NCBI RefSeq assembly: GCF_024639375.1
Contig: NZ_JAHEIM010000004.1
Location: 1 to 64,000, forward strand
Direction: 5' to 3'
Length of the DNA: 64,000 nt
DNA from: Rhodoluna sp.
GTDB taxonomy: Bacteria > Actinomycetota > Actinomycetes > Actinomycetales > Microbacteriaceae
The notes under the pieces are model-generated. The model was not told where the DNA came from. It did no database searches and saw only the letters and a list, made by a program, of their open reading frames with translations. The position numbers were made by a program, and so were the translations under genes. Position 1 is the first letter of the stretch. Every line of letters starts with the position of its first letter. Below, piece after piece: positions 1-64,000 of this stretch.

Positions 1-432
1 GCTGGCAGCAAGCGAATTCAGAAGTTTGTCCGTTCCAGTGCGGCCAATTAGCAATTCACCAAAGTAAGGCGCAGTGCTATCAACGAGATCCCAATTGTTG
101 ACCCGTTGGGCATAAACATTTTGCAAATAGAAATCAAAGAGTTCGGTGCGAAGCTTCAAGTCTTTTGATTTCTTAAATCGGTTTGTGAGTATTACTAACC
201 CAGTGAATCGATGCTCGTGAACTTTGGAGTTCAATAATTTTTGTAATTCAGCCAACGGCAGATCTTTAAATTCTTTAGCAACTAAACGTGAGTCTGGCAC
301 TTTCACGCCGATGAATTCATCGCCTTCGCCATATTCACCCGGGCCGGTTTTGAAAAACCACTTGTAGTTAAACACTTGGTCAGGGCGTGCAAAAGCGGCC
401 AACGCATTTTTTACGTCGGCCGCTTTTGTCAT
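1..432 (-). CDS. DNA alkylation repair protein, AlkD-like (partial, C-terminus outside window)
   Basis: Reading the minus strand from the ATG at 432 gives an open frame to the window edge (144 codons) starting MTKAADVKNALAAFARPDQ. It contains the AlkD-type segments FNYKWFFKTGPGEYGEGDEF, GVKVPDSRLVAKEFKDLP, and EHRFTGLVILTNRF with YFGELLIGRT further on. AlkD proteins are HEAT-like repeat DNA glycosylases that remove alkylated bases such as 7-methylguanine and 3-methyladenine. The start lies only 9 nt beyond the clpB stop and there is no clear Shine-Dalgarno, so it may be read through from the heat-shock operon. The family call comes from sequence character; the C-terminal half is not visible. 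Confidence 0.75.
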   Translation of the reverse strand, partial: MTKAADVKNALAAFARPDQVFNYKWFFKTGPGEYGEGDEFIGVKVPDSRLVAKEFKDLPLAELQKLLNSKVHEHRFTGLVILTNRFKKSKDLKLRTELFDFYLQNVYAQRVNNWDLVDSTAPYFGELLIGRTGTDKLLNSLAAS

Positions 433-441
433 GCTTTTAGA

Positions 442-2595
442 TTAGTTGAGCTCGCCTGGGGTAACTACTAGTTGAACGCCATCGGCAGCCACATCAACCT
501 TCACGGTTGAGCCGTCGTGGATGGTGCCGGCAAGCAATAGATTGGCCAACTTGTCGTCAATCTGCTGTTGCATCAAGCGGCGAAGCGGGCGTGCTCCGTA
601 GATTGGGTCATAGCCCTTGTCGGCCAACCACGCACGGGCATCCGGGGTGACAGCCAATTGCAAACGGCGTTGTTCGAGTCGCTTTACCAAGCGGTCAATG
701 TTGAGTTCAACGATCTGGCCCAACTCGGCGCGGTCGAGTGCACTAAACACGATGATGTCGTCGAGGCGGTTCAAGAACTCAGGCTTGAAGTGTGAGCGCA
801 CAATTGCCATCACGCCTTCTTGCTTTTGTTGCTGATCAAGCTCTGGGTCAATCAGGAACTGTGAACCCAGGTTTGAAGTCAAAATCAAAATCACGTTTTT
901 GAAATCGACAACGCGACCCTGGCCGTCGGTTAGGCGACCATCGTCGAGCACCTGCAGCAGCACGTCAAAAACTTCTGGGTGTGCCTTCTCAACTTCATCT
1001 AGCAACACCACCGAGTATGGGCGACGACGAACGGCCTCGGTCAGCTGCCCGCCTTCTTCGTAACCGATGTATCCCGGAGGCGCACCAATCAAACGTGACA
1101 CCGAGTGCTTCTCGCCATACTCGCTCATGTCGATGCGAACCATTGCTTTTTCGTCATCAAACAAAAACTCTGCAAGGCTCTTTGCCAATTCGGTTTTGCC
1201 AACACCAGTTGGACCCAAGAACAAGAACGAACCGGTTGGGCGGTCTGGGTCGCTGATGCCAGCCTTGGTGCGACGCACTGCATCGCTCACCGACTTAACA
1301 GCAGCCTTTTGACCAATCAGGCGCTTGCCCAATTCATTTTCAAGATTCAAAAGTTTTTGTGATTCGCCAGCAAGCAAGCGGCCGGTTGGAACACCAGTCC
1401 ACGCGCTCACCACTGCAGCGATATCGTCTTCGCCAACTTGATCGTTAACCATACGGTCGCCGTCACCAACTGATTCAGCAGCTTCAAGTTCAACAAGTTC
1501 TTTTTCAAGGGCAGGAATCTCGCCGTACAAAAGTCGTGATGCCTGCTCAAGGTTGCCTTCACGTTGTGCGCGTTCGGCAGCAATGCGCAAACCATCTAGT
1601 TTGGTTTTGAGTTCACCAACTTTGTTTAGTTCGGCGCGCTCTTTTGCCCAGCGATCGTTTAGCGCTGCAAGGCGCTCCGATTTTTCGGCCAAATCTTCCC
1701 GCAGTTTTTCAAGACGTTCTTTAGACGCTTGGTCTTTTTCTTTTTTAAGCGCAAGCTCTTCAAGCTTCAATCGATCAACGGCGCGACGCAACTCATCAAT
1801 CTCAACTGGGGCCGAGTCAATCTCCATGCGCAAGCGCGATGCAGCTTCATCAACCAAGTCGATTGCCTTGTCTGGCAACTGACGTGACGGAATGTATCGG
1901 TTCGAAAGATTTGCGGCAGCAACCAGTGCGGCATCGGCAATGGCCACCTTGTGGTGCGCTTCGTAGCGCTCCTTCAATCCGCGCAAAATTGCAATGGTGT
2001 CAACCACGCTTGGTTCGCCAACAAAAACCTGCTGAAAACGACGCTCAAGTGCTGGGTCCTTCTCAATGCGTTCGCGGTACTCATCTAAAGTGGTGGCACC
2101 AATTAGGCGCAATTCACCTCGGGCCAACATTGGCTTGAGCATGTTTGAGGCGTCTTGGCCATCGCCGGCACCGGCGCCAACTAGGGTGTGCAGCTCATCA
2201 ATAAAGGTGATGATGCCACCCTCTGCCGCGTTGATCTCGGCAAGCACGGCCTTTAGGCGCTCTTCGAACTCACCGCGGTACTTGGCACCGGCCACCATGG
2301 CGGCTAGGTCAAGGCTGATTAGTTGCTTGTCTTTCAGGCTCTCGGGCACATCCCCAGCCACAATTCGCTGGGCTAGGCCCTCAACCACTGCGGTCTTGCC
2401 CACACCAGGCTCACCAATCAGCACCGGGTTGTTCTTGGTGCGACGGCTCAACACCTGTGAGACGCGGCGAATTTCAGCATCGCGGCCAATCACCGGGTCA
2501 AGCTTGCCCGACTTGGCTACCTCGGTGAGGTTGATGCCATATTTCTCAAGAGCAGACTGTTGGTCCTCTTGAGGTTGCATGTTTTGTTGATTCAT
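442..2595 (-). CDS. clpB: ATP-dependent disaggregase ClpB, short form lacking the N-terminal domain
   Basis: Hsp100 disaggregase that works with DnaK to rescue aggregated proteins. Two AAA+ modules are clear: Walker A GEPGVGKT near residues 61-68 with FIDELH near 131-136, and a second Walker A GPTGVGKT near 461-468 with LLDEVEKAH downstream. A Lys/Glu-rich coiled-coil middle domain lies between (about 265-375), which separates ClpB from ClpA/ClpC. The protein (717 aa) begins directly before the first AAA+ module, so the roughly 150-residue N-terminal substrate domain is absent. The start is ATG 2595, preceded by GGAGG and overlapping the hspR stop as ATGA; an in-frame GTG at 2607 is less likely. 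Last chaperone gene of the HspR operon. Confidence 0.96.
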
Positions 2596-3005
2596 CGTGC
2601 CCTCCACAGCACTATTTCGGCGTGTTTGCTCGGGCGCTTGCCGCGCGCGATGCTCTCCACGCCTTGTTCCCCGGCGGCGAATACACGCGCACCCGGGCGG
2701 TTCATAAGTTCGTTAGCCAATGCTTGTTCGAGGTCTCGAATTCGTTTGGCTTGTGCAGCGTTCTGGTTTTCAAGTTCCAAAATTCTGCGGATGCCTTCTA
2801 GGCTGACGCCTTCGGCTGAGAGTCGTGCAACTTCACGAAGCTGCGCAACATTTCGCATTGTGTAGCGACGTGTTTGGCCACCGGTGCGAATCGGCACAAC
2901 TAATCCGATGCGGTCATAATCGCGCAAGGTCTGCGGGTGCATCGCCGAAAGTTCGGCAGCCACACTAATCGCAAAGAGCGGAGTATTTTCGTCTAGCTCC
3001 TCCAC
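2592..3005 (-). CDS. hspR: heat-shock repressor HspR (MerR-type)
   Basis: MerR-family winged-helix repressor that in actinobacteria binds HAIR operators, with DnaK as co-repressor, and silences chaperone operons at normal temperature. The N-terminal DNA-binding part shows [20 protein letters not shown] followed by a Q-T-RRYT wing segment and [20 protein letters not shown], the HspR pattern. A short coiled coil follows (about residues 75-100). The start is GTG 3005 with AGGAGG six bases upstream. The gene sits between dnaJ and clpB and overlaps clpB by 4 nt, so it is autoregulated with its targets. A matching HAIR site lies upstream of dnaK at 6361-6381. Confidence 0.93.
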
Positions 3006-3015
3006 GTCACACCTC

Positions 3016-3942
3016 CTAGAGGAGTCCGGCCTTGTTTAGCAATTCTTCACGCGGATCTTCATCCGGCAGAAGTTCTTCAAATGCTTCTAGCGCTTTTTTA
3101 GCCTTGTCGCTCAGGTGACTTGGCACTGCAATTTCAACGGTAGCCAGCAAATCGCCTTCACCCTTTGTCGTCACAACACCGCGACCTTTCACACGAAGCA
3201 CGCGACCATTTGGTGTGCCCGGCGCAACCTTAAGCTTCACCGGTTCACCACCAAGAGTTGGCACCTGAATGGTTGCACCCAATGCAGCTTCGGCAAATGT
3301 CACCGGCACTGTCACGCGAATGTTGTTGCCGTCGCGAGAGAACACCGGATGCGGCTTGATTGTCACCGCAATAATCAAGTCACCAGCTGGGCCACCATTT
3401 GGAGATGCCTGACCTTTGCCCGCGATTTTGATTTTCTGGCCATCTTGCACACCGGCCGGAATCTTGATTGTGGTTTCGCCACTACCAAGGCGCACTTTAA
3501 TTTGTGTGCCCTTAACTCCGTCGATGAAATCGAGTGTGCTCGACATGCTCAGGTCACTGCCGCGTTGCGGCCCGCGATTAAAACCGCCGCCGCCGCCAAA
3601 CAAATTTGCAAAAACGTCTTCGAATCCGCCACCACCCATGTTCGCGCCGCCGGGGAATCCACCAGGGAATCCGCCGCCACCTGGGCCACCGGTGAATCTT
3701 GCACCGTTGCCCATTGCTCGAACTTGGTCGTATTCTTCGCGTTGCTTTTTGTCAGAGAGAACCGAATAGGCCTCGCTGATTTCTTTGAACTTCGCTTCCG
3801 CCTTGGCATCCCCCGGATTTGTATCTGGGTGATACTGACGTGAAAGTTTGCGATAGACCTTTTTTAGTTCGGCTTCAGACACGTCTTTAGCAACGCCAAG
3901 GACTTTATAGAAATCCTTGTCGAACCAATCTTGACTTGCCAT
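3016..3942 (-). CDS. dnaJ: DnaJ-type Hsp40 co-chaperone without zinc-finger domain
   Basis: J-domain co-chaperone that stimulates DnaK ATPase activity. The J domain (about residues 8-75) carries HPD in SRQYHPDTNPGD. A long Gly/Phe-rich linker follows (about 85-125), then the two beta-barrel C-terminal substrate domains. The four CxxCxGxG repeats of canonical DnaJ are absent: the sequence passes from the G/F linker straight into the C-terminal domains. At 308 aa it is of the type B/CbpA class. It is nevertheless the only dnaJ in this dnaK-grpE operon, so it probably serves as the operon co-chaperone. The gap to hspR is 10 nt. Confidence 0.92.
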   Translation of the reverse strand: MASQDWFDKDFYKVLGVAKDVSEAELKKVYRKLSRQYHPDTNPGDAKAEAKFKEISEAYSVLSDKKQREEYDQVRAMGNGARFTGGPGGGGFPGGFPGGANMGGGGFEDVFANLFGGGGGFNRGPQRGSDLSMSSTLDFIDGVKGTQIKVRLGSGETTIKIPAGVQDGQKIKIAGKGQASPNGGPAGDLIIAVTIKPHPVFSRDGNNIRVTVPVTFAEAALGATIQVPTLGGEPVKLKVAPGTPNGRVLRVKGRGVVTTKGEGDLLATVEIAVPSHLSDKAKKALEAFEELLPDEDPREELLNKAGLL

Positions 3943-3954
3943 CTTCTAACTTTC

Positions 3955-4464
3955 TTAGGCTGGGATAAAAACTGCAACCATTGCTGGTCGAAGCAAACGG
4001 TCGCCGATCATGAAACCAGGTTCCACTACATCGGCAATCACTTGCTCGGTAACTTCAGGGTTTGGAGTCTGCACCAGAGCGTTGTGTAGCTCTGGGTTGA
4101 ACTTGTCACCCTTGGCACCAAACTGCACTAGTCCAAACTTGTCACCGGCGTTGCGCAACTTGGCAACCACTGCGGCAAACGGTGAACCCTCGAGATCGCC
4201 ATGCGCCTCAGCGCGGGTTAGGTCGTCAAGTGCCGGAAGCATCGAACGAAAAACTTCGGCAATCGCAGCGTTGCGAGCAACGTCACGGTCGCGTTCTACG
4301 CGAGTTTTGTAGTTCACAAACTCTGCTTGCAAACGCTGAAGGTCAACAAGCAGTTCGGCCTCTTTCGACTGAGGGCCCAGGTCGTCAGCGAGATCCGCTA
4401 ACGCCTGGTCCACTTCGTCGGACTCTACGGGTGGAAGGTCTTCTGGCTGATTTTGGTCAGTCAT
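3955..4464 (-). CDS. grpE: nucleotide exchange factor GrpE
   Basis: Exchange factor that releases ADP from DnaK. The 169-aa protein has an acidic N-terminus, a long helix around residues 35-75 (LLVDLQRLQAEFVNYKTRVE) and a C-terminal beta domain with NPELHNALVQTPNPE, VIADVVEPGFMIGDRLLRPA and VAVF, the typical GrpE signature. Its ATG overlaps the dnaK stop by one base (TAATG), indicating translational coupling. Placed between dnaK and dnaJ as in other actinobacteria. Confidence 0.96.
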   Translation of the reverse strand: MTDQNQPEDLPPVESDEVDQALADLADDLGPQSKEAELLVDLQRLQAEFVNYKTRVERDRDVARNAAIAEVFRSMLPALDDLTRAEAHGDLEGSPFAAVVAKLRNAGDKFGLVQFGAKGDKFNPELHNALVQTPNPEVTEQVIADVVEPGFMIGDRLLRPAMVAVFIPA

Positions 4465-6302
4465 TACTTCTTCTCTTCGTCTTCGTCGACAACCTCTGCG
4501 TCAACAACATCTTCTGCAGATGCATCGGCAGCAGCTTCTTCGCCTTCAGTAGGCTGTGCTGCATAGATTGCCTCGCCCAGCTTTTGCTGTGATGCGTTCA
4601 AGGTGTCGAATGCAGTCTTCACAGCGTCGATGTCTTCGCCAGCAAGTGCGGTCTTCAAAGCGTCAACGTCAGCCTGCACAGAAGTCTTTACGTCTTCTGG
4701 CAACTTCTCGTCGTTGTCTTTGATTAGCTTCTCGATTTGGTAAACCAAACCTTCTGCCTGGTTGCGAGTGTCGGCTTCTTCGCGACGCTTCTTGTCTTCG
4801 GCTGCGTGCTCTTCTGCTTCGCGAACCATGCGCTCGATGTCATCCTTAGAAAGTGATGAACCACCGGTGATGGTAACCGAAGCTTCTTTGCCAGTGCCCT
4901 TGTCTTTTGCAGACACGTGCACAATGCCGTTTGCGTCGATGTCGAAAGTTACTTCGATCTGTGGCACACCGCGTGGTGCTGGTGCAATGCCGCTTAGGTC
5001 AAAGTTGCCAAGTGACTTGTTGTCGCGAACGAATTCACGCTCACCCTGGTAAACCTGAATCGAAACAGATGGCTGGTTGTCATCGGCAGTGGTGAATGTT
5101 TCTGAACGCTTGGTTGGAATAGCAGTGTTGCGCTCGATCAACTTGGTCATAATGCCACCCTTGGTTTCGATGCCTAGGGATAGCGGAGTCACGTCGATAA
5201 GCAGAACGTCTTTGCGCTCACCCTTCAACACACCAGCCTGAAGCGATGCACCAACTGCAACAACCTCGTCAGGGTTTACACCCTTGTTTGGCTCCTTGCC
5301 GCCAGTGAGTGACTTAACTAATTCGGTAACCGCAGGCATGCGAGTTGATCCACCAACCAGCACAACGTGTGCGATGTCGGCAACCTTTACGCCGGCTTCT
5401 TTAATTACGTCGTTGAATGGCTTCTTGGTGCGCTCTAGCAAGTCAGCAGTCATCTGCTCAAACTGTGCGCGAGTCAAAGTCTCATCCAAGTTTGCTGGGC
5501 CGTTCTCGGTTAGAGAAAGGTATGGCAACTGAATGTTTGCCGACATTGACTGTGACAATTCCTTCTTCGCCTGCTCAGCTGCTTCCTTCAAACGCTGAAG
5601 TGCAATCTTGTCTTTTGAAACGTCAACTCCAGTGGTCTCTTTGAACTTCTTAACCAAGTGCTCAACAACGCGCTGATCCCAGTCGTCGCCACCAAGACGG
5701 TTGTCACCAGATGTTGCGCGAACCTGAATGGTTGAGAAGCCTTCGTCTTTGCCAACCTCAAGAAGTGAAACGTCGAAGGTTCCACCACCAAGGTCGAACA
5801 CAAGAATTAGCTCGTCTTCTTTACCCTTGTCTAGGCCATAAGCCAAAGCTGCTGCGGTTGGCTCGTTGATGATGCGAAGTACGTTAAGACCTGCGATCTC
5901 ACCAGCATCCTTAGTTGCCTGGCGCTCTGCGTCGTTGAAGTAAGCAGGCACGGTGATAACCGCGTCGGTCACTGCTTCACCTAGGTAGGTCTCGGCGTCG
6001 CGCTTTAGCTTGGCCAAAATGCGGGCGCTGATCTCCTGAGGGGTGTACTTCTTGTCGTCTACCGCGAAGGTCCAGTCGGTGCCCATGTGGCGCTTAACCG
6101 AGGCGATGGTGCGGTCTACGTTGGTAACGGCCTGGCGCTTGGCGGTCTCGCCAACCAGCACTTCGCCATCCTTAGTGAAAGCCACAATAGATGGAGTGGT
6201 GCGGAAGCCCTCGGCGTTAGAAATAACGGTTGGCTCGCCACCCTCTAGAACAGAGACGGCGCTGTTGGTGGTTCCTAAGTCAATACCTACTGCACGTGCC
6301 AT
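4464..6302 (-). CDS. dnaK: molecular chaperone DnaK (Hsp70)
   Basis: Hsp70 ATPase chaperone and expected HspR co-repressor. The N-terminal nucleotide-binding domain shows [54 protein letters not shown] and [13 protein letters not shown]; the substrate domain includes [17 protein letters not shown]. The C-terminal lid ends in an acidic EEDxEEKK-like tail. Length 612 aa is normal for actinobacterial DnaK. The ATG at 6302 is preceded by AAGGAG at good spacing. First gene of the dnaK-grpE-dnaJ-hspR-clpB operon, with a TTGACA -35 and a HAIR operator upstream. Confidence 0.98.
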
Positions 6303-6360
6303 GGTGTTTCTCCTTGTATTTCTTGGGCTTTAGGCCCGGTTTAGGTCAATTGCGGCCAAA

Positions 6361-6381
6361 CTTGAGCCGATTTGACTCAAG
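6361..6381 (-). promoter_or_regulatory. HAIR operator (HspR-binding inverted repeat) of the dnaK operon
   Basis: The sequence reads CTTGAGC-N7-ACTCAAG, matching the HAIR consensus CTTGAGT-N7-ACTCAAG at all but one base. It lies 59 bp upstream of the dnaK ATG and overlaps or follows the predicted -10, so bound HspR would block transcription start. The cognate repressor gene hspR is in the same operon, giving a closed autoregulatory loop. Confidence 0.92.
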
Positions 6382-6407
6382 TTTCACATGCCTGGTTTTT
6401 CTTGTCA
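6380..6407 (-). promoter_or_regulatory. probable dnaK promoter
   Basis: On the minus strand a perfect TTGACA -35 lies at 6402-6407. The best -10 in range is GAAACT at 6380-6385 (16-nt spacer), which is weak and runs into the right arm of the HAIR site. A strong -35 with a poor, operator-covered -10 suits a repressible heat-shock promoter. The exact start site is not determined. Confidence 0.55.
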
Positions 6408-6420
6408 AGTATTATTGTTT

Positions 6421-6447
6421 AAATCTGAGCCAAGTGGGCTCAGATTT
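6421..6447. promoter_or_regulatory. perfect 11-bp inverted repeat between dnaK and an MFS gene
   Basis: AAATCTGAGCC-AAGTG-GGCTCAGATTT is a perfect 11+11 bp inverted repeat with a 5-bp spacer. Both flanking genes are transcribed away from it, so it is not a terminator. It is not a HAIR site. It sits just upstream of the dnaK -35 and about 30 bp before the -10 of the MFS gene, which suggests an operator or activator site for an unidentified dimeric regulator. Confidence 0.5.
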
Positions 6448-6477
6448 GTCATTCACCGGGATTTAGCGCCCACCGAC

Positions 6478-6483
6478 TAATCT
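6478..6483 (+). promoter_or_regulatory. -10 element for leaderless MFS transcript
   Basis: TAATCT followed by exactly 6 nt and then the ATG at 6490; no Shine-Dalgarno is present. This spacing puts the transcription start at or next to the start codon. Confidence 0.5.
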
Positions 6484-6489
6484 GTCGCT

Positions 6490-7791
6490 ATGACCTCAAC
6501 CACTAAAGAAAAACGCGGCACTTTTGCATGGGCTCTTTGGGACTGGGCCGAACAGCCCTTTCCAACCATCATGCAGACCTTCATCTTTCCGGTTTACTTG
6601 GCCGGTGCCGTAGCCGCTGAGGGAACCAACTCGGATGCGTTGCTTGGCCTAGCGACCGGCGTAGCCGGTTTTTTGGTTGCAATCATGGCCCCGGTATTTG
6701 GCCGCCGATCTGATGAAACCGGCAAGCGCAAATTCTGGTTGATGGTGAACACCTATCTATTGGTTGCCGTCATGGTTGCCGCCTTCTTTGTGATGCCAGA
6801 CCCGAGCTTCTTGTTGTTTGGTTTGGTTCTGTATGGCGTGGGTTCAGTTATTCAAGAGTCAGCGTTCATCAACTACTACGCAATGCTTCGTCAGGTGTCG
6901 ACTCCAAAATCAATCGGTAGAGTCTCTGGTTTAGCTTGGGGCCTCGGATACGCCGGCGGAATTTTGCTGTTGTGCATTTCACTGTTTGGTTTCATCTTGC
7001 CAGGAGACATCTTTGGCATCGACGTGACTGATTCACTCAACATTCGAATCGTGTTCTTGTTCTGTGCAATTTGGTTCGCACTGTTTTCAATTCCGCTTTT
7101 CCGCACTGTTCCAGAAATCGAAGCTCGTGCCGGTTTGAAAAACGAATCAATCTTGCAGTCATACGTAAAACTTTGGTCACAACTTAAATCACTGCACCGT
7201 CAAGCACCAGAAACTTTGAAGTTCTTGATTTCATCTGCAATTTATCGCGATGGCCTCGCGGGTGTTTTCACTTTCGGTGCCGTGCTCGGTTCTTTGGCCT
7301 TCGGATTTTCACAAACCGAAATCATCTTGTTTGGAATCGCCGCGAATGTGGTTGCCGGCATCGGTGCGGCAATTGGCGGTTTGATTGACGACAGGATTGG
7401 CTCTCGCGCAGTAATTATTATTTCGCTCGTTGGCCTATTAGTTGCAGGCTCTGCCGTGTTCGCATTTGCCAGCGCAGGCGTAATCACCTATTGGATCGGC
7501 GGATTGTTCCTGTGTCTATTCGTTGGCCCAGCACAAGCGGCCAGTCGCACATTCGTTTCACGCTTCACACCACCGGGTCGTGAAGGCGAAGTGTTTGGTC
7601 TCTACCAAACCACAGGTCGCGCTGTTTCGTTCTTGTCGGGTTTCATGTGGGCGGGTTCAATCACAGTCGCAACAATTATGTTCAACATCAAAGACGCAAC
7701 AATTTTTGGCGTCATCGGTTTGATGATCATTTTGCTGGTTGGTTTGATCCTGCTGTTGCAGGTTAAAGACAAGCCAGAGGTTTACGCCTAA
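6490..7791 (+). CDS. MFS transporter, UMF1/Atg22-like family
   Basis: Integral membrane protein of 433 aa with about twelve hydrophobic segments. The N-terminus WALWDWAEQPFPTIMQTF matches the W-D-W/A-N-x-a-F motif of Atg22-like (UMF1) major facilitator proteins, and the loop FGRRSDETGKRK is the MFS motif between TM2 and TM3. The substrate is unknown; characterised relatives move amino acids or peptides, but that cannot be extended here. It is transcribed divergently from dnaK and shares the intergenic region with a HAIR site and a perfect inverted repeat. Leaderless translation is likely. Confidence 0.85.
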   Translation: MTSTTKEKRGTFAWALWDWAEQPFPTIMQTFIFPVYLAGAVAAEGTNSDALLGLATGVAGFLVAIMAPVFGRRSDETGKRKFWLMVNTYLLVAVMVAAFFVMPDPSFLLFGLVLYGVGSVIQESAFINYYAMLRQVSTPKSIGRVSGLAWGLGYAGGILLLCISLFGFILPGDIFGIDVTDSLNIRIVFLFCAIWFALFSIPLFRTVPEIEARAGLKNESILQSYVKLWSQLKSLHRQAPETLKFLISSAIYRDGLAGVFTFGAVLGSLAFGFSQTEIILFGIAANVVAGIGAAIGGLIDDRIGSRAVIIISLVGLLVAGSAVFAFASAGVITYWIGGLFLCLFVGPAQAASRTFVSRFTPPGREGEVFGLYQTTGRAVSFLSGFMWAGSITVATIMFNIKDATIFGVIGLMIILLVGLILLLQVKDKPEVYA

Positions 7792-7803
7792 ATAGTTCTC
7801 GCG

Positions 7804-9018
7804 CTAACTAAAGAGTTCCTCGGCAATAATTTCGCCGGGATCTATTCCGCGCGCAATTGCAAACGTTGCCGAACCAATCGGTGTTGTCCACTTATTGAGC
7901 AGATCAAACTGGGCCAATCGCCGCTGAACCGGCAAGTATTGCTTGCTCAGGTCGCGGGCATAGGCAGTCCAGAGCAGCCCGGCTTCTAGCTGACCGGCAC
8001 TGGCATCGAGCACTTGGTAGTTGAATGGGCGCCTGAAGAAAATTTCGTCAAGATTCTGCGAAGCAGCACGGCGGATGTGCGCGAACTCTGGAATCACCTT
8101 TAGGCCGCGATCATCCACCGCTTCAAAATCAATCGCATCGCGTTCGTTGGTTTTACCCAATGGCGCCCCTGTGTCTAGGTGTCGACCAATGACCGCTTCC
8201 TTTTCGGTGCGACCAAGCAGATCCCAGGTATTCAAGTTCATTCGTATTCTGCGCAGCGCTAGTTGAGTGCCGCCAACAATCCATGCCGGCCCATCATCAA
8301 TCCAAACGCGTTGAGCAAAATTCTCGGTGCCAAGTTCTGGGTTATCGGTGCCGTCTACCTGGCCCATCAGGTTTCTTTGTGTAACACCCTCAGGCACGGT
8401 GCCCACGGCATTGGTGAAACCGTTTTGCAACCAGTGCATTTTTGCAAACGATTTGCTATCGCTAATTAACGTGCGGGTCACGTGATTCATAATTTGCAAA
8501 TCATCGGCGGCGATATGCAGCAGCACATCACCGTCGCAATATTCTGATTGCAATTCATCGATTGAAAATTTTGGGATGGCGTCAAAGCTAGCTGGCTGGT
8601 TCGATTCGAGTTTCAGTTTCTTAAATAAACTCGGGCCAAATCCAACGGTGATAGAAAGATTGGCTGCGCCAACAAACACGTCGGGTTGCGGGTCAGCTAG
8701 GGCTGGAATTCCCGCGCACATTGTTGAGATGTTGTCGGTGAGCAAAACCATCCAACGCAGCATGTCATCCGCGGTGATGTTGGGCAAAATGTTTAGCGCC
8801 ACAAAATTCGTGTGCGCTTGCGCACGAGATTCGATTCCGGCTTGATGCTTGCCGTGCCAGGTGAGTTTTGATTTCGCTAATTTTGAACCTGCAAGTTTTT
8901 GGGCTGCCGCGAAGCCCTCACGATAAGCATTGGCAGCATCGGCTCCCGAAATTATCGAAGTCGCACCAGCGCCAACAGTTGCAATACTGCCAAACAAAAT
9001 TTGTCTGCGAGTTAACAA
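7804..9018 (-). CDS. Dyp-type heme peroxidase, Tat-exported (EfeB-like)
   Basis: Dye-decolorizing peroxidase family. The catalytic GxxDG motif is GQVDG at about residues 219-223, and the proximal heme histidine is in EFAHIRRA (His314). The N-terminus begins MLTRRQILFG, a twin-arginine signal followed by a hydrophobic stretch and Ala-rich cleavage region, so the enzyme is expected outside the membrane. The start is a TTG placed directly after the stop of the upstream PCuAC gene, so translation is probably coupled. EfeB-type DyPs take part in iron uptake or peroxide use; no efeU or efeO is next to it, so the physiological role is open. Confidence 0.88.
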   Translation of the reverse strand: MLTRRQILFGSIATVGAGATSIISGADAANAYREGFAAAQKLAGSKLAKSKLTWHGKHQAGIESRAQAHTNFVALNILPNITADDMLRWMVLLTDNISTMCAGIPALADPQPDVFVGAANLSITVGFGPSLFKKLKLESNQPASFDAIPKFSIDELQSEYCDGDVLLHIAADDLQIMNHVTRTLISDSKSFAKMHWLQNGFTNAVGTVPEGVTQRNLMGQVDGTDNPELGTENFAQRVWIDDGPAWIVGGTQLALRRIRMNLNTWDLLGRTEKEAVIGRHLDTGAPLGKTNERDAIDFEAVDDRGLKVIPEFAHIRRAASQNLDEIFFRRPFNYQVLDASAGQLEAGLLWTAYARDLSKQYLPVQRRLAQFDLLNKWTTPIGSATFAIARGIDPGEIIAEELFS

Positions 9019-9552
9019 TTACTTGGTTGCACTCATCGAAGGCATAGGCATTGGGCTAGGTGAATAACTTTCGCCACCGGCCGCTGAGATTTTGCCGATC
9101 AAATTCTTGATTGTGACAACTTTGGATTTTGCTGTGCCAAAGGTGCCGGTGAATGTAAGTTTTAAATCAACCAAGGTGCCTGGCAAGATTTTTTTCTTCA
9201 GGTTCAGCAACATCACGTGCAAACCACCTGGTTGCAACATCACCGACTTGCCCGGCGCAATTTTGATTCCGCCGTTTTTCTTGGCCATTACGCCATCAAC
9301 AACCTGGTGCACCTCAACCACACCAGCAAAAGATGTTGTGCCGCCGGTTAGAGTCACGGTCTTGCTGGTTCGATTTGTGATTTTGGCAAAAACACCAGTC
9401 ATCATCATGGCTTGGTCGGCATTAGCTGCCGAACGAACCCACGCGCGGGTGACAACAACGTCGTTGGTTGCGGCGGTTGCGGCCGGGGTTATCCCGAGTG
9501 AAATAGTCATTGCTGCTACCAGTGAAAGGGCCACGGCAAACTTGCTGCGCAT
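9019..9552 (-). CDS. secreted PCu(A)C-type copper chaperone
   Basis: A signal peptide (MRSKFAVALSLVAAMTISLG, cleavage near AATA) is followed by a PCuAC domain. Copper-ligand residues fit the family H-M-x(n)-M-x(n)-H-x-M pattern: VEVHQVVDGVM and then LQPGGLHVMLLN. The tail is rich in Ser/Pro/Met (SPSPMPMPSMSATK), which could add copper contacts. PCuAC proteins deliver Cu(I) to cytochrome oxidase outside the membrane, which matches the CtaG/CopD fusion encoded a few kilobases away. The DyP gene starts at the very next base, making a two-gene unit. Confidence 0.87.
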   Translation of the reverse strand: MRSKFAVALSLVAAMTISLGITPAATAATNDVVVTRAWVRSAANADQAMMMTGVFAKITNRTSKTVTLTGGTTSFAGVVEVHQVVDGVMAKKNGGIKIAPGKSVMLQPGGLHVMLLNLKKKILPGTLVDLKLTFTGTFGTAKSKVVTIKNLIGKISAAGGESYSPSPMPMPSMSATK

Positions 9553-9617
9553 TTTGTACCTACTTTTTTAGAACCTTAGTCGGATTCTATTTCTGTAGGT
9601 GTTGCGTCTCTAGGGAG

Positions 9618-9633
9618 TGTTACCTAACCTGAC
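9618..9633 (-). promoter_or_regulatory. possible DtxR/IdeR-like iron-box half site
   Basis: On the minus strand the sequence TCAGGTTAGGTAAC resembles the left arm and centre of the actinobacterial iron box (TTAGGTTAGGCTAACCTAA), but the right arm is not conserved. It lies about 70 bp upstream of the PCuAC-DyP pair. Weak by itself; recorded because a DyP peroxidase is a plausible iron-controlled target. Confidence 0.25.
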
Positions 9634-9643
9634 TGGCAGGCAA

Positions 9644-10234
9644 TTACTGCTCGAGCGGAGCGTTGCCCACGTCGGTGCGGTAGAAGTTCATGTATGAACG
9701 AGACGCGGTTGGGCCACGCTGACCCTGGTAGCGGTTCAGGTACTTGTCTGAACCGTAAGGGGTCTCTGAAGGCGATGACAGCTGGAAGAAGCACAACTGG
9801 CCAATCTTCATTCCAGGCCAAAGCTTGATTGGCAAAGTTGCCATGTTTGAAAGCTCCAGGGTCACGTGACCGTTAAAGCCTGGGTCAACAAAACCAGCGG
9901 TCGAGTGAGTCACCAAACCAAGGCGCCCGAGTGAGCTCTTGCCCTCAAGTCGAGCGGCCACGTTGTCTGGCAGTGAAACAAATTCAAAGGTCGAGCCAAG
10001 CACGAATTCGCCCGGGTGCAAGATGAATGGCTCATCCGGGGCAACCTCAATTAGGCGGGTTAGCTCGTTCTGGTCTTCGGATGGGTCGATGTAGGCGTAC
10101 TTGTGGTTGTCAAACAGGCGAAAGAATCGGTCGATGCGCACATCGAAAGACGATGGCTGCAACAAATTCATATCAAGTGGGTCTAGCCCAATTTGGCCGG
10201 CTTCAATGGATGCGCGGATATCGCGGTCTGACAT
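9644..10234 (-). CDS. dcd: dCTP deaminase
   Basis: Converts dCTP to dUTP (and in some actinobacteria directly to dUMP) for thymidylate synthesis. Family features are [61 protein letters not shown] (catalytic region) and [11 protein letters not shown]. Length 196 aa is normal. Two ATGs are possible: 10240 (MLMSD) and 10234 (MSDRD). The second has a -10 TAGACC at 10242-10247, 7 nt upstream, and suits leaderless translation, so it is chosen. Confidence 0.95.
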
Positions 10235-10256
10235 AAGCATGGGTCTAGGTTACCGT

Positions 10257-11621
10257 TCAGAAGAGCTTTTCTATGGCTTTGCTGGCGCCTCGCATAAACC
10301 TGAGCACATCGGCATCAACCATGATGTCGCTCATGCGAATGGCGCGGGTTAGATAGAGCCCCTCGAGCGATCGCACACGGCTAAGCGCCACATAGGTCTG
10401 CCCTGGGCTGAAAGCTCCGCGACCCATATCGATAACCACTTCGTCGTAGGTCTGACCCTGCGATTTGTGAACGGTTACGGCCCAAGCCAATCGCAGGGGA
10501 ATTTGCTGGAACTCAGCCAGCGGCACCGCAACCAAAACCTCTTTGACCTTGCCGGTCTCTTCATCGAACTGTTCGTCGATTTCGTAGCGCACTTTCTCCC
10601 AGGTGCTGCGACCCACATCAAACGTCTCGCCATCAACTTCAACCACAACGCCACCCGATGAAGGCAGGTCAATCACGTGGCCAATGGTTCCGTTTACCCA
10701 GCGCTTGATCACGCGTCCATCCGCGGATTTTTTAGTGTTGCTGTCATCGTTCTTGATGAACATCACCTGGGCGCCAACCTTGAGTTCCAGGATTGGTTCA
10801 GCAGGTAGTGTGCGGCCGAAGGCCTGTTGATCTGCGGCGCTAAAAATTGCGTCGAAACGTTTTGGCTTGGTGGTCAGGCGAGACATGCGCGCATGGTTCA
10901 CCGAATTCACCGATTCGTTGAGCGTTGCCAAACGAATCACGTCGTCGTGTGGTGGAAAGCGATTGCCGCATTGGTTGATGTAGTCGAGCATTTCTTGCGT
11001 GCAGGAGCCATCGCGAATTGCATTAAGAATTTCTTTGAAGTGCTCATCGTGCTGACGAAAGATTTCGCTTAGTTCAAATCGCTCGAGTGAATCTTCGCGC
11101 CAAACATGCGCATCAAAAAACCATGAGCTCTGATAGTTTTCGGCCATGTAGGCACGCTCTTCGGCATTGCCCGGCACTGGTGCCAATTGATACGGGTCAC
11201 CAAACATCACAACCTGTGCGCCACCGAAAGGTAGTTTGCGGCGACCACGAGCAATTCCCATTGCGCGACTGATGGTATCCATCATGTCGGCGTTAACCAT
11301 CGACACTTCGTCGATCACGAGCATATCGATTTTGCCGAGCACTTCGCGAGTGCGTCGATTCATATGACGACCGATATCTTCGGTGCCCAAAATTCCAAAC
11401 GGAAAACCAAATAGCGAGTGAATTGTCACACCGCCAACGTTGAGTGCGGCCACGCCAGTTGGCGCACAAACCGCAACCTTCTTTTTGGTGTTTTCAATCA
11501 GGTATGACAGAAGGGTGCTCTTGCCAGTTCCGGCTCGGCCGGTAACAAAAATATTATTTTCAGAGGCTTCGATGTAATCGAAAAGATTTTGCTGCTCAGT
11601 GGAGAGAGTGATCTCTTGCAT
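10257..11621 (-). CDS. PIF1/RecD-like SF1B DNA helicase
   Basis: 454-aa superfamily 1B helicase. Walker A is TGRAGTGKST (residues 27-36), motif II is LVIDEVSMV (about 98-106), motif III is MFGDPYQLAPV, and the C-terminal motif VTVHKSQGQTYDEVVID with YVALSRV completes the RecD2/PIF1 core. A small SH3-like insert is plausible at GAQVMFIKND...RWVNGTIGHV. It lacks nuclease or accessory domains. Such proteins unwind 5'-3' and act in replication-fork or recombination tasks; the specific role here is unknown. Its ATG overlaps the upstream gene stop as TAATG. Confidence 0.88.
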   Translation of the reverse strand: MQEITLSTEQQNLFDYIEASENNIFVTGRAGTGKSTLLSYLIENTKKKVAVCAPTGVAALNVGGVTIHSLFGFPFGILGTEDIGRHMNRRTREVLGKIDMLVIDEVSMVNADMMDTISRAMGIARGRRKLPFGGAQVVMFGDPYQLAPVPGNAEERAYMAENYQSSWFFDAHVWREDSLERFELSEIFRQHDEHFKEILNAIRDGSCTQEMLDYINQCGNRFPPHDDVIRLATLNESVNSVNHARMSRLTTKPKRFDAIFSAADQQAFGRTLPAEPILELKVGAQVMFIKNDDSNTKKSADGRVIKRWVNGTIGHVIDLPSSGGVVVEVDGETFDVGRSTWEKVRYEIDEQFDEETGKVKEVLVAVPLAEFQQIPLRLAWAVTVHKSQGQTYDEVVIDMGRGAFSPGQTYVALSRVRSLEGLYLTRAIRMSDIMVDADVLRFMRGASKAIEKLF

Positions 11622-13603
11622 TAGTTTCTCTCGTCTCGTTTAGCCAGCTTTTCAAGCATGCGGTTGTATTCGTCAATGTCGGCGTTGCCGCTGCGGTCAC
11701 TGGCTCGGTCGAGTCGCGCAGCTTCACGGCGATCAGCAGCAAACCACTGCACGCAGACAATGATGGTCAATGCTGCCGTAGGCAGCTCGCCAATTCCCCA
11801 GGCAATCGCGCCACCGGTTTGCTGGTCGTCCGTTGGGTTTTGACCCCAAGTGCGGCCCATTGAGCCAAACCACTCGGCCAGCAACAAACCATTGCCAGAC
11901 ATCAGACTCAATCCGAAGAATGCGTGAAAGGCCATGGTCACAATCAGCAGGCCGAGGCGAATCGGGAAACCAAGTTTCTTTGGCCCCGGGTCGATGCCAA
12001 TCAAAGCCTGAGCAAATAGATAACCAGTAATCAAAAAGTGCACCACCATCCACTCGTGACCAACGTGCTCGCGCGTGGCCCAACCGAATAGCGGCGTGTA
12101 GTAAAAAGTGACTAGGGATGTGGCAAACAATACAGCGGCAACCAGCGGATGGCCGACGAACTGCATGTACTTGGTATGCACTAACCACAAGACCCATTCG
12201 CGCACGCCCCGGGAATCGTCCGCACGCTTTTCAACTGCGCGCAACAACAATGTGACTGGTGCACCAGCAACCAGAAGCATTGGAATGCCCATGGCCAAAA
12301 CCATGTGACCAATCATGTGCATGCTGAATAAATACTCTTGGTATGCGTTCAGTGCTCCACTGGTCACATATAACAGTGTGAGCATGCCGGTGATCCAAGA
12401 AGCGGTGCGCATCCACGACCACTTGTCGCCGCGTTTGTGCAAACGATAAACACCAGCGACGTAAGCAATGATTGTGCCCACGCAAATCACCAACCATAGC
12501 AAGTCGATTTTCCACGCAGTGACGAATGACAATGCAGTTAGCTCTGGTGGCAGTTTTTCTCCAGTGAGAATTTCTGCGGGTGTGGTGCCAACGCTTGCCA
12601 GCGGGTCAACTGGCGGTGCAGTGCGGGCTAGTGCCGTTGCAAAACCAATTGCCGAACCCATGATGATGAATTCAACTGCAACGAGTTTGAAAAATGTTTT
12701 GGTGTGATTTGCACCGGCTGCGATTTTTGCAATCACGCGCAAACGATAAATCGCGCCGAGCAAACCCAACAAAATAAGCGCAACAATTTTTGCGAGCAGA
12801 ATGAATCCGTAGTTGCTAAAAATGTCGGCGAGATTTGGCAATCGCACATAGGCGCTGGCAAAACCAGAAACGCTTACCAGCATGAAACTCACCAACGCGA
12901 GTGACGAATAGCGCTTCGTGTGAAGTGCAGCTTCGTTGTCATCGCGACCGCGCACCACAAACAGTGCAACCAATCCACCAATCCAAATAATCACCGCGGA
13001 TAGGTGCAGGCCAATTGCGTTTACTGCAAGGCTGTGATTTGCAGTGCCGGCTGCGTGACCGGTTAGCGCGATTGGAATTAGTGAAGCGAAGCCAAGAACT
13101 GCCAGGAAAAATGTTGCGGTTAGTTTGCGAGCCGCAAAGACGAAAGTGCTGAACAGTACGGCGCCAATGAGGTTTAGATCGAGGTATTGCCCCAATTGAA
13201 TCTGTGTGGCGAATAACGCAAGGCTGTTGCTGAAACTCTCACTGCCCGAGAATGCTGACCCGGTGACTGAGAGGTAGGTGAACAGAAAGTTCGCGGCTGC
13301 AGACAGCACCCAAACTACGCCGGCAAAGCCGGACAAATTTAAAACTCGCTGCAGCAGTGGGTTGTCTTCGCTGATTGCGAAAGCTGCAAAGGCTGTTCCA
13401 CCAACGGCAACCGCGATTGAAAGGTTGAAGATCAGTTTGCTAATTGGCAAACCCCAGCGCACGATGTCACCTGGGTCAGCAAGAGCCTGGGCGGCCGCGC
13501 CGCCGCCAATAATCAAGGCAACCACCAAGGCCACCAAACCAAAACCAACGCTTAGTGCAAGCGCCACAGATGCGCGTTTAGCGGTTGGGGTGGGGTTAGG
13601 CAT
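11621..13603 (-). CDS. fused CopD copper-resistance / CtaG cytochrome c oxidase assembly membrane protein
   Basis: 660-aa polytopic membrane protein. The N-terminal half has CopD features (an N-terminal TM pair, NHSLAVNAIGLHLSAVIIWIGG and later GFASAYVRLPN), and the C-terminal half is a caa3_CtaG domain with MHMIGHMVLAMGIPMLL and HEWMVVHFLITGYLFAQAL. Histidine/methionine pairs near the membrane surface are likely copper ligands. The fusion is widespread in actinobacteria and links copper import to oxidase maturation. It is in an operon with the ICMT-like gene upstream (TAATG overlap) and the PIF1 helicase downstream. Confidence 0.92.
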   Translation of the reverse strand: MPNPTPTAKRASVALALSVGFGLVALVVALIIGGGAAAQALADPGDIVRWGLPISKLIFNLSIAVAVGGTAFAAFAISEDNPLLQRVLNLSGFAGVVWVLSAAANFLFTYLSVTGSAFSGSESFSNSLALFATQIQLGQYLDLNLIGAVLFSTFVFAARKLTATFFLAVLGFASLIPIALTGHAAGTANHSLAVNAIGLHLSAVIIWIGGLVALFVVRGRDDNEAALHTKRYSSLALVSFMLVSVSGFASAYVRLPNLADIFSNYGFILLAKIVALILLGLLGAIYRLRVIAKIAAGANHTKTFFKLVAVEFIIMGSAIGFATALARTAPPVDPLASVGTTPAEILTGEKLPPELTALSFVTAWKIDLLWLVICVGTIIAYVAGVYRLHKRGDKWSWMRTASWITGMLTLLYVTSGALNAYQEYLFSMHMIGHMVLAMGIPMLLVAGAPVTLLLRAVEKRADDSRGVREWVLWLVHTKYMQFVGHPLVAAVLFATSLVTFYYTPLFGWATREHVGHEWMVVHFLITGYLFAQALIGIDPGPKKLGFPIRLGLLIVTMAFHAFFGLSLMSGNGLLLAEWFGSMGRTWGQNPTDDQQTGGAIAWGIGELPTAALTIIVCVQWFAADRREAARLDRASDRSGNADIDEYNRMLEKLAKRDERN

Positions 13604-14052
13604 TACTTAAGCCTAGGCACAAACCTTCCGGTGCGTTTCATGTAGTTGGCATAGCCGGAGTATTTCTTCACAAGCAACGTTTCTTCCCAACGAGCCTTGT
13701 AATTCAACAGAAGCACTAGCGCGCACCACACGACTAGCTTGGCTAGGTCAAGCGTTTGCACCGCGGATCCGAGGCTGGCCAACATTAGGCCGGTATAAAT
13801 CGGGTGGCGCAGATATTTATAAATGCCGGTTTCGACTAATTCGGCATCGCTTTTGGGCACTGGATTAGCCGCGAGCGAACGGCCGAGGTTTTTGATGCCT
13901 AAATAAAGCACGATGATGCCAGGGGCAACCAGCAAGATGCCTCCGATGTAGATGGCGGCGATGTTTATTTGGCCACTCGGCCACAGCACAACGAATGCAA
14001 TTAGTGCGAATTGCACGAGCACTAATAGGTTGCCTTTTGATTTATCACTCAT
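13603..14052 (-). CDS. isoprenylcysteine carboxyl-methyltransferase-like membrane protein
   Basis: 149 aa with three to four hydrophobic segments at the N-terminal half and a C-terminal ICMT/PEMT-type catalytic signature: LVETGIYKYLRHPIYTGLML, then YKARWEETLLVKKYSGYANY and RFVP. Bacterial members are SAM-dependent methyltransferases of mostly unknown lipid or small-molecule substrate. It is the first gene of a three-gene unit with CopD/CtaG and the helicase. A -10 TAGCCT placed 6 nt before the ATG predicts a leaderless message. Confidence 0.8.
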   Translation of the reverse strand: MSDKSKGNLLVLVQFALIAFVVLWPSGQINIAAIYIGGILLVAPGIIVLYLGIKNLGRSLAANPVPKSDAELVETGIYKYLRHPIYTGLMLASLGSAVQTLDLAKLVVWCALVLLLNYKARWEETLLVKKYSGYANYMKRTGRFVPRLK

Positions 14053-14058
14053 TGTCTT

Positions 14059-14064
14059 AGGCTA
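14059..14064 (-). promoter_or_regulatory. -10 element for leaderless ICMT-CopD/CtaG-helicase operon
   Basis: TAGCCT on the minus strand, 6 nt before the ATG at 14052; no Shine-Dalgarno in between. Confidence 0.5.
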
Positions 14065-14095
14065 CGACCGCACTGCATAAATCAACACTGTGTAT

Positions 14096-14126
14096 AAAAG
14101 AAAAGGCACCCGCTTTCGCGGATGCC
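14096..14126 (-). terminator. rho-independent terminator downstream of HU
   Basis: On the minus strand GGCATCCGC-GAAA-GCGGGTGCC forms a 9-bp stem with one G-T pair and a GNRA tetraloop, followed by TTTTCTTTT. It lies 22 nt after the HU stop codon. Confidence 0.9.
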
Positions 14127-14147
14127 TTCTCTAATTCTTTTAAAGAC

Positions 14148-14426
14148 TTACTTAACTGCAGCCTTTAGCTTTGAACCAGCTGAAACCTTAACGGTGTTAG
14201 CAGCTGCGATCTGGATGGTTGCACCAGTCTGTGGGTTGCGGCCCTGACGAGCAGCGCGGTGGCCCTTCTCTACTGAAAGCCAGCCTGGGATGGTGACCTT
14301 TCCACCCTTTGCAACGGTAGCTGCAATGGTTTCGAAGATTGAGTCAACAACGCGGTTGACCGCTGCCTGAGACTCGCCGGTTTCTGCAGCAACAGCTGCA
14401 ACTAGTTCGCTCTTGTTTAGAGACAT
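14148..14426 (-). CDS. hup: HU family nucleoid-associated DNA-binding protein
   Basis: 92-aa HU/IHF fold protein beginning MSLNKSELVAAVAAETGES, with GKVTIPGWLSVEKGHRAARQGRNPQTG (DNA-gripping arm region) and VSAGSKLKAAVK at the end. It binds and bends DNA without strong sequence preference. The start at 14426 is fixed by AGGAGG seven bases upstream; an in-frame ATG at 14504 would add 26 unrelated residues and has no ribosome site. Unlike mycobacterial and streptomycete HupB/HupS, there is no long Lys/Ala-rich tail. Monocistronic, with its own terminator. Confidence 0.95.
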   Translation of the reverse strand: MSLNKSELVAAVAAETGESQAAVNRVVDSIFETIAATVAKGGKVTIPGWLSVEKGHRAARQGRNPQTGATIQIAAANTVKVSAGSKLKAAVK

Positions 14427-14581
14427 TTGGTCCTCCTGGACATTTAGACGTTTTGACGTACTGTCGGTAATCACGCTACTGCCCAATAAAAACTTGTCAT
14501 TCATCTCGCTCGGCGTGTTGTGGCGCGGATTTTGACAAAGTTGCCAGATTTTTAGCGGTATATCGGCCCGTTGGGGTGGTT

Positions 14582-14619
14582 AAAGCAAAACCCGCCATCC
14601 TTTTGGATGACGGGTTTTG
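14582..14619 (-). terminator. rho-independent terminator of the rpmB-rpmG-rpsN operon
   Basis: CAAAACCCGTCATCC-AAAA-GGATGGCGGGTTTTG on the minus strand gives a 15-bp stem with a single mismatch, followed by a short T-containing run. It lies 22 nt beyond the rpsN stop codon. Confidence 0.9.
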
Positions 14620-14641
14620 TCAAAAACTTGTTATTTGATGA

Positions 14642-14947
14642 CTACCAAGATGACTTAGTAACACCTGGCAACTCGCCACGGTGAGCCATGTCGCGGAAGC
14701 GAACACGCGAAACACCGAACTTTGCCAAGATACCGCGTGGGCGGCCATCGATTGCGTCGCGGTTGCGAACGCGCACTGGAGATGCGTTGCGAGGTAGCTT
14801 CTGTAGGCCCAAACGAGCCTCTTCGCGCTGCTCGTCGGTTGAGTTAGGGTCAACCAAAGCCTTCTTAAGTGCTAGGCGCTTCTCTGCGTAGCGCTCAACA
14901 ATTACCTTGCGCATGTCGTTCTTAACGATCTTGCTCTTCTTAGCCAT
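14642..14947 (-). CDS. rpsN: 30S ribosomal protein S14, zinc-independent form
   Basis: 101-aa long-form S14 ([20 protein letters not shown] ... [27 protein letters not shown]). It has no CxxC pairs, so it is the C-minus paralogue that does not bind zinc. In mycobacteria and streptomycetes such copies are induced by zinc starvation under Zur. Last gene of rpmB-rpmG-rpsN, located next to the zur-znu module. Confidence 0.96.
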
Positions 14948-14949
14948 TT

Positions 14950-15120
14950 TTAGCGCTCCTCGCGGAATTCAACGTGCTGACGTACAACTGGGTCGTACTT
15001 CTTCAAAACGATACGGTCTGGGTCGTTGCGACGGTTCTTCTTGGTTACGTAGGTGTAACCAGTGCCTGCTGTCGAACGAAGCTTGATGATCGGACGGATG
15101 TCCTTGTCCTTCTTAGCCAT
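14950..15120 (-). CDS. rpmG: 50S ribosomal protein L33, zinc-independent form
   Basis: 56-aa protein [20 protein letters not shown] followed by [20 protein letters not shown] and ending EFREER. No cysteines are present, so this is the zinc-free L33 type. The ATG is at 15120 and its stop is 3 bp from the rpsN start region, giving tight operon spacing. Confidence 0.95.
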
Positions 15121-15133
15121 TTAGCGGCGCTCC

Positions 15134-15370
15134 TTAGATCTTCTCGCCGCGGGCAAGGATTGCTGCAACAACAGCCTCAATGCCACGAACGTCGATTACC
15201 TTGATGCCACGGGCACTTAGGGTCAGGGTTACGTTGCGCTTCAAAGAAGGCACAAAGTAGGTCTTCTTCTGAATGTTTGGGTTGAAGCGACGCTTGGTCT
15301 TGTTCTGAGCGTGCGAGACGTGGTGGCCGAACTGTGGGCCGGTCTCAGTCACCTGGCAATAAGCTGCCAT
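15134..15370 (-). CDS. rpmB: 50S ribosomal protein L28
   Basis: 78-aa L28 beginning [20 protein letters not shown] with the conserved [16 protein letters not shown] and SARGIKVID segments. It has only one cysteine and lacks the paired zinc ligands of the C-plus form. First gene of the rpmB-rpmG-rpsN operon; a Zur-controlled operon of these three is known in other actinobacteria, but no convincing Zur box is visible directly upstream here. Confidence 0.95.
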
Positions 15371-15540
15371 TTCTTCTCCTTGTTAGGGGGCAAGCCAGAA
15401 AGACCCTTTTTTGGTCAAGGCTTGATTTCAAAAATTTTTGGCTGTCATTTGTGAACTCACAAGACAACTGCTCAAGTTTAGGCGAGTTGGCAGGGCTTAA
15501 GCAAGTCCTGAGCCCAAAAAATCAAGTCGCCACGCCCAAA
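15371..15540. other. intergenic region between zur and rpmB
   Basis: 170 bp with the rpmB ribosome site (AAGGAG) near 15377-15382. Two palindromes stand out: CAAAAATTTTTG at 15429-15440 and TTGTGA-AC-TCACAA at 15449-15462. Neither matches the Zur-type motif found before znuA. They could be operators for the ribosomal-protein operon, but nothing here proves it. Confidence 0.4.
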
Positions 15541-15930
15541 TTAAGCGGATTGACACTGAGCGCAGAGCCCAAAAATGTCAATGGTGTGGCTCGGCTGGCT
15601 AAAACCATGCTCGCTGGCAACGTCATCGGCCCATTTTTCAACTCGGGATGCCTCGATCTCAAGAGTCAGCCCACAATTGCGGCAAATCAAATGGTGGTGG
15701 TGCTCGGTGGTGCAGGCACGATAAAGCAGTTCACCCTCTTTGCTCTGCAGACTGTCGGCCTCATTGGTCTCGGCCAGCTCTGCCAAGGTTCGATAGACGG
15801 TGGCCAAACCAATGGTCGAACCATGCTTCTGCAGGGTGGCGTGCAACTGCCCGGCCGAAACAAATCCGGTGGCTTCGCCAAGCGCGTGCTTCACGGCAGC
15901 CTTTTGAGGAGTGTTTCGTTTCTGGGTCAT
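15541..15930 (-). CDS. zur: Fur-family regulator, probable zinc uptake repressor Zur
   Basis: 129-aa Fur-family repressor: winged helix with TPQKAAVKHALGEATGFVSAGQLH and STIGLATVYRTL (recognition helix), then EHHHHLICRNCGLTLEIE and two CxxC pairs (CRNC and CAQC) for the structural zinc. The genomic link to znuABC, with a 4-nt overlap (ATGA) with znuB, argues for Zur rather than Fur. The ATG at 15930 is preferred over an upstream in-frame start at 15957 because of that overlap. A candidate operator lies before znuA. Confidence 0.87.
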   Translation of the reverse strand: MTQKRNTPQKAAVKHALGEATGFVSAGQLHATLQKHGSTIGLATVYRTLAELAETNEADSLQSKEGELLYRACTTEHHHHLICRNCGLTLEIEASRVEKWADDVASEHGFSQPSHTIDIFGLCAQCQSA

Positions 15931-16745
15931 TTGCGCACTCGTTCGACAACGCGGCAAATCACGTAGATCAAAAACGAGATCGTGGTGACGTATGGGCTAA
16001 TCGGCAAGCCGGCACCTAGTGCCAGAAGAATTCCGCCAATCACAGACACCATGGCAAATGCAACCGAAAGCAGTGGCGTCAATATTGGTGAGCGGCTAAC
16101 GCGCACTGCGGCGGCGGCCGGGGTCACCAACAAACTCAAAACCAAAAGCGCGCCGACAACTTGCACGCTGGCTGCAACGGCGAGGCCGAGCAAAATCATA
16201 AACACCACGGATAACGCGCGGGTTGGTACGCCGCGAGCGGCTGCGACGTCGGCGTCTAAACTCGCAAAGTTAAGTGGGCGCCAAACCACAATCAAAACGG
16301 CAAGAATGAAAATGCAAATTGATGCCAGCCAAAATAATTGCGGGTCATCTACGGCAACAATTTGACCGGTGAGCAATCCAAATTTATTTGCGGCTCGGCC
16401 TTCATAAAGTGCGAGTGCCAAAATTCCAAGACCCAATCCGGCAGGCATCAAAACCGCAACAATTGAATTTCGTTCTTTCGCCTTTGCACCGAGTGCGCCG
16501 ATGACTGCCGCAGCTAACAGTGAACCAATAATCGAACCGAAAACAACATTGGCACCGAGCAACAATGCAACTGCTGCACCGGCAAAACTCAATTCGCTAA
16601 TTCCATGCACAGCAAATGACATGTCGCGCGTCATCACGAAGGTGCCAATTAATCCACCGATGATGGCAAGCAATGCACCCGCAATTAGTGAGTTTGCAAC
16701 CAGTGGAATTAGTTGGTCATAGTTCGAAAAATCAAAAAGAATCAT
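15927..16745 (-). CDS. znuB: zinc/manganese ABC transporter, permease subunit
   Basis: 272-aa ABC-3 family permease with about eight hydrophobic segments. It carries the SFAVHGISELSFAGAAVALLLG segment and TPAAAAVRVSRS typical of ZnuB/MntB. It forms the membrane channel for the ZnuA-captured metal. The start is ATG 16745, with GAGGAG upstream and an ATGA overlap with the znuC stop. The downstream end overlaps zur. Confidence 0.92.
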   Translation of the reverse strand: MILFDFSNYDQLIPLVANSLIAGALLAIIGGLIGTFVMTRDMSFAVHGISELSFAGAAVALLLGANVVFGSIIGSLLAAAVIGALGAKAKERNSIVAVLMPAGLGLGILALALYEGRAANKFGLLTGQIVAVDDPQLFWLASICIFILAVLIVVWRPLNFASLDADVAAARGVPTRALSVVFMILLGLAVAASVQVVGALLVLSLLVTPAAAAVRVSRSPILTPLLSVAFAMVSVIGGILLALGAGLPISPYVTTISFLIYVICRVVERVRK

Positions 16746-17539
16746 GACCACTCCTCGTGGTCGTGGTGATCATGTTCTTGGGTGCCAACAACAACGATGC
16801 GTCCTTGATTGCGCAACACGTCAACCGGTGTTCCATAAAGTTCACTCAAAACATCACTGCGCAAAACTTCATCCGGGGTGCCGATTTTAAATTTGCCATT
16901 TGCCAAATAGAGCACGCGATCAACCATCGAAAGAATCGGGTTCACGTCGTGAGTTACAAATAGCACCGCGGCGTTGTGTTCTTGGCGCTCTTGATCGAGC
17001 AGATCGGCAATAGTTTTTTGCTGAGCAAGGTCAAGTGCACTTAGCGGTTCATCGGCAAGAATTAAGTCCGGTTCCCCAATAACTGCCTGGCCTACACGCA
17101 AGCGCTGCAATTCTCCGCCAGATAGATCGCCAACTTTTTTATCTGCAATTTTGAAGCCATCGATGCAACCCAAAATATATTTCACACGCGCTGCTGCTTT
17201 TTTAGAACCAAAGCTGGGGCCAAAGCGGTGACCATCGAGACCCATGCGCAACAAATCTTTTGCACGCACCGGAGTTGCTGCATCGACAGTGCGATGCTGT
17301 GGAATGTAGCCAATTGAGCGAGAGCCGTGGTGAATTGGTTTTTGATTTAACTCAATTGAACCGTCATTGAGTTTTTCTTGACCCAAAATCGCTCGCAGCA
17401 AAGATGTCTTTCCAGATCCGTTGGCACCGATGATTGCGATGAACTCATGAGGCATAACTTCGAGATTTAAATTAGCCCAAAGCACATTCTCGCCGTAGGC
17501 GAGTTTCGCATTCTTTATGGCAAGCACGGGTGCAGTCAT
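16742..17539 (-). CDS. znuC: zinc/manganese ABC transporter, ATP-binding subunit
   Basis: 265-aa ABC ATPase: Walker A GANGSGKTS (about residue 38), signature LSGGELQRL (about 138), Walker B LILADEPLSALD and the H-loop FVTHDVN. The C-terminus ends in a histidine-rich tail (QEHDHHDHEEWS) that may sense or buffer zinc in the cytoplasm. It lies 2 nt after znuA and overlaps znuB, so the order is znuA-znuC-znuB-zur. Confidence 0.93.
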   Translation of the reverse strand: MTAPVLAIKNAKLAYGENVLWANLNLEVMPHEFIAIIGANGSGKTSLLRAILGQEKLNDGSIELNQKPIHHGSRSIGYIPQHRTVDAATPVRAKDLLRMGLDGHRFGPSFGSKKAAARVKYILGCIDGFKIADKKVGDLSGGELQRLRVGQAVIGEPDLILADEPLSALDLAQQKTIADLLDQERQEHNAAVLFVTHDVNPILSMVDRVLYLANGKFKIGTPDEVLRSDVLSELYGTPVDVLRNQGRIVVVGTQEHDHHDHEEWS

Positions 17540-17541
17540 GG

Positions 17542-18423
17542 CTAGCCCAGGGCAGCTGAGATTGCGTCGAGATTTGTGGTCATCCAGTCGATGTAGTTAT
17601 TGCCGGCTGGCACTTGCTCGGTTAAGGCAATCACCTGCACGCCATTTGCTTCGGCTGCTGCGGTGAGTTGATCAACTTGTGAGCTCACGGTTTGTTCATT
17701 CACAACGACGAATCGAACTTGTTTGGTTTCGATGAGTTTTAGTGCAGCGTTCAACGCAGCTGGCGGAATGTCAGTTTCGTCTTCAACTGCTTTAGTCAGA
17801 GCAGTCGGAGTTGCATTCACAAAGCCAATGTCGCTAAGCATGTAGTCGGCAAGCGGTTCGGTCTCGAGAATTCTGATTCCAGATACTCCGGTGAGAATTC
17901 CGGATTCCTTGTTGATTAGTCCAGTGATTTTTGTAACCAGGTTTGCCATGTTGATTTGGTAGGCGGCCTTGTTGATTGTGTCCATTTCAGACATTGCGTT
18001 TGCAATCGCAATCACGGCTTGAGCGGTTGCTTGCATGCTGTACCAAATGTGTTCGTTGCTCGCAGCATCTACTGGCAACGGGACGTTGCTCAGATTGAGC
18101 AGCTTTTCTCGCTCAGGCCCTTCTTTAACAAGCTGCATCATGAAGTCGTCGTAGCCCGAACCATTCATAATCACCAGGTGGGCTTTGTTCACCGCAAGCT
18201 GATCACGTGCAGTTGCTTCGTATGAGTGCGGGTCTTTGTTTACGTTGTCGATCAGGCTTGTGACCACCACGTTTTTACCGCCGATAGTTGCGGCCAAATC
18301 GCCCCAAACGTTGGTAGAGGCAACGATGTGAAACTTGTTGCCGTCATCTTGGCTGCCACTTGCGCAGCCAGCAAAGGCCAGGGCAGAGGCAATCAATAGG
18401 GCAATTAACTTGAATGGCTTCAT
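17542..18423 (-). CDS. znuA: metal ABC transporter substrate-binding lipoprotein
   Basis: ZnuA/TroA-type solute-binding protein. The lipoprotein signal is MKPFKLIALLIASALAFAGC with the lipobox AFAGC. Metal-site residues are the His of DPHSYE and the His of NEHIWY, with ETEPLADYML where many homologues have the third ligand; the His-rich loop of proteobacterial ZnuA is missing. The start at 18423 is chosen because it gives a clean signal peptide; an in-frame start at 18459 would add a non-signal extension running into the operator. First gene of the znuACB-zur operon. Confidence 0.9.
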   Translation of the reverse strand: MKPFKLIALLIASALAFAGCASGSQDDGNKFHIVASTNVWGDLAATIGGKNVVVTSLIDNVNKDPHSYEATARDQLAVNKAHLVIMNGSGYDDFMMQLVKEGPEREKLLNLSNVPLPVDAASNEHIWYSMQATAQAVIAIANAMSEMDTINKAAYQINMANLVTKITGLINKESGILTGVSGIRILETEPLADYMLSDIGFVNATPTALTKAVEDETDIPPAALNAALKLIETKQVRFVVVNEQTVSSQVDQLTAAAEANGVQVIALTEQVPAGNNYIDWMTTNLDAISAALG

Positions 18424-18439
18424 AGCCCAAGGGTAAGTC

Positions 18440-18462
18440 TTATTGAGAACGTTTGTCAATAA
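18440..18462 (-). promoter_or_regulatory. candidate Zur operator upstream of znuA
   Basis: TTATTGA-GAACGTTTG-TCAATAA is a 23-bp imperfect palindrome (9 of 11 positions symmetrical). Its core TGAGAACGTTTGTCA fits the Fur/Zur-type TGAnAAnnnTTnTCA pattern. It lies 17-39 bp upstream of the znuA ATG, and its outer minus-strand arm contains TTGACA, which could be the -35, so repressor binding would shut off the operon that also encodes Zur. Confidence 0.6.
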
Positions 18463-18509
18463 GCCGGAATCTCTGGCTTGGTTATTCGCGCGTAGCGCGG
18501 CAAATTTTT

Positions 18510-19868
18510 TTAGTCGAGCAGCAATGCTGGTTCTTCGATAACCGAAGCAACGTCTTGCACAAAGCGGCTGGCTACGTCGCCATCAACCACGCGGTGGTCA
18601 AAGGTTGCACCAATGGTGGTCACCTGGCGAATCAAAATTTCGTTGTCGACCACCCATGGCTTCGGCCGAATCGAGCCTAGAGCCACGATGCCAACTTCGC
18701 CCGGGTTCAAAATCGGGGTTCCGGTGTCAACACCAAAAACACCAATGTTGGTGATGGTGATGGTTCCATCTTTCATATCAGCCTGGGTGGTCTTGCCCTC
18801 ACGAGCGGTGGCCGCCAACTGCTCAATGGCCTTGGCCAGCTCAAGCATCGACATTTGATCGGCGTCTTTGATGTTCGGCACAATCAAACCGCGAGGCGTT
18901 GCCGCTGCGATGCCGAAATTCACAAAGTTGTGCACGATGATTTCTTCGTCGGTCCAGGTTGAGTTCACGGTTGGGTTGCGGCGAACTGCCCAGATCATTG
19001 CCTTAGCCATGATCAAAAGCGGGGTCACCTTTACACCCGCAAAATCTGTGGATGCCTTTAGGCGCTTCACATATTCCATGGTGCGAGTTGCATCAACGTC
19101 AACGAAGATGCTCACGTGTGGTGCGGTGAAAGCAGAAGAAACCATCGCGGTTGCAATTGCCTTGCGTACACCCTTAACCGGAATTCTTTCTTCACGCGCC
19201 GAAGGCGCAGCCGGTGTTGTTAGGTTTCTGAAAACTGAAGCCTGCTGAGCGCCACCCATTACGTCTTCACGAGTGATCTCGCCAGATGCGCCACTGGCGG
19301 TTACCTTGGTGAGGTCAACGCCAAGGTCTTTGGCAAGTTTGCGAATTGGTGGCTTTGCAATCACGTTGTGTTCGCCAGCCACGGGTGCAGCAACTGGTGC
19401 ATGCGTGGTTGCGGCAGCAATTGCGGCTGCGCCGGTTGCTGGGCGACGGCGACGCGAAGCGCCATGGCCGGCTGCACCATAACCAACAAGGTTTGGTGAC
19501 TTGCCTTCATCCTTAGCAACCGTTGCTGCCGCGTCGGAAACCAGAGTGTGTGCTGCAGCTGCAGTTGCTTCATCAATGATTGGAATCGAAGTTGTCGAAA
19601 CACTCACTGAACCAACGGCGCCATCAGAAACAGTTGCAGAAATAATTGGGCGACCAACCTCAACGGTTTCGCCTTCTTTAGCAAGCAGTTCGGTAACCAC
19701 ACCAGCGAATGGGCAAGGCAACTCAACCAAACTTTTCGCAGTTTCAATTTCGCAAATGATTTGGTTAACCTTCACAGTGTCGCCCGGCTTAACCATCCAA
19801 GTAACAATTTCGGCTTCGGTCAGGCCTTCGCCAACATCCGGCAGATTAAAAAATGCGAGTTGTGTCAT
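18510..19868 (-). CDS. 2-oxoacid dehydrogenase E2 component (dihydrolipoamide acyltransferase)
   Basis: 452-aa E2. The N-terminal lipoyl domain carries the lipoylation lysine in ETAKS (Lys45). An Ala/Pro-rich linker follows, then a peripheral subunit-binding domain ([16 protein letters not shown], about 170-200), then the acyltransferase domain with the catalytic FDHRVVDGD near residue 425. With E1alpha and E1beta upstream it completes a pyruvate or branched-chain 2-oxoacid dehydrogenase; E3 is not in the window. Substrate cannot be fixed from sequence, and in actinobacteria this three-gene form is often the branched-chain type. Confidence 0.92.
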
Positions 19869-19871
19869 TTT

Positions 19872-20855
19872 TTAGTAACCCATCACTCGGTCGATTGCTT
19901 CAAGAATGCGGTCGGCATCTGGCAAGAATTTTTCTTCGAGCTTTGCCGGCGGATAAGGCACGTCGAAACCACCAACACGAATAACTGGTGCCTCAAGGTG
20001 ATAGAACGCTTGCTCGGTAACTCGTGCTGCAATTTCGGAACTAATTGAAACGTGTGTGCTTGCCTCGTGAGCAACCACTAGGCGACCAGTCTTCATAACC
20101 GAAGTAATGATGGTGTTGAAATCGATTGGTGACATTGAACGCAAGTCGATTACTTCTAGGCTGGTGCCTTCTTCGGCAGCAATCTCTGCAGCTTGCAATG
20201 CAACTGCAACCATCGGGCCATAAGCGGCAACGGTTGCGTGGTGGCCTTCATGCAATACCTGAGCTGTATGCATTGATGCTGGCGGGTGATCAAGATTCAC
20301 TTGACCCTTTTGCCAGTAGCGACGCTTTGGTTCGAAAAATAGAACTGGGTCTTTGCTGGCAATTGCTTGCTGAATCATCCAATAAGCATCGTTTGGATTG
20401 CTTGGTGAAATTACACGCAAACCAGGAGTGTGTGCAAAATAAGCCTCAGGTGATTCTGAGTGGTGCTCGATTGCGCCGATGCCGCCACCGTAAGGAACGC
20501 GAATTACAACCGGCATGGTCAAGAAACCTTCAGAGCGGTTTTGAATTTTTGCCAACTGCGAAGTGATCTGGTTAAACGCCGGAAAAATAAATCCGTCGAA
20601 TTGAATTTCAGCAACCGATGAGTAGCCACGCATTGCAAGACCAATTGCGGTACCGATGATTCCAGACTCGGCGATAGGCGAGTTAAAAATTCGAGTTGGG
20701 CCGAATTCATCGAGAATGCCTTCGGTAACGCGGAACACGCCACCAAGTTGCGCAACGTCTTCACCAAAAACCAAAACTTTTTCGTTGTCGTGCATTGCCT
20801 TGCGCATGCCCGCGTTGATTGCTTTAGCAATCGACATCTCTACAAAATTGCTCAT
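19872..20855 (-). CDS. 2-oxoacid dehydrogenase E1 component, beta subunit
   Basis: 327-aa transketolase-like E1beta: VFGEDVAQLGGVFRVTEGI, FNSPIAESGIIGTAIGLAMRG, and the C-terminal domain with LVVAHEASTHVSISSEIAARV and FDVPYPPAKLEE. It binds thiamine diphosphate together with E1alpha. Its ATG overlaps the E1alpha stop (TAATG), and E2 follows after 3 nt, so the three subunits are made from one message. Confidence 0.93.
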   Translation of the reverse strand: MSNFVEMSIAKAINAGMRKAMHDNEKVLVFGEDVAQLGGVFRVTEGILDEFGPTRIFNSPIAESGIIGTAIGLAMRGYSSVAEIQFDGFIFPAFNQITSQLAKIQNRSEGFLTMPVVIRVPYGGGIGAIEHHSESPEAYFAHTPGLRVISPSNPNDAYWMIQQAIASKDPVLFFEPKRRYWQKGQVNLDHPPASMHTAQVLHEGHHATVAAYGPMVAVALQAAEIAAEEGTSLEVIDLRSMSPIDFNTIITSVMKTGRLVVAHEASTHVSISSEIAARVTEQAFYHLEAPVIRVGGFDVPYPPAKLEEKFLPDADRILEAIDRVMGY

Positions 20856-21982
20856 TACTCGGCACCGCCTTCAAGGCTTGCTTCGTAGTTATTTAGCCAC
20901 TGTTGTTGCTCTTCAATGTAAGGGTGTGGCTCGCTGTAAACGTGTTGGAACATGTTTTCGATTGGCGGCTCACCAAGTGCAAAAGTCTGTGCGCGAATAT
21001 CCGTAGCCATTGCTTCGCCGGCTGCATCACACTCTTCAAAGAACGAATCACCAATGCCCTGGCGACGCAAGAATTTTTCTAGGCGATCTAGAGGGTCGCG
21101 CGCTTTCCAATATTCAACTTCTTCGCTGGTGCGATATTTAGTTGGATCGTCACTGGTGGTGTGTGCGCCAACGCGATAGGTAAGCGCTTCAATCATGAAT
21201 GGGCCGCCACCGTTGCGTGCGTCGTCCATGTGCTTTTTGGTAACCGCATAACTAGCCAACACGTCGTTGCCATCAATGCGAATTCCCGGCACACCAAAAC
21301 CAGAACCGCGCAAATAAAGCGGCACGGTGGTTTGTGAATTCACTGGGGATGAAATTGCCCACTGGTTGTTCTGGCAGAAGAAAACAATTGGCGCGTGGTT
21401 GGTTGCTGCAAACAAGAATGATTCTGAAACGTCACCCTCGGCAGTTGCTCCATCGCCGAAATAAGAAATTACCGCTTGGTTGTCGGCAAGATTTGGTGTT
21501 CCAACTTTGCCATCGAACTTAACGCCCATTGCATAACCGGTGGCGTGCAAAACCTGAGTTCCCAAAACAATTGCGTAAAGGTGAAAACGAGTTTCGTCTG
21601 GGTTCCAACCGCCGTGGTTCACACCGCGAAGCATTTTTAGAACGGCCATTAGGTCAATGCCGTGTGTGATGGCTACGCCGTGTTCGCGATAGCTAGGAAA
21701 AATGTGGTCTAGGTGGCCAACGCCGTAACCCGAACCGATTTGTGCACCCTCTTGGCCAATTGCTGGCACCCAAAGACCAAGTTGACCTTGGCGCTGAAGG
21801 GCAGTGGCTTCAACATCGAATCGACGCATAACCGCCATGTCGCGGTAAAACTTTAGAAAATCAGCTTCGGTGAGCTCTTCGATGTACTTCGCATACTCGG
21901 CATATTCCTTGGGCACACCATATTGACCGTCTGGCGACAGCAATTGGACCATAGGAACGCGCGCGGATTCTTGAGCACTCAT
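20855..21982 (-). CDS. 2-oxoacid dehydrogenase E1 component, alpha subunit
   Basis: 375-aa E1alpha with the thiamine-diphosphate motif YFGDGATAEGDVSESFLFAA and NNQWAISSP, plus RVGAHTTSDDPTKYR near the phosphorylation-loop region of mitochondrial homologues. First gene of the E1alpha-E1beta-E2 operon. TAAATT at 21990-21995 lies 7 nt before the ATG and no ribosome site is visible, so the mRNA may be leaderless. Confidence 0.93.
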   Translation of the reverse strand: MSAQESARVPMVQLLSPDGQYGVPKEYAEYAKYIEELTEADFLKFYRDMAVMRRFDVEATALQRQGQLGLWVPAIGQEGAQIGSGYGVGHLDHIFPSYREHGVAITHGIDLMAVLKMLRGVNHGGWNPDETRFHLYAIVLGTQVLHATGYAMGVKFDGKVGTPNLADNQAVISYFGDGATAEGDVSESFLFAATNHAPIVFFCQNNQWAISSPVNSQTTVPLYLRGSGFGVPGIRIDGNDVLASYAVTKKHMDDARNGGGPFMIEALTYRVGAHTTSDDPTKYRTSEEVEYWKARDPLDRLEKFLRRQGIGDSFFEECDAAGEAMATDIRAQTFALGEPPIENMFQHVYSEPHPYIEEQQQWLNNYEASLEGGAE

Positions 21983-22020
21983 CTAGACCAATTTACTTGC
22001 TCAGATGGCACAATCGAAAC

Positions 22021-22446
22021 ATGATTCGTTTTCTGCTCTCAACAGTTATCAATGCGTTCGGTCTTTGGGTAGTCACCCTCTGCATTCCGGCGATTAAATT
22101 GCAGCCATATGGCGGCACCGAATTCTGGCCAACGGTCGGTTCGTTCTTGCTGGTGGGCATTGTCTTTGGCTTTGTGAACGGCATCATCGCCCCGGTAATC
22201 AAGGTGTTGGCATTTCCGCTTTACATTCTCACCTTTGGATTAATTTCGTTTGTGATCAACGGCTCACTGCTTTTGTTTGTGGCTTGGTTGTCAAAGCTTT
22301 GGGCTGGCGATGTGCTCACCATTTATGGCCTCACTAAAGAAGGCCTCACCATTGAGACTTTGGGTTGGGCAATTTTGGGTTCAATCGTCATGAGCATCGT
22401 GGCGTTCTTTGCCCGCGGCATTTTCAAGGTTTTGCGTCTGCTCTAG
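22021..22446 (+). CDS. phage holin family 4-TM membrane protein (DUF/PF04020-like)
   Basis: 141-aa protein with four hydrophobic segments, beginning MIRFLLSTVINAFGLWVVTL and containing GIVFGFVNGIIAPVIKVLAFPLYILTFG, the pattern of the widespread YvlD/mycobacterial phage-holin-4 family. The name is historical; no lysis role is implied. The start ATG 22021 has CACAAT six nt upstream and no ribosome site. An in-frame codon 24 nt earlier is disfavoured. Its 3' end overlaps the convergent hydrolase gene by 66 bp. Confidence 0.83.
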   Translation: MIRFLLSTVINAFGLWVVTLCIPAIKLQPYGGTEFWPTVGSFLLVGIVFGFVNGIIAPVIKVLAFPLYILTFGLISFVINGSLLLFVAWLSKLWAGDVLTIYGLTKEGLTIETLGWAILGSIVMSIVAFFARGIFKVLRLL

Positions 22447-23565
22447 AGGTGCCCTACTAATTTCAAAGGTTTTCCCCTGGCCCGAAGGGCCTTTTAAAAA
22501 ACTCAGGATGCGCTCGCGCACTCGTTTTAGCCCAATATCCTGCGATTTATCTGCCTGAGCAGCCGTGGTCTGGTATTCCGCCAGGCTGTGAGCTTGAGTT
22601 ATGTCAACCTGAGCCCCAAGGCCCGACCGGGTGACGGTTCGCTGAACCGTGACCCAATTGCTAGTTAGCGGGTTTCGTTGCAGGTCTAGCTTTGGCACCA
22701 CATCGTTGCGGTGCTCGATGGCCAGGGTTGGCACCTTGATTTGATTGGCCAACTGCCCAATTGGCGAGCCAAACGTCACTACGCCAGCAATCTTGTAATT
22801 CAGGTTGTTTCGGGTAGCCAGGTTGGCGGCCACCAATCCGCCTTGTGAGTGCCCAACCAGCAAAACCTGGTCTTGTGGCCTGGCGCCGGCCGCGGCCAAG
22901 GCTGCCGAAACCGCCAATTCGGTGCCAGTGGGTCGAATATTGGCCATTCCCACCAAATTTGAGGTGAAGTCAATCGGGTTCGAACGCGGTATTGGATCCC
23001 AGGTTTGAGTGCCCGGTAAATAGACCACAAATCTTTGGGCGGGCGCAGTGGCTCCGGCGGCGAAGGCCGACCTGGCGCCGTTAGGCGCCTCGCTTAAAAA
23101 TGCTTCCACCCGAATTCGCCCGTCAACACTGGCCGTCGAGCGCAGTCGGGCCATCAGTTGGGCCAATGAATCGCTGGGCAACGCCGGCTCACCAGAGCCA
23201 ACCTGGGTCACCCGAACCCCAGGTTCATCGCGAAAGACTCCTATAGCCGCCCCGGCAACCAGCATCGCCGCGGCCACCGCCCCGGCGGTGCCTTGGTCTA
23301 AACCGCCGGCAACCTTAGCCTCGCCCGCAAAATACTCCTCGGCGGCAGCCGAGCAAGCCGAAAATAGAAAATCGATGCGCTGCAAAACCGGAGGCAGTTC
23401 AAGACTCAAGGCAATGTGCTTGCCGGGCTTCACTAAAAAATCGAAGGGCTGCACCTGTGAATTAAGCAGGCTTGCCACCGCGGCCAGTTCACGTTGAACC
23501 CGTTCAATCTCGGCTCGAGTGGCAACAATTGCCGGGTCACCGCCAAAAGAAGTTAAATCACCCAC
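22381..23565 (-). CDS. alpha/beta hydrolase-fold protein with helical, WXG-associated N-terminus
   Basis: 394 aa. A serine-hydrolase nucleophile elbow GHSQGG lies near residue 240, after the strand RFVVYLPGTQTWD; the likely acid is in the AIEHRNDVVPKLD region and the histidine in ITQAHSLAEY. The first 120 residues are mainly helical, with heptad-like segments and an Ala/Gly-rich hydrophobic stretch (AGAVAAAMLVAGAAIGVF). No signal peptide. GTG start at 23565, overlapping the upstream micro-ORF by 13 bp. Synonymous positions look GC-richer than in neighbours. Function unknown; the pairing suggests a WXG/ESX-like or cell-surface hydrolase module, which is inference. Confidence 0.7.
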   Translation of the reverse strand: MGDLTSFGGDPAIVATRAEIERVQRELAAVASLLNSQVQPFDFLVKPGKHIALSLELPPVLQRIDFLFSACSAAAEEYFAGEAKVAGGLDQGTAGAVAAAMLVAGAAIGVFRDEPGVRVTQVGSGEPALPSDSLAQLMARLRSTASVDGRIRVEAFLSEAPNGARSAFAAGATAPAQRFVVYLPGTQTWDPIPRSNPIDFTSNLVGMANIRPTGTELAVSAALAAAGARPQDQVLLVGHSQGGLVAANLATRNNLNYKIAGVVTFGSPIGQLANQIKVPTLAIEHRNDVVPKLDLQRNPLTSNWVTVQRTVTRSGLGAQVDITQAHSLAEYQTTAAQADKSQDIGLKRVRERILSFLKGPSGQGKTFEISRAPLEQTQNLENAAGKERHDAHDD

Positions 23566-23723
23566 GAGCTAATGCGCTGTTGCAAGGCAAGAATTTGTTG
23601 CGCCAGGTTCTCAATGGAATGGGCGCACGCGCTGGCAGCACTGCCCTGCCAAAGCACGGGGTTGGGCACAGCCATTCGCAATGCACTGGCAGCGTTTATC
23701 AAAGTGTGGTCAATCGCATCCAT
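23553..23723 (-). CDS. small WXG-like helical protein
   Basis: A 56-aa reading frame from ATG 23723: MDAIDHTLINAASALRMAVP then NPVLWQGSAASACAHSIENL and a helical, Leu/Gln-rich tail ending SSWVI. It has a central WQG tripeptide followed by small residues and a helix, as in WXG100 hairpin proteins, but is shorter than the usual 95-100 aa. The stop lies inside the start of the hydrolase gene (13-bp overlap), so the two are translationally coupled. Not long enough for standard ORF cut-offs. Assignment to WXG is by motif only. Confidence 0.55.
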   Translation of the reverse strand: MDAIDHTLINAASALRMAVPNPVLWQGSAASACAHSIENLAQQILALQQRISSWVI

Positions 23724-23800
23724 AGGTAAATCGTCAACTTAAAAACCAAGGGCCAACGGCCCCGCGGATAATCTGTGCAGAAGTCGGGCAATATAGACGA

Positions 23801-25186
23801 GTGAGTAATCTTTCAATTCAGCCAATTTCCCCGCTTGATGGTCGCTACCGTGCGGCAGTCTCTGACCTTGGTTTTCACCTTTCAGAAGCTGGCCTAAACC
23901 GTGCGCGCATCGCAGTTGAAATTGAATGGCTGATTCACCTGGCCAACCGCGATTTGCTGGGCACCAACTCACCAATTAGTGAAGAGCTGCGTGAGCAGCT
24001 TCGAGCTATCGTCACTCACTTTGGCGACAACGACGTTGCAACTTTGGCCGCCACCGAGGCAACCACCAAGCACGACGTAAAAGCCGTGGAGTATTTCATC
24101 CGCGGTAAATTGACCGAACTTGGTCGCACCGATCTTCTTGAATTAACTCACTTTGCTTGCACCAGCGAAGACATCAACAACCTTTCTTATGCAATTACCG
24201 TGCGCGATGCAATTGGCGATGTTTGGTTGCCGCGCGTTGAGCAGCTAATGATTAAGTTGCGCGACTTGTCTGCCAAGTATGTTGACGCCGCGATGCTCTC
24301 GCACACTCACGGTCAGCCGGCAACGCCAAGCACCATGGGCAAAGAACTTGCTGTGTTTGTGCACCGACTAGAGCGTCAACTAAAGCGAATTCGTTCGGTG
24401 CAATACCTGGGCAAATTCTCTGGTGCCACCGGAACCTTCTCGGCGCACGTTGTTGCTGCTCCAAATGTTGACTGGATTCAAGAGTCGAATGATTTTGTAA
24501 CTGGTTTGGGTCTCACCTGGAACCCACTGACCACACAGATTGAATCGCACGACTGGCAGGCCGAGCTTTACACCGCGGTTTCACACTTCAACTCGATCTT
24601 GCACAACCTTTGCACCGACATCTGGACATACATCTCGATGGGTTACTACAAGCAGATTCCGGTTGCTGGTGCTACCGGTTCATCAACAATGCCGCACAAG
24701 ATAAACCCGATTCGTTTTGAAAATGCCGAGTCAAACCTTGAGCTTTCAAATGCAATTTTGCAGAGCCTGGCAAACACTTTGATCACCTCTCGTTTGCAGC
24801 GCGACCTCACCGACTCTTCTTCGCAACGCAACATCGGATTAGGTCTTGGTCACTCGCTTTTGGCAATCGACAACGTGACTCGTGGTTTGAGTGAGATTGA
24901 TTTGTCGCCAGCAGTGCTTGACGCCGACCTAAGCGACAACTGGGAGATTCTTGGCGAAGCTATTCAGACTGTGATTCGTGCCGAGGTTGCCGCTGGTCGT
25001 TCAAACATCAGTGACCCATATCAGTTGCTAAAGGATTTGACTCGCGGCAAGCGTTTGAGTGGCGAAGACATGGTGACTTTTGTTAACGGTCTTGAAATTG
25101 GCCAAGAGGCGAAAGATCGTTTGTTGCAATTGCGACCACACACTTATGTGGGTCTAGCCAGCGAACTGGCTAAGCGTTTTATTTAA
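23801..25186 (+). CDS. purB: adenylosuccinate lyase
   Basis: Cleaves SAICAR to AICAR and adenylosuccinate to AMP in purine synthesis. The 461-aa protein starts MSNLSIQPISPLDGRYRAAV and has the fumarase/aspartase superfamily signature GSSTMPHKINPIRFE (catalytic Ser loop), plus LTHFACTSEDINNLSYA and SHTHGQPATPSTMGKEL (catalytic His). Length resembles the E. coli-type enzyme. GTG start; CAATAT at 23789-23794 is 6 nt before it, so leaderless translation is possible. The gene converges on a small membrane protein gene, separated by 5 bp. Confidence 0.96.
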   Translation: MSNLSIQPISPLDGRYRAAVSDLGFHLSEAGLNRARIAVEIEWLIHLANRDLLGTNSPISEELREQLRAIVTHFGDNDVATLAATEATTKHDVKAVEYFIRGKLTELGRTDLLELTHFACTSEDINNLSYAITVRDAIGDVWLPRVEQLMIKLRDLSAKYVDAAMLSHTHGQPATPSTMGKELAVFVHRLERQLKRIRSVQYLGKFSGATGTFSAHVVAAPNVDWIQESNDFVTGLGLTWNPLTTQIESHDWQAELYTAVSHFNSILHNLCTDIWTYISMGYYKQIPVAGATGSSTMPHKINPIRFENAESNLELSNAILQSLANTLITSRLQRDLTDSSSQRNIGLGLGHSLLAIDNVTRGLSEIDLSPAVLDADLSDNWEILGEAIQTVIRAEVAAGRSNISDPYQLLKDLTRGKRLSGEDMVTFVNGLEIGQEAKDRLLQLRPHTYVGLASELAKRFI

Positions 25187-25191
25187 ACGAT

Positions 25192-25425
25192 TTACTTTAG
25201 GCGCGGTTCGTTTGGATCGCGTGGGTCTTCTTTAACCATCAACGCAAGTGTTGCGATTGAAACAATCGAAACAATAAAAGTGATTGCAGCCCAGATGAAT
25301 GTGGTGTTCATATCGCGAACGCCACCCCATACCAAGACGCCAACGAACACTGCCGCAACGGTGGACAGGGTTAGGTAGCTGCGTAGGCTCTTAGCCTCAG
25401 CTTTTTTCTTTTCTGGTTTTGCCAT
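25192..25425 (-). CDS. small two-TM membrane protein, unknown function
   Basis: 77 aa: a lysine-rich N-terminus (MAKPEKKKAEAKSLRSYLTL), two hydrophobic helices (about 19-36 and 43-63) and a charged tail KEDPRDPNEPRLK. Not recognised. It follows another small membrane protein gene in the same direction, and has its own -10 TAGGCT 6 nt before the ATG, so a leaderless transcript is likely. Confidence 0.7.
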   Translation of the reverse strand: MAKPEKKKAEAKSLRSYLTLSTVAAVFVGVLVWGGVRDMNTTFIWAAITFIVSIVSIATLALMVKEDPRDPNEPRLK

Positions 25426-25431
25426 GTGCCT

Positions 25432-25437
25432 AGCCTA
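25432..25437 (-). promoter_or_regulatory. -10 element for leaderless small membrane protein gene
   Basis: TAGGCT on the minus strand, 6 nt before the ATG at 25425. It overlaps the end of the upstream gene region. Confidence 0.45.
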
Positions 25438-25944
25438 TGCCTTTGTTGTTCGAGGTGATGCGGCGGAAATTCCAAGGTGCACCGCAAGCAAAATTGCATA
25501 GGCGCCAAAGAAACCAACGCGACTAACTGAGTCGGCTGCATCGGTAATTGAGATTTGTGAAAGCAAAAGGAAGATTGCAAGCCCTGAGTTGATCAAAAAA
25601 TCGCGACGGTCAATAGTTTTCTTGCCTGCGCGTAGCGCAAAAATTAATTCGAGAATTGCGCCGAATAATCCCCAAGACATTAAAAGAATCCAGGCTTGAG
25701 TTGTGGCTTCATTTGCAACGAAAGATTGTGAGTAAGCAATCATCGCCATGGCACCAATCGCCACGATTGAATGCAAAATAATCGACTGGCGTTTGAACAC
25801 TGCAACTGCGGATGCCAACACCCAGCCGATTGACAAAATCAACAGGCCCAACATGGCAACTTGCGCATCATGCTTTTGCGAAAAAGTGATGAGCAGGCCG
25901 GCAACAAGAGCAGCCGAGGCTTGGATGATTTGTGAAATGCGCAC
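25435..25944 (-). CDS. multi-pass membrane protein, unknown function
   Basis: 169 aa with about five hydrophobic segments; starts MRISQIIQASAALVAGLLIT and ends SAASPRTTKA. A short basic loop LRAGKKTIDRRDFL lies between TM segments 4 and 5. No family recognised; HdeD/DUF308-like topology is possible. The start is GTG 25944, supported by TAGATT 6 nt upstream. Likely paired with the 77-aa membrane protein 9 bp downstream. Confidence 0.65.
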   Translation of the reverse strand: MRISQIIQASAALVAGLLITFSQKHDAQVAMLGLLILSIGWVLASAVAVFKRQSIILHSIVAIGAMAMIAYSQSFVANEATTQAWILLMSWGLFGAILELIFALRAGKKTIDRRDFLINSGLAIFLLLSQISITDAADSVSRVGFFGAYAILLAVHLGISAASPRTTKA

Positions 25945-25950
25945 GTGTTA

Positions 25951-25956
25951 AATCTA
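25951..25956 (-). promoter_or_regulatory. -10 element for leaderless GTG-start membrane protein gene
   Basis: TAGATT on the minus strand, 6 nt before the GTG at 25944. Confidence 0.45.
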
Positions 25957-25997
25957 GGCCTTCAATTTCAAACGGCTTGCCGTTTCAAAGGTGAAAG

Positions 25998-26028
25998 TGA
26001 ATATGAAGGCTTTATGCCTTCATATTCA
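25998..26028 (-). terminator. hairpin overlapping the dnaB stop codon
   Basis: A perfect 13-bp stem, TGAATATGAAGGC-ATAAA-GCCTTCATATTCA on the minus strand. Its 5' arm encodes the last DnaB codons (M-N-M-K) and the loop contains the TAA. There is no T-run immediately after it; a second short hairpin AAACGG-CAAG-CCGTTT follows about 20 nt downstream. It may end dnaB transcription or protect the 3' end. Confidence 0.55.
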
Positions 26029-27370
26029 TGAAGCGTGAGTACTGACCCTGGAACGCAACCACGACGGTTCCGGTAGGTCCGTTTCTTTGCTTTGCCAAAA
26101 TTAGATCGGCTTCGCCCGCACGTGGGTGATCTTTTTCATATTGACCTTCGCGGTGCAACAGAATCACTACGTCGGCATCTTGCTCTAGCGAGCCCGATTC
26201 ACGAAGCTGAGAGATTTCAGGCTTTTTGTCTTTGGTCTGCTCTGAGTTTCGGTTTAGCTGTGAAATGGCAACCACCGGCACACCAAGTTCTTTTGCCAAC
26301 AACTTGAGTGCTCGTGAGAACTCAGAAACTTCTTGCTGGCGGTTTTCAACCTTTTTGCCAGATGTCATCAGCTGGATGTAGTCGATAACCACCATCTTCA
26401 AATCAACGCGCTGAGCCAAACGACGGCACTTGGCGCGAATCTCAACCAAGGTCATGTTTGGGCTGTCGTCGATGTAAAGCGGGGAATCGTTGATCTGGCC
26501 ACGAACCGCTGCCATGCGAGCCCAAGCGGTGTCGCTCAGGTTTCCTTTGCGCATGTCTTGCAGTGGAATGCCCGACTCGGCCGAAAGCATTCTCATGGCA
26601 ATTTCGGCGCGACCCATTTCTAGTGAGAAGAACACCGAAGCACGCTTGTGCTTGATGGCCGCGGTGCGAGCAAAGTCGAGAGCCAGGGTTGACTTACCAA
26701 CCGCTGGGCGGGCCGCCACAATCACAAACTGGCCGCCGTGTAATCCGTGGGTCATCTCGTCAAGCTCGGTGAAGCCGGTTGGCACACCGGTCATTTCGCC
26801 ACCACGCTGCTGGGCCAGCTCAATTTCTGAGATAGCAGCCTCGATTGAGGTGTTGAGGTCAACAATGTCTTCGCGGGTGGCACTGCGTGAGACCGAATAA
26901 ACGTCTTCTTGGGCCTGGTTGACCAGGTCTTCTACTTCACCCTCGTTTTGGTAGCCAAGTTGGGCGATTTTGGTGCCCACCTCAACCAGGCGACGAAGAG
27001 TAGCCTTCTCGTTGACGATTTGAGCATAAAAACCAGAGTTAGCCGCGGTTGGCACATAAGAAGTAAGTGTGTGAAGGTAATCGGCGCCGCCAGCCTTCAC
27101 CAGCATGCCGGTTTGCTGAAGCTCGTTGGTTACGGTGATTACGTCGGTTGGTTCACCCTTGGCAAACAGCGACAAAATCGCATTAAAGATGACTTCGTGC
27201 TTTGGGGCATAAAAATCGATGCCGCGCACTTGCTCTTGGGCTTCGGCTACAGCCTCGGCTGAAAGCAGCATGCCGCCAAGGGTGCTCATTTCGGCATCTA
27301 TGTTGTTAGGCAGCATGCGCGCATTGCCAAGGCTTGGATCTTCAAGCGGTGGCACTGGAAAAAGCGACAT
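26012..27370 (-). CDS. dnaB: replicative DNA helicase DnaB
   Basis: 452-aa hexameric 5'-3' helicase of the replisome. The N-terminal domain starts after MSLFPVPPLEDPSLGNARML with NNIDAEMSTLGGMLLS. The RecA-like core has Walker A ARPAVGKST, VFFSLEMGRAEIAMRM, VVIDYIQLM (Walker B) and RESGSLEQDADVVILLHR. No intein is present although many actinobacterial dnaB genes have one. The start ATG 27370 has AAGGAG six nt upstream. The loader is probably DciA (46690-47187). A group of DnaA boxes lies directly upstream. Confidence 0.96.
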   Translation of the reverse strand: MSLFPVPPLEDPSLGNARMLPNNIDAEMSTLGGMLLSAEAVAEAQEQVRGIDFYAPKHEVIFNAILSLFAKGEPTDVITVTNELQQTGMLVKAGGADYLHTLTSYVPTAANSGFYAQIVNEKATLRRLVEVGTKIAQLGYQNEGEVEDLVNQAQEDVYSVSRSATREDIVDLNTSIEAAISEIELAQQRGGEMTGVPTGFTELDEMTHGLHGGQFVIVAARPAVGKSTLALDFARTAAIKHKRASVFFSLEMGRAEIAMRMLSAESGIPLQDMRKGNLSDTAWARMAAVRGQINDSPLYIDDSPNMTLVEIRAKCRRLAQRVDLKMVVIDYIQLMTSGKKVENRQQEVSEFSRALKLLAKELGVPVVAISQLNRNSEQTKDKKPEISQLRESGSLEQDADVVILLHREGQYEKDHPRAGEADLILAKQRNGPTGTVVVAFQGQYSRFMNMKA

Positions 27371-27681
27371 CTGTACTCCTTGGTTATGGCCATTATTAGG
27401 CCGAGGCTTGTCTAGCATCCACCACCGACACGATTAAATAAAATGCGCCTGTGGATGCAGCTGTGGATAAATCCCGAGACACGCCGTGATTCATGTGTAT
27501 AAGTTGTGGATAAGCCTGTTAGCAATATGTGGAAATAGGCTCTAATCCAAGCAAATGCAAGGGTTTGCGGTTGTGGAAAACTAAAGTTAACAAAGTCTAA
27601 ACTACAACCTCAAGGTTGGGGATAACTCCTCAAAACTGGGGGGTTACCCACACATTTTTGCTAGTTATCCACAATGCGAAG
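27371..27681. other. dnaB upstream region with DnaA-box cluster
   Basis: No gene was found in this stretch. Four 9-mers match TTATNCACA exactly: TGTGGATAA at 27462-27470, TGTGTATAA at 27494-27502, TGTGGATAA at 27505-27513 (all minus orientation) and TTATCCACA at 27665-27673 (plus). Near-matches such as GGGATAA and CCCACACA lie between. This density otherwise occurs only at oriC and before dnaA in this window. It could mediate DnaA control of dnaB or titrate DnaA. Confidence 0.65.
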
Positions 27682-27712
27682 AACAAAAAACGGGAGCCCG
27701 AAGGCTCCCGTT
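27682..27712 (-). terminator. rho-independent terminator of the rpsF-ssb-rpsR-rplI operon
   Basis: AACGGGAGCC-TTCG-GGCTCCCGTT on the minus strand, a 10-bp perfect stem with a stable UUCG tetraloop, followed by TTTTTTGTTC. It lies 15 nt beyond the rplI stop. Confidence 0.95.
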
Positions 27713-27727
27713 CTTAGTTGTTGAAAC

Positions 27728-28180
27728 TTACTTCTTGCCCACAACCTGAAGGGTGATGGTAGCAATGGTGTCGCCGTGTAGACGAACGGTTGCTAGGTGG
27801 TCACCAGTGATGCGGATTGGGTTCACAAAAGCAACCTTGCGCTTGTCTAGCTCGCCTAGGCCAGCAGCAGATACAGCGGCAACAACGTCGCCGGTCTTTA
27901 CTGCACCGAATAGACGGCCGCCAACGCCAGCCTTGATTACCAAGCGCACTGGCTTAGCCTCAAGTGCTGCCTTTAGAGCCTGTGCTTCTTCAACAGTGGC
28001 TAGTGCACGAGCGTCACGAGCAGCCTTGATCGATTCGATCTGCTTCTCGCCACCCTTGCTCCATAGCACTGCGAAACCGCGAGGAAGTAGGTAGTTACGG
28101 GCGAAGCCGTCTTTTACCTCAACTACATCGCCAGCAGAACCGAGGCCTGAAACCTCATTAGTCAGAATTAGCTTTGACAT
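27728..28180 (-). CDS. rplI: 50S ribosomal protein L9
   Basis: 150 aa: [20 protein letters not shown], then [19 protein letters not shown], a central helix linking the two domains, and a C-terminal domain with [17 protein letters not shown]. Binds 23S rRNA at the L1-stalk base. Last gene of the rpsF-ssb-rpsR-rplI operon, ended by the strong terminator at 27682-27712. Confidence 0.97.
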
Positions 28181-28193
28181 TTATGTCTTCTCC

Positions 28194-28463
28194 TTAGCGG
28201 CCAGCGCCTGCGTAAGGCATTAGAGCCATTTCGCGAGCGTTCTTTACGGCACGGGCAATTAGGCGCTGCTCCTGAACAGAGACGCCGGTGATACGACGGG
28301 CGCGGATCTTGCCGCGGTCTGATACGAACTTGCGAAGGGTCGCAACGTCTTTGTAGTCAATGACGCCAACCTTGATGGCCTTTGCAGGCACATCCTTCAT
28401 GTTTTTTGCGCCACGCTTGTTTGGCTTTTTAGCGTTGCGTGGATCGCTCTTTGATGCTGCCAT
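28194..28463 (-). CDS. rpsR: 30S ribosomal protein S18
   Basis: 89 aa with a basic N-terminal extension ([20 protein letters not shown]), [26 protein letters not shown] and a C-terminal [18 protein letters not shown]. No zinc-type cysteines. Pairs with S6 on the 30S platform; the partner gene rpsF is in the same operon. Confidence 0.97.
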
Positions 28464-28489
28464 TTTGATCTCCTAGAAAAAATTAAGTC

Positions 28490-28996
28490 TTAGAACGGGG
28501 TGTCGTCGCCAGCTGGCGCGCCTGGGTTTGCCCATGCATCATCGGCAGGCTTTGAAGCGCCCTTCGATACTGCAGGTGCATCGCCCCATGGGTCGCCTGC
28601 TACAGCAGATGCGCCAGCGCCACCTTCACGAGCACGACGGGTGACCGCAGCAGTTGCATAACGCAATGATGGGCCGATTTCGTCGATGTCGAGCTCTAGT
28701 GAAGCGCGAGCTTCACCCTGAGCACTTTGGTAAGCAGATGGTGCCTTTAGGCGGCCTGTAACCACGACTCGTGAACCCTTGGTTAGCGATTGAGCGACAT
28801 TTTCAGCCACTTCGCGCCAAGCGGTGCAACGAACCCAAACGGTTTCGCCGTCTTCCCAGGCATTGGTCTGGCGGTTGAAGGTGCGAGGGGTTGAACCCAC
28901 TCGAACGCTAACTACCGCGATACCACCCTGGGTGTAACGCAATTCAGGATCATCAGCAAGATTGCCGACAATCGTGACGTTGACTTCCCCGGCCAT
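28490..28996 (-). CDS. ssb: single-stranded DNA-binding protein
   Basis: 168 aa with an N-terminal OB fold (MAGEVNVTIVGNLADDPELR, VRVGSTPRTFNRQTNAW, VWVRCTAWREVAENVAQSLTKGSRVVVTGRL). A Gly/Ala-rich flexible linker leads to the acidic tip GDDTPF, which recruits repair and replication proteins. Located between rpsF (6 nt away) and rpsR, the standard bacterial order. Confidence 0.97.
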   Translation of the reverse strand: MAGEVNVTIVGNLADDPELRYTQGGIAVVSVRVGSTPRTFNRQTNAWEDGETVWVRCTAWREVAENVAQSLTKGSRVVVTGRLKAPSAYQSAQGEARASLELDIDEIGPSLRYATAAVTRRAREGGAGASAVAGDPWGDAPAVSKGASKPADDAWANPGAPAGDDTPF

Positions 28997-29002
28997 GAGT
29001 TA

Positions 29003-29401
29003 TTACTCGGCCTTCTTGGTCTTTGGTGCTGCTGCCTTCTTGGCTGCTGGCTTGTCGTCAGCTGCCTCTTCGGCTGAAACCTCAGGAACCTCTACAGGCT
29101 TGATGTTTACAACGGCTTCGTCGGCGCGAAGAACCTTGGTGCGCAACACAGCTTCTGAAAGCTTTAGCTGGCGGTCAAGCTCCACGATGGCTTCTGATGT
29201 GCAGGTCATGTTGACTACTGCGTAGATGCCTTCGGTCTTCTTTGCGATTTCGTAAGCCAAACGGCGACGACCCCAGTGATCAACGTTGTCTACAGTGCCA
29301 TTTGCATTGCGGATAACGTTTAGGAACTTATCTAGGGATGGAGCGACGGTGCGTTCCTCGATTGTTGGATCGAGAATTACCATGAGCTCATACTTATGCA
29401 T
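29003..29401 (-). CDS. rpsF: 30S ribosomal protein S6
   Basis: 132 aa: [43 protein letters not shown] and a long Ala/Lys/Glu-rich C-terminal extension ([20 protein letters not shown]) beyond the usual fold. First gene of the ssb operon. AGGAGG lies 10 nt before the ATG. Confidence 0.96.
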
Positions 29402-29511
29402 AACTAACCCACCTCCTTTGGACTAGAACGGCCATGGGATTTCCATGACAGGAGGGTAAATTGCATAGCGTTGCACCTTATAAGGCAAAGCCTTCGGGCA
29501 ACCTGTCTACT
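29402..29511 (-). promoter_or_regulatory. rpsF operon leader region
   Basis: About 110 bp between rpsF and the CCA-adding enzyme gene. It contains a 10-bp palindrome CCTTATAAGG at 29476-29485 and a small hairpin around CCATGGGATTTCCATG (29433-29447). S6:S18 often represses its own operon through a leader RNA hairpin; whether this one has the CCG-containing binding motif cannot be settled by eye. Confidence 0.3.
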
Positions 29512-30930
29512 CTAGCGGGTTTGCCACCAGGCAAGCAAGCGTTTTTCTGCTTCCACAGGGCCCAGCGGGCCTTCTTCTAGGCGCAATTCCATTAGAAATG
29601 CATAAGCCAAACCAACTTCTTTGGATGGCCTCAGCTCAAGAATTCGCATGATGTCTTCACCCGACAAATCCGGGCGCAGCGCATTTAGCTCTTCTTGCTC
29701 CATGATCTGACCAATTCGGTGCTCCAAATCGTCATAGGCATGCGACAAACGGTCGGCCTTGCGCTGGTTTCGCGTGGTTACATCGGCTCGAGTCAAAGCG
29801 TGCAGGCGAAGCAACTGGTCACCGGCATCACGCACATAGCGGCGAATGGCCGAATCGGTCCAGGCCTGGTCGCTGTATCCGAAGAATCTAAGGTGCAGTT
29901 CAATCAAACGGGCCACTGCCTTGGTGGTGTCGTTGTCAAAGCGCAGCGCCTTCATGCGTTTGGCGGCCAGCTTCGCGCCCACCATGTCGTGGTGATAGAA
30001 ACTCACGGCGCCGCCAGGCTCAAGTTTGCGGGTGGCCGGCTTGCCGCAGTCGTGCATTAGCGCGGCAAAGCGCAGCACAAAGTCACCCTCTAGGTTGTAG
30101 TCCTTTTCATAATCGATGGCCTGCTCAACCACGGTGAGGGTGTGCTCATAGACATCTTTATGGTGGTGATGCTCGTCGGTTTCAAGCTTCAGGGCAGGCA
30201 GCTCGGGCAGCACAATCGTCGCCAATCCGCTGCGCACCAGGGCTTCTAGGCCCTCGCGAGGCTTGGCGCCCAGCATTAGTTTGGTCAATTCCACTTGGAT
30301 GCGCTCGGGCGAAACGATTTCGATGCGACCGGCCATGGCCACCATGGCCTCAAAAGTTGCCGGTTCAATCTCGAAGCTCAGCTGGCTCGCGAAGCGAGCG
30401 GCACGCATCATTCGCAACGGGTCATCGCTAAATGAGTCTTCTGGTGCGCCCGGTGTGCGCAGCACTCCGTCGAGCAAATCTTGCAGACCTTTATAAGGGT
30501 CTACAAAGGTCTTCTCTGGCAGTCGCAGGGCCATGGCATTCACCGTGAAATCGCGACGAAGCAGGTCATCTTCTAGATTGTTGCCGAAGGCAACCTCGGG
30601 TTTACGGCTATCGCGGTCATATTTATCGGCTCGATAGGTGGTGATTTCGATGGTGTCATCACCCATGCGAGCACCGATGGTGCCAAACTCGCGGCCGATA
30701 TCCCAGTGGGTATCCACATGCGGCTTCAAAATCGCGATGGTTTCATCCGGGTTGGCCGAAGTTGTGAAATCTAGGTCGGGCGCCTTGCGACCCAAAAATG
30801 CGTCGCGCACCGGGCCACCAACCAGCGAGATTTCGTGGCCGGCTTCAACAAAAATTCTGCCGAGCGTGACAAAGAGTGCACTGTTTGTAGTGCGTTCTAG
30901 GTTGGCTAGCGCCTCGGCCACGTTTTGCAT
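29512..30930 (-). CDS. cca: CCA-adding tRNA nucleotidyltransferase
   Basis: 472 aa. The class II polymerase head has LVGGPVRDAFLGR, the metal-binding DLDFTT, TYRADKYDRDSRKPEV and LRRDFTVNAMA; the central part FSDDPLRMMRAARFASQLSF binds tRNA; a C-terminal HD domain (HDCGKP) follows. It builds or repairs the tRNA 3' CCA end, which is required here because tRNA-Ala at 52469 lacks an encoded CCA. The start ATG 30930 is preferred over one 45 nt upstream that precedes a non-conserved segment. Divergent from the NUDIX gene. Confidence 0.94.
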   Translation of the reverse strand: MQNVAEALANLERTTNSALFVTLGRIFVEAGHEISLVGGPVRDAFLGRKAPDLDFTTSANPDETIAILKPHVDTHWDIGREFGTIGARMGDDTIEITTYRADKYDRDSRKPEVAFGNNLEDDLLRRDFTVNAMALRLPEKTFVDPYKGLQDLLDGVLRTPGAPEDSFSDDPLRMMRAARFASQLSFEIEPATFEAMVAMAGRIEIVSPERIQVELTKLMLGAKPREGLEALVRSGLATIVLPELPALKLETDEHHHHKDVYEHTLTVVEQAIDYEKDYNLEGDFVLRFAALMHDCGKPATRKLEPGGAVSFYHHDMVGAKLAAKRMKALRFDNDTTKAVARLIELHLRFFGYSDQAWTDSAIRRYVRDAGDQLLRLHALTRADVTTRNQRKADRLSHAYDDLEHRIGQIMEQEELNALRPDLSGEDIMRILELRPSKEVGLAYAFLMELRLEEGPLGPVEAEKRLLAWWQTR

Positions 30931-30980
30931 GGTTTCAATCGTGCCACAGGGCTCTGCCCGCGCGTGCCGAGGCAACGGTT

Positions 30981-30986
30981 TAGAGT
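30981..30986 (+). promoter_or_regulatory. -10 element for leaderless NUDIX-DUF6049-murJ operon
   Basis: TAGAGT 6 nt before the ATG at 30993, with no Shine-Dalgarno. Confidence 0.5.
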
Positions 30987-30992
30987 TGCTCT

Positions 30993-31469
30993 ATGACTCC
31001 CACAGGCGCAACCAAAAACCACGGTCGCCGCCTGACCCGGGTAGATGAGACCTCGGCAGGTGGCTTTGTTTTGGCCGCCGATGGTTCAAACCGAGTGGCG
31101 CTTATTGGTCGCCTAACTCGATCTGGTCACTTGGATTGGTGTGTGCCCAAAGGCCACCCCGAAGGTGACGAAAATCTGGAGCAGGCTGCGATTCGCGAAC
31201 TTGCCGAAGAAACCGGCCTCGAAGTCGAAATCATCGAACGCCTGGGCGACATCAAATATGAATTTTCTGCCGGCAACAAACTGATTTCAAAAACCGTGCA
31301 CCACTATCTAATGCGGCAGACCGGCGGTGACCTAACCATCGAAAATGACCCGCAACAAGAAGCGGTAGATGTGCAGTGGTTTCACGTGGACGTTTTGCTT
31401 GCAACTCTGGCGCACGAAAACGAGCGTCGAATTGCGCGGGTAGTTCTCGAGTGGTTGGAGCGCAACTAG
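30993..31469 (+). CDS. NUDIX hydrolase
   Basis: 158 aa with the Nudix box GHPEGDENLEQAAIRELAEE followed by TGLEVE (residues about 53-78), fitting GX5EX7REUXEEXGU. The preceding SAGGFVLAADGSNRVALIGR and WCVPKGHPEG are typical of the (di)nucleoside polyphosphate-hydrolysing MutT group encoded next to murJ in actinobacteria. Substrate not determinable. The stop overlaps the next GTG start (TAGTG). Leaderless start likely. Confidence 0.9.
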   Translation: MTPTGATKNHGRRLTRVDETSAGGFVLAADGSNRVALIGRLTRSGHLDWCVPKGHPEGDENLEQAAIRELAEETGLEVEIIERLGDIKYEFSAGNKLISKTVHHYLMRQTGGDLTIENDPQQEAVDVQWFHVDVLLATLAHENERRIARVVLEWLERN

Positions 31470-32011
31470 TGAAGCGCGTTTTAGTTGCAGCACTTGCCAC
31501 AGCTTTGTTGGTCGGGTCTGCCTCGCCCGCTGGAGCGGTGCAAACCACGAGCAACAAACCGGTGACGGTGCTGCAAGCGAATGAGCCGGATGTTCCCGGA
31601 GTTTTTGTAGTTCCTGGTTCCAAAATCAATTTGGTTTCACGCGAGTCAAATATCCCAGTGCGCATTAAAAACGAATTCGACGCAGAGATTCGCGTTTTTG
31701 TTTATGTGAGCCCAGACAACGCACGCGTGATCACTCCGAACGCTGTTGAAGTTACGGTGCCACCCCTCACCACTATCAATGCAAAAGTTCCGGTGCAAGC
31801 AATTGCAAACGGCGACGTTGTGCTCGATGTTTGGCTCACCACGTTTTCAGGAATTCAGCTCGGAAAGCCGGTGCAATTGAACATGACTGTAAACGCCGAT
31901 GTTGAAGGCGCATTGCTAGTCGGTTTTGCTTCTCTAATCGGTGTGCTTCTGGTGCTGGGTGTAATTCGCACGTTGCGCAAAAAACGCCAGATGCACGAGG
32001 TTGAAGCTTGA
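31469..32011 (+). CDS. short DUF6049-like membrane-anchored protein
   Basis: 180 aa with a signal peptide (MKRVLVAALATALLVGSASP, cut near AGA), one extracellular beta-domain (about residues 45-140: IPVRIKNEFDAEIRVFVYVS, TINAKVPVQAIANGDVVLDV), one C-terminal TM (about 148-168) and a basic tail RKKRQMHEVEA. The gene in this position in larger actinobacteria is DUF6049, usually several hundred residues; this one keeps only the last beta-domain and TM anchor. GTG start at 31469 overlaps the NUDIX stop, and its end overlaps murJ. Confidence 0.65.
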   Translation: MKRVLVAALATALLVGSASPAGAVQTTSNKPVTVLQANEPDVPGVFVVPGSKINLVSRESNIPVRIKNEFDAEIRVFVYVSPDNARVITPNAVEVTVPPLTTINAKVPVQAIANGDVVLDVWLTTFSGIQLGKPVQLNMTVNADVEGALLVGFASLIGVLLVLGVIRTLRKKRQMHEVEA

Positions 32012-33633
32012 GCGTTGCAAGATCTTCACTTTGGATGGCCGGTGGCACCACCATCTCGCGAGTTCTTGGTTTTGCACGTTCGGTAATTCTTGCCGCTGCG
32101 ATCGGTGTAACCACAAACGCAGCTGATGCTTTCGGTGTTGCAAACCAATTGCCAAATAACGTTTACGCAATCATCGTTGGCGGTTTGCTAAATGCAGTGT
32201 TGGTTCCACAAATTGTTAAGGCGCGCAGCAACAAAGATGGTGGCAAGGGCTACATCGATCGCTTGCTCACACTCATCATCACCGTATTTTTTGTAATTAC
32301 TTTGGCGGCAACTTTGGCGGCGCCATTCTTAGTTTCGATTTACACCACCGGATGGTCTGATCAGCAGTTAGCGCTCGCAACCGCCTTTGCCTACTGGTGT
32401 CTGCCGCAGTTGTTCTTCTATGGCCTCTACTCAATTCTTGGTGAAGTGCTCAACGCACGCAGTGCCTTTGGCCCATACATGTGGGCGCCGGTGCTCAACA
32501 ATGTTGTTTCACTAATTGGTCTTGCAGCTTTTGTAATTCTGTTTGGTGCTGACCCGACTGGTGCGCGTGCGATTGAGAGTTGGGGCCCGGCGCAAATCAC
32601 ATTGCTAGCTGGCACAGCCACCGCTGGTGTTGCATCGCAGGCATTAATTTTGTTATTCGCCTGGAAGCGCATCGGCATGAAGTTGAATCTCAATTTCAAG
32701 TGGCGCGGGTTCGGTTTGCGACCTGCATTGAAAGCTGCGTCATGGTCACTCGGCATGGTCGTGGTCACACAAATTGGTGGCCTAGTGCAAACCATCGTTG
32801 CTTCAAGTGCAGTTAGCGGTCGCTCAAGTAATCCGGCGATTGCATCGGTTGCTGCTGCAGCAATTGCTTGGTTGATTTTTATGTTGCCGCACTCGGTTGC
32901 CACGGTTTCAATTGCAACGTCTTATTTCACTCGAATGTCTAAACACGCGCACGAAAATCGCATCGATCTTTTGAAAAATGATTTGGCCGCAGGCCTTCGC
33001 GCAATTTCGGTAATTTCTGTTTTCGCAACTTTCGCACTCATCGTGCTCGCTTATCCGGTATCCCGAGTTTTTGTTGGTGAGTTTGCAGCCACCGCTGCAC
33101 TTGGCAATGTTCTGATTGCGTTGATGTTTGGGCTAGTGCCATTCAGTTTTGTGTTCATGATGCAGCGTGCATTCTTTTCGCTCGAAGATACCCGCACTCC
33201 GTTTTGGTTTACCGTGGTGCAAATTTCGATGCACGTTGCCGGCGCATTGACCATTGCTGCAACTGTGCCAGCGGCACAAATTGTGGTTGCGCTTTCGGCA
33301 CTCACCAGCGTGACAATTTTGGTTCAAGCCGTGATTGCATACACGCTGCTAAGCCGTCGAATTGGTTCGCTCGCCGAGCACCGCATCACTCAGGCAACAA
33401 CGCAATTTTTGATCAGCGGTTTTTTGGCGGCCACGGTTGGTTGGTTCGTGCTGCAGCTTTTTGGTGGCCTCACCGAAAATGCATTTGCCGTCGACACCGT
33501 GATCAGTTCGGTGCTCACCATCGGCATTGTTGGTTTTGTGATGTTGGCGGTTTACATCGTGGCTCTTCGTTTGCTTAGAGTTCAAGAAGTAGACACGGTC
33601 TTAGCGGCACTTAAGGGAATTTTGCGCCGATAA
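32008..33633 (+). CDS. murJ: lipid II flippase MurJ (MviN)
   Basis: 541-aa MOP-superfamily membrane protein with about 14 TM segments. Features: WMAGGTTISRVLGFARSVIL at the N-terminus, GVANQLPNNVYAIIVGGLLN, and LPHSVATVSIATSYFTRMS. It flips lipid-linked peptidoglycan precursor to the outer face. It contains only the transporter core; the C-terminal pseudokinase and extracytoplasmic regions of mycobacterial MurJ are absent. TTG start with TTGA overlap to the upstream stop. Confidence 0.95.
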   Translation: MSVARSSLWMAGGTTISRVLGFARSVILAAAIGVTTNAADAFGVANQLPNNVYAIIVGGLLNAVLVPQIVKARSNKDGGKGYIDRLLTLIITVFFVITLAATLAAPFLVSIYTTGWSDQQLALATAFAYWCLPQLFFYGLYSILGEVLNARSAFGPYMWAPVLNNVVSLIGLAAFVILFGADPTGARAIESWGPAQITLLAGTATAGVASQALILLFAWKRIGMKLNLNFKWRGFGLRPALKAASWSLGMVVVTQIGGLVQTIVASSAVSGRSSNPAIASVAAAAIAWLIFMLPHSVATVSIATSYFTRMSKHAHENRIDLLKNDLAAGLRAISVISVFATFALIVLAYPVSRVFVGEFAATAALGNVLIALMFGLVPFSFVFMMQRAFFSLEDTRTPFWFTVVQISMHVAGALTIAATVPAAQIVVALSALTSVTILVQAVIAYTLLSRRIGSLAEHRITQATTQFLISGFLAATVGWFVLQLFGGLTENAFAVDTVISSVLTIGIVGFVMLAVYIVALRLLRVQEVDTVLAALKGILRR

Positions 33634-33664
33634 AATTGGCTTGCAATCCCGAGGAGAAAAACAC

Positions 33665-34585
33665 ATGCGCGACGTCATCATTATTGGTTCAGGCCCTGCC
33701 GGTTACACCGCGGGCATCTACACCGCTCGCGCTGGCCTAAAGCCTCTCCTAATTGCCTCTTCGGTTGAAGCCGGCGGCGAATTGATGAAGACCACCGAGG
33801 TTGAAAACTACCCGGGATTCCCAGAGGGCATGCAAGGCCCAGATTTGATGGCTAACTTTCAGGCTCAGGCCGAAAAGTTTGGCACCGAGATTTTGCTAGA
33901 CGACGTGGTTGAGGTTGACCTCAAGGGCGACGTCAAAATCGTCAAGACGGGCAACGGCGAGACCTTCGAAGCCAAGGCCGTGATTTTGGCCACCGGTGCT
34001 GCCTACCGTGAACTTGGTTTGCCTCGTGAAAAAGAGCTTTCAGGCCACGGTGTCTCCTGGTGTGCCACCTGCGACGGCTTTTTCTTCCGTGAGAAGTCAA
34101 TTGCGGTAGTTGGCGGCGGCGACTCAGCCATGGAAGAAGCCAATTTCTTGACCCGCTTTGCCACCAAGGTTTACCTGATTCACCGCCGCGACACCTTCAA
34201 GGCATCAAAGATCATGGTTGAGCGCGCCCTAAATAACCCAAAAATCGAGGTTATTTACAACAGCGAGGTGGTCGAACTCAAGGGTGAGGCCCAGCTAAAT
34301 GGCGTCACTTTGCGCAACACCACTGACGGCACCACCTCAGATTTGGCTCTAGACGGCCTATTTATCGCGGTTGGAAATGATCCTCGCGTTTGGCTGGTTG
34401 AAAACCAGGTAGAACTAACCCCAGAAAAGTTCATCAAGGTAGAAGGTCGCAGCTCAAAGACCAGCCTGCCGGGTGTTTTTGCCTGTGGTGACGTAATCGA
34501 CCCAACCTACCGCCAGGCAATTACGGCGGCTGGCTCGGGATGTGTAGCTGCTCTCGACGCCGAGCACTACCTAACCGCACACTAA
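33665..34585 (+). CDS. trxB: thioredoxin-disulfide reductase
   Basis: 306 aa. FAD motif IIIGSGPAGYTAGIYTARA at the N-terminus, the redox-active WCATCDGFF (about residues 133-141), an NADPH motif AVVGGGDSAMEEANFL and the FAD-binding C-terminal GVFACGDVIDPTYRQAI. Uses NADPH to reduce TrxA encoded 44 bp downstream. The start at 33665 is set by GAGGAG upstream; an in-frame start at 33641 is unlikely. Confidence 0.97.
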   Translation: MRDVIIIGSGPAGYTAGIYTARAGLKPLLIASSVEAGGELMKTTEVENYPGFPEGMQGPDLMANFQAQAEKFGTEILLDDVVEVDLKGDVKIVKTGNGETFEAKAVILATGAAYRELGLPREKELSGHGVSWCATCDGFFFREKSIAVVGGGDSAMEEANFLTRFATKVYLIHRRDTFKASKIMVERALNNPKIEVIYNSEVVELKGEAQLNGVTLRNTTDGTTSDLALDGLFIAVGNDPRVWLVENQVELTPEKFIKVEGRSSKTSLPGVFACGDVIDPTYRQAITAAGSGCVAALDAEHYLTAH

Positions 34586-34629
34586 TTTTTATAAAACTCA
34601 ACGTTTCACGACAAACAAGGGAATCCAAA

Positions 34630-34950
34630 ATGGCAAAAGACGTAACCACCGCAAGCTTTCAGGCCGATGTGCTTTCAAGCTCAAAGCCAGTTCTAGTTGA
34701 CTTCTGGGCTGAGTGGTGTGGCCCTTGCCGCCAGGTTTCTCCGATTCTTGACCAGATTGCTGCTGAATACGCAGACAAGATCGAAATCGTGAAGGTAAAC
34801 GTAGACAACGAGCCTGGTTTAGCGCAGCAGTACGGCGTTACCGGCATCCCTGCGCTTCAGGTTTTCAAGGATGGCCAATTGGTCAAGGCAATGGTTGGCG
34901 CAAAGCCAAAGCAGATCTTGGTCAACGACCTTGCTGAGTTTCTGGCATAA
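34630..34950 (+). CDS. trxA: thioredoxin
   Basis: 106 aa with the active site WCGPCR in VDFWAEWCGPCRQVSPILDQ and the cis-proline GVTGIPALQVF. Cytoplasmic disulfide reductant paired with TrxB. The start ATG 34630 matches the normal thioredoxin N-terminus; a 30-codon upstream in-frame extension overlaps trxB and is rejected. Confidence 0.97.
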   Translation: MAKDVTTASFQADVLSSSKPVLVDFWAEWCGPCRQVSPILDQIAAEYADKIEIVKVNVDNEPGLAQQYGVTGIPALQVFKDGQLVKAMVGAKPKQILVNDLAEFLA

Positions 34951-34963
34951 AGCCAGCACAAAC

Positions 34964-34969
34964 TAGACT
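34964..34969 (+). promoter_or_regulatory. -10 element for leaderless aminotransferase gene
   Basis: TAGACT 6 nt before the ATG at 34976; no Shine-Dalgarno. Confidence 0.5.
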
Positions 34970-34975
34970 TATTGG

Positions 34976-36235
34976 ATGACTGAAAGCCAACAGCACGCCA
35001 ATAACCTCGATTCCTGGTCAGGTTCTTATGCTGTTCGAGCGGAAACCCTAGCCGTTTCTGAAGTTCGTGCGCTTTTCTCTGTAGTTTCTCGCCCCGAGGT
35101 AGTTTCGCTTGCCGGTGGCATGCCTTATGTTGCTGCCCTGCCAAACGAACTGCTGCAAAAGTCATACGAAGGCATGATGGCCAAGCGTGGCTTGTTGGCT
35201 ATGCAATATGGCGGCGGCCAGGGTGACCCGGTTCTGCGCGATCAAATTCGTGAACTTATGGCACTCGAAGGCATTTCGAGCTCAATCGAAGACATCGTAA
35301 TTACCACCGGTTCGCAGCACGGCCTCGACTTGCTTTCAGGTTTGTTCTTGGATGAGGGAGATGTGGTTTTGGCCGAAGGCCCAAGCTACGTTGGCGCGCT
35401 AGGAATCTTCAACCACTACGAAGCTCACGTGGAACATGTTTACACCGACTCGGATGGCATGTCTCCCGAAGCTCTCGAAGAAGCAATCGAGCGAATGAAA
35501 AAAGCCGGTCGCACAATCAAGTTCCTTTACTTGGTAACTAACTTTGCAAACCCATCCGGAGTGACTCTCTCTGCAGAGCGCCGCCCTCGCATTCTTGAAA
35601 TTTGTCGTCGTCACCACATCCTCGTTGTTGAAGACAACCCATACGGCTTGTTGTACTTCGACAAGCCAGTGCCAGACGCACTTCGTTCGATGGATGAAGA
35701 AGGCGTTGTTTACCTTGGTTCGTTCTCAAAGATTTTGGTTCCAGGTTTCCGCATTGGTTATGTGTTGGCTCCGCCAGCAATTCGCGACAAAATGGTGCTC
35801 GCAAACGAGTCAGCAATTTTGTGCCCAAGTTCCTTTGGCCAAATGATGATCAGCGAATATCTTTCGAACGCCGATTGGAAGGGTCAGATCGATACCTTCC
35901 GCGGTGTCTACCGCGAGCGTCGCGATGCTGCTTTGGATGCGATGGCTGAATACTTGCCGAATCTAGAAACAACTCGCCCTGATGGCGGTTTCTATCTTTG
36001 GGTTACTTTGCCTGAAGGCATCGACTCAAAAGCAATGTTGCCGTTGGCGGTTAAAGAACTCGTTGCTTACACACCGGGTACCGCGTTCTATGGTGATGGC
36101 ACTGGCCACAACAAACTTCGTGTGTGTTATTCATATCCAACTCCTGAGAACATCAAGATTGGAATTAAACGCCTTGCAAATGTAATTAATTTGCAAACCG
36201 AGTTATTAGAAACCTTCACAAAAAAGGCGCACTGA
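34976..36235 (+). CDS. PLP-dependent class I/II aminotransferase
   Basis: 419 aa. Features: VSLAGGMPYVAALP, TTGSQHGLDLLSGLFLDEGD, NFANPSGVTLS, VVEDNPYGLLYFD and the PLP-lysine motif YLGSFSKILVPGFRIGY. It resembles the catalytic part of MocR/LysN-type aminotransferases (2-aminoadipate, valine or aromatic amino-acid type) but has no GntR domain. It precedes a D-Ala-D-Ala ligase-like gene with the same orientation, a pair commonly seen next to parB in Microbacteriaceae, suggesting a link to cell-wall amino-acid supply (inference). Confidence 0.88.
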   Translation: MTESQQHANNLDSWSGSYAVRAETLAVSEVRALFSVVSRPEVVSLAGGMPYVAALPNELLQKSYEGMMAKRGLLAMQYGGGQGDPVLRDQIRELMALEGISSSIEDIVITTGSQHGLDLLSGLFLDEGDVVLAEGPSYVGALGIFNHYEAHVEHVYTDSDGMSPEALEEAIERMKKAGRTIKFLYLVTNFANPSGVTLSAERRPRILEICRRHHILVVEDNPYGLLYFDKPVPDALRSMDEEGVVYLGSFSKILVPGFRIGYVLAPPAIRDKMVLANESAILCPSSFGQMMISEYLSNADWKGQIDTFRGVYRERRDAALDAMAEYLPNLETTRPDGGFYLWVTLPEGIDSKAMLPLAVKELVAYTPGTAFYGDGTGHNKLRVCYSYPTPENIKIGIKRLANVINLQTELLETFTKKAH

Positions 36236-36236
36236 A

Positions 36237-37208
36237 ATGATTCCTAAGGGCAAAGGCTCAGCGAAACTAAAGATTCAAGTTCTCGCCGGTGGAATTTCTC
36301 ACGAACGTGACATCTCGCTCAAGTCAGGTCGTCGAGTTGCAGATGCACTCACTGACTTTGGTGCAACTGTTGTAATTCGTGAACCAGATCACAACTTGTT
36401 GGCGAACATTAAAAAAGATAAGCCCGATGTGATTTTTCCGTGCTTGCACGGTGCCAGCGGTGAAGACGGCGCACTGCGCGACATCCTTGCGTTGACTGGG
36501 GTTCCGTTCGTTGGTGCAACTGCTGCGTCTGCACGACTTACTTGGGATAAATCAATTGCAAAAATTTTGGTGAGCAAGTCAGGTGTGCAAACACCGGCAT
36601 CAATCACTTTGCCAAAAGAAACTTTCCGCGAGCTTGATGCAGAAACAGTTTTGAAAACTGTAAGTGCTGCAATGACTTTTCCTGTTGTTGTAAAACCTGC
36701 ACGTAGTGGTTCTGCGCAGGGTGTAACAATTGTTAAAACGCTTGGCGAACTTAATCGCGCAATGATCGACGCCTATGTTTATTGCGATGTTGCCATCATC
36801 GAAAAATTTGTTGAAGGTTGCGAACTTGCAATCAGCATCATCGACTTGGGTGCTGGCCCAATTGCATTGCCTGCAATTGAGATTGAACCGGTTGCTGGCA
36901 ACTACGGATACGACGAGCGCTACACCGCAGGAGAAACAAATTTCTATGTTCCTGCGCGTTTGCCAAAAGCACAACTTGATCGCTCTGCAAAAACTGCAAT
37001 CTTGGTGCACGAAGCTCTTGGCTTGCGTCACCTAAGCCGCATCGATTTGATTGTCGACAATAAGGGAACCGCGTGGTTCCTTGAGGCGAATGTAATGCCT
37101 GGTCTAACCGAAACTTCATTGTTACCGCAGTCGGTAACTGCAAACGGCAATTCGCTTGGTGAGGTTTATTACTCAATCGCAGAAGCTGCGCTTCGCGGTC
37201 GCGGTTAA
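36237..37208 (+). CDS. D-alanine--D-alanine ligase family ATP-grasp protein
   Basis: 323 aa with the Ddl pattern: VLAGGISHERDISLKSGRRV, FPCLHGASGEDGALRDILAL, GVPFVGATAASARLTWDKS, PVVVKPARSGSAQGVTIV and RIDLIVDNKGTAWFLEANVMPGL (metal and ATP ligands). Slightly shorter than standard Ddl (about 350-370 aa). Starts 1 nt after the aminotransferase stop. Whether it is the main Ddl or a second copy cannot be said from this window. Codons are somewhat AT-rich compared with neighbours. Confidence 0.85.
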   Translation: MIPKGKGSAKLKIQVLAGGISHERDISLKSGRRVADALTDFGATVVIREPDHNLLANIKKDKPDVIFPCLHGASGEDGALRDILALTGVPFVGATAASARLTWDKSIAKILVSKSGVQTPASITLPKETFRELDAETVLKTVSAAMTFPVVVKPARSGSAQGVTIVKTLGELNRAMIDAYVYCDVAIIEKFVEGCELAISIIDLGAGPIALPAIEIEPVAGNYGYDERYTAGETNFYVPARLPKAQLDRSAKTAILVHEALGLRHLSRIDLIVDNKGTAWFLEANVMPGLTETSLLPQSVTANGNSLGEVYYSIAEAALRGRG

Positions 37209-37214
37209 AAACTT

Positions 37215-38171
37215 TTAGTTTTTGTTATTCAGTTCCGCAAGAATGCGGTGAAGGTCACCAACGGTGGCAAAGTCAATTTGAATCTGCCCCTTCTTTTTGC
37301 CAAGCACAATGTTGACCTTGGTGTTTAGTCGGTCACTCAGTTGTTCTGCGAATTCTTTTAGTGCGTCTTGGCGACCACCGGCGGTGACTGTTGCTTTGCC
37401 AGGTTTTTTGTTTTCTGGGCGGTCAAGAGCAACTAGCTCTTCAAGCGAACGAACCGAAAGTCCTTCGTTGATAACTTTGTTGGCCAACGCTTCCATGCGC
37501 TCTGGTGCTTCGATGCTCAACAACGCACGTGCGTGACCAGCACTCAGCACACCAGCTGCAACTTTCTTTTGCACAGCAATTGGCAACTTCAACAAACGAA
37601 TGGTGTTGGTGATCTGTGGGCGTGAGCGACCAATCTTGGTGGCCAACTGGTCTTGGGTGATGCCAAAGTCGCTCAACATTTGTTGGTAGGCGCTGGCTTC
37701 TTCAAGCGGGTTTAGGTTTGCGCGGTGAATGTTTTCGAGCAAGGCATCGCGAAGCATGTTGTCATCGGCAGTTTCACGAATAACCGCAGGAATCTTCTTT
37801 AGTCCAGCGGCCTTTGAAGCGCGCAAACGGCGCTCACCCATGATCAGTTCGTATTTTTGTTCACCAAGTGAACGAACTACGATCGGCTGTAGCACGCCGA
37901 ATTCGGTAACTGAGTGCACTAACTCGGCGAATGCCTCTGGCTCAAAGACTGAGCGAGGCTGCTGAGGGTTTGGAACGATTGAATCAACGTCTAGGTGACC
38001 AAAACGAGTGCCTGGGATGTCAACTAGGCCAGATTCAGCAGGTGCCGATTCGGCATCTGGTTGGCCAGGAGCGTTAAAAAATACGTCAATTGGGCGTTCG
38101 CTGGGCACCGAAGAGGTTGGAATTAGCGCGCCGATACCTCGACCGAGACCAACTTTCTTTTTATCTGCCAT
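37215..38171 (-). CDS. parB: chromosome partitioning protein ParB
   Basis: 318-aa CTP-dependent DNA clamp loaded at parS. Regions: MADKKKVGLGRGIGALIP (ParA-contact N-terminus), VDSIVPNPQQPRSVFEPEA, the CTPase motif GERRLRASKAAG, the HTH ITQDQLATKIGRSRPQITNT and a C-terminal dimerisation segment. The start ATG 38171 has GGGAG upstream and lies within the last codons of parA (11-nt overlap). Two parS sites lie nearby (39069, 39864). Confidence 0.97.
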   Translation of the reverse strand: MADKKKVGLGRGIGALIPTSSVPSERPIDVFFNAPGQPDAESAPAESGLVDIPGTRFGHLDVDSIVPNPQQPRSVFEPEAFAELVHSVTEFGVLQPIVVRSLGEQKYELIMGERRLRASKAAGLKKIPAVIRETADDNMLRDALLENIHRANLNPLEEASAYQQMLSDFGITQDQLATKIGRSRPQITNTIRLLKLPIAVQKKVAAGVLSAGHARALLSIEAPERMEALANKVINEGLSVRSLEELVALDRPENKKPGKATVTAGGRQDALKEFAEQLSDRLNTKVNIVLGKKKGQIQIDFATVGDLHRILAELNNKN

Positions 38172-39054
38172 GCTGTGCTCCCTTATTTGCAATTTCAATT
38201 GCCGCTTCAAGATAGGCAATTGAGCCTGGCGAAGACGGTTCGTGCGTGATTACGGTGCGACCAAAGCTCGGTGCCTCAGAAACGCGAACATTTCTTGGGA
38301 TAATCGCATCCAAAGTTTGGGCAGGAAAATGCTCTCGCACATCTGCGACAACTTGGCTAGCCAACTTGGTGCGTGAGTCATACATGGTCAAAAGAATGGT
38401 TGAAAGCACCAATTCGGGGTTCAAAGAGGCCTGAATGCGCTCAATGTTACGCAGAAGTTGAGAAAGTCCCTCAAGTGCGTAGTACTCACATTGAATCGGC
38501 AAAAGCACTTCGGTGGCCGCAACAAACGCATTTACGGTCAAAAGTCCAAGGCTAGGTGGGCAGTCAATCAGCACATAATCGACGTTGCCTTGAATTGAAG
38601 CAAGGTAGGTGTGCAGGGCGTTCTTCAAAAGTGCGTGCCACTGCAGCTGTTCTATCGAGGTTACGATCTCGATTTCGGCACCGGCAAGGTCAATGGTTGC
38701 CGGCACGACGGTGATTTTGTCATCCTCGGTGCTCTTTTGAACCACCTCGGCCATTGGCTTGCCCTCGGTTAGAACCTCATAAATACCCGGGATGCCTTCG
38801 TGGTGGGCTACGCCCAGCGCAGTTGAAGCGTTACCCTGTGGGTCAAGGTCGATAACCAAAACCTTCATGCCCTTTACGGCTAGTGCCGCGGCAAGGTTCA
38901 CGGTTGAAGTGGTCTTACCCACTCCTCCCTTTTGGTTAGAAACCGAGATGATGCGAGTGCGACCTGGCTTTGGCGGGGTTTGCTCGCGAATGGCGGCTAG
39001 GCGACGAGTGCTATCGGCTAGTTCGCGGTGAATTGGGCTTGATTCAAAGTTCAT
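38161..39054 (-). CDS. parA: chromosome partitioning ATPase ParA
   Basis: 297 aa deviant Walker-type ATPase: ISVSNQKGGVGKTTSTVNLAAALA (signature lysine in KGGVGKTT), VLVIDLDPQGNASTALGV and LIDCPPSLGLLTVNAF. Moves ParB-parS complexes and polar origin regions. The ATG at 39054 overlaps the stop of a 54-codon small ORF as ATGA. In mycobacteria the residues VSRETS, encoded by a parS, form part of the ParA N-terminus; here they are in that separate small ORF. Confidence 0.96.
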   Translation of the reverse strand: MNFESSPIHRELADSTRRLAAIREQTPPKPGRTRIISVSNQKGGVGKTTSTVNLAAALAVKGMKVLVIDLDPQGNASTALGVAHHEGIPGIYEVLTEGKPMAEVVQKSTEDDKITVVPATIDLAGAEIEIVTSIEQLQWHALLKNALHTYLASIQGNVDYVLIDCPPSLGLLTVNAFVAATEVLLPIQCEYYALEGLSQLLRNIERIQASLNPELVLSTILLTMYDSRTKLASQVVADVREHFPAQTLDAIIPRNVRVSEAPSFGRTVITHEPSSPGSIAYLEAAIEIANKGAQHGR

Positions 39055-39215
39055 TCGCCGGCTCCAGATGTTTCACGTGAAACTACGCCTTGCCAGCCGG
39101 TTGGCTCTGGGCTGGTTTCTAGGCGATCGTTGGGGTAACCCAGGCCTGAAACCACGGTAGGTGCGGTGACCGAAGACTTTTCAGCCTCAGATGTGGTGCT
39201 ATTTTGCTCGGTCAA
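39051..39215 (-). CDS. small ORF coupled to parA, containing parS in frame
   Basis: 54 codons from TTG 39215 (LTEQNSTTSEAEKSSVTAPT ... ending SRETSGAGE). GGAG lies 6 nt before the TTG, and an in-frame stop is just upstream. The peptide is hydrophilic, Ser/Thr/Glu-rich and probably disordered. GVVSRETS is encoded by the parS site. Its TGA overlaps the parA ATG, so it may act as a translational-coupling leader or be a detached ParA N-terminal extension. Real translation is not proven. Confidence 0.5.
   Translation of the reverse strand: MTEQNSTTSEAEKSSVTAPTVVSGLGYPNDRLETSPEPTGWQGVVSRETSGAGE
39069..39084. promoter_or_regulatory. parS site 1
   Basis: TGTTTCACGTGAAACT matches the ParB-binding consensus TGTTTCACGTGAAACA at 15 of 16 positions. 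It lies upstream of parA, within the small ORF, about 4.9 kb from oriC. Confidence 0.93.
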
Positions 39216-39242
39216 CGACTACTCCAATAGAACTTTGAATGC

Positions 39243-39899
39243 TCAGACTAGCCTAGTTCGCACAACGCGAGTTGGCTCCTCTAAGAACTCTGCCCCGGTG
39301 AACACAATCTCAAAACTTTGGATGTCGAGCTTCTTCTGAAGCCTCTTTGAGTCTTCGATTTCTTCTGCTGCCTTCGAGCCCTTGAGGGCGATGATTTCAC
39401 CACTGTGGCGAGTCAACGGCACAGTCATTTTCAAAAGATTAGGCAAGGCCGAAACGGCTCGGGCTGTCACGATGTCAAAGGCATCGCCAACTTCTTCGGC
39501 ACGTGCACGCAATACGCGAACATTCTTCAAGCCAAGTGCCTCAACCTGTTCAATCAGCCAGTTGGAACGGCGTTCCATCGGTTCAATCAGGGTGAAATGG
39601 GCGTTTGGCTGGGCAATGGCCATTGGAATTCCAGGTAATCCGGCACCCGAACCAACATCAGCAACTTCTTTGCCGTCGGCAACCAGTTCAGCAACTACGG
39701 CCGAGTTGAGAATGTGGCGGGTCCAGAGTTTTGGCATTTCGCGAGGGCCAAGCAGGCCCAGCTCATCGCCGTCGCGAACCAAGGCCGCGGCGTATCCCCT
39801 GGCCTGGTCGATGCCGGCGCCAAAAATAGCTGCGGCAACGGCAGGCTCGGCTTCTACTGAAAATGTTTCACGTGGAACATTCTCAAGTTGCTCGTTCAA
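39243..39899 (-). CDS. rsmG: 16S rRNA (guanine-N7) methyltransferase RsmG (GidB)
   Basis: 218 aa. Features: VADVGSGAGLPGIPMAIAQP (SAM-binding), EPMERRSNWLIEQVEALGL, VTARAVSALPNLLKMTVPL and EIIALKGSKAAEEI. Methylates G527 of 16S rRNA near the streptomycin site. The start is a TTG at 39899, 9 nt after the jag stop. The N-terminus MNEQLENVPRETFSVEAEP contains residues VPRET encoded by a parS site. Confidence 0.93.
   Translation of the reverse strand: MNEQLENVPRETFSVEAEPAVAAAIFGAGIDQARGYAAALVRDGDELGLLGPREMPKLWTRHILNSAVVAELVADGKEVADVGSGAGLPGIPMAIAQPNAHFTLIEPMERRSNWLIEQVEALGLKNVRVLRARAEEVGDAFDIVTARAVSALPNLLKMTVPLTRHSGEIIALKGSKAAEEIEDSKRLQKKLDIQSFEIVFTGAEFLEEPTRVVRTRLV
39864..39879. promoter_or_regulatory. 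parS site 2, inside rsmG
   Basis: TGTTTCACGTGGAACA is a full-length parS variant (TGTTYCACGTGRAACA). It lies in the first codons of rsmG, encoding NVPRET on the minus strand, about 4.1 kb from oriC and 0.8 kb from parS 1. Confidence 0.95.
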
Positions 39900-39908
39900 T
39901 TTGAGCTA

Positions 39909-40406
39909 CTAGGCAGGCTTGATAACGATGTGACGGTCGCGACCTTCACCCTCAGACTCAGACACTAGGCCAGCCTCAGAGATGATGTCGTGCACGATCT
40001 TGCGCTCGTATGAAGACATTGGCTTCATAGGAATCTGCTCGCCGGTGTCTTTTACCTTGGCAATTAGCTTGTTTACGATGCGGGTAAGCTCGTCAACACG
40101 CGCTTGGCGTGAGCCACCAACATCCAAGATCAAGCGGCTAAAGCTGGTGGTTTTCACCTGAACAGCCAAACGGGTCAGTTCCTGCAAGGCCTCAACGGTC
40201 TCTGGGTCAGAGATCACGCGAAGGTTGCTCTCGCCATTGGCAGTGATTTCTAGGTAAGCGCGGCCCTGACGAACGTCAATCTCGATGTCGCCATCAAGGT
40301 CAAAGATGTCTAGCAGTTCTTCTAGGTAGTCAGCGGCGATGTCGCCTTCTTCTTCGAGAGCCTTCACTGATTCGGCCTCGGTTGGCTTTACTTCTGCTTC
40401 AGTCAT
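39909..40406 (-). CDS. jag: Jag/KhpB-type RNA-binding protein (KH and R3H domains)
   Basis: 165 aa: an acidic N-terminus, a KH-like domain around LEELLDIFDLDGDIEIDVRQGRAYLEITA, and an R3H domain with GGSRQARVDELTRIVNKLIA and MSSYERKIVHDIISEAGLVSES. KhpB proteins bind many mRNAs with KhpA and affect cell elongation. Lies between rsmG and yidC, 6 nt after yidC, as is standard. Confidence 0.93.
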   Translation of the reverse strand: MTEAEVKPTEAESVKALEEEGDIAADYLEELLDIFDLDGDIEIDVRQGRAYLEITANGESNLRVISDPETVEALQELTRLAVQVKTTSFSRLILDVGGSRQARVDELTRIVNKLIAKVKDTGEQIPMKPMSSYERKIVHDIISEAGLVSESEGEGRDRHIVIKPA

Positions 40407-40412
40407 TTGGTC

Positions 40413-41378
40413 CTACTTCTTGCGTGGGGTTGGCTTTTTGGCGGTAGTTGGCGCCTTTGCGCGAGCTTTGCCTACCGGCTGGGTGCGTTGGCGAGGCTTG
40501 GCCTCTTCAATTTCTTCGGGGGTTGGCTCAGCTGCAACCGGCAATTTGCCTCGCTTTGCCAAACGGGCCTCGCGGGCTTTGTGTGCCTCTGATCCGGGGG
40601 TTGGCATGTTGCGAATAACCAAGAACTGCTGACCCATGGTCCAGAAGTTCGAGGCTAGCCAGTAGAACATAACGCCAAGAGGGAATGAAATACCTGAAAC
40701 CGCGAAGATCAAAGGAAATACGTAAAGCATGATCTTTTGGGTCTGCATGTATTGCGAGGTAGCCACATCAGGGTTCTGGTTCTTAGCAATGATCTGACGC
40801 TGGGTAATGAACTGAGAAACGGTCATTGCGATGATCATTACCGCGGCCAAAATCTTCACTTCGAGCAAATCGCTGCTCAAGAAGGTTGCCTTTAGGGGAG
40901 CCCCAAACAGGTCTGAGCTAGCGAACTGCTGAGCAAGCTGCAGGTTCATTAGGCCCACGCCGCCCTTGCCAGTGGTGATTGAGTGCTGGGCATCGTTCAA
41001 AACAAAGAACAAACCAGAGAAAATCGGCATCTGGATAAGCAGTGGCAAGCATGAGCTCAAAGGGTTTGACCCGGTGCGCTTGTATAGCTCCATCTGCTCT
41101 TTGGCAAACTTCTCGCGAGAATCGCGGTCGGTCTTGCCCTTGTATTTAGCCTGCAACTTCTTTAGCTCTGGCTGGGCAGTGAGCATGTTGCGCTGAGACT
41201 TGATCTGCTTCACGAAAATCGGAATCAGAGCTGCACGAACCACAATGGTCAAGCCGATGATGGCAAGCACCCAGGTGATGCCTGCGGATGGGTCCATCCC
41301 AAGAATCGTGAATAGCTGGTGGAAAGCCACCAAAATAAACTCAATGACCCACTTGATAGGCCATAACAGATCTGGCAT
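40413..41378 (-). CDS. yidC: membrane protein insertase YidC
   Basis: 321 aa of the Gram-positive-type YidC/Oxa1 family with five TM segments: GMDPSAGITWVLAIIGLTIVVRAALIPIFVKQIKSQRNM, MELYKRTGSNPLSSCLPLLIQMPIFSGLF and GVMFYWLASNFWTMGQQFLV. The C-terminus is a long basic Lys/Arg/Pro/Ala tail (QRTQPVGKARAKAPTTAKKP) that could contact ribosomes. No lipobox. Part of rpmH-rnpA-yidD-yidC-jag-rsmG. Confidence 0.96.
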   Translation of the reverse strand: MPDLLWPIKWVIEFILVAFHQLFTILGMDPSAGITWVLAIIGLTIVVRAALIPIFVKQIKSQRNMLTAQPELKKLQAKYKGKTDRDSREKFAKEQMELYKRTGSNPLSSCLPLLIQMPIFSGLFFVLNDAQHSITTGKGGVGLMNLQLAQQFASSDLFGAPLKATFLSSDLLEVKILAAVMIIAMTVSQFITQRQIIAKNQNPDVATSQYMQTQKIMLYVFPLIFAVSGISFPLGVMFYWLASNFWTMGQQFLVIRNMPTPGSEAHKAREARLAKRGKLPVAAEPTPEEIEEAKPRQRTQPVGKARAKAPTTAKKPTPRKK

Positions 41379-41381
41379 TTA

Positions 41382-41684
41382 CTAACCCTTCTTAAGGTTT
41401 GGAACTACAAAGCCACTCTCGGTCACCCGAAAATAACCCGAACCTGGTTTTACCTCGTCGACGCCACCTTGCGACCACGGGTTACAACGCAGAATGCGAA
41501 AGACAGTCATGACCGCCCCAGCAACTACACCGTGCTGTTGAAATTGACCCAAGCCATACGCAGAACAACTCGGATAGTACCGACAGACATCACCGTATAG
41601 AGGTGAAATCAATTTGCGATATAACAAGAGAAACCCAACAACTAAGTTTCTTGGTGCCAGCCAAAGCCAAACCAAAAGGTTCAT
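41382..41684 (-). CDS. yidD: membrane protein insertion efficiency factor YidD
   Basis: 100 aa: [34 protein letters not shown] and [16 protein letters not shown] are the conserved YidD cysteine motif region. A hydrophobic or amphipathic N-terminus gives membrane association. The ATG overlaps the rnpA stop (ATGA). Confidence 0.95.
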
Positions 41685-42031
41685 GCCTTGACTCCCTTTT
41701 GAACCGCGGCTCGCACCGCTGTTCTAAGTTCTTCTCGAAGTGTAATCCAGTCTGATTCAGCGGCCCCGGGTAGAGCCCTGACTACAACTGACACCTCACC
41801 TGTTAACTCGGTTAACAGGGTTCTGGCTGCTTCGCGCAATCGACGCTTTACAAGGTTTCGTCTGACTGCACCGCCCACCGTCTTTGCCACCACAAAACCA
41901 AAGCGGGCCTGAGGCTGGGCCTCATCCCGCTTTAGGTAGATGACTAGGTGTTCTGAGCTGATCTTGCGGCCCAACTTCATGGTCGAACGAAAGTCGTCTG
42001 CTTTAGTCAGACGGTTTTCGCGGGCCAACAT
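41681..42031 (-). CDS. rnpA: ribonuclease P protein component
   Basis: 116 aa: [23 protein letters not shown] and the RNR motif region [20 protein letters not shown]. Basic protein that helps the RNase P RNA process tRNA precursors. Sits 27 nt after rpmH and overlaps yidD. Confidence 0.95.
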
Positions 42032-42058
42032 AGTTGACGGCCGAGTTCAGGGCTCGAA

Positions 42059-42196
42059 TTAAGCAGAAAGCTCTGCGCGACCCTTGCGACGACGAGCACC
42101 AAGGATGGCGCGGCCGGCGCGGGTTGCCATGCGTGCACGGAAGCCGTGAGTCTTCGCACGACGACGGACGTTAGGTTGGAAAGTACGCTTCGACAT
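42059..42196 (-). CDS. rpmH: 50S ribosomal protein L34
   Basis: 45 aa: [20 protein letters not shown] then [20 protein letters not shown] and AELSA. Classic dnaA-neighbour gene, first in the rpmH-rnpA-yidD-yidC-jag-rsmG unit. The start is ATG 42196. A 26-codon upstream in-frame extension covers the promoter and is rejected. Confidence 0.97.
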
Positions 42197-42252
42197 GATT
42201 ATCTCCGTAGAAAATTTTGGGCCTGCGTCAACAAGTGCAGGACAACCTGTTA

Positions 42253-42282
42253 AACCTACGGCAACACTGGCCAATCGGTCAA
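42253..42282 (-). promoter_or_regulatory. rpmH promoter
   Basis: Minus-strand TTGACC at 42277-42282 and TAGGTT at 42253-42258, spacer 18 nt. It lies about 55 bp upstream of the rpmH ATG. Confidence 0.65.
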
Positions 42283-42422
42283 GTTAAAAACCCTAAATAA
42301 TAACCTCGGATATTTAGCGACGCCTCGAAGACACGCTGCATTAATTTGCATATTGACCCGCTAGTTGTGTTGAATCAGAGGATGCCAATCGCTTACAGGC
42401 GAAGTGGCGTTTGGGGATAGTG

Positions 42423-42465
42423 TTATCCACAAGTTCTCCACATGGTGGATAACCATGTGGAGAAC
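42423..42465. promoter_or_regulatory. DnaA boxes and 14-bp inverted repeat upstream of dnaA
   Basis: TTATCCACA at 42423-42431 is an exact DnaA box. It is followed by GTTCTCCACATGGT-GGATA-ACCATGTGGAGAAC (42433-42465), a perfect 14+14 bp inverted repeat with a 5-bp centre. The arms contain box-like TTCTCCACA and TGTGGAGAA, and GGTGGATAA spans the centre, so up to four DnaA-like boxes converge here, about 57-99 bp before the dnaA ATG. Likely the autoregulatory site. Confidence 0.75.
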
Positions 42466-42521
42466 TGCACTAGGGTAATAAAACAAAGGGCAACCGCCCA
42501 GGGGAAGACATAGGCGTTTCG

Positions 42522-43946
42522 ATGGCAGACACAGAATTAGTCACAGGTTTGTGGCAAACCCTGCTCGCCAAACTTAACGGTGATGACCGTCTTACTCCAC
42601 AGCTTTTGGGCTTCATTTCTTTGGTTGAACCAAAGGGTGTTCTTGGCGAAACTCTTTATCTCGAGGTTCCAAACGAACTAACCCGAGACATGATCCAGCA
42701 GCGCATGCGCCCCTACATTCTTGATGCCATGCAAACCAACGCCGAATTTGGCGGCCCAACCAACTATGCCGTTGTGGTTAACCCAGACATTGAAGCAGCC
42801 TTTACCCCTGCTGCCCCGGTGGTCGAAGACATTGCACCCATCACGCCAATTGGTGCTCCACTAAGTTTTGCCAACCCAAGCTCAAGCGGCCCGGCTACAA
42901 GCTCAACCTTCGACACTCGACTAAACCCGAAGTACACCTTCGAAAACTTTGTTAGCGGTGGTTCAAACCGATTTGCCCACGCGGCGGCCTTCGCCGTGGC
43001 CGAAGCACCAGCCAAGGCCTATAACCCGCTATTTATCTATGGCAACTCGGGCCTGGGCAAGACTCACCTTTTGCACGCCATCGGCCACTACGCACTCAAC
43101 CTCTATCCACGAATCAAGGTGCGCTACGTTTCAAGCGAAGAGTTCACGAACGACTTCATCAATGCCATCGGTAGCAACCGAACCGCTGAGTTTCAAGCGA
43201 CCTACCGCGACATTGACGTTTTGCTAATTGACGATATTCAGTTCTTGCAGGGTAAAGACCAGACCCAAGAGGCTTTCTTTCACACTTTCAACACCCTGCA
43301 CGACCACAACAAGCAAGTGGTTATCACCAGCGACCTACCTCCAAAGCAGCTAACCGGCTTTGAAGACCGCATGCTTTCGCGCTTCGAATGGGGTCTTCTC
43401 ACCGACATTCAGGCTCCAGAACTTGAAACCCGCATCGCTATTCTGCGCAAGAAGGCCGACAACGAGAAACTTCGAGTGCCCGACGAGGTGCTTGAATACA
43501 TGGCTGCCCGCGTTAGCTCAAACATTCGTGAGCTTGAAGGCACCTTGCTTCGTGTCACAGCCTTTGCCAACTTGAACCGCCAGGCAATGAACATGCAACT
43601 TGTTCAAACTGTGCTCAAAGATGTCGTGCCACTTGGCGAAGACCTAGTAATTGCCCCAATCGAGATCATCAATGCAGTTGCCACCTATTACAAAATCACC
43701 CCGGATGACCTGTACGGCCAAAGCCGCATTGCAGCAATCGCGCTTGCCCGTCAGATTGCTATGTACATCTGCCGTGAGCAAACTAACCTTTCATTGCCTA
43801 AAATCGGTCAGCTGTTTGGCGGCCGTGATCACACCACTGTGATGTATGCCCAGAAGAAAATCACTGAATATATGAACGAGCGTCGCTACGTTTATAACCA
43901 AGTCTCAGAGATCATCGGTCGAATTAAGGCAACTGGCCGCAACTAA
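42522..43946 (+). CDS. dnaA: chromosomal replication initiator DnaA
   Basis: 474 aa. Domain I (1-90), a short Pro/Ala/Ser linker (about 91-130), the AAA+ domain III with Walker A GNSGLGKTHLL (174-184) and LLIDDIQFLQGKD, and DNA-binding domain IV with IGQLFGGRDHTTVMYAQKKI. Opens oriC and regulates its own gene. The linker is much shorter than in Streptomyces DnaA, so the protein is compact. Starts ATG 42522. Confidence 0.98.
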   Translation: MADTELVTGLWQTLLAKLNGDDRLTPQLLGFISLVEPKGVLGETLYLEVPNELTRDMIQQRMRPYILDAMQTNAEFGGPTNYAVVVNPDIEAAFTPAAPVVEDIAPITPIGAPLSFANPSSSGPATSSTFDTRLNPKYTFENFVSGGSNRFAHAAAFAVAEAPAKAYNPLFIYGNSGLGKTHLLHAIGHYALNLYPRIKVRYVSSEEFTNDFINAIGSNRTAEFQATYRDIDVLLIDDIQFLQGKDQTQEAFFHTFNTLHDHNKQVVITSDLPPKQLTGFEDRMLSRFEWGLLTDIQAPELETRIAILRKKADNEKLRVPDEVLEYMAARVSSNIRELEGTLLRVTAFANLNRQAMNMQLVQTVLKDVVPLGEDLVIAPIEIINAVATYYKITPDDLYGQSRIAAIALARQIAMYICREQTNLSLPKIGQLFGGRDHTTVMYAQKKITEYMNERRYVYNQVSEIIGRIKATGRN

Positions 43947-44340
43947 TCGCCTTTTCTTGGTGAATTTAACATATGCACATATCTGTGGATAAGTGTGGAT
44001 AACCCCTAGATATCAGTGAAATACAGGTAAATTGCCTGTGACCAAATAAACCACTACTCACAACCCTCGAAGTTATCCACAGTTTTTTACACAACTGTGT
44101 ATACATCTTTCACCGTTGTAGTTCGGTTATGAATACTGGCAAGTTGGCAGTTATCCACATTTTCCACAAGGGTTATTAATGTTGTTTTAAATATTTAAAT
44201 ATTTAGAGAACTAATAACTCCTTAGGCCAAGTAATCAAAGGCAAAGAAAACCTCAAATGGGCTTTACCTAAGCCAAACTGTGCCAAGATTAACCCCTAGA
44301 AACCAGTGCCAGGCTAGGCCGGCAGATTTGGGGAAAAGTT
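43947..44340. other. chromosomal replication origin oriC
   Basis: The 394-bp dnaA-dnaN gap has exact DnaA boxes at 43984-43992 and 43994-44002 (TGTGGATAA), 44073-44081 and 44151-44159 (TTATCCACA), plus variants TTTTACACA (44085-44093), TGTGTATAC (44096-44104) and TTTTCCACA (44160-44168). Directly downstream is an AT-rich unwinding element at about 44170-44218 with the palindrome AAATATTTAAATATTT (44189-44204). Genes diverge in transcription direction around here, which supports it as the functional origin. Confidence 0.95.
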
Positions 44341-45483
44341 TTGAAGTTTCAAGTAAATAAAGACGTGCTCAGTGAAGCAGTTTCTTTTGCAGTTCGACTT
44401 TTGCCACAGCGAACCACTTTGCCAATTCTTGGTGGAATCTTGATCGAAGCCGATGCAAACGCATTGCGCCTTTCAGTTTTTGACTACGAAGTTTCAGCTC
44501 AGGCAGAAATCGTGGCCAAGGTTGAGACCTCAGGTCGAGTTTTGGTTTCAGGCCGTCTTCTTTCAGAGATCGCCAGCAAGCTGCCGAACGCCCCAGTCGA
44601 ATTTGCTACCGATGGATCTAAAGTCACCGTTTCTTGTGGTTCAACCAAATTCTCACTTTTGACCATGCCGGTTGAGGAATACCCAACCCTTCCTGAAATT
44701 CCAGCCATCTCAGGAACCATCACCGGTGAGGCATTTGCCAGTGCAGTTCAGCAGGTTGCCACTGCCGCTTCTAAGGATGACGTCACGCCAGTGCTTACCG
44801 GTGTTCAGATCGAAGCAGGCGAAAAGTCACTCTCATTCGTAGCCACTGACCGTTACCGTGTGGCTCTTCGCGAAGCAGCGTGGAACGCTAATTCAGGATC
44901 AGCTGGCCAGATTGCTTTGGTGCCAGCTCGCACCCTTCAAGAAGTGGCAAAGACCTTCGGCAACCAGGGTGAAATTCAGATCGCCATCGCCAAATCAGAT
45001 GACCGCGAAATGATTGCCTTCAAGGCAAACAACCGCTCGGTAACCTCATTGCTTTTGAAGGGCAACTTTCCACCGGTGAAGAGCCTCTTCCCTGCAGACA
45101 TCGATAACTATGCAGTGATCACCACCCAAGATCTAATCGACTCAACTCGCCGAGTGTCTTTGGTGCTTGAACGAGAAAGCCCACTTCGCTACAGCTTCGA
45201 AGAAGGCAAAGTTTCACTTGAGGCAACCGGCAATGAAACTGCACAGGCATCAGAGAGCATCAGCGCGGAACTTGCTGGCAAAGAAATTGTTGTTTCGCTA
45301 AAGCCGCAGTTCTTGATTGACGGTTTGAGTGGCGTGCACGCCGAGTTCGTGAAGATTGCATTCACCAACAACGACAACCCGAACAAGCCTGGCCCAGTTT
45401 TGATTTCATCTCACGGCTCAAAAGAGAAAACCGAAACAGACAGCTACCGCTACTTGCTTCAGCCAAACCTTCTTGTTCGCTAA
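44341..45483 (+). CDS. dnaN: DNA polymerase III beta sliding clamp
   Basis: 380 aa with three clamp domains. MKFQVNKDVLSEAVSFAVRL, LLPQRTTLPILGGILIEAD, FVATDRYRVALREAAWN and the C-terminal LQPNLLVR with the M/L-R end. Ring-shaped processivity factor for PolIII. TTG start directly after GGGGAAAAG. Confidence 0.97.
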   Translation: MKFQVNKDVLSEAVSFAVRLLPQRTTLPILGGILIEADANALRLSVFDYEVSAQAEIVAKVETSGRVLVSGRLLSEIASKLPNAPVEFATDGSKVTVSCGSTKFSLLTMPVEEYPTLPEIPAISGTITGEAFASAVQQVATAASKDDVTPVLTGVQIEAGEKSLSFVATDRYRVALREAAWNANSGSAGQIALVPARTLQEVAKTFGNQGEIQIAIAKSDDREMIAFKANNRSVTSLLLKGNFPPVKSLFPADIDNYAVITTQDLIDSTRRVSLVLERESPLRYSFEEGKVSLEATGNETAQASESISAELAGKEIVVSLKPQFLIDGLSGVHAEFVKIAFTNNDNPNKPGPVLISSHGSKEKTETDSYRYLLQPNLLVR

Positions 45484-45518
45484 GCGAATTTAGTTTTTAG
45501 AAAAGAGGCCGGTTAGAG

Positions 45519-46697
45519 ATGTTAATCAAGCATCTCTCGCTGGCCAATTTTCGTAATTACAAAACGGCCGAAGTTGCGTTTCAACCTGGCGTGAATTTAT
45601 TGGTTGGCCCCAATGGTCAAGGCAAAACAAATTTGGTTGAAGCAGTTCGATTTTTATCGACACTTTCATCACATCGAGTAGCTGGTTATCAACCACTGAT
45701 TAAACAAAACGAAGACAGCGCTCTGATTCGTGCATTAGCAAGTTTTGATGATCGTGAAATGTTGATTGAACTTGAACTAAATCGCGAATCACAAAATAAA
45801 GCACGCGTAAATAAATCACCTTCACAAAAAGTGCGAGACATTTTGGGTTACATAAATTCAGTAACTTTCGCGCCAGAAGATCTCGACATCATTAAGCGCG
45901 ACCCGTCTAATCGCCGCGCGTTTATTGATGAGTTGGTAGTTCAGGTGTGGCCCCGCTTTGCAGGTGTTTACAGCGATTACGAGCGAGTTTTAAAACAACG
46001 CAACACACTTTTGAAAACGGCAAGACAAACTGGAGCGAAAGGTTCTGCGCTCAGCACTCTTGATGCTTGGGATGAATCGCTAATAAATTTTGGTGCTGAA
46101 ATTGTTGCGGCCCGTGTTGATGTGATTGAAAGATTGCGACCACATCTTTTTGCCGCTTATCAAAAAATTGCAATTGCAAACAACGAACCAAAAATTATCG
46201 TCAAGTCTTCGTTGCTTGGTGCTGCGATTGTTAGTGATGACGAAGATGGCGCACCACTCGATGCAATTGAAACTAAAGACAAACTACAAATTGCCGAGTT
46301 GTTCAAACTAAAACTCGAATTCGTTCGATCAAAAGAACTAGAACGAGGAATCTCATTAGTTGGACCACATAGAGACGACTTGGTTTTGATGCTCGGTGAA
46401 TTACCGGCAAAGGGTTATGCCAGCCACGGGGAATCCTGGTCGTATGCACTTGCCTTGCGCTTAGCCTCGATTGAATTGCTAAAAGCCGAAACTCGTTCGG
46501 GTGACCCAATTTTGATCTTGGATGACGTGTTTGCCGAACTTGATGCAGGGCGTAGATCACGACTTGCCGAATTAATCGCAAACAACGAACAGGTACTGAT
46601 TACTGCAGCTGTTGGCGAAGATGTTCCACAGGAATTATCCGCGGTGATTTTTGAAGTTCGTGCCGGAGAAATTTCGGATGGTGAAAACAATGCCTAA
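45519..46697 (+). CDS. recF: DNA replication/repair protein RecF
   Basis: 392-aa SMC-like ATPase: MLIKHLSLANFRNYKTAEVAF, Walker A VGPNGQGKTNLVEAV, the signature LVGPHRDDLVLML, and Walker B PILILDDVFAELDAGRR. Loads RecA at gaps with RecOR. Uses AT-rich synonymous codons (many AAA, TTA, AAT) compared with dnaN and gyrB. No gnd gene separates dnaN and recF, unlike in many actinobacteria. Confidence 0.96.
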   Translation: MLIKHLSLANFRNYKTAEVAFQPGVNLLVGPNGQGKTNLVEAVRFLSTLSSHRVAGYQPLIKQNEDSALIRALASFDDREMLIELELNRESQNKARVNKSPSQKVRDILGYINSVTFAPEDLDIIKRDPSNRRAFIDELVVQVWPRFAGVYSDYERVLKQRNTLLKTARQTGAKGSALSTLDAWDESLINFGAEIVAARVDVIERLRPHLFAAYQKIAIANNEPKIIVKSSLLGAAIVSDDEDGAPLDAIETKDKLQIAELFKLKLEFVRSKELERGISLVGPHRDDLVLMLGELPAKGYASHGESWSYALALRLASIELLKAETRSGDPILILDDVFAELDAGRRSRLAELIANNEQVLITAAVGEDVPQELSAVIFEVRAGEISDGENNA

Positions 46698-47187
46698 TAA
46701 CAAGAACGTGAATGACTTTGCTCAAGAGTTCTACTGGAAGATGCGCGATGCGGTGACCGGCCGCGTTTCACGTGACGCCAAGCGCATTGCCGAAGCCGCC
46801 AAGAACGCGGAGTCGATTCCGTTTGGCTCAGGGCGTGATTTTGTGAAGGCTGGCGACACCGTGGATGGCCTGCTTAAGGACTTTCGCTGGGAAGCCCAAT
46901 TGGCCGAAGCTGACCTTTTCAACCGCTGGTCAGAGGTGGTTGGCGACACCAATGCGGCGGCCAGCCAGCCAGAGGCCCTGATCAACGGCACCCTCACCGT
47001 GCGGTGCAAATCGACTGCCTGGGCCACCCAGCTGCGCCTGATGCAAACCACCATTTTGGCCAAGCTGCACGAGGCCTTTCCACAGGTCGAAATTAAGGCC
47101 CTAAAACTGCTGGGCCCAGAGGCTCCAAGTTGGAAAAAGGGCCCTAGAACAGCCCCTGGCCGAGGCCCTCGCGACACGTATGGATGA
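46690..47187 (+). CDS. dciA: DciA-family (DUF721) probable helicase loader
   Basis: 165 aa: an N-terminal helical region (NDFAQEFYWKMRDAVTGRVS), then the DciA fold around LFNRWSEVVGDTNAAASQPEAL and LTVRCKSTAWATQLRLMQ. DciA is the ancestral loader of replicative helicase DnaB in bacteria without DnaC/DnaI, and both genes are in this window. ATG 46690 overlaps the end of recF by 8 nt; in-frame ATG 46678 or GTG 46681 are alternatives. The C-terminus is basic and Gly/Arg-rich (GPRTAPGRGPRD). Confidence 0.88.
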   Translation: MPNNKNVNDFAQEFYWKMRDAVTGRVSRDAKRIAEAAKNAESIPFGSGRDFVKAGDTVDGLLKDFRWEAQLAEADLFNRWSEVVGDTNAAASQPEALINGTLTVRCKSTAWATQLRLMQTTILAKLHEAFPQVEIKALKLLGPEAPSWKKGPRTAPGRGPRDTYG

Positions 47188-49331
<2,144 letters not shown>

Positions 49332-49351
49332 GAACGAGCGAGGGATAAAAG

Positions 49352-51865
49352 ATGTCAGAAGAAACTACAAACTCATCAGGCTTGATCGACAAGATTGAGC
49401 AGGTCGACCTTCAGGTCGAAATGCAGCGCAGCTACCTTGACTATGCGATGAGCGTTATCGTGGGCCGCGCCTTGCCAGACGTTCGCGATGGCCTAAAGCC
49501 AGTTCACCGCCGCGTTATCTATGCGATGTTTGATGGCGGCTACCGCCCAGACAAGCAGTTCTCAAAGTGTTCGCGTGTTGTTGGCGACGTTATGGGCCAG
49601 TTTCACCCGCACGGTGACAGCGCCATCTACGACACCATGGTTCGCCTCACCCAGGATTGGAACCTTCGCTACCCACTGATCTCTGGTCAGGGAAACTTTG
49701 GTTCGCCAGGAAACGACCCAGCTGCGGCTCCGCGTTATACCGAGTGCCGCATGGCGCCGTTGGCCATGGAGATGGTTCGTGACATCGACGAAGAGACCGT
49801 CGACTTTCAAGACAACTACGATGGCCGCACCCAAGAGCCAACCGTGTTGCCTTCACGAATTCCAAACCTTCTGATCAACGGTTCGATCGGTATCGCCGTT
49901 GGTATGGCAACCAACATTCCGCCGCACAACCTGCGTGAAGTTGCTGCCGGTGCCGAGTGGTACTTAAAGAACCCAGAAGCTTCGGATGAAGAACTGCTTG
50001 AAGCGCTAATCGAGCGCATCAAGGGTCCAGACTTTCCAACCGGCGCACACATCCTTGGCCGCAAGGGAATTGAAGAGGCTTATCGCACTGGCCGTGGTTC
50101 AATCACCATGCGTGCCATCGTCAACGTGGAAGAAATCAACGGCCGCACTTGCTTGGTAGTTACCGAACTGCCATACCAGGTGAACCCTGACAACTTGGCC
50201 GAGAAGATTGCGGGCCTAGTTAAAGAAGGTCGTCTGCAGGGCATTGCTGACATTCGCGACGAAACATCTGGTCGCACCGGTCAGCGATTGATTGTTGTGC
50301 TTAAGAAAGATGCGGTTGCCCGCGTTGTTCTAAACAACCTTTATAAGTTGACCCCGCTGCAAGAAAACTTCAGTGCCAACATGTTGGCATTGGTTGATGG
50401 CGTGCCACGCACACTTGCACTCAACGGATTCATTAAGTACTGGGTTGAACACCAGGTGGAAGTTATTGTTCGTCGCACTCAGTTCCGTTTGCGCAAGGCC
50501 GAAGAGCGCGCTCACATTTTGCGCGGTTACCTAAAGGCACTTGATGCACTCGACGCAGTGATTGCACTGATTCGCAAGAGCCCAACTGTGGATGAGGCTC
50601 GCGACGGTTTGATGACATTGCTTTCAATTGATGAACTGCAAGCTCGTGCAATTTTGAACATGCAGTTGCGTCAGCTTGCAGCACTCGAGCGTCAGAAGAT
50701 TATTGACGAAGCGGCTGAACTTGAAGCGCTAATCATTGATTACAAGGCAATCATTGCCGACCCAGTTCGTCAGCGCACAATCATCAGCGAAGAACTTGCT
50801 GAAGTTGTGACCAAGCACGGCGATGACCGTCGTTCACAAATTGTTGCTGGTGGTGACGGCGATGTTCAGACTGAAGATCTGATTCCTGAAGAAGAGATGG
50901 TTATCTCGCTTACTCGCGGTGGCTACATCAAGCGCACCAAGAGTGACAACTACCGCTCACAACACCGCGGTGGCAAGGGAGTCAAGGGAGCTAACCTGCG
51001 TGCCGACGATGTTGTTGAACACTTCTTTGTGACTACAACTCACCACTGGTTGTTGTTCTTCACCAATAAGGGTCGCGTTTATCGCAGCAAGGCTTATGAA
51101 GTTCAAGAAGCTGGGCGCGATGCAAAGGGTCAGCACGTTGCAAACTTGCTAGCCATGCAGCCAGACGAAAGTGTTGCTGCAGTTCTAGACATTAGCGATT
51201 ACAAGGCTGCACCATATCTAGTTCTTGCAACTCGCACCGGTTTGGTTAAGAAGACATCACTTGATGCTTATGACACCGCACGCACCGGCGGAATCATCGC
51301 GATTAAATTGCGCGAGGGTGACGAACTAGTTTCTGCGATGTTGGCATCCGAGGCAGATGACCTGTTGCTTGTTTCACACAAGGGCATGTCGATTCGATTC
51401 TCAAACAGTGATGAATCACTTCGCCCTATGGGTCGTGACACCAGCGGAAACATCGGTATGAGTTTCCGCAAGGATGACTACCTATTGAGTGCATCGGTAA
51501 TCAACGATGTTGATGACTCGTTTGTGTTTGTTGTTACCGAAGGCGGTTATGCAAAGCGCACCGAGGTTTCACAATATCGTGCACAAAACCGTGGTGGTCT
51601 TGGAATCAAGGTGGCCAAGCTCGAAGAAAAGCGCGGCGACCTAGTTGGCGCAATCATCGTGAGCGAAGAAGATGAAACTCTTGTAGTTCTAGCCTCGGGC
51701 AAGGTGGTTCGCTCTGCAGTTAGTGAAGTTCCAGCTAAGGGTCGCGACACAATGGGTGTTGTCTTCGCTCGCTTCGAAGAAGACGACAGCATTCTTGGAC
51801 TAGCCAAGAACACGGAACGCAATCTAGACTCATCCGAAGTAATTACCGAAGGAGAACCTGCATGA
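49352..51865 (+). CDS. gyrA: DNA gyrase subunit A
   Basis: 837 aa. The catalytic tyrosine is Tyr129 in [11 protein letters not shown]. The quinolone-resistance region reads [10 protein letters not shown], with the sensitive-type Ser and Asp. The C-terminal beta-pinwheel carries the GyrA-box-like [28 protein letters not shown] follows. The stop overlaps the next ATG (ATGA). Confidence 0.98.
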
Positions 51866-52275
51866 GCAACCTCATCTCGCGTGTAACCCGCAAAAACATT
51901 CCACCGGTGAAGCAGGTAAAACTCAAGCTGGTTCAGATCGATTTCTGGTCTGCAACCAAGGTTGGTTTTTTGGTGACTCTTGCTGGCGGCATCGCCACCA
52001 TCGTGGGCTTCTTTTTGATCTGGTTGCTGGTTAGCCAGACCGGCTTGTTTGGCAGCCTAAACAACTTGCTAAACAGCGTGGTTGGCGGTGCATCAACCAA
52101 CGGCGGCGCAGACGTTGCTGCTGTGTTGAGTTTGCCTCGAGTGTTGTCATTCGCAACCACCATCGCGTTCTTCAACGTAATTTTGGGCACCCTGCTTACC
52201 GGAATCTCAGCATTGATCTTCAACGTGATTGGTCGCCTAACCGGTGGCATCAGCGTTGGATTCACCAATAACTAA
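51862..52275 (+). CDS. DUF3566 transmembrane protein
   Basis: 137 aa with a basic N-terminus ([20 protein letters not shown]) and two TM helices (about 33-60 and 95-125) separated by a Gly/Asn/Ser/Ala-rich extracellular loop. It follows gyrA with a 4-nt overlap, the place where this family is nearly always found in actinobacteria. Function unknown; the conserved site suggests a role in replication or division timing, without proof. Confidence 0.87.
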
Positions 52276-52282
52276 GTTCGGT

Positions 52283-52311
52283 TTGTAGCCAAGCCGTTTT
52301 TCGTGTAATGT
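52283..52311 (+). promoter_or_regulatory. tRNA-Ile/tRNA-Ala promoter
   Basis: TTGTAG at 52283-52288 and TAATGT at 52306-52311 with a 17-nt spacer. The predicted start near 52318 lies a few bases before the tRNA-Ile 5' end. Confidence 0.6.
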
Positions 52312-52325
52312 CGTAAAGGTTCTAC

Positions 52326-52402
52326 GGGCCTATAGCTCAGGTGGTTAGAGCGCTTCACTGATAATGAAGAGGTCGGAGGTTCAAGTCCTCCTAGGCCCAC
52401 CA
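52326..52402 (+). tRNA. tRNA-Ile (GAT)
   Basis: Full cloverleaf: acceptor GGGCCTA/TAGGCCC, D-arm GCTCAGGTGGTTAGAGC, anticodon arm CTTCACTGATAATGAAG with anticodon GAT, T-arm GGAGG-TTCAAGT-CCTCC and discriminator A. The terminal CCA is encoded in the DNA (52400-52402). Confidence 0.98.
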
Positions 52403-52468
52403 GGAAGCCTTTCTCAACTGAGATTTGGATTCCAAACGTAGAAACAGCACCAAACCGGTATCAGATCC

Positions 52469-52541
52469 GGGGACTTAGCTCAGTTGGTAGAGCACCTGCT
52501 TTGCAAGCAGGGGGTCAGGGGTTCGACCCCCCTAGTCTCCA
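52469..52541 (+). tRNA. tRNA-Ala (TGC)
   Basis: Acceptor GGGGACT/AGTCTCC (one G-U pair), D-arm GCTCAGTTGGTAGAGC, anticodon arm CCTGCTTTGCAAGCAGG with anticodon TGC, T-arm AGGGG-TTCGACC-CCCCT and discriminator A. The CCA end is not encoded; the following bases are CGA. Confidence 0.98.
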
Positions 52542-52547
52542 CGAAAC

Positions 52548-52581
52548 AAAATCGCCTTCCTAAACAGGGAGGCGATTTTCT
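52548..52581 (+). terminator. terminator after the tRNA pair
   Basis: AAAATCGCC-TTCC-TAAACA-GGGA-GGCGATTTT forms a long stem (nine perfect outer pairs, then a looser top) and continues into TTTTCTTGTTT. It lies 6 nt after tRNA-Ala. Confidence 0.9.
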
Positions 52582-52597
52582 TGTTTAAGTGGGCATT

Positions 52598-52603
52598 TAG
52601 GCT
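52598..52603 (+). promoter_or_regulatory. -10 element for leaderless monooxygenase gene
   Basis: TAGGCT exactly 6 nt before the ATG at 52610. Confidence 0.5.
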
Positions 52604-52609
52604 AGAGCA

Positions 52610-52894
52610 ATGACAAATTTCGATCTTTCAGCAATCTTCACTCCAATGCCGGAGTACCTAGATGAGATTCGCGCCTACCTTCTTTCAATCAGTGAAGAAG
52701 TTCGCAACGAACCAGGCTGTAATTTCTATGACCTGTATGACGAAGCCACCGGCAAGCTTGTTTTTATTGAGCAGTGGGCGTCTCGAGAAGACTGGCTGAA
52801 GCACAACGATGCGCCGTCGGTCGCAAAGATTACTCAGTTTGTTGAGGGCAAATTAAATGCTCCCGTCGAACTTTTGTTGCTAACCAAAATCTAA
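52610..52894 (+). CDS. antibiotic biosynthesis monooxygenase (ABM) domain protein
   Basis: 94-aa ferredoxin-like ABM fold: PMPEYLDEIRAYLLSISEEV, RNEPGCNFYDLYDE and FIEQWASREDWLKHNDAPSV. Such proteins often are quinol monooxygenases or detoxifying enzymes of the YgiN type. First gene after the tRNA block, with TipAS and LysE genes downstream at 2 nt and an 8-nt overlap, forming a small operon. Physiological substrate unknown. Confidence 0.82.
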   Translation: MTNFDLSAIFTPMPEYLDEIRAYLLSISEEVRNEPGCNFYDLYDEATGKLVFIEQWASREDWLKHNDAPSVAKITQFVEGKLNAPVELLLLTKI

Positions 52895-52896
52895 GA

Positions 52897-53238
52897 ATGA
52901 GTTGGTTTCAAGACTCAACTGCCAATCACGCTTCACAACATGTGAATAGTGAGAAGCATGATGAATATCGTCGTGGTCACGAACACATCGCAAAAAATCT
53001 TGCCGACCTAATGCGCGCTGGCAAAACCATCGATGACATCGATGTGCAACATTGGATTGGCAAGCACTACGAGTTTGTTTGTCAGTTTTGGACTCCAACC
53101 AAAATTGCTTATAAGGCTCTGGCGCTAACCTATGTAATGGATCCGGCGTTCAAAGCAACCTACGAAGCATTCGAACCAGGGCTCGCAAAATTCATTCAAA
53201 CAGCAATCAATATTTGGGCCGAGGCAAATCTTGAATAA
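52897..53238 (+). CDS. stand-alone TipAS-domain protein
   Basis: 113 aa, helical: an N-terminal segment (SEKHDEYRRGHEHIAKNLAD), then DIDVQHWIGKHYEFVCQFWT, YKALALTYVMDPAFKATYEA and PGLAKFIQTAINIWAEAN, the pattern of the TipAL/TipAS antibiotic-binding domain. The MerR DNA-binding half of TipAL is missing. TipAS domains bind thiopeptide-like or diverse hydrophobic drugs, so this may sequester a toxic compound; the function here is inferred from the fold only. Confidence 0.72.
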   Translation: MSWFQDSTANHASQHVNSEKHDEYRRGHEHIAKNLADLMRAGKTIDDIDVQHWIGKHYEFVCQFWTPTKIAYKALALTYVMDPAFKATYEAFEPGLAKFIQTAINIWAEANLE

Positions 53239-53854
53239 CACGCACGGCCTAATTGCATTCCTGCCAGGTTTCTTCTCTGGCCTTTCACTTATTGCGGCAA
53301 TTGGCGCACAGAATGCCTACATAATTCGCCAGGGATTAACTCGTCAATACACATTGATGATTGTGTTGTTCTGCGCGGCTGCGGATGCGCTGTTGATTTC
53401 TGTTGGTGTTGCTGGTTTGGGTGCGTTGGTTGCTAGCTTGCCTTGGTTGCTCGAGATCATCCGCTGGTTCGGTGTTGCATTTATAACTTGGTTTGGAATC
53501 ACGAGTTTGATCGCTGCAACCAAGAACGATTACTTGACGCCTGCCGAAGCAACTCAGCAATCGCGCGGCAAAGTTCTAGCAACTCTCTTTGCGCTAACTT
53601 TTTTGAACCCGCACGTTTACCTAGACACACTTCTGTTTTTGGGCAGCCTGTCAACAACCTTTGGTGACAATCGCTGGTTCTTTGCCTTTGGTGCAATGAC
53701 AGCCAGTGTGGTGTGGTTCTTTGTTTTAGGCTTTGGCGCCAAAGCTGCGTCAAGGTTTATGTCGCGACCAATCTTTTGGCGCGTGCTCGACATTTTTATT
53801 GCTGCCGTGATGTTCACACTTGCAATCACGCTGGCGTTTTATCGCTTTGCCTAG
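53231..53854 (+). CDS. LysE/ArgO family amino-acid exporter
   Basis: 207 aa, six TM helices, with LIAAIGAQNAYIIRQGLTRQ and FALTFLNPHVYLDTLLFLGS, the LysE/ArgO motifs. These proteins export lysine or arginine, particularly when peptides are taken up. TTG start at 53231 overlaps the TipAS stop. No LysG-type regulator lies next to it. Confidence 0.87.
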   Translation: MNNTHGLIAFLPGFFSGLSLIAAIGAQNAYIIRQGLTRQYTLMIVLFCAAADALLISVGVAGLGALVASLPWLLEIIRWFGVAFITWFGITSLIAATKNDYLTPAEATQQSRGKVLATLFALTFLNPHVYLDTLLFLGSLSTTFGDNRWFFAFGAMTASVVWFFVLGFGAKAASRFMSRPIFWRVLDIFIAAVMFTLAITLAFYRFA

Positions 53855-53892
53855 CTGGGAATGAACCAAGCCCCGCCGGCGTTGAGGTAGGC

Positions 53893-54375
53893 ATGAGCCT
53901 TGAAAACGTAGAACTAATCATGCTGGATGGCACCACTCGAAACTTCTCTGAATTCGCGGGCCAAATGGTGTTGGTCGTAAATGTCGCTTCGCGTTGTGGC
54001 CTCAGCCCGCAGTATGAAGCCCTGGAGAAACTACAAAAAACCTATGGTGACAAAGGTTTCACCGTTCTAGGTGTGCCATCGAATCAGTTTCTACAAGAAC
54101 TGAAAACAAGTGATGACATCGCTGAGTACTGCAGCACTACCTGGGGTGTAACTTTTCCGATGACTGAAAAGGCTGCAGTCAATGGCAAGGGTCGCCATGA
54201 GCTCTATAAAGAACTAGTCAAAACTAAAGATCGCGCCGGATTAGCTGGCCCGGTGCTTTGGAACTTCGAGAAGTTTCTGATTTTGCCAAACGGTGAGATT
54301 CACCGATTTAGACCAACTACCGTGCCTGACGATGCAGAAATTATTTCGTTAATCGAAGCGAACTTATCAAAATAG
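53893..54375 (+). CDS. glutathione/thioredoxin peroxidase (GPx-type, Cys form)
   Basis: 160 aa with the catalytic tetrad region NVASRCGLSPQY (Cys, not Sec), VLGVPSNQF and WNFEKFLI. Thiol peroxidases of this class in bacteria without glutathione use thioredoxin, which fits trxA/trxB in the window. ATG 53893; in-frame codons upstream overlap lysE and are not conserved. Its 3' end overlaps the convergent MFS gene by 35 bp. Confidence 0.9.
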   Translation: MSLENVELIMLDGTTRNFSEFAGQMVLVVNVASRCGLSPQYEALEKLQKTYGDKGFTVLGVPSNQFLQELKTSDDIAEYCSTTWGVTFPMTEKAAVNGKGRHELYKELVKTKDRAGLAGPVLWNFEKFLILPNGEIHRFRPTTVPDDAEIISLIEANLSK

Positions 54376-55543
54376 CTGCGCCTAAACCAAGCACTCCAGA
54401 AATCACCAGAGGCACGGTTCCGAAGCCGCCACCAAGATTCCAAGTCAGTCCTGCCCAGATTCCGGCAATCAAAATGCCGAAACCACTGAGGCCCTGAAGT
54501 CTTGCCTGCACGGTCATCTGTTGGTGATCGGGTGCCAACTTAGACACCCAAGACTTGCCGACCACGTCGTTGGCTGCGGCGAAGCCACCATAGATTGCAA
54601 TCAAAAGAATTGTGATCGCGGGGTCGCTGGTTAGACCCAGGCCGGCATAGGCCACAGCGAAGCAAACCAAACCAATGGCATACACATACTGGGGTTTGAC
54701 GCGGTCGGCCAGCATTCCCATCGGAAAGCTGAGGGCGGCATAGCAAATGTTGAACAAGAGGTAGATTGCAACAACCTGCATCACGTCGAACCCCACCTGG
54801 CTCACGTGCAGAATCAGAAGCGCATCAGGAAAATTCACCAAAGCAAACAACGACAGCAAAGTGACAACCCTGGAAACCCGAGAATCAAGCTTCTGAGAGA
54901 TCTCCGGGTTGTCTTCGGCGGCAACTCCCAAGCTCGGTTTGGCGCGTAGTCGGGTGCGTGGCTCGGTGTCTTTTATAAACAGCACTGCCACCACGGATAG
55001 CACCGCGGGAATGACGGCTATCCAAAGCACGGGGCGAATGTCGTTGTTGAATAGCGACAGCATGGCAAGCGCCAAAAGCGGGCCGATAACCGCGCCGGTG
55101 GTATCTGAGGTGCGGTGAAAGCCAATCACTCGACCGCGGTGGGTTTTATCGACGCCCTGCACCAATATGGCATCGCGCGCTGCCGAGCGCATTCCTTTGC
55201 CAAGGCGATCAACCACTCGGCCAACCAAAACCATTGGCCAAATGCTGGCCAGGGCAACAAATACCTTACCCAGAGCGGCACCGCCATAGCCCAAAAACAC
55301 CATCATCTTGCGCGGAATGTATCGATTGATCCCCCCAGAAGCTAGTTTGGTGGCGGCCATTGCGCCCTCGGCGGCACCTTCGATAGCGCCAACTACTGCC
55401 GCGGGTGCACCGAGCACGCTGTTTAGCAACACCGGCATGATTGGGTAGAGCATCTCGCTGGAGGCGTCTTGCAAAAGCGAAACCCAAGAAATGGCGGCCA
55501 GGTTTCTGGTCAACCAAACTGGTCTGCGGTTTCGCTTTGTCAT
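54341..55543 (-). CDS. MFS transporter
   Basis: 400 aa with about twelve TM helices. The N-terminus ISWVSLLQDASSEMLYPIMP is typical of the MFS group that carries SLLxDxSSEM, and a motif-A-like VVDRLGKGMRSAARDAIL follows TM2-TM3. Substrate unknown; relatives are annotated only as putative drug or sugar exporters. The stop codon of the CHAD gene (55543) meets the start here, so they may be co-transcribed. Confidence 0.85.
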   Translation of the reverse strand: MTKRNRRPVWLTRNLAAISWVSLLQDASSEMLYPIMPVLLNSVLGAPAAVVGAIEGAAEGAMAATKLASGGINRYIPRKMMVFLGYGGAALGKVFVALASIWPMVLVGRVVDRLGKGMRSAARDAILVQGVDKTHRGRVIGFHRTSDTTGAVIGPLLALAMLSLFNNDIRPVLWIAVIPAVLSVVAVLFIKDTEPRTRLRAKPSLGVAAEDNPEISQKLDSRVSRVVTLLSLFALVNFPDALLILHVSQVGFDVMQVVAIYLLFNICYAALSFPMGMLADRVKPQYVYAIGLVCFAVAYAGLGLTSDPAITILLIAIYGGFAAANDVVGKSWVSKLAPDHQQMTVQARLQGLSGFGILIAGIWAGLTWNLGGGFGTVPLVISGVLGLGAAILISSLRLTK

Positions 55544-56298
55544 CAGAATCGCAGTTTAGCCCCCATCAACCCGCGCAGTTCAAATTGCTGATTGGCCAAC
55601 AATTGGTCGAGCTGTTGGTCGCCATCATTGGCCTGTAACCAATTGCGTGCAATCACTAAATCGTTGAAGTCGCCAAGCATGGTCTGAGCGGCGACGAGTT
55701 TAGTAACTTTTGCTGCCATCTTTTGGTTGGGTGTATGCAGAATGCAAACTTCACCGAGATAGCGCACACGCTTAGTTGCAATTCGAAGTTGATGCAGCTT
55801 TCTATCGCTCGATTTTTTGAAACTAACATCCCGCGTCATTTTCTTGAGTTCACGATAGCGATGTTTAAAAAGCGGTTTGGCAAACTTCATGAATTCACGC
55901 ACGAAACGTTTTTTCATTTTTGCATTTTGCAAAAAGTTTTGTAATTCCAAAAACATTTCATCGCAGCGCGGGCTGTTGATTGCTTCAGCTAGCAACTTTT
56001 GTTGAGCAGTTGATTTAACCCCCACGACCTTGCGCAAGACAGAGGCATCTCGCACCGCGCTAATCAAGTCGTCAATCCAAGAAAGCTCTATCAACAATGC
56101 ACGAAGGCGCTCTTTGTCTTCAAATAAGAACGACAAGTTCTTTAGATTAGAGCGAACCTCGCGCAAACCAACGCGAAAATCATGCAACTCTTCGGGTGCT
56201 TTGGCATCAAGCATGAACTCTTTGTGCGCCATCATCTTTGCAACGGATTGCAAAAACAAATTGCGAATTTGATGCTCGGTTTCTTTGTAGTCACCCAT
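55543..56298 (-). CDS. CHAD-domain protein
   Basis: 251 aa, mostly helical. CHAD signatures ELHDFRVGLREVRSNLKNLS and KLHQLRIATKRVRYLGEV provide the paired histidines and many Arg/Lys residues that bind polyphosphate. It has no CYTH partner domain. CHAD proteins localise to polyphosphate granules in other bacteria; the sequence here shows the basic helical core. ATG 56298 is chosen over an in-frame GTG at 56307. No ppk gene is in the window. Confidence 0.87.
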   Translation of the reverse strand: MGDYKETEHQIRNLFLQSVAKMMAHKEFMLDAKAPEELHDFRVGLREVRSNLKNLSFLFEDKERLRALLIELSWIDDLISAVRDASVLRKVVGVKSTAQQKLLAEAINSPRCDEMFLELQNFLQNAKMKKRFVREFMKFAKPLFKHRYRELKKMTRDVSFKKSSDRKLHQLRIATKRVRYLGEVCILHTPNQKMAAKVTKLVAAQTMLGDFNDLVIARNWLQANDGDQQLDQLLANQQFELRGLMGAKLRF

Positions 56299-56313
56299 CA
56301 GAGTCACATTGAC

Positions 56314-57330
56314 TTACAAAATTTCGGCGCCAATAATGCGAATCACTTCAGCACAGGTCGCAATGTTTGCAATTGAGTCTGCGTGAGATTCATAAGGTGA
56401 TTCCATAAGTCCCTGGTCAACAAAGCTAGCCAGTGCAGTTGCCTGGTATGACAAACCTTCGTGACCCACCACACCGGTTTCGTCGTGCCAAAATTCGGTT
56501 GGTGCACCAAAATCAACGGGAGAAATGCCAACACTTCCCGGAATAAAGAACTCTGGGCCAACGGTGAGCTTGGCTTTTGAACCACCAACCTGAGCAGGGC
56601 CGTGAATGGCAGCGCGTGCCGAAAGCAAAATGTAGGCGCGAGCTCCTGACTCATAGCCAAGCTGAACTGACACTTCTTCTTCAACACCGTTTGGGTGAAG
56701 CACCGCTTGAGCGGTGATGGTTTTTGGGTTGCCCAAGAAGGTCTGAACAAAACTCACCGGATAAATGCCCATGTCGAAGAACGGGTCACCGTGACCCTTC
56801 TTCCACAGACGACCAATCTCAAGGTTGGCCTGGCACATGCTGACATTCACAATGTCGATGTCACCCAAGGTGTTGGCTTCAATTAACTGACGAATAAGGT
56901 CATACTGCGGCAGGTAGCGAGTCCACATTGCCTCCATGACCAGCACACCTGCAGCATTGGCAGCGGCAAAGATTTCCTCGGCCTCGGCAACATCCAAAGT
57001 GATTGGTTTTTCAATCAACACATGCTTGCCAGCGGCGATTGCCATGAGTGCGTGATCGCGGTGCTGAGTAGGCAAGGTGGGAATGTAGACAACATCAATG
57101 TCTTCGCGAGCTAACAAAGACTCGTAATTGTCATACGCATCGATGCCGAACTCAGCGGCAAAATTTTCGGCCTTACCAGGGGTGCGCGATGCAACGGCAA
57201 CAATCTTTTGAGTTGTGTGTTTTTGCACGCCGGTCACAAATGCGTGTGCAATAGCGGCCGCGCCCAAGATGCCCCAACGCAACGTTGAAACAGATTTTGG
57301 GTCAATGACATTTGGTTTAGGCAGGCTCAT
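56314..57330 (-). CDS. Gfo/Idh/MocA-family NAD(P)-dependent oxidoreductase
   Basis: 338 aa. The Rossmann domain carries WGILGAAAIAHAFVTGVQKH, VAVASRTPGKAENFAAEFGI and the E-K-P motif HVLIEKPITLDVAEAEE. The C-terminal catalytic domain has GDPFFDMGIYPVSFVQTFLG. Oxidises sugars or inositol-like polyols; the substrate is not identifiable. Has its own leaderless promoter, with TAGACT 6 nt before the ATG. Confidence 0.9.
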   Translation of the reverse strand: MSLPKPNVIDPKSVSTLRWGILGAAAIAHAFVTGVQKHTTQKIVAVASRTPGKAENFAAEFGIDAYDNYESLLAREDIDVVYIPTLPTQHRDHALMAIAAGKHVLIEKPITLDVAEAEEIFAAANAAGVLVMEAMWTRYLPQYDLIRQLIEANTLGDIDIVNVSMCQANLEIGRLWKKGHGDPFFDMGIYPVSFVQTFLGNPKTITAQAVLHPNGVEEEVSVQLGYESGARAYILLSARAAIHGPAQVGGSKAKLTVGPEFFIPGSVGISPVDFGAPTEFWHDETGVVGHEGLSYQATALASFVDQGLMESPYESHADSIANIATCAEVIRIIGAEIL

Positions 57331-57336
57331 GCATGC

Positions 57337-57342
57337 AGTCTA
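57337..57342 (-). promoter_or_regulatory. -10 element for leaderless Gfo/Idh gene
   Basis: TAGACT on the minus strand, 6 nt before the ATG at 57330. Confidence 0.5.
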
Positions 57343-58377
57343 AACGTTCTGCCTTGCTGCAAAGTTAAGAATCTCGCGTGCCAATGCGTAGTCAAGTCGC
57401 CGGCGCCGTTTGCCATTTTTGTCGTTGCCCTTAAACGGTGCCAACACCAAATCTTGTGATTCACCGCGGATACTCGCAAGCCGCTCATTCGCAATGCGAA
57501 TTACTTCTGCAATCTGTGCATCACTCAGGTTTGGCATCTCGACATATGTCATCAAGCGGGAACTGTGACTAACTTTGCCAGCGGCATATTTGAAATCCTT
57601 AGCCAACATGAATGCAATCGGCGTGACACCGTCACTGCTGTCTACTGCTCGCAAACCAATGCGACCAGCGGCAACATTGAAGTGAATTACAGATTTTTTG
57701 TAATTCGAGAATTTGCGTAAAGCCAAAAGCGCATCGAGCTCGCCAATCTTTTTGTTATTCACAAACACTTGGCTTTTCTTGGCAGTAGGCCCAAAACAGG
57801 CAACCACTGCAGGCGCCTCGGTGTCGCTAAACAAGTCACCCTCAATGACCGAAACCAATTGCAAGCGTGACTTATCAAAACTCGACAGCAAGAAAGTCTC
57901 TGGAACAATCGCCACAACATAGTCGGCTACCGCAAGAGATCTATCGAGTGCCAACTTATAGAGGTTGTCGAAACCCTTGGCGAAATACTTAGCCACCAGC
58001 GAATCAACGCCCTTGCGCTTAGCTGAGTGGTTGGCCAAGTAAGGCGGGTTGGTAATAATCACTGCGCCGGCCGGGTTGGCAATCTTTTTGAGTGAGTCAT
58101 TCTTTGGCCAATGCTTGCTGGCGATATCGAAACCCTGAATCGCGACACCAAATTCGGCAGCAACCAAATGCAGCAGGTGGCCATCCCCAGCAAATGGGTC
58201 TAAGGCAACTGGTGAAGCCGCAAATGCCTCGGATAAAAACTTGCGTACCGGTTTGTTTAGCCAGGCGCTGTCGGTGGTGAAAAACTCACCGCGCGAAACT
58301 TTACCCGCGTCGATTTTTGTAATTCGACCACGCTCGGCCGAAACCAGCATTTCGCCTAGCCGGCGCCCTTTTTGCAT
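57340..58377 (-). CDS. orphan N6-adenine DNA/RNA methyltransferase (NPPY class)
   Basis: 345 aa. SAM motif VALDPFAGDGHLLHLVAAEF and the catalytic NPPY in AVIITNPPYLANHSAKRKGV indicate amino-methylation of adenine. The N-terminal part EFFTTDSAWLNKPVRKFLSE resembles type II modification enzymes. No endonuclease or specificity subunit is adjacent. The C-terminal segment is rich in Lys/Arg. ATG 58377 is preferred over an upstream in-frame start because CAGACT lies 6 nt before it. Could alternatively modify rRNA. Divergent from ppiA. Confidence 0.75.
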   Translation of the reverse strand: MQKGRRLGEMLVSAERGRITKIDAGKVSRGEFFTTDSAWLNKPVRKFLSEAFAASPVALDPFAGDGHLLHLVAAEFGVAIQGFDIASKHWPKNDSLKKIANPAGAVIITNPPYLANHSAKRKGVDSLVAKYFAKGFDNLYKLALDRSLAVADYVVAIVPETFLLSSFDKSRLQLVSVIEGDLFSDTEAPAVVACFGPTAKKSQVFVNNKKIGELDALLALRKFSNYKKSVIHFNVAAGRIGLRAVDSSDGVTPIAFMLAKDFKYAAGKVSHSSRLMTYVEMPNLSDAQIAEVIRIANERLASIRGESQDLVLAPFKGNDKNGKRRRRLDYALAREILNFAARQNV

Positions 58378-58383
58378 ACGACG

Positions 58384-58389
58384 AGTCTG
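58384..58389 (-). promoter_or_regulatory. -10 element for leaderless methyltransferase gene
   Basis: CAGACT on the minus strand, 6 nt before the ATG at 58377. Confidence 0.4.
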
Positions 58390-58422
58390 CCATGAGCCGG
58401 CTCTCGTGCCAGAATAGTGAGC

Positions 58423-58953
58423 ATGACTCAGCACACATCAGTAGCCACTATCCACACCAACCACGGAGCAATCAAGATCAACCTATTTGGTCTGCACGCT
58501 CCCAAGACCGTTGAGAACTTTGAGGGCCTAGCCACCGGTTCTATCGAATGGCGCGACCCACGCACCGGCGCGACCCAGACCAACAAGCCGCTTTACAACG
58601 GCGTAATTTTTCACCGCATCATTCAGCAGTTCATGCTGCAGGGTGGCGACCCAACCGGCACCGGCATGGGCGGCCCTGGCTACCAGTTCGGCGATGAGAT
58701 CAACTCAGAGCTCAACTTCAACGAGCCTTTCAAGCTAGCCATGGCAAACGCCGGCCCTGGCACCAACGGTTCACAGTTCTTCATCACAACCGCTCCAACC
58801 ACTTGGTTGTTTGGCAAGCACACCGTATTCGGCGAGGTTGCAGACGAGGTTTCAAAGAAGGTTGTTCTGCAGATTGAAGGCGTAGAGACCGACGGTCGCG
58901 ATAAGCCACTTGATGACGTAATCATCGAATCAATCACCATCGAGAAGGTTTAG
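58423..58953 (+). CDS. ppiA: peptidyl-prolyl cis-trans isomerase (cyclophilin)
   Basis: 176 aa cyclophilin: AIKINLFGLHAPKTVENFEG, VIFHRIIQQFMLQGGDPTGT, and NGSQFFITTAPTTWLFGKHTVFGEV (active-site Arg, Phe, His). Cytoplasmic, no signal peptide. First gene of the conserved ppiA-rhomboid pair next to crgA and pknAB. Start ATG 58423; GTG 58417 is possible, but CAGAAT at 58410-58415 favours the ATG in a leaderless message. Confidence 0.95.
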   Translation: MTQHTSVATIHTNHGAIKINLFGLHAPKTVENFEGLATGSIEWRDPRTGATQTNKPLYNGVIFHRIIQQFMLQGGDPTGTGMGGPGYQFGDEINSELNFNEPFKLAMANAGPGTNGSQFFITTAPTTWLFGKHTVFGEVADEVSKKVVLQIEGVETDGRDKPLDDVIIESITIEKV

Positions 58954-59597
58954 TGAACTTCATCACTCAAAGTCGCGCAAAGGTCACACTGGCCTTAGTA
59001 GCGATCAATGTTTTGTTGTGGGTCGGGCAGATTCTGCCCGGCTCGCACCTAACTGAGCAGCTTTTCTTTGCGCCGGCGCTGGCAACCAGCGAACCTTGGC
59101 GCTTCATCACCGCGGGCTTCGTGCACTCTCCGAGCAACCCGCTGCATGTTTTGCTCAACATGTATTCCATTTACATCTTTGGCCAAATTCTTGAGCCAAT
59201 GCTGGGCCGCGTTCGATACCTTGCCCTGTACCTAGTTTCAGTGCTTGGCGGCTCAGTTGCCGTGCTTTACCTGGGCGACCCATACACCCCGGTGGTTGGC
59301 GCATCCGGGGCATTCTTTGGCCTAATGGCCGCCTATTTCGTGGTTTTGCGCTCGGTGGGCGCGGGTTCACGCGGCATGGTCGGCCTGATTGCCATCAACC
59401 TTTTCTTCGGATTCATCGTGCCCGGCATTAGTTGGCAGGGTCACGTGGGTGGTCTGCTAGCCGGTGGTGCAGTGGCTTCGCTTTATGCGGCCACCCGCAA
59501 CGAGCAACAAAAAACCGCCCAAAAGCTAGGTTTGCTAGCGATTGTGGCGGTGTTTGTAGCTTTGGCTATTTATAAAGCCAATAACTTAAGTTTGTAA
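58953..59597 (+). CDS. rhomboid-family intramembrane serine protease
   Basis: 214 aa, six TM segments. The serine motif GASGAFFGLMAAYF and the histidine motif HVGGLLAGGAVASL form the dyad, and HVLLNMYSIYIFG holds the family N-x-x-x-H-like region. Cuts TM helices in the membrane; targets unknown. GTG start overlaps the ppiA stop by one base. The stop lies 1 bp from the convergent crgA stop. Confidence 0.93.
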   Translation: MNFITQSRAKVTLALVAINVLLWVGQILPGSHLTEQLFFAPALATSEPWRFITAGFVHSPSNPLHVLLNMYSIYIFGQILEPMLGRVRYLALYLVSVLGGSVAVLYLGDPYTPVVGASGAFFGLMAAYFVVLRSVGAGSRGMVGLIAINLFFGFIVPGISWQGHVGGLLAGGAVASLYAATRNEQQKTAQKLGLLAIVAVFVALAIYKANNLSL

Positions 59598-59598
59598 T

Positions 59599-59853
59599 TT
59601 ACTTCCAGCGGGTCGACATCATGAAGCCGACCATTGAGATGCCGAAGCCAATCAGGATGTTCCAGTTCTCAAGGTTCCATGGAGTGCCGGCTCCTAGCGG
59701 GAACTGTGCACTGGTCACGTAGTAAGTGATAATCCAGACGAGGCCCAAAAGCATGAAGCCGAACATCAGTGGCTTGAACCAGGCTGGGTTCGGTGCGTCT
59801 TCACCCTTAGGTGCTTGAGGCTTTGCTGGCTTAGTTAGTTTCTTTTCAGACAT
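59599..59853 (-). CDS. crgA: cell division protein CrgA
   Basis: 84 aa: a lysine/proline-rich cytoplasmic N-terminus (KLTKPAKPQAPKGEDAPNPA), two TM helices joined by a short outer loop (TSAQFPLGAGTPWNLENW) and the conserved end GFMMSTRWK. CrgA places FtsI and PBPs at the septum in mycobacteria. TAGAAT 6 nt before the ATG gives an ideal leaderless promoter. Confidence 0.96.
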   Translation of the reverse strand: MSEKKLTKPAKPQAPKGEDAPNPAWFKPLMFGFMLLGLVWIITYYVTSAQFPLGAGTPWNLENWNILIGFGISMVGFMMSTRWK

Positions 59854-59859
59854 GCGCCA

Positions 59860-59865
59860 ATTCTA
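59860..59865 (-). promoter_or_regulatory. -10 element for leaderless crgA
   Basis: TAGAAT on the minus strand, 6 nt before the ATG at 59853. Confidence 0.6.
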
Positions 59866-59912
59866 CACTTGGCGCTTTGGCCCACGCTCATCCAAAGTAG
59901 GCTTAATGTCTC

Positions 59913-60569
59913 ATGGTTAAGATTCTGGTTTTAGACAACTACGACAGCTTTGTTTATACCCTCAACGGTTATTTGCAGCAGCTTGGCGCGGAAACTGAAG
60001 TTTTGCGCAACGACGTGGTGACCGAGGCTGAGTTGCCAGGACTTCTAGCCAAATACGACGCGGTGCTGCTCAGCCCAGGCCCTGGCACCCCGGCCGATGC
60101 GGGTTTGAGCATTCCTGTGGTTAAGTTGGCGCTGCAGAGTGGCCAGCCGGTGTTTGGTGTTTGCCTAGGCCACCAAGCAATCGCCGAAGCCATGGGTGCA
60201 ACCGTGACCAGCGCCGAAGAATTGATGCACGGCAAAACCTCGCTGGTGAACCACGATGATTCTTTGATCTTCAAGGATGTTGCCGAGCCATTCACCGCGA
60301 CTCGTTATCACTCACTGGCAGTTGTTGATTCGACAGTGCCAGCCGATTTGCTTGTTACCGCGCGCACTGCGCCAACTGAAACTTCAAAGGGCGGCGTAAT
60401 CATGGCGCTGCAACACAAGAGCAAACCAATTTATGGTGTGCAATATCACCCAGAGTCAGTGTTGACCCAACACGGTTACCAAATGCTTGGCAACTGGTTG
60501 GAGTCGATTGGCCTTAATGGTGCTGCTGAGCGTGCGAAAGATTTGTCGCCGCTGGTTAATTTGTCTTAG
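59913..60569 (+). CDS. pabA: aminodeoxychorismate/anthranilate synthase component II (glutamine amidotransferase)
   Basis: 218-aa class I glutamine amidotransferase: VLDNYDSFVYTLNGYLQQLG, LLSPGPGTPADAG, the nucleophile in VFGVCLGHQAIAEAMG and the His/Glu of GVQYHPESVLTQHG. Supplies ammonia to component I for folate or tryptophan synthesis; the partner is not in this window, so pabA versus trpG cannot be settled. CTTAAT lies just before the ATG, so it may be leaderless. Normal pknB neighbour. Confidence 0.9.
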   Translation: MVKILVLDNYDSFVYTLNGYLQQLGAETEVLRNDVVTEAELPGLLAKYDAVLLSPGPGTPADAGLSIPVVKLALQSGQPVFGVCLGHQAIAEAMGATVTSAEELMHGKTSLVNHDDSLIFKDVAEPFTATRYHSLAVVDSTVPADLLVTARTAPTETSKGGVIMALQHKSKPIYGVQYHPESVLTQHGYQMLGNWLESIGLNGAAERAKDLSPLVNLS

Positions 60570-60613
60570 ACGAAGTTAATCAACGAACTTGAATTACAAG
60601 TTCAGGCTATTGA

Positions 60614-62452
60614 TTACTGACAAGCAACGTAAAGCACGATTGCAGATTTCTGCGGCGCAAGCCCCGGCAGAATCGACTGATCAACCACAATGGTGCCGGC
60701 TGTTCCGGTGCAGGCATCCTTAGTTGTAATTGAAACCGTGAAACCTACTTCTGGTGAAAGTAGTGCCGAACGAGCGTCGCTCACCGAAAGGTTGCGCACA
60801 TCAGGAACCATAACCTTGCCGTTTGAAATTACAAGATTCACAGCAGTGCCTTCGGCAATTTGAGTGTTCAAGGCTGGGTCAGATTCAATCACTTGACCAG
60901 CTGGCACCGTAGCGCTGTTTGCCTGAGTGATTGTGCCAAGAGTAAGTTTTGCGGCGGCAAGAGCAGCACTTGCAGCGCTCTCGGTGAGGTTAGCCAAAGT
61001 TGGAACCAACACGGTGTTCTTGCCACTCGACACATAAACAATGATCGAAGTGCGCTCGGGAACAGTTGTGCCTGCCGGTGGATCGGTGCGAATGATGGTG
61101 TCAACCGCAATGGTGTCGCTCGGCTCGGTTACTTTTTGCACCAACAAACCTTGGCCGGTAAGTGCGCTGTAGCCGTCTGTGTAAGTCTGGCTAACCACGT
61201 TGGCAACATCAATGCCCGATGGGCTTGGAATGATGTTGGCTCCAAGGTTGCCCAGGCTCACCAGCCAAATCATGAGTCCAACAAAAATCACGCCAACTGC
61301 AGAACCGATGGTCCAAATCAAACCTTTGGATGGCCCGCCACTGCGAGTAAGCAAGCGAACCGGGCCGCTGCCGTTGGTGCTTGGAATCTCTACGCCAAGA
61401 GTGGCGAACGGGTTGGTGCCAGTGCCAACCGGGCCGGTGTTGCTAGTAGCCTCACTTGGCAATGGGTTGCTGGTTACACCGCTGTCGCGGAACAAAGCTT
61501 CGAAGTCATCATCGGCAACGTTGCGAATGATTTCAGTTTGCTGAGTTGAAACATTTGCCAGTGGCGATGCGTGAATTGGGCTTGGAGCTGTTGCCGGTGA
61601 ACCTGCGGCAGCGGCAAGCAAGTTCTCACGGAACTCTTCTGCAGTTTGAAAACGGTCTTCGCGGTTTTTTGCAAGTGCACGCAAAACAACTTGATCAAGT
61701 TCGGCAGTGATGCTCGGGTCAAACGAAGATGGTGCCGGCACTGCTTCGCTCACGTGTTGGTAGGCAACTGAAACAGCAGTCTCACCCTTGAACGGTGGGC
61801 GACCAGCAAGCATTTCGTAAAGCAGCACACCAGCTGAATAAAGATCGGTGCGTGAGTCAACAGTTTCACCGCGAGCTTGCTCTGGTGAGAAATATTGTGC
61901 GGTGCCAACGATGCCACTGGTGTGCGCCATTGTGGCTGATGAATCTGACACTGCGCGAGCAATACCGAAATCCATAACCTTCACTTGGCCACCGTCGGTG
62001 ATCATTACGTTGGCAGCTTTAATGTCGCGGTGAATTACACCAGCGCGGTGAGAAATTTCTAGAGCGGTTAGAACTCCGCTGGCATAGTCGATGGCTTCTT
62101 GAAGTGAAAGGCGACGACCGTGCATGATGTCGCGAAGAAGTTCACCCTTTACATATTCCATAACGATGTATGGAACCTTTTGTTCGTTGCCGTATTCGTC
62201 ACGAGTGATCTCTTCACCGGCGTCGTAAACGCGAACGATGGTTGGGTGGGCCATGCGAGCAGAAGCTTGAGCCTCTTGACGAAAGCGAGCTTCGAAACTT
62301 GGGTCGTTGGCAAGATCTGACTTGAGCAACTTGATTGCAACGGTGCGACCCAAACGGGTGTCTACACCTTCATAAACATCGGCCATGCCACCGCGACCGA
62401 TGAGGCTTCCAACCTCATAGCGACCTGCGATAACTCGCTGACTCTCAAGCAA
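60614..62452 (-). CDS. pknB: Ser/Thr protein kinase PknB with three PASTA domains
   Basis: 612 aa. The cytoplasmic kinase (about 1-275) has GRGGMADVYEGVDTRLGRTV, VAIKLL, VIHRDIKAANVMI, DFGIAR and a Thr-containing activation segment (MAHTSGIVGTAQYFSPEQAR). A Ser/Thr/Pro-rich juxtamembrane part leads to one TM (about 370-392), then three extracellular PASTA repeats (each with a V-P-x-L/V-x-N/G-L pattern) sensing muropeptides. TTG start with GGAG six nt upstream. pknA lies upstream in the same direction. Confidence 0.96.
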   Translation of the reverse strand: MLESQRVIAGRYEVGSLIGRGGMADVYEGVDTRLGRTVAIKLLKSDLANDPSFEARFRQEAQASARMAHPTIVRVYDAGEEITRDEYGNEQKVPYIVMEYVKGELLRDIMHGRRLSLQEAIDYASGVLTALEISHRAGVIHRDIKAANVMITDGGQVKVMDFGIARAVSDSSATMAHTSGIVGTAQYFSPEQARGETVDSRTDLYSAGVLLYEMLAGRPPFKGETAVSVAYQHVSEAVPAPSSFDPSITAELDQVVLRALAKNREDRFQTAEEFRENLLAAAAGSPATAPSPIHASPLANVSTQQTEIIRNVADDDFEALFRDSGVTSNPLPSEATSNTGPVGTGTNPFATLGVEIPSTNGSGPVRLLTRSGGPSKGLIWTIGSAVGVIFVGLMIWLVSLGNLGANIIPSPSGIDVANVVSQTYTDGYSALTGQGLLVQKVTEPSDTIAVDTIIRTDPPAGTTVPERTSIIVYVSSGKNTVLVPTLANLTESAASAALAAAKLTLGTITQANSATVPAGQVIESDPALNTQIAEGTAVNLVISNGKVMVPDVRNLSVSDARSALLSPEVGFTVSITTKDACTGTAGTIVVDQSILPGLAPQKSAIVLYVACQ

Positions 62453-62503
62453 TCTTTACTCCAATTAGTTGTAGGGGTTCGGCGATAAGTCTAATCTGCC
62501 GAC

Positions 62504-63871
62504 TTATTGCGGGGTTGTGCTGGTGGTTGGCGTTGGTGTTGGTGCAACCGCACCGCCCACGTAATAAGTAACCGTCACACTGCTACCAATTGCTACGGTG
62601 CCAGCCGGAGAAACGTCATAAACCGTCATCACCGCAGGGTCATCCGCAGGCAACGCAGTGCCAGGCACTGCAGTAACCGAAAGACCCATGCCAGACAAGA
62701 TGTTGCTAACTTCGGCAACATTCTTGCCCTGCAAATCGCTGAGCAACACAACAACGGTCTCAGGTGTAGTGGCTGATGCCGAGGCCGATGCACTTGGGGT
62801 TGGCTGGCTGGTGCCGGTTTGGCTTTGGCTAGGCAGCGGGCTAGGGCTTGGCACTTCAGGTTGCATCGAAGTGACCACGATTGCCACCACCACTGAGATT
62901 GCTGTGATTGCCAAAAGGGCAATTAGGGCAAACCATGGCCAAACGATTGGTTGGCGCTGAATGGCTACCTGGCCAGGTGGCAACTCAATAACCGCGGTCT
63001 TATCGCTCGATTTTGGCTGGGTAATTACCTGGGTTGCCGCAGATTCGCGCGGGGCACCGGTCATCATCGATTCGGCTCGTTTGGCCAATGCCAGGGCTGA
63101 TTCAGGGCGCTGATTGGCCTTTTTAGCCAGGCAAGCCATAACTAGCTTGGCTACTCGCGGGTCAACGCTGTCAGGCAAGGCCGGCGGCGCCTGGTTGATC
63201 TGGGCCATGGCGATTTCCATTTGGCTGTCACCAGTGAACGGGCGCTTGCCGGCAAGTGCCTCATAGGCCACGATGCCCAGAGAGTAGATGTCGGTGGAAG
63301 GAGTAGCTGGCTTGCCGGTAGCTTGCTCGGGTGAAAGGTATTGAACGGTGCCCATCACTTGGCCGGTGGCAGTTAGCCCAACCTGGTCGGCAACGCGCGC
63401 GATTCCAAAGTCGGTGATCTTTAGGCGACCATCCGGGGTGATTAGTAAGTTGCCGGGCTTCACATCGCGGTGCACCAAACCGGCCTCGTGTGCCTCGTGC
63501 AATGCGCGAGCAGTCTGGGCAATGATGTCGAGCACTTGCTCAGAAGGCAAAGTTTTTTGCACCTCAAGAATGCGAGCCAGTGAATCACCCGGCACTAGTT
63601 CCATCACCAAGTAGGCAGAACCCGAATCTTCGCCGTAGTCAAAAACGTTGGCAATGCCCTCGTGGTTAACCATCGCAGCGTGACGAGCTTCGGTTCTAAA
63701 GCGCTCAAGGAACCCAGGGTCACCCATGTATTCCTGCTTAAGAATTTTGATCGCCACATCGCGCAAAATCACTTCGTCTTGTGCTTGCCAAACTTCACCC
63801 ATGCCGCCAATTGCAATGCGACTGATTAGTTTGTAGCGCCCACCATAGAGTTGCCCAATTTCAGGTTTCAT
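62504..63871 (-). CDS. pknA: Ser/Thr protein kinase PknA with one extracellular PASTA-like domain
   Basis: 455 aa. Kinase: [12 protein letters not shown]-like start ([20 protein letters not shown]), [42 protein letters not shown]. One TM (about 305-330), a Pro/Ser/Thr linker and a single PASTA-like repeat ([19 protein letters not shown]) before a Thr/Pro tail. Mycobacterial PknA has no PASTA, so this domain is of note. Its ATG overlaps the pbpA stop (ATGA). Confidence 0.94.
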
Positions 63872-64000
63872 TTACCCAACACCGCCCGCATAACTTTTTG
63901 AGCCACCGGCGCAGCAAGTGAATTGCCTCGACCAGATTGACCCATTCCCCCACCATTTGCGATTACCACTGCAACTGCAACCTGCGGATTATTTGCCGGA
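63868..64000 (-). CDS. penicillin-binding protein, C-terminus (partial, PbpA/FtsI-like)
   Basis: The last 43 codons of a frame entering from the right edge: [20 protein letters not shown], then [20 protein letters not shown] and LGK. The [14 protein letters not shown]...AAPVAQKVM pattern is the transpeptidase end of class B PBPs, and pbpA upstream of pknA is standard in actinobacteria. TGA overlaps the pknA ATG. The active-site serine is outside the window. Confidence 0.88.

Follow-up and report, generated by a model that had tools for sequence, protein, structure and literature searches.

The 64,000-nucleotide stretch of Rhodoluna DNA analysed here (the window) contains a series of genes whose start codons are preceded, at a short and regular distance, by a hexamer resembling a bacterial -10 promoter element. 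This arrangement raises the question of whether the corresponding mRNAs begin at the start codon itself. The reading favored here is that genes preceded by TANNNT in this register (TA-led genes) very probably give rise to leaderless mRNAs that are translated without a Shine-Dalgarno (SD) sequence, while most operon-internal genes would use SD starts.

Hexamers before start codons in the window

The initial annotation listed ten starts at which a -10-like hexamer accompanies the absence of an SD. Both parts of this description hold: exactly six bases separate the hexamer from the start codon at all ten sites, and none of the ten has an SD core by the rule used. Nine of the hexamers are TANNNT and one is CAGACT (Table 1). 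Among the 69 scorable genes of the window, with in-frame ATG and GTG codons considered, TANNNT begins at -12 (six intervening bases) in 12 cases and at -13 (seven) in one, and about one per offset is expected by chance (from a sample background of 5.2 per 360 genes). The 12 comprise nine of the ten listed starts plus dcd, 13603 and the znuA-like gene, and the single -13 case is E1alpha. The start at 58377 was picked over other in-frame starts, and the gene caller used in this analysis preferred 58350.

Several further genes had been named as looser cases, and these divided. The dcd gene has an exact hexamer with six bases and E1alpha fits with seven, but purB (CAATAT, -12), the holin-like gene (CACAAT, -12) and ppiA (CAGAAT, -13) have CANNNT only. 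As a variant, CANNNT is not enriched overall at -12 (34 vs 25.3). A narrower set consisting of CANAAT, CANACT and CANGAT occurs 19 times against 4.4 expected, an enrichment that is weak because the set was picked after the window cases had been seen.

Table 1. Start codons of the window with a hexamer six (N6) or seven (N7) bases upstream, and retention of the arrangement in orthologues
Start	Gene or product	Hexamer	Spacing	Hexamer position	Strand	Orthologues
ATG 6490	MFS/Atg22-like transporter	TAATCT	N6	6478..6483	+	N6/N7 in 20/26
ATG 10240	dcd	TAACCT	N6	10247..10252	-	10/11 keep
ATG 13603	CopD/CtaG protein	TAGGCT	N6	13610..13615	-	7/8
ATG 14052	PEMT/ICMT-like methyltransferase	TAGCCT	N6	14059..14064	-	9/10 keep
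ATG 18423	znuA-like	TACCCT	N6	18430..18435	-	none found among loci compared
ATG 21982	dehydrogenase E1 (E1alpha)	TAAATT	N7	21989..21994	-	1 among loci compared, with neither TANNNT nor SD
ATG 25425	77-aa protein without Pfam match	TAGGCT	N6	25432..25437	-	24/26 keep; SD in remaining 2
GTG 25944	169-aa protein without Pfam match	TAGATT	N6	25951..25956	-	TANNNT in 1/18
ATG 30993	NUDIX	TAGAGT	N6	30981..30986	+	27/27 (N6 16, N7 11)
ATG 34976	class I/II aminotransferase	TAGACT	N6	34964..34969	+	7/28 keep
ATG 52610	ABM-domain protein	TAGGCT	N6	52598..52603	+	none found among loci compared
ATG 57330	GFO/IDH/MocA oxidoreductase	TAGACT	N6	57337..57342	-	3/7
ATG 58377	weak sub-threshold Eco57I match	CAGACT	N6	58384..58389	-	9 relatives compared
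ATG 59853	crgA	TAGAAT	N6	59860..59865	-	N6/N7 in 69/102 rows

Enrichment across the genome

A genome sample of 361 kb, containing 788 in-frame ATG/GTG candidate codons and 360 called starts, was scored for TANNNT at each upstream offset. The motif begins at -12 before 59 of the 788 candidates as against about five (5.2) at each other offset, and pooling with two genus mates raises the count to 115 of 1548 (background 11.4); in E. coli, a control with comparable GC content, it is found at -12 in 0 of 254. The enrichment over shuffled upstream sequences that had been predicted is also evident among the called starts, 44 of the 360 having the motif at -12 compared to a mean of 3.8 and a maximum of 9 in 200 dinucleotide shuffles. 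The called starts are rough, since in a test on 40 E. coli genes the caller reproduced no more than 26 annotated starts; the all-candidate counts are independent of the caller. By this measure, roughly 18% of genes look leaderless. The -12 peak is absent in three of 15 samples (G025, 0; G027, 1, with 6 at -13; G035, 1, with 2 at -13), which is not evidence of true absence because the gene caller performs poorly at very high GC.

The preference for TAG that had been noticed in the window is borne out in the sample, where 33 of the 59 hexamers at -12 begin with TAG, compared with 39 of 147 at the remaining offsets (Fisher p ~1e-4). This bias is not particular to the genome studied: G likewise leads at the third base (0.58) in 65 matches pooled from seven other Microbacteriaceae samples.

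A matrix scan places strong matches preferentially 10-19 nt upstream of starts (27, vs 2-8 in every other 10-nt bin out to 149 nt). The reverse-strand control gives a similar start-adjacent peak (20), which presumably reflects divergent neighbours. The same matrix finds 62 matches away from start codons in 205 intergenic regions; these 62 have no signature at -1 or +1, so leadered promoters provide no cross-check of the promoter reading, a point against it. No -35 element appeared as a fixed-register peak, and TTGAC occurs just six times, at scattered positions, in 115 sequences.

Where the mRNA begins

Because just six bases separate the putative promoter box from the start codon, the mRNAs probably begin at that codon. 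The main sigma factor would read the hexamer, transcription would start on the codon's first base, A or G, and ribosomes would initiate at the 5'-terminal AUG or GUG.

The distance had been described as constant, and this needs qualification: the -12 peak is sharp, but -13 is enriched as well (36 vs 11.4), so the spacing is best given as six or seven. The neighboring offsets bear on the likeliest alternative, in which the hexamer does act as a -10 element, yet transcription sets in 1-3 nt ahead of the start codon or comes mainly from a second promoter farther upstream, giving very short or ordinary leaders. Such leaders would accommodate the -13 class, the excess at -14 and -15 (10 each vs 5.2, own sample) and two crgA rows with TACACT eight bases before the ATG. 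This alternative is nonetheless unlikely, because -12 exceeds -13 about threefold (115 vs 36), and because the restriction to ATG and GTG and the C at -1 in the codon register (see below) fit initiation on the codon itself. A six-base spacing specific to the genus, which crgA had suggested, was rejected as a genome-wide rule, since six leads in most samples from the family. In the pooled loci around crgA, where the same genes recur, seven bases are as common as six or commoner.

The start codons, the SD sites and the flanking bases point in the same direction, and from these signs transcription probably starts on the start codon. The -12 class in the sample consists of 44 ATG, 15 GTG and 1 TTG; the last represents 1 of 385 TTG candidates (Fisher p ~9e-10 vs ATG+GTG), and with the two genus mates included TTG codons are not enriched at this offset (2 of 731, background 4.9). 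An SD precedes 1 of 44 TA-led called genes vs 86 of 316 others. When the -12 and -13 sets are compared, G two bases past the hexamer tracks the hexamer in both (0.45-0.47), and C at -1 keeps with the start codon in both (0.48-0.51). In SD genes the -1 base is mostly A (0.49), with C at 0.30.

One could suppose instead that TANNNT acts within the mRNA, as an AT-rich, non-SD signal that ribosomes recognize at a set distance from the start. The fixed distance and the missing SD would suit such a signal, but the start codons would not: TTG begins 43 of 316 called genes that are not TA-led and 0 of 44 that are. The flanks of the -13 set also split, part moving with the hexamer and part not, and in M. 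tuberculosis (PMC3898074) and C. glutamicum (PMC3890552) similar TANNNT motifs have been mapped as -10 elements. An mRNA signal is accordingly very improbable. The probability that chance, or the picking of start codons by the motif (as at 58377), explains the pattern is negligible: every in-frame start codon was scored and the peak holds, so start choice cannot create it, and these all-candidate counts together with the shuffles and E. coli rule out both as its source.

The leaderless interpretation is thus supported by the -12 peak, the lack of a TTG excess, the SD depletion and, as described below, conservation at most testable genes. The accompanying claim that internal operon genes carry AAGGAG-type sites survives as a tendency only, since 10 of the 44 called genes that are TA-led follow a gene on the same strand at a distance below 40 nt. 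A search for the anti-SD end of 16S came up empty in the assembly that contains the window; among 40 genus genomes, 4 yielded it, both complete genomes among them.

Conservation and the crgA boundary

Of the ten listed genes, eight keep the arrangement to differing degrees, whereas among 161 orthologues drawn from six control genes a single one has it. Conservation is strongest for NUDIX, 25425, PEMT, dcd, MFS and crgA, and partial for 57330, the aminotransferase and 58377, whose nine relatives have TACTAT-N6-ATG in six cases, CAGACT-N6-ATG in one and CACACT-N6-GTG in one. At two starts the hexamer shares bases with upstream coding sequence, namely the end of the preceding gene at 25425 and the 3' end of PEMT at 13603. 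Constraint on the encoded proteins may therefore exaggerate conservation at both. The putative leaderless starts at GTG 25944 and at 52610 are the weak cases among the ten, given the orthologue results in Table 1. The 28 aminotransferase orthologues comprise 7 that are TA-led, 11 with an SD and 10 with neither; that most of them have no motif counts, along with GTG 25944, against the leaderless reading.

The boundary seen at crgA is the least expected detail of the pattern. A TA-led ATG (N6 or N7) is present in 69 of 72 crgA rows near or in the Microbacteriaceae and in 0 of 30 from other families of the order. Six bases are found in 14 of 22 near relatives, and seven in 36 of 41 other Microbacteriaceae. 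Tentatively, and as a whole with slightly less than an even chance of being correct, start codons may have become fused to promoters clade by clade. By the same reading, crgA in the order's ancestor would have been SD-led, mostly with GTG, and would have acquired a leaderless ATG on the Microbacteriaceae stem, after which the distance from the -10 element to the ATG would have drifted between six and seven bases; the aminotransferase would still be switching in Rhodoluna between TA-led and SD-led forms at the same ATG. If this is true, leaderless starts are gained as well as lost, and the direction can be read gene by gene. The crgA boundary offers a clean natural comparison of one gene with and without a leader.

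Comparison with known systems

The general principle of leaderless TANNNT starts is already established. What the pattern adds is a way of fixing start codons from sequence alone in a freshwater lineage that is widespread and whose start annotation is weak, and it singles out the genes expected to do without a ribosome-binding leader. A literature search on Microbacteriaceae and Rhodoluna found no matching paper on transcription start sites, and the main text of PMC3160421 names neither Microbacteriaceae nor Clavibacter.

Zheng et al. 2011 (PMC3160421) described TA-led genes of Actinobacteria with TANNNT about 12 bp upstream and no SD, averaging 19.2% of genes (range 2.3-29.8) in 86 of 89 Actinobacteria. 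The Rhodoluna pattern is the same in kind, and its share is close to 18%; the initial annotation therefore overstated the case in calling the pattern marked, since it matches the norm published there. In C. glutamicum (PMC3890552), 5' ends mapped by RNAseq revealed a TAnnnT -10 element and 33% leaderless mRNAs, all beginning with AUG (~79%) or GUG (~21%); the pattern in Rhodoluna comes from genomic sequence and has a similar start-codon composition at -12. The M. tuberculosis data (PMC3898074) describe a TANNNT -10 element with no conserved -35 and a preference for purine starts, and 26% of genes with a primary start site are leaderless. That share was mapped, whereas the share in Rhodoluna is predicted; the two systems agree in having no -35 peak. 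Experiments in Deinococcus-Thermus (PMC12340547) showed that ORF-adjacent TANNNT drives leaderless genes, with spacing requirements, and the placement of TANNNT next to the ORF is alike in Rhodoluna, although the phylum is different.

Hexamers ahead of start codons

The initial annotation of the window described ten genes with a -10-like hexamer six bases before the start codon and no Shine-Dalgarno (SD) site. In all ten the named hexamer lies at exactly that distance and on the proper strand, and no SD core is present by the rule used. Nine of the ten hexamers have the form TANNNT, the exception being CAGACT at 58377. When all in-frame ATG and GTG codons near called starts were considered, TANNNT was found at -12 (beginning 12 bases before the start codon) in 12 of 69 scorable window genes and at -13 in one more. 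Five looser cases had also been proposed: dcd and the dehydrogenase E1 gene do carry TANNNT, while purB, the holin-like gene and ppiA have CANNNT only.

Starts considered in the window, with the number of orthologues in the compared loci that keep TANNNT six or seven bases before the start
Gene	Start	TANNNT	Kept in orthologues
MFS	6490	-12	20/26
dcd (beyond the ten)	10240	-12	10/11
Gene 13603 (beyond the ten)	13603	-12	7/8
PEMT	14052	-12	9/10
znuA (beyond the ten)	18423	-12	none among loci compared
Dehydrogenase E1 (identity from Pfam)	21982	-13	
Gene 25425	25425	-12	24/26
Gene 25944 (GTG)	25944	-12	1/18
NUDIX	30993	-12	27/27
Aminotransferase	34976	-12	7/28
Gene 52610	52610	-12	none among loci compared
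Gene 57330	57330	-12	3/7
Gene 58377	58377	CAGACT	6/9
crgA	59853	-12	69/102

Two neighborhoods deserve comment. At 13603-13615, TAGGCT-N6-ATG lies within the 3' end of the PEMT gene, ahead of a CopD/CtaG gene, an arrangement that suggests a leaderless promoter inside an operon. The accessory-looking genes at 52610-57330 (ABM, TipAS, glutathione peroxidase and GFO/IDH/MocA) are flanked by the tRNA pair that follows gyrA and by ppiA and crgA, and may mark a variable spot close to the origin.

Enrichment across the genome and its relatives

The draft assembly to which the window belongs, as contig 5, comprises 22 contigs totalling 1,286,990 bases and is 93.85% complete. Together with 17 further stretches the window formed a sample of 361,082 bases, in which a simple gene caller blind to upstream signals called 368 genes, 360 of them usable. 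The predicted peak over shuffled upstream sequence is present: TANNNT stands at -12 of 44 of the 360 called starts, and 200 dinucleotide shuffles gave a mean of 3.8 and a maximum of 9. Start choice cannot have created the peak, since it persists when every in-frame ATG/GTG candidate is scored (59/788 at -12, with 5.2 at each other offset). The identical procedure gave 0/254 in 100 kb of E. coli K-12 (GC 51.7%). By gene arrangement, the hexamer precedes 20 of 98 divergent genes and 7 of 133 genes that follow a gene on their own strand by fewer than 20 nt.

Two complete genomes of the genus have TANNNT at -12 in 30/377 and 26/383 candidates. The excess at -12 and -13, as a fraction of genes, is 0.177 in the window's own genome sample and 0.197 and 0.153 in these two. 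The -12 count reached at least four times background in 12 of 15 genome samples (exceptions G025, G027 and G035), so the pattern is not particular to the Rhodoluna sp. genome. For the window's amidotransferase, the closest relatives among named genomes come from a Microbacteriaceae MAG (88%), two Micrococcales MAGs (80-82%) and a Rhodoluna MAG (78%), with Aquiluna standing at 70%. This kinship suggests a freshwater member of Microbacteriaceae resembling Rhodoluna.

Signs of leaderless initiation

If the start codon is also the transcription start site (TSS), a purine is expected at +1. With three genomes pooled, TANNNT at -12 precedes 90 of 930 ATG, 25 of 618 GTG and 2 of 731 TTG codons, the last below the TTG background of 4.9. 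An SD core precedes 1 of the 44 genes with the hexamer and 86 of the 316 called genes that lack it. A scan of the whole draft did not find the 16S 3' end pattern, probably because the rRNA operon is absent from the assembly.

The bases between hexamer and start fall into two registers. The second base after the hexamer is G at a frequency of 0.45-0.47 in each of four sets (the -12 sites of the own genome, of the genus and of other Microbacteriaceae, and the -13 sites), and so this G travels with the hexamer. The first base is T in 0.43-0.61 within the genus and 0.23 in other Microbacteriaceae; it travels with the hexamer in the former and not in the latter. Position -1 is C in 0.48-0.51 of all four sets, a constancy which argues that it is anchored to the start codon; SD-led genes instead have A (0.49) or C (0.30). 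The separability of the G and C registers is of modest new interest. No -35 element is visible upstream of the hexamers.

Codon restriction, SD scarcity and base register together point to a TSS on the start codon. The original observation is correct, and the leaderless reading offered with it very probably holds for the class and for most of the ten genes.

Conservation in orthologues and the history of crgA

Six control genes (pcnA, dnaK, gyrA, a pyridine nucleotide-disulphide oxidoreductase gene, murJ and dnaB) together have TANNNT at N6 or N7 in 1 of 161 orthologues, and wrong offsets under the identical rule gave 0 to 1 match per gene and offset. At 25425 and 13603 protein constraint may contribute part of the conservation, because the hexamer overlaps the upstream gene. 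At the aminotransferase, close relatives have TAGACT or TAAACT, while in others an SD site precedes the same ATG in the alignment (SD in 11 of 28 orthologues). The 25944 gene is separated from the dnaB-like gene by a 67-nt gap in the window (25945-26012); in relatives it begins directly after the dnaB-like stop codon.

At 58377, relatives have TACTAT-N6-ATG (six), CAGACT-N6-ATG (one) or CACACT-N6-GTG (one), which supports the start chosen for that gene. The gene itself (57340-58377, minus strand) is of unknown function, with a weak, sub-threshold Eco57I match alone in Pfam; a search of 40 genomes of the genus found it in 11, its own and one with a very weak match included.

For crgA, rows of the locus comparison were grouped from record titles and kinship, and named genera were placed in the families to which we take them to belong; L074, among the 41 other-Microbacteriaceae rows, is titled Micrococcales only. 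Within or near Microbacteriaceae (the genus, its nearest MAGs, named Microbacteriaceae and further MAGs), TANNNT lies six or seven bases before ATG in 69 of 72 rows. Of the remaining three, L023 is cut by a contig end, and L059 and L066 have TACACT eight bases before ATG. Across the order's other families, Micrococcaceae among them, the hexamer is found in 0 of 30 rows; 26 have an SD site (25 before GTG) and four have neither signal. On the simplest reading of these rows, the hexamer-led crgA would have been gained on the Microbacteriaceae stem, a clade-wise switch of modest new interest.

Relation to known leaderless genes

Leaderless transcription has been predicted in 21.6% of bacterial species (PMC9581028). 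Reported leaderless fractions are 33% of mRNAs in C. glutamicum, every one with AUG or GUG (PMC3890552), and 26% of genes with a primary TSS in M. tuberculosis (PMC3898074); in Deinococcus, -10 motifs of this kind were found experimentally in 2025 to drive leaderless genes (PMC12340547). Searches of the open-licence literature, with some papers judged by title and abstract opening, found no leaderless or TSS work on Microbacteriaceae or Rhodoluna, and no title or abstract joining leaderless with crgA. Zheng et al. (2011; PMC3160421) give an average of 19.2% TA-led genes for Actinobacteria, with motif, position and meaning identical to the Rhodoluna sp. pattern. The TANNNT-N6/7 starts of Rhodoluna sp. 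very probably belong to this already known class of leaderless genes.
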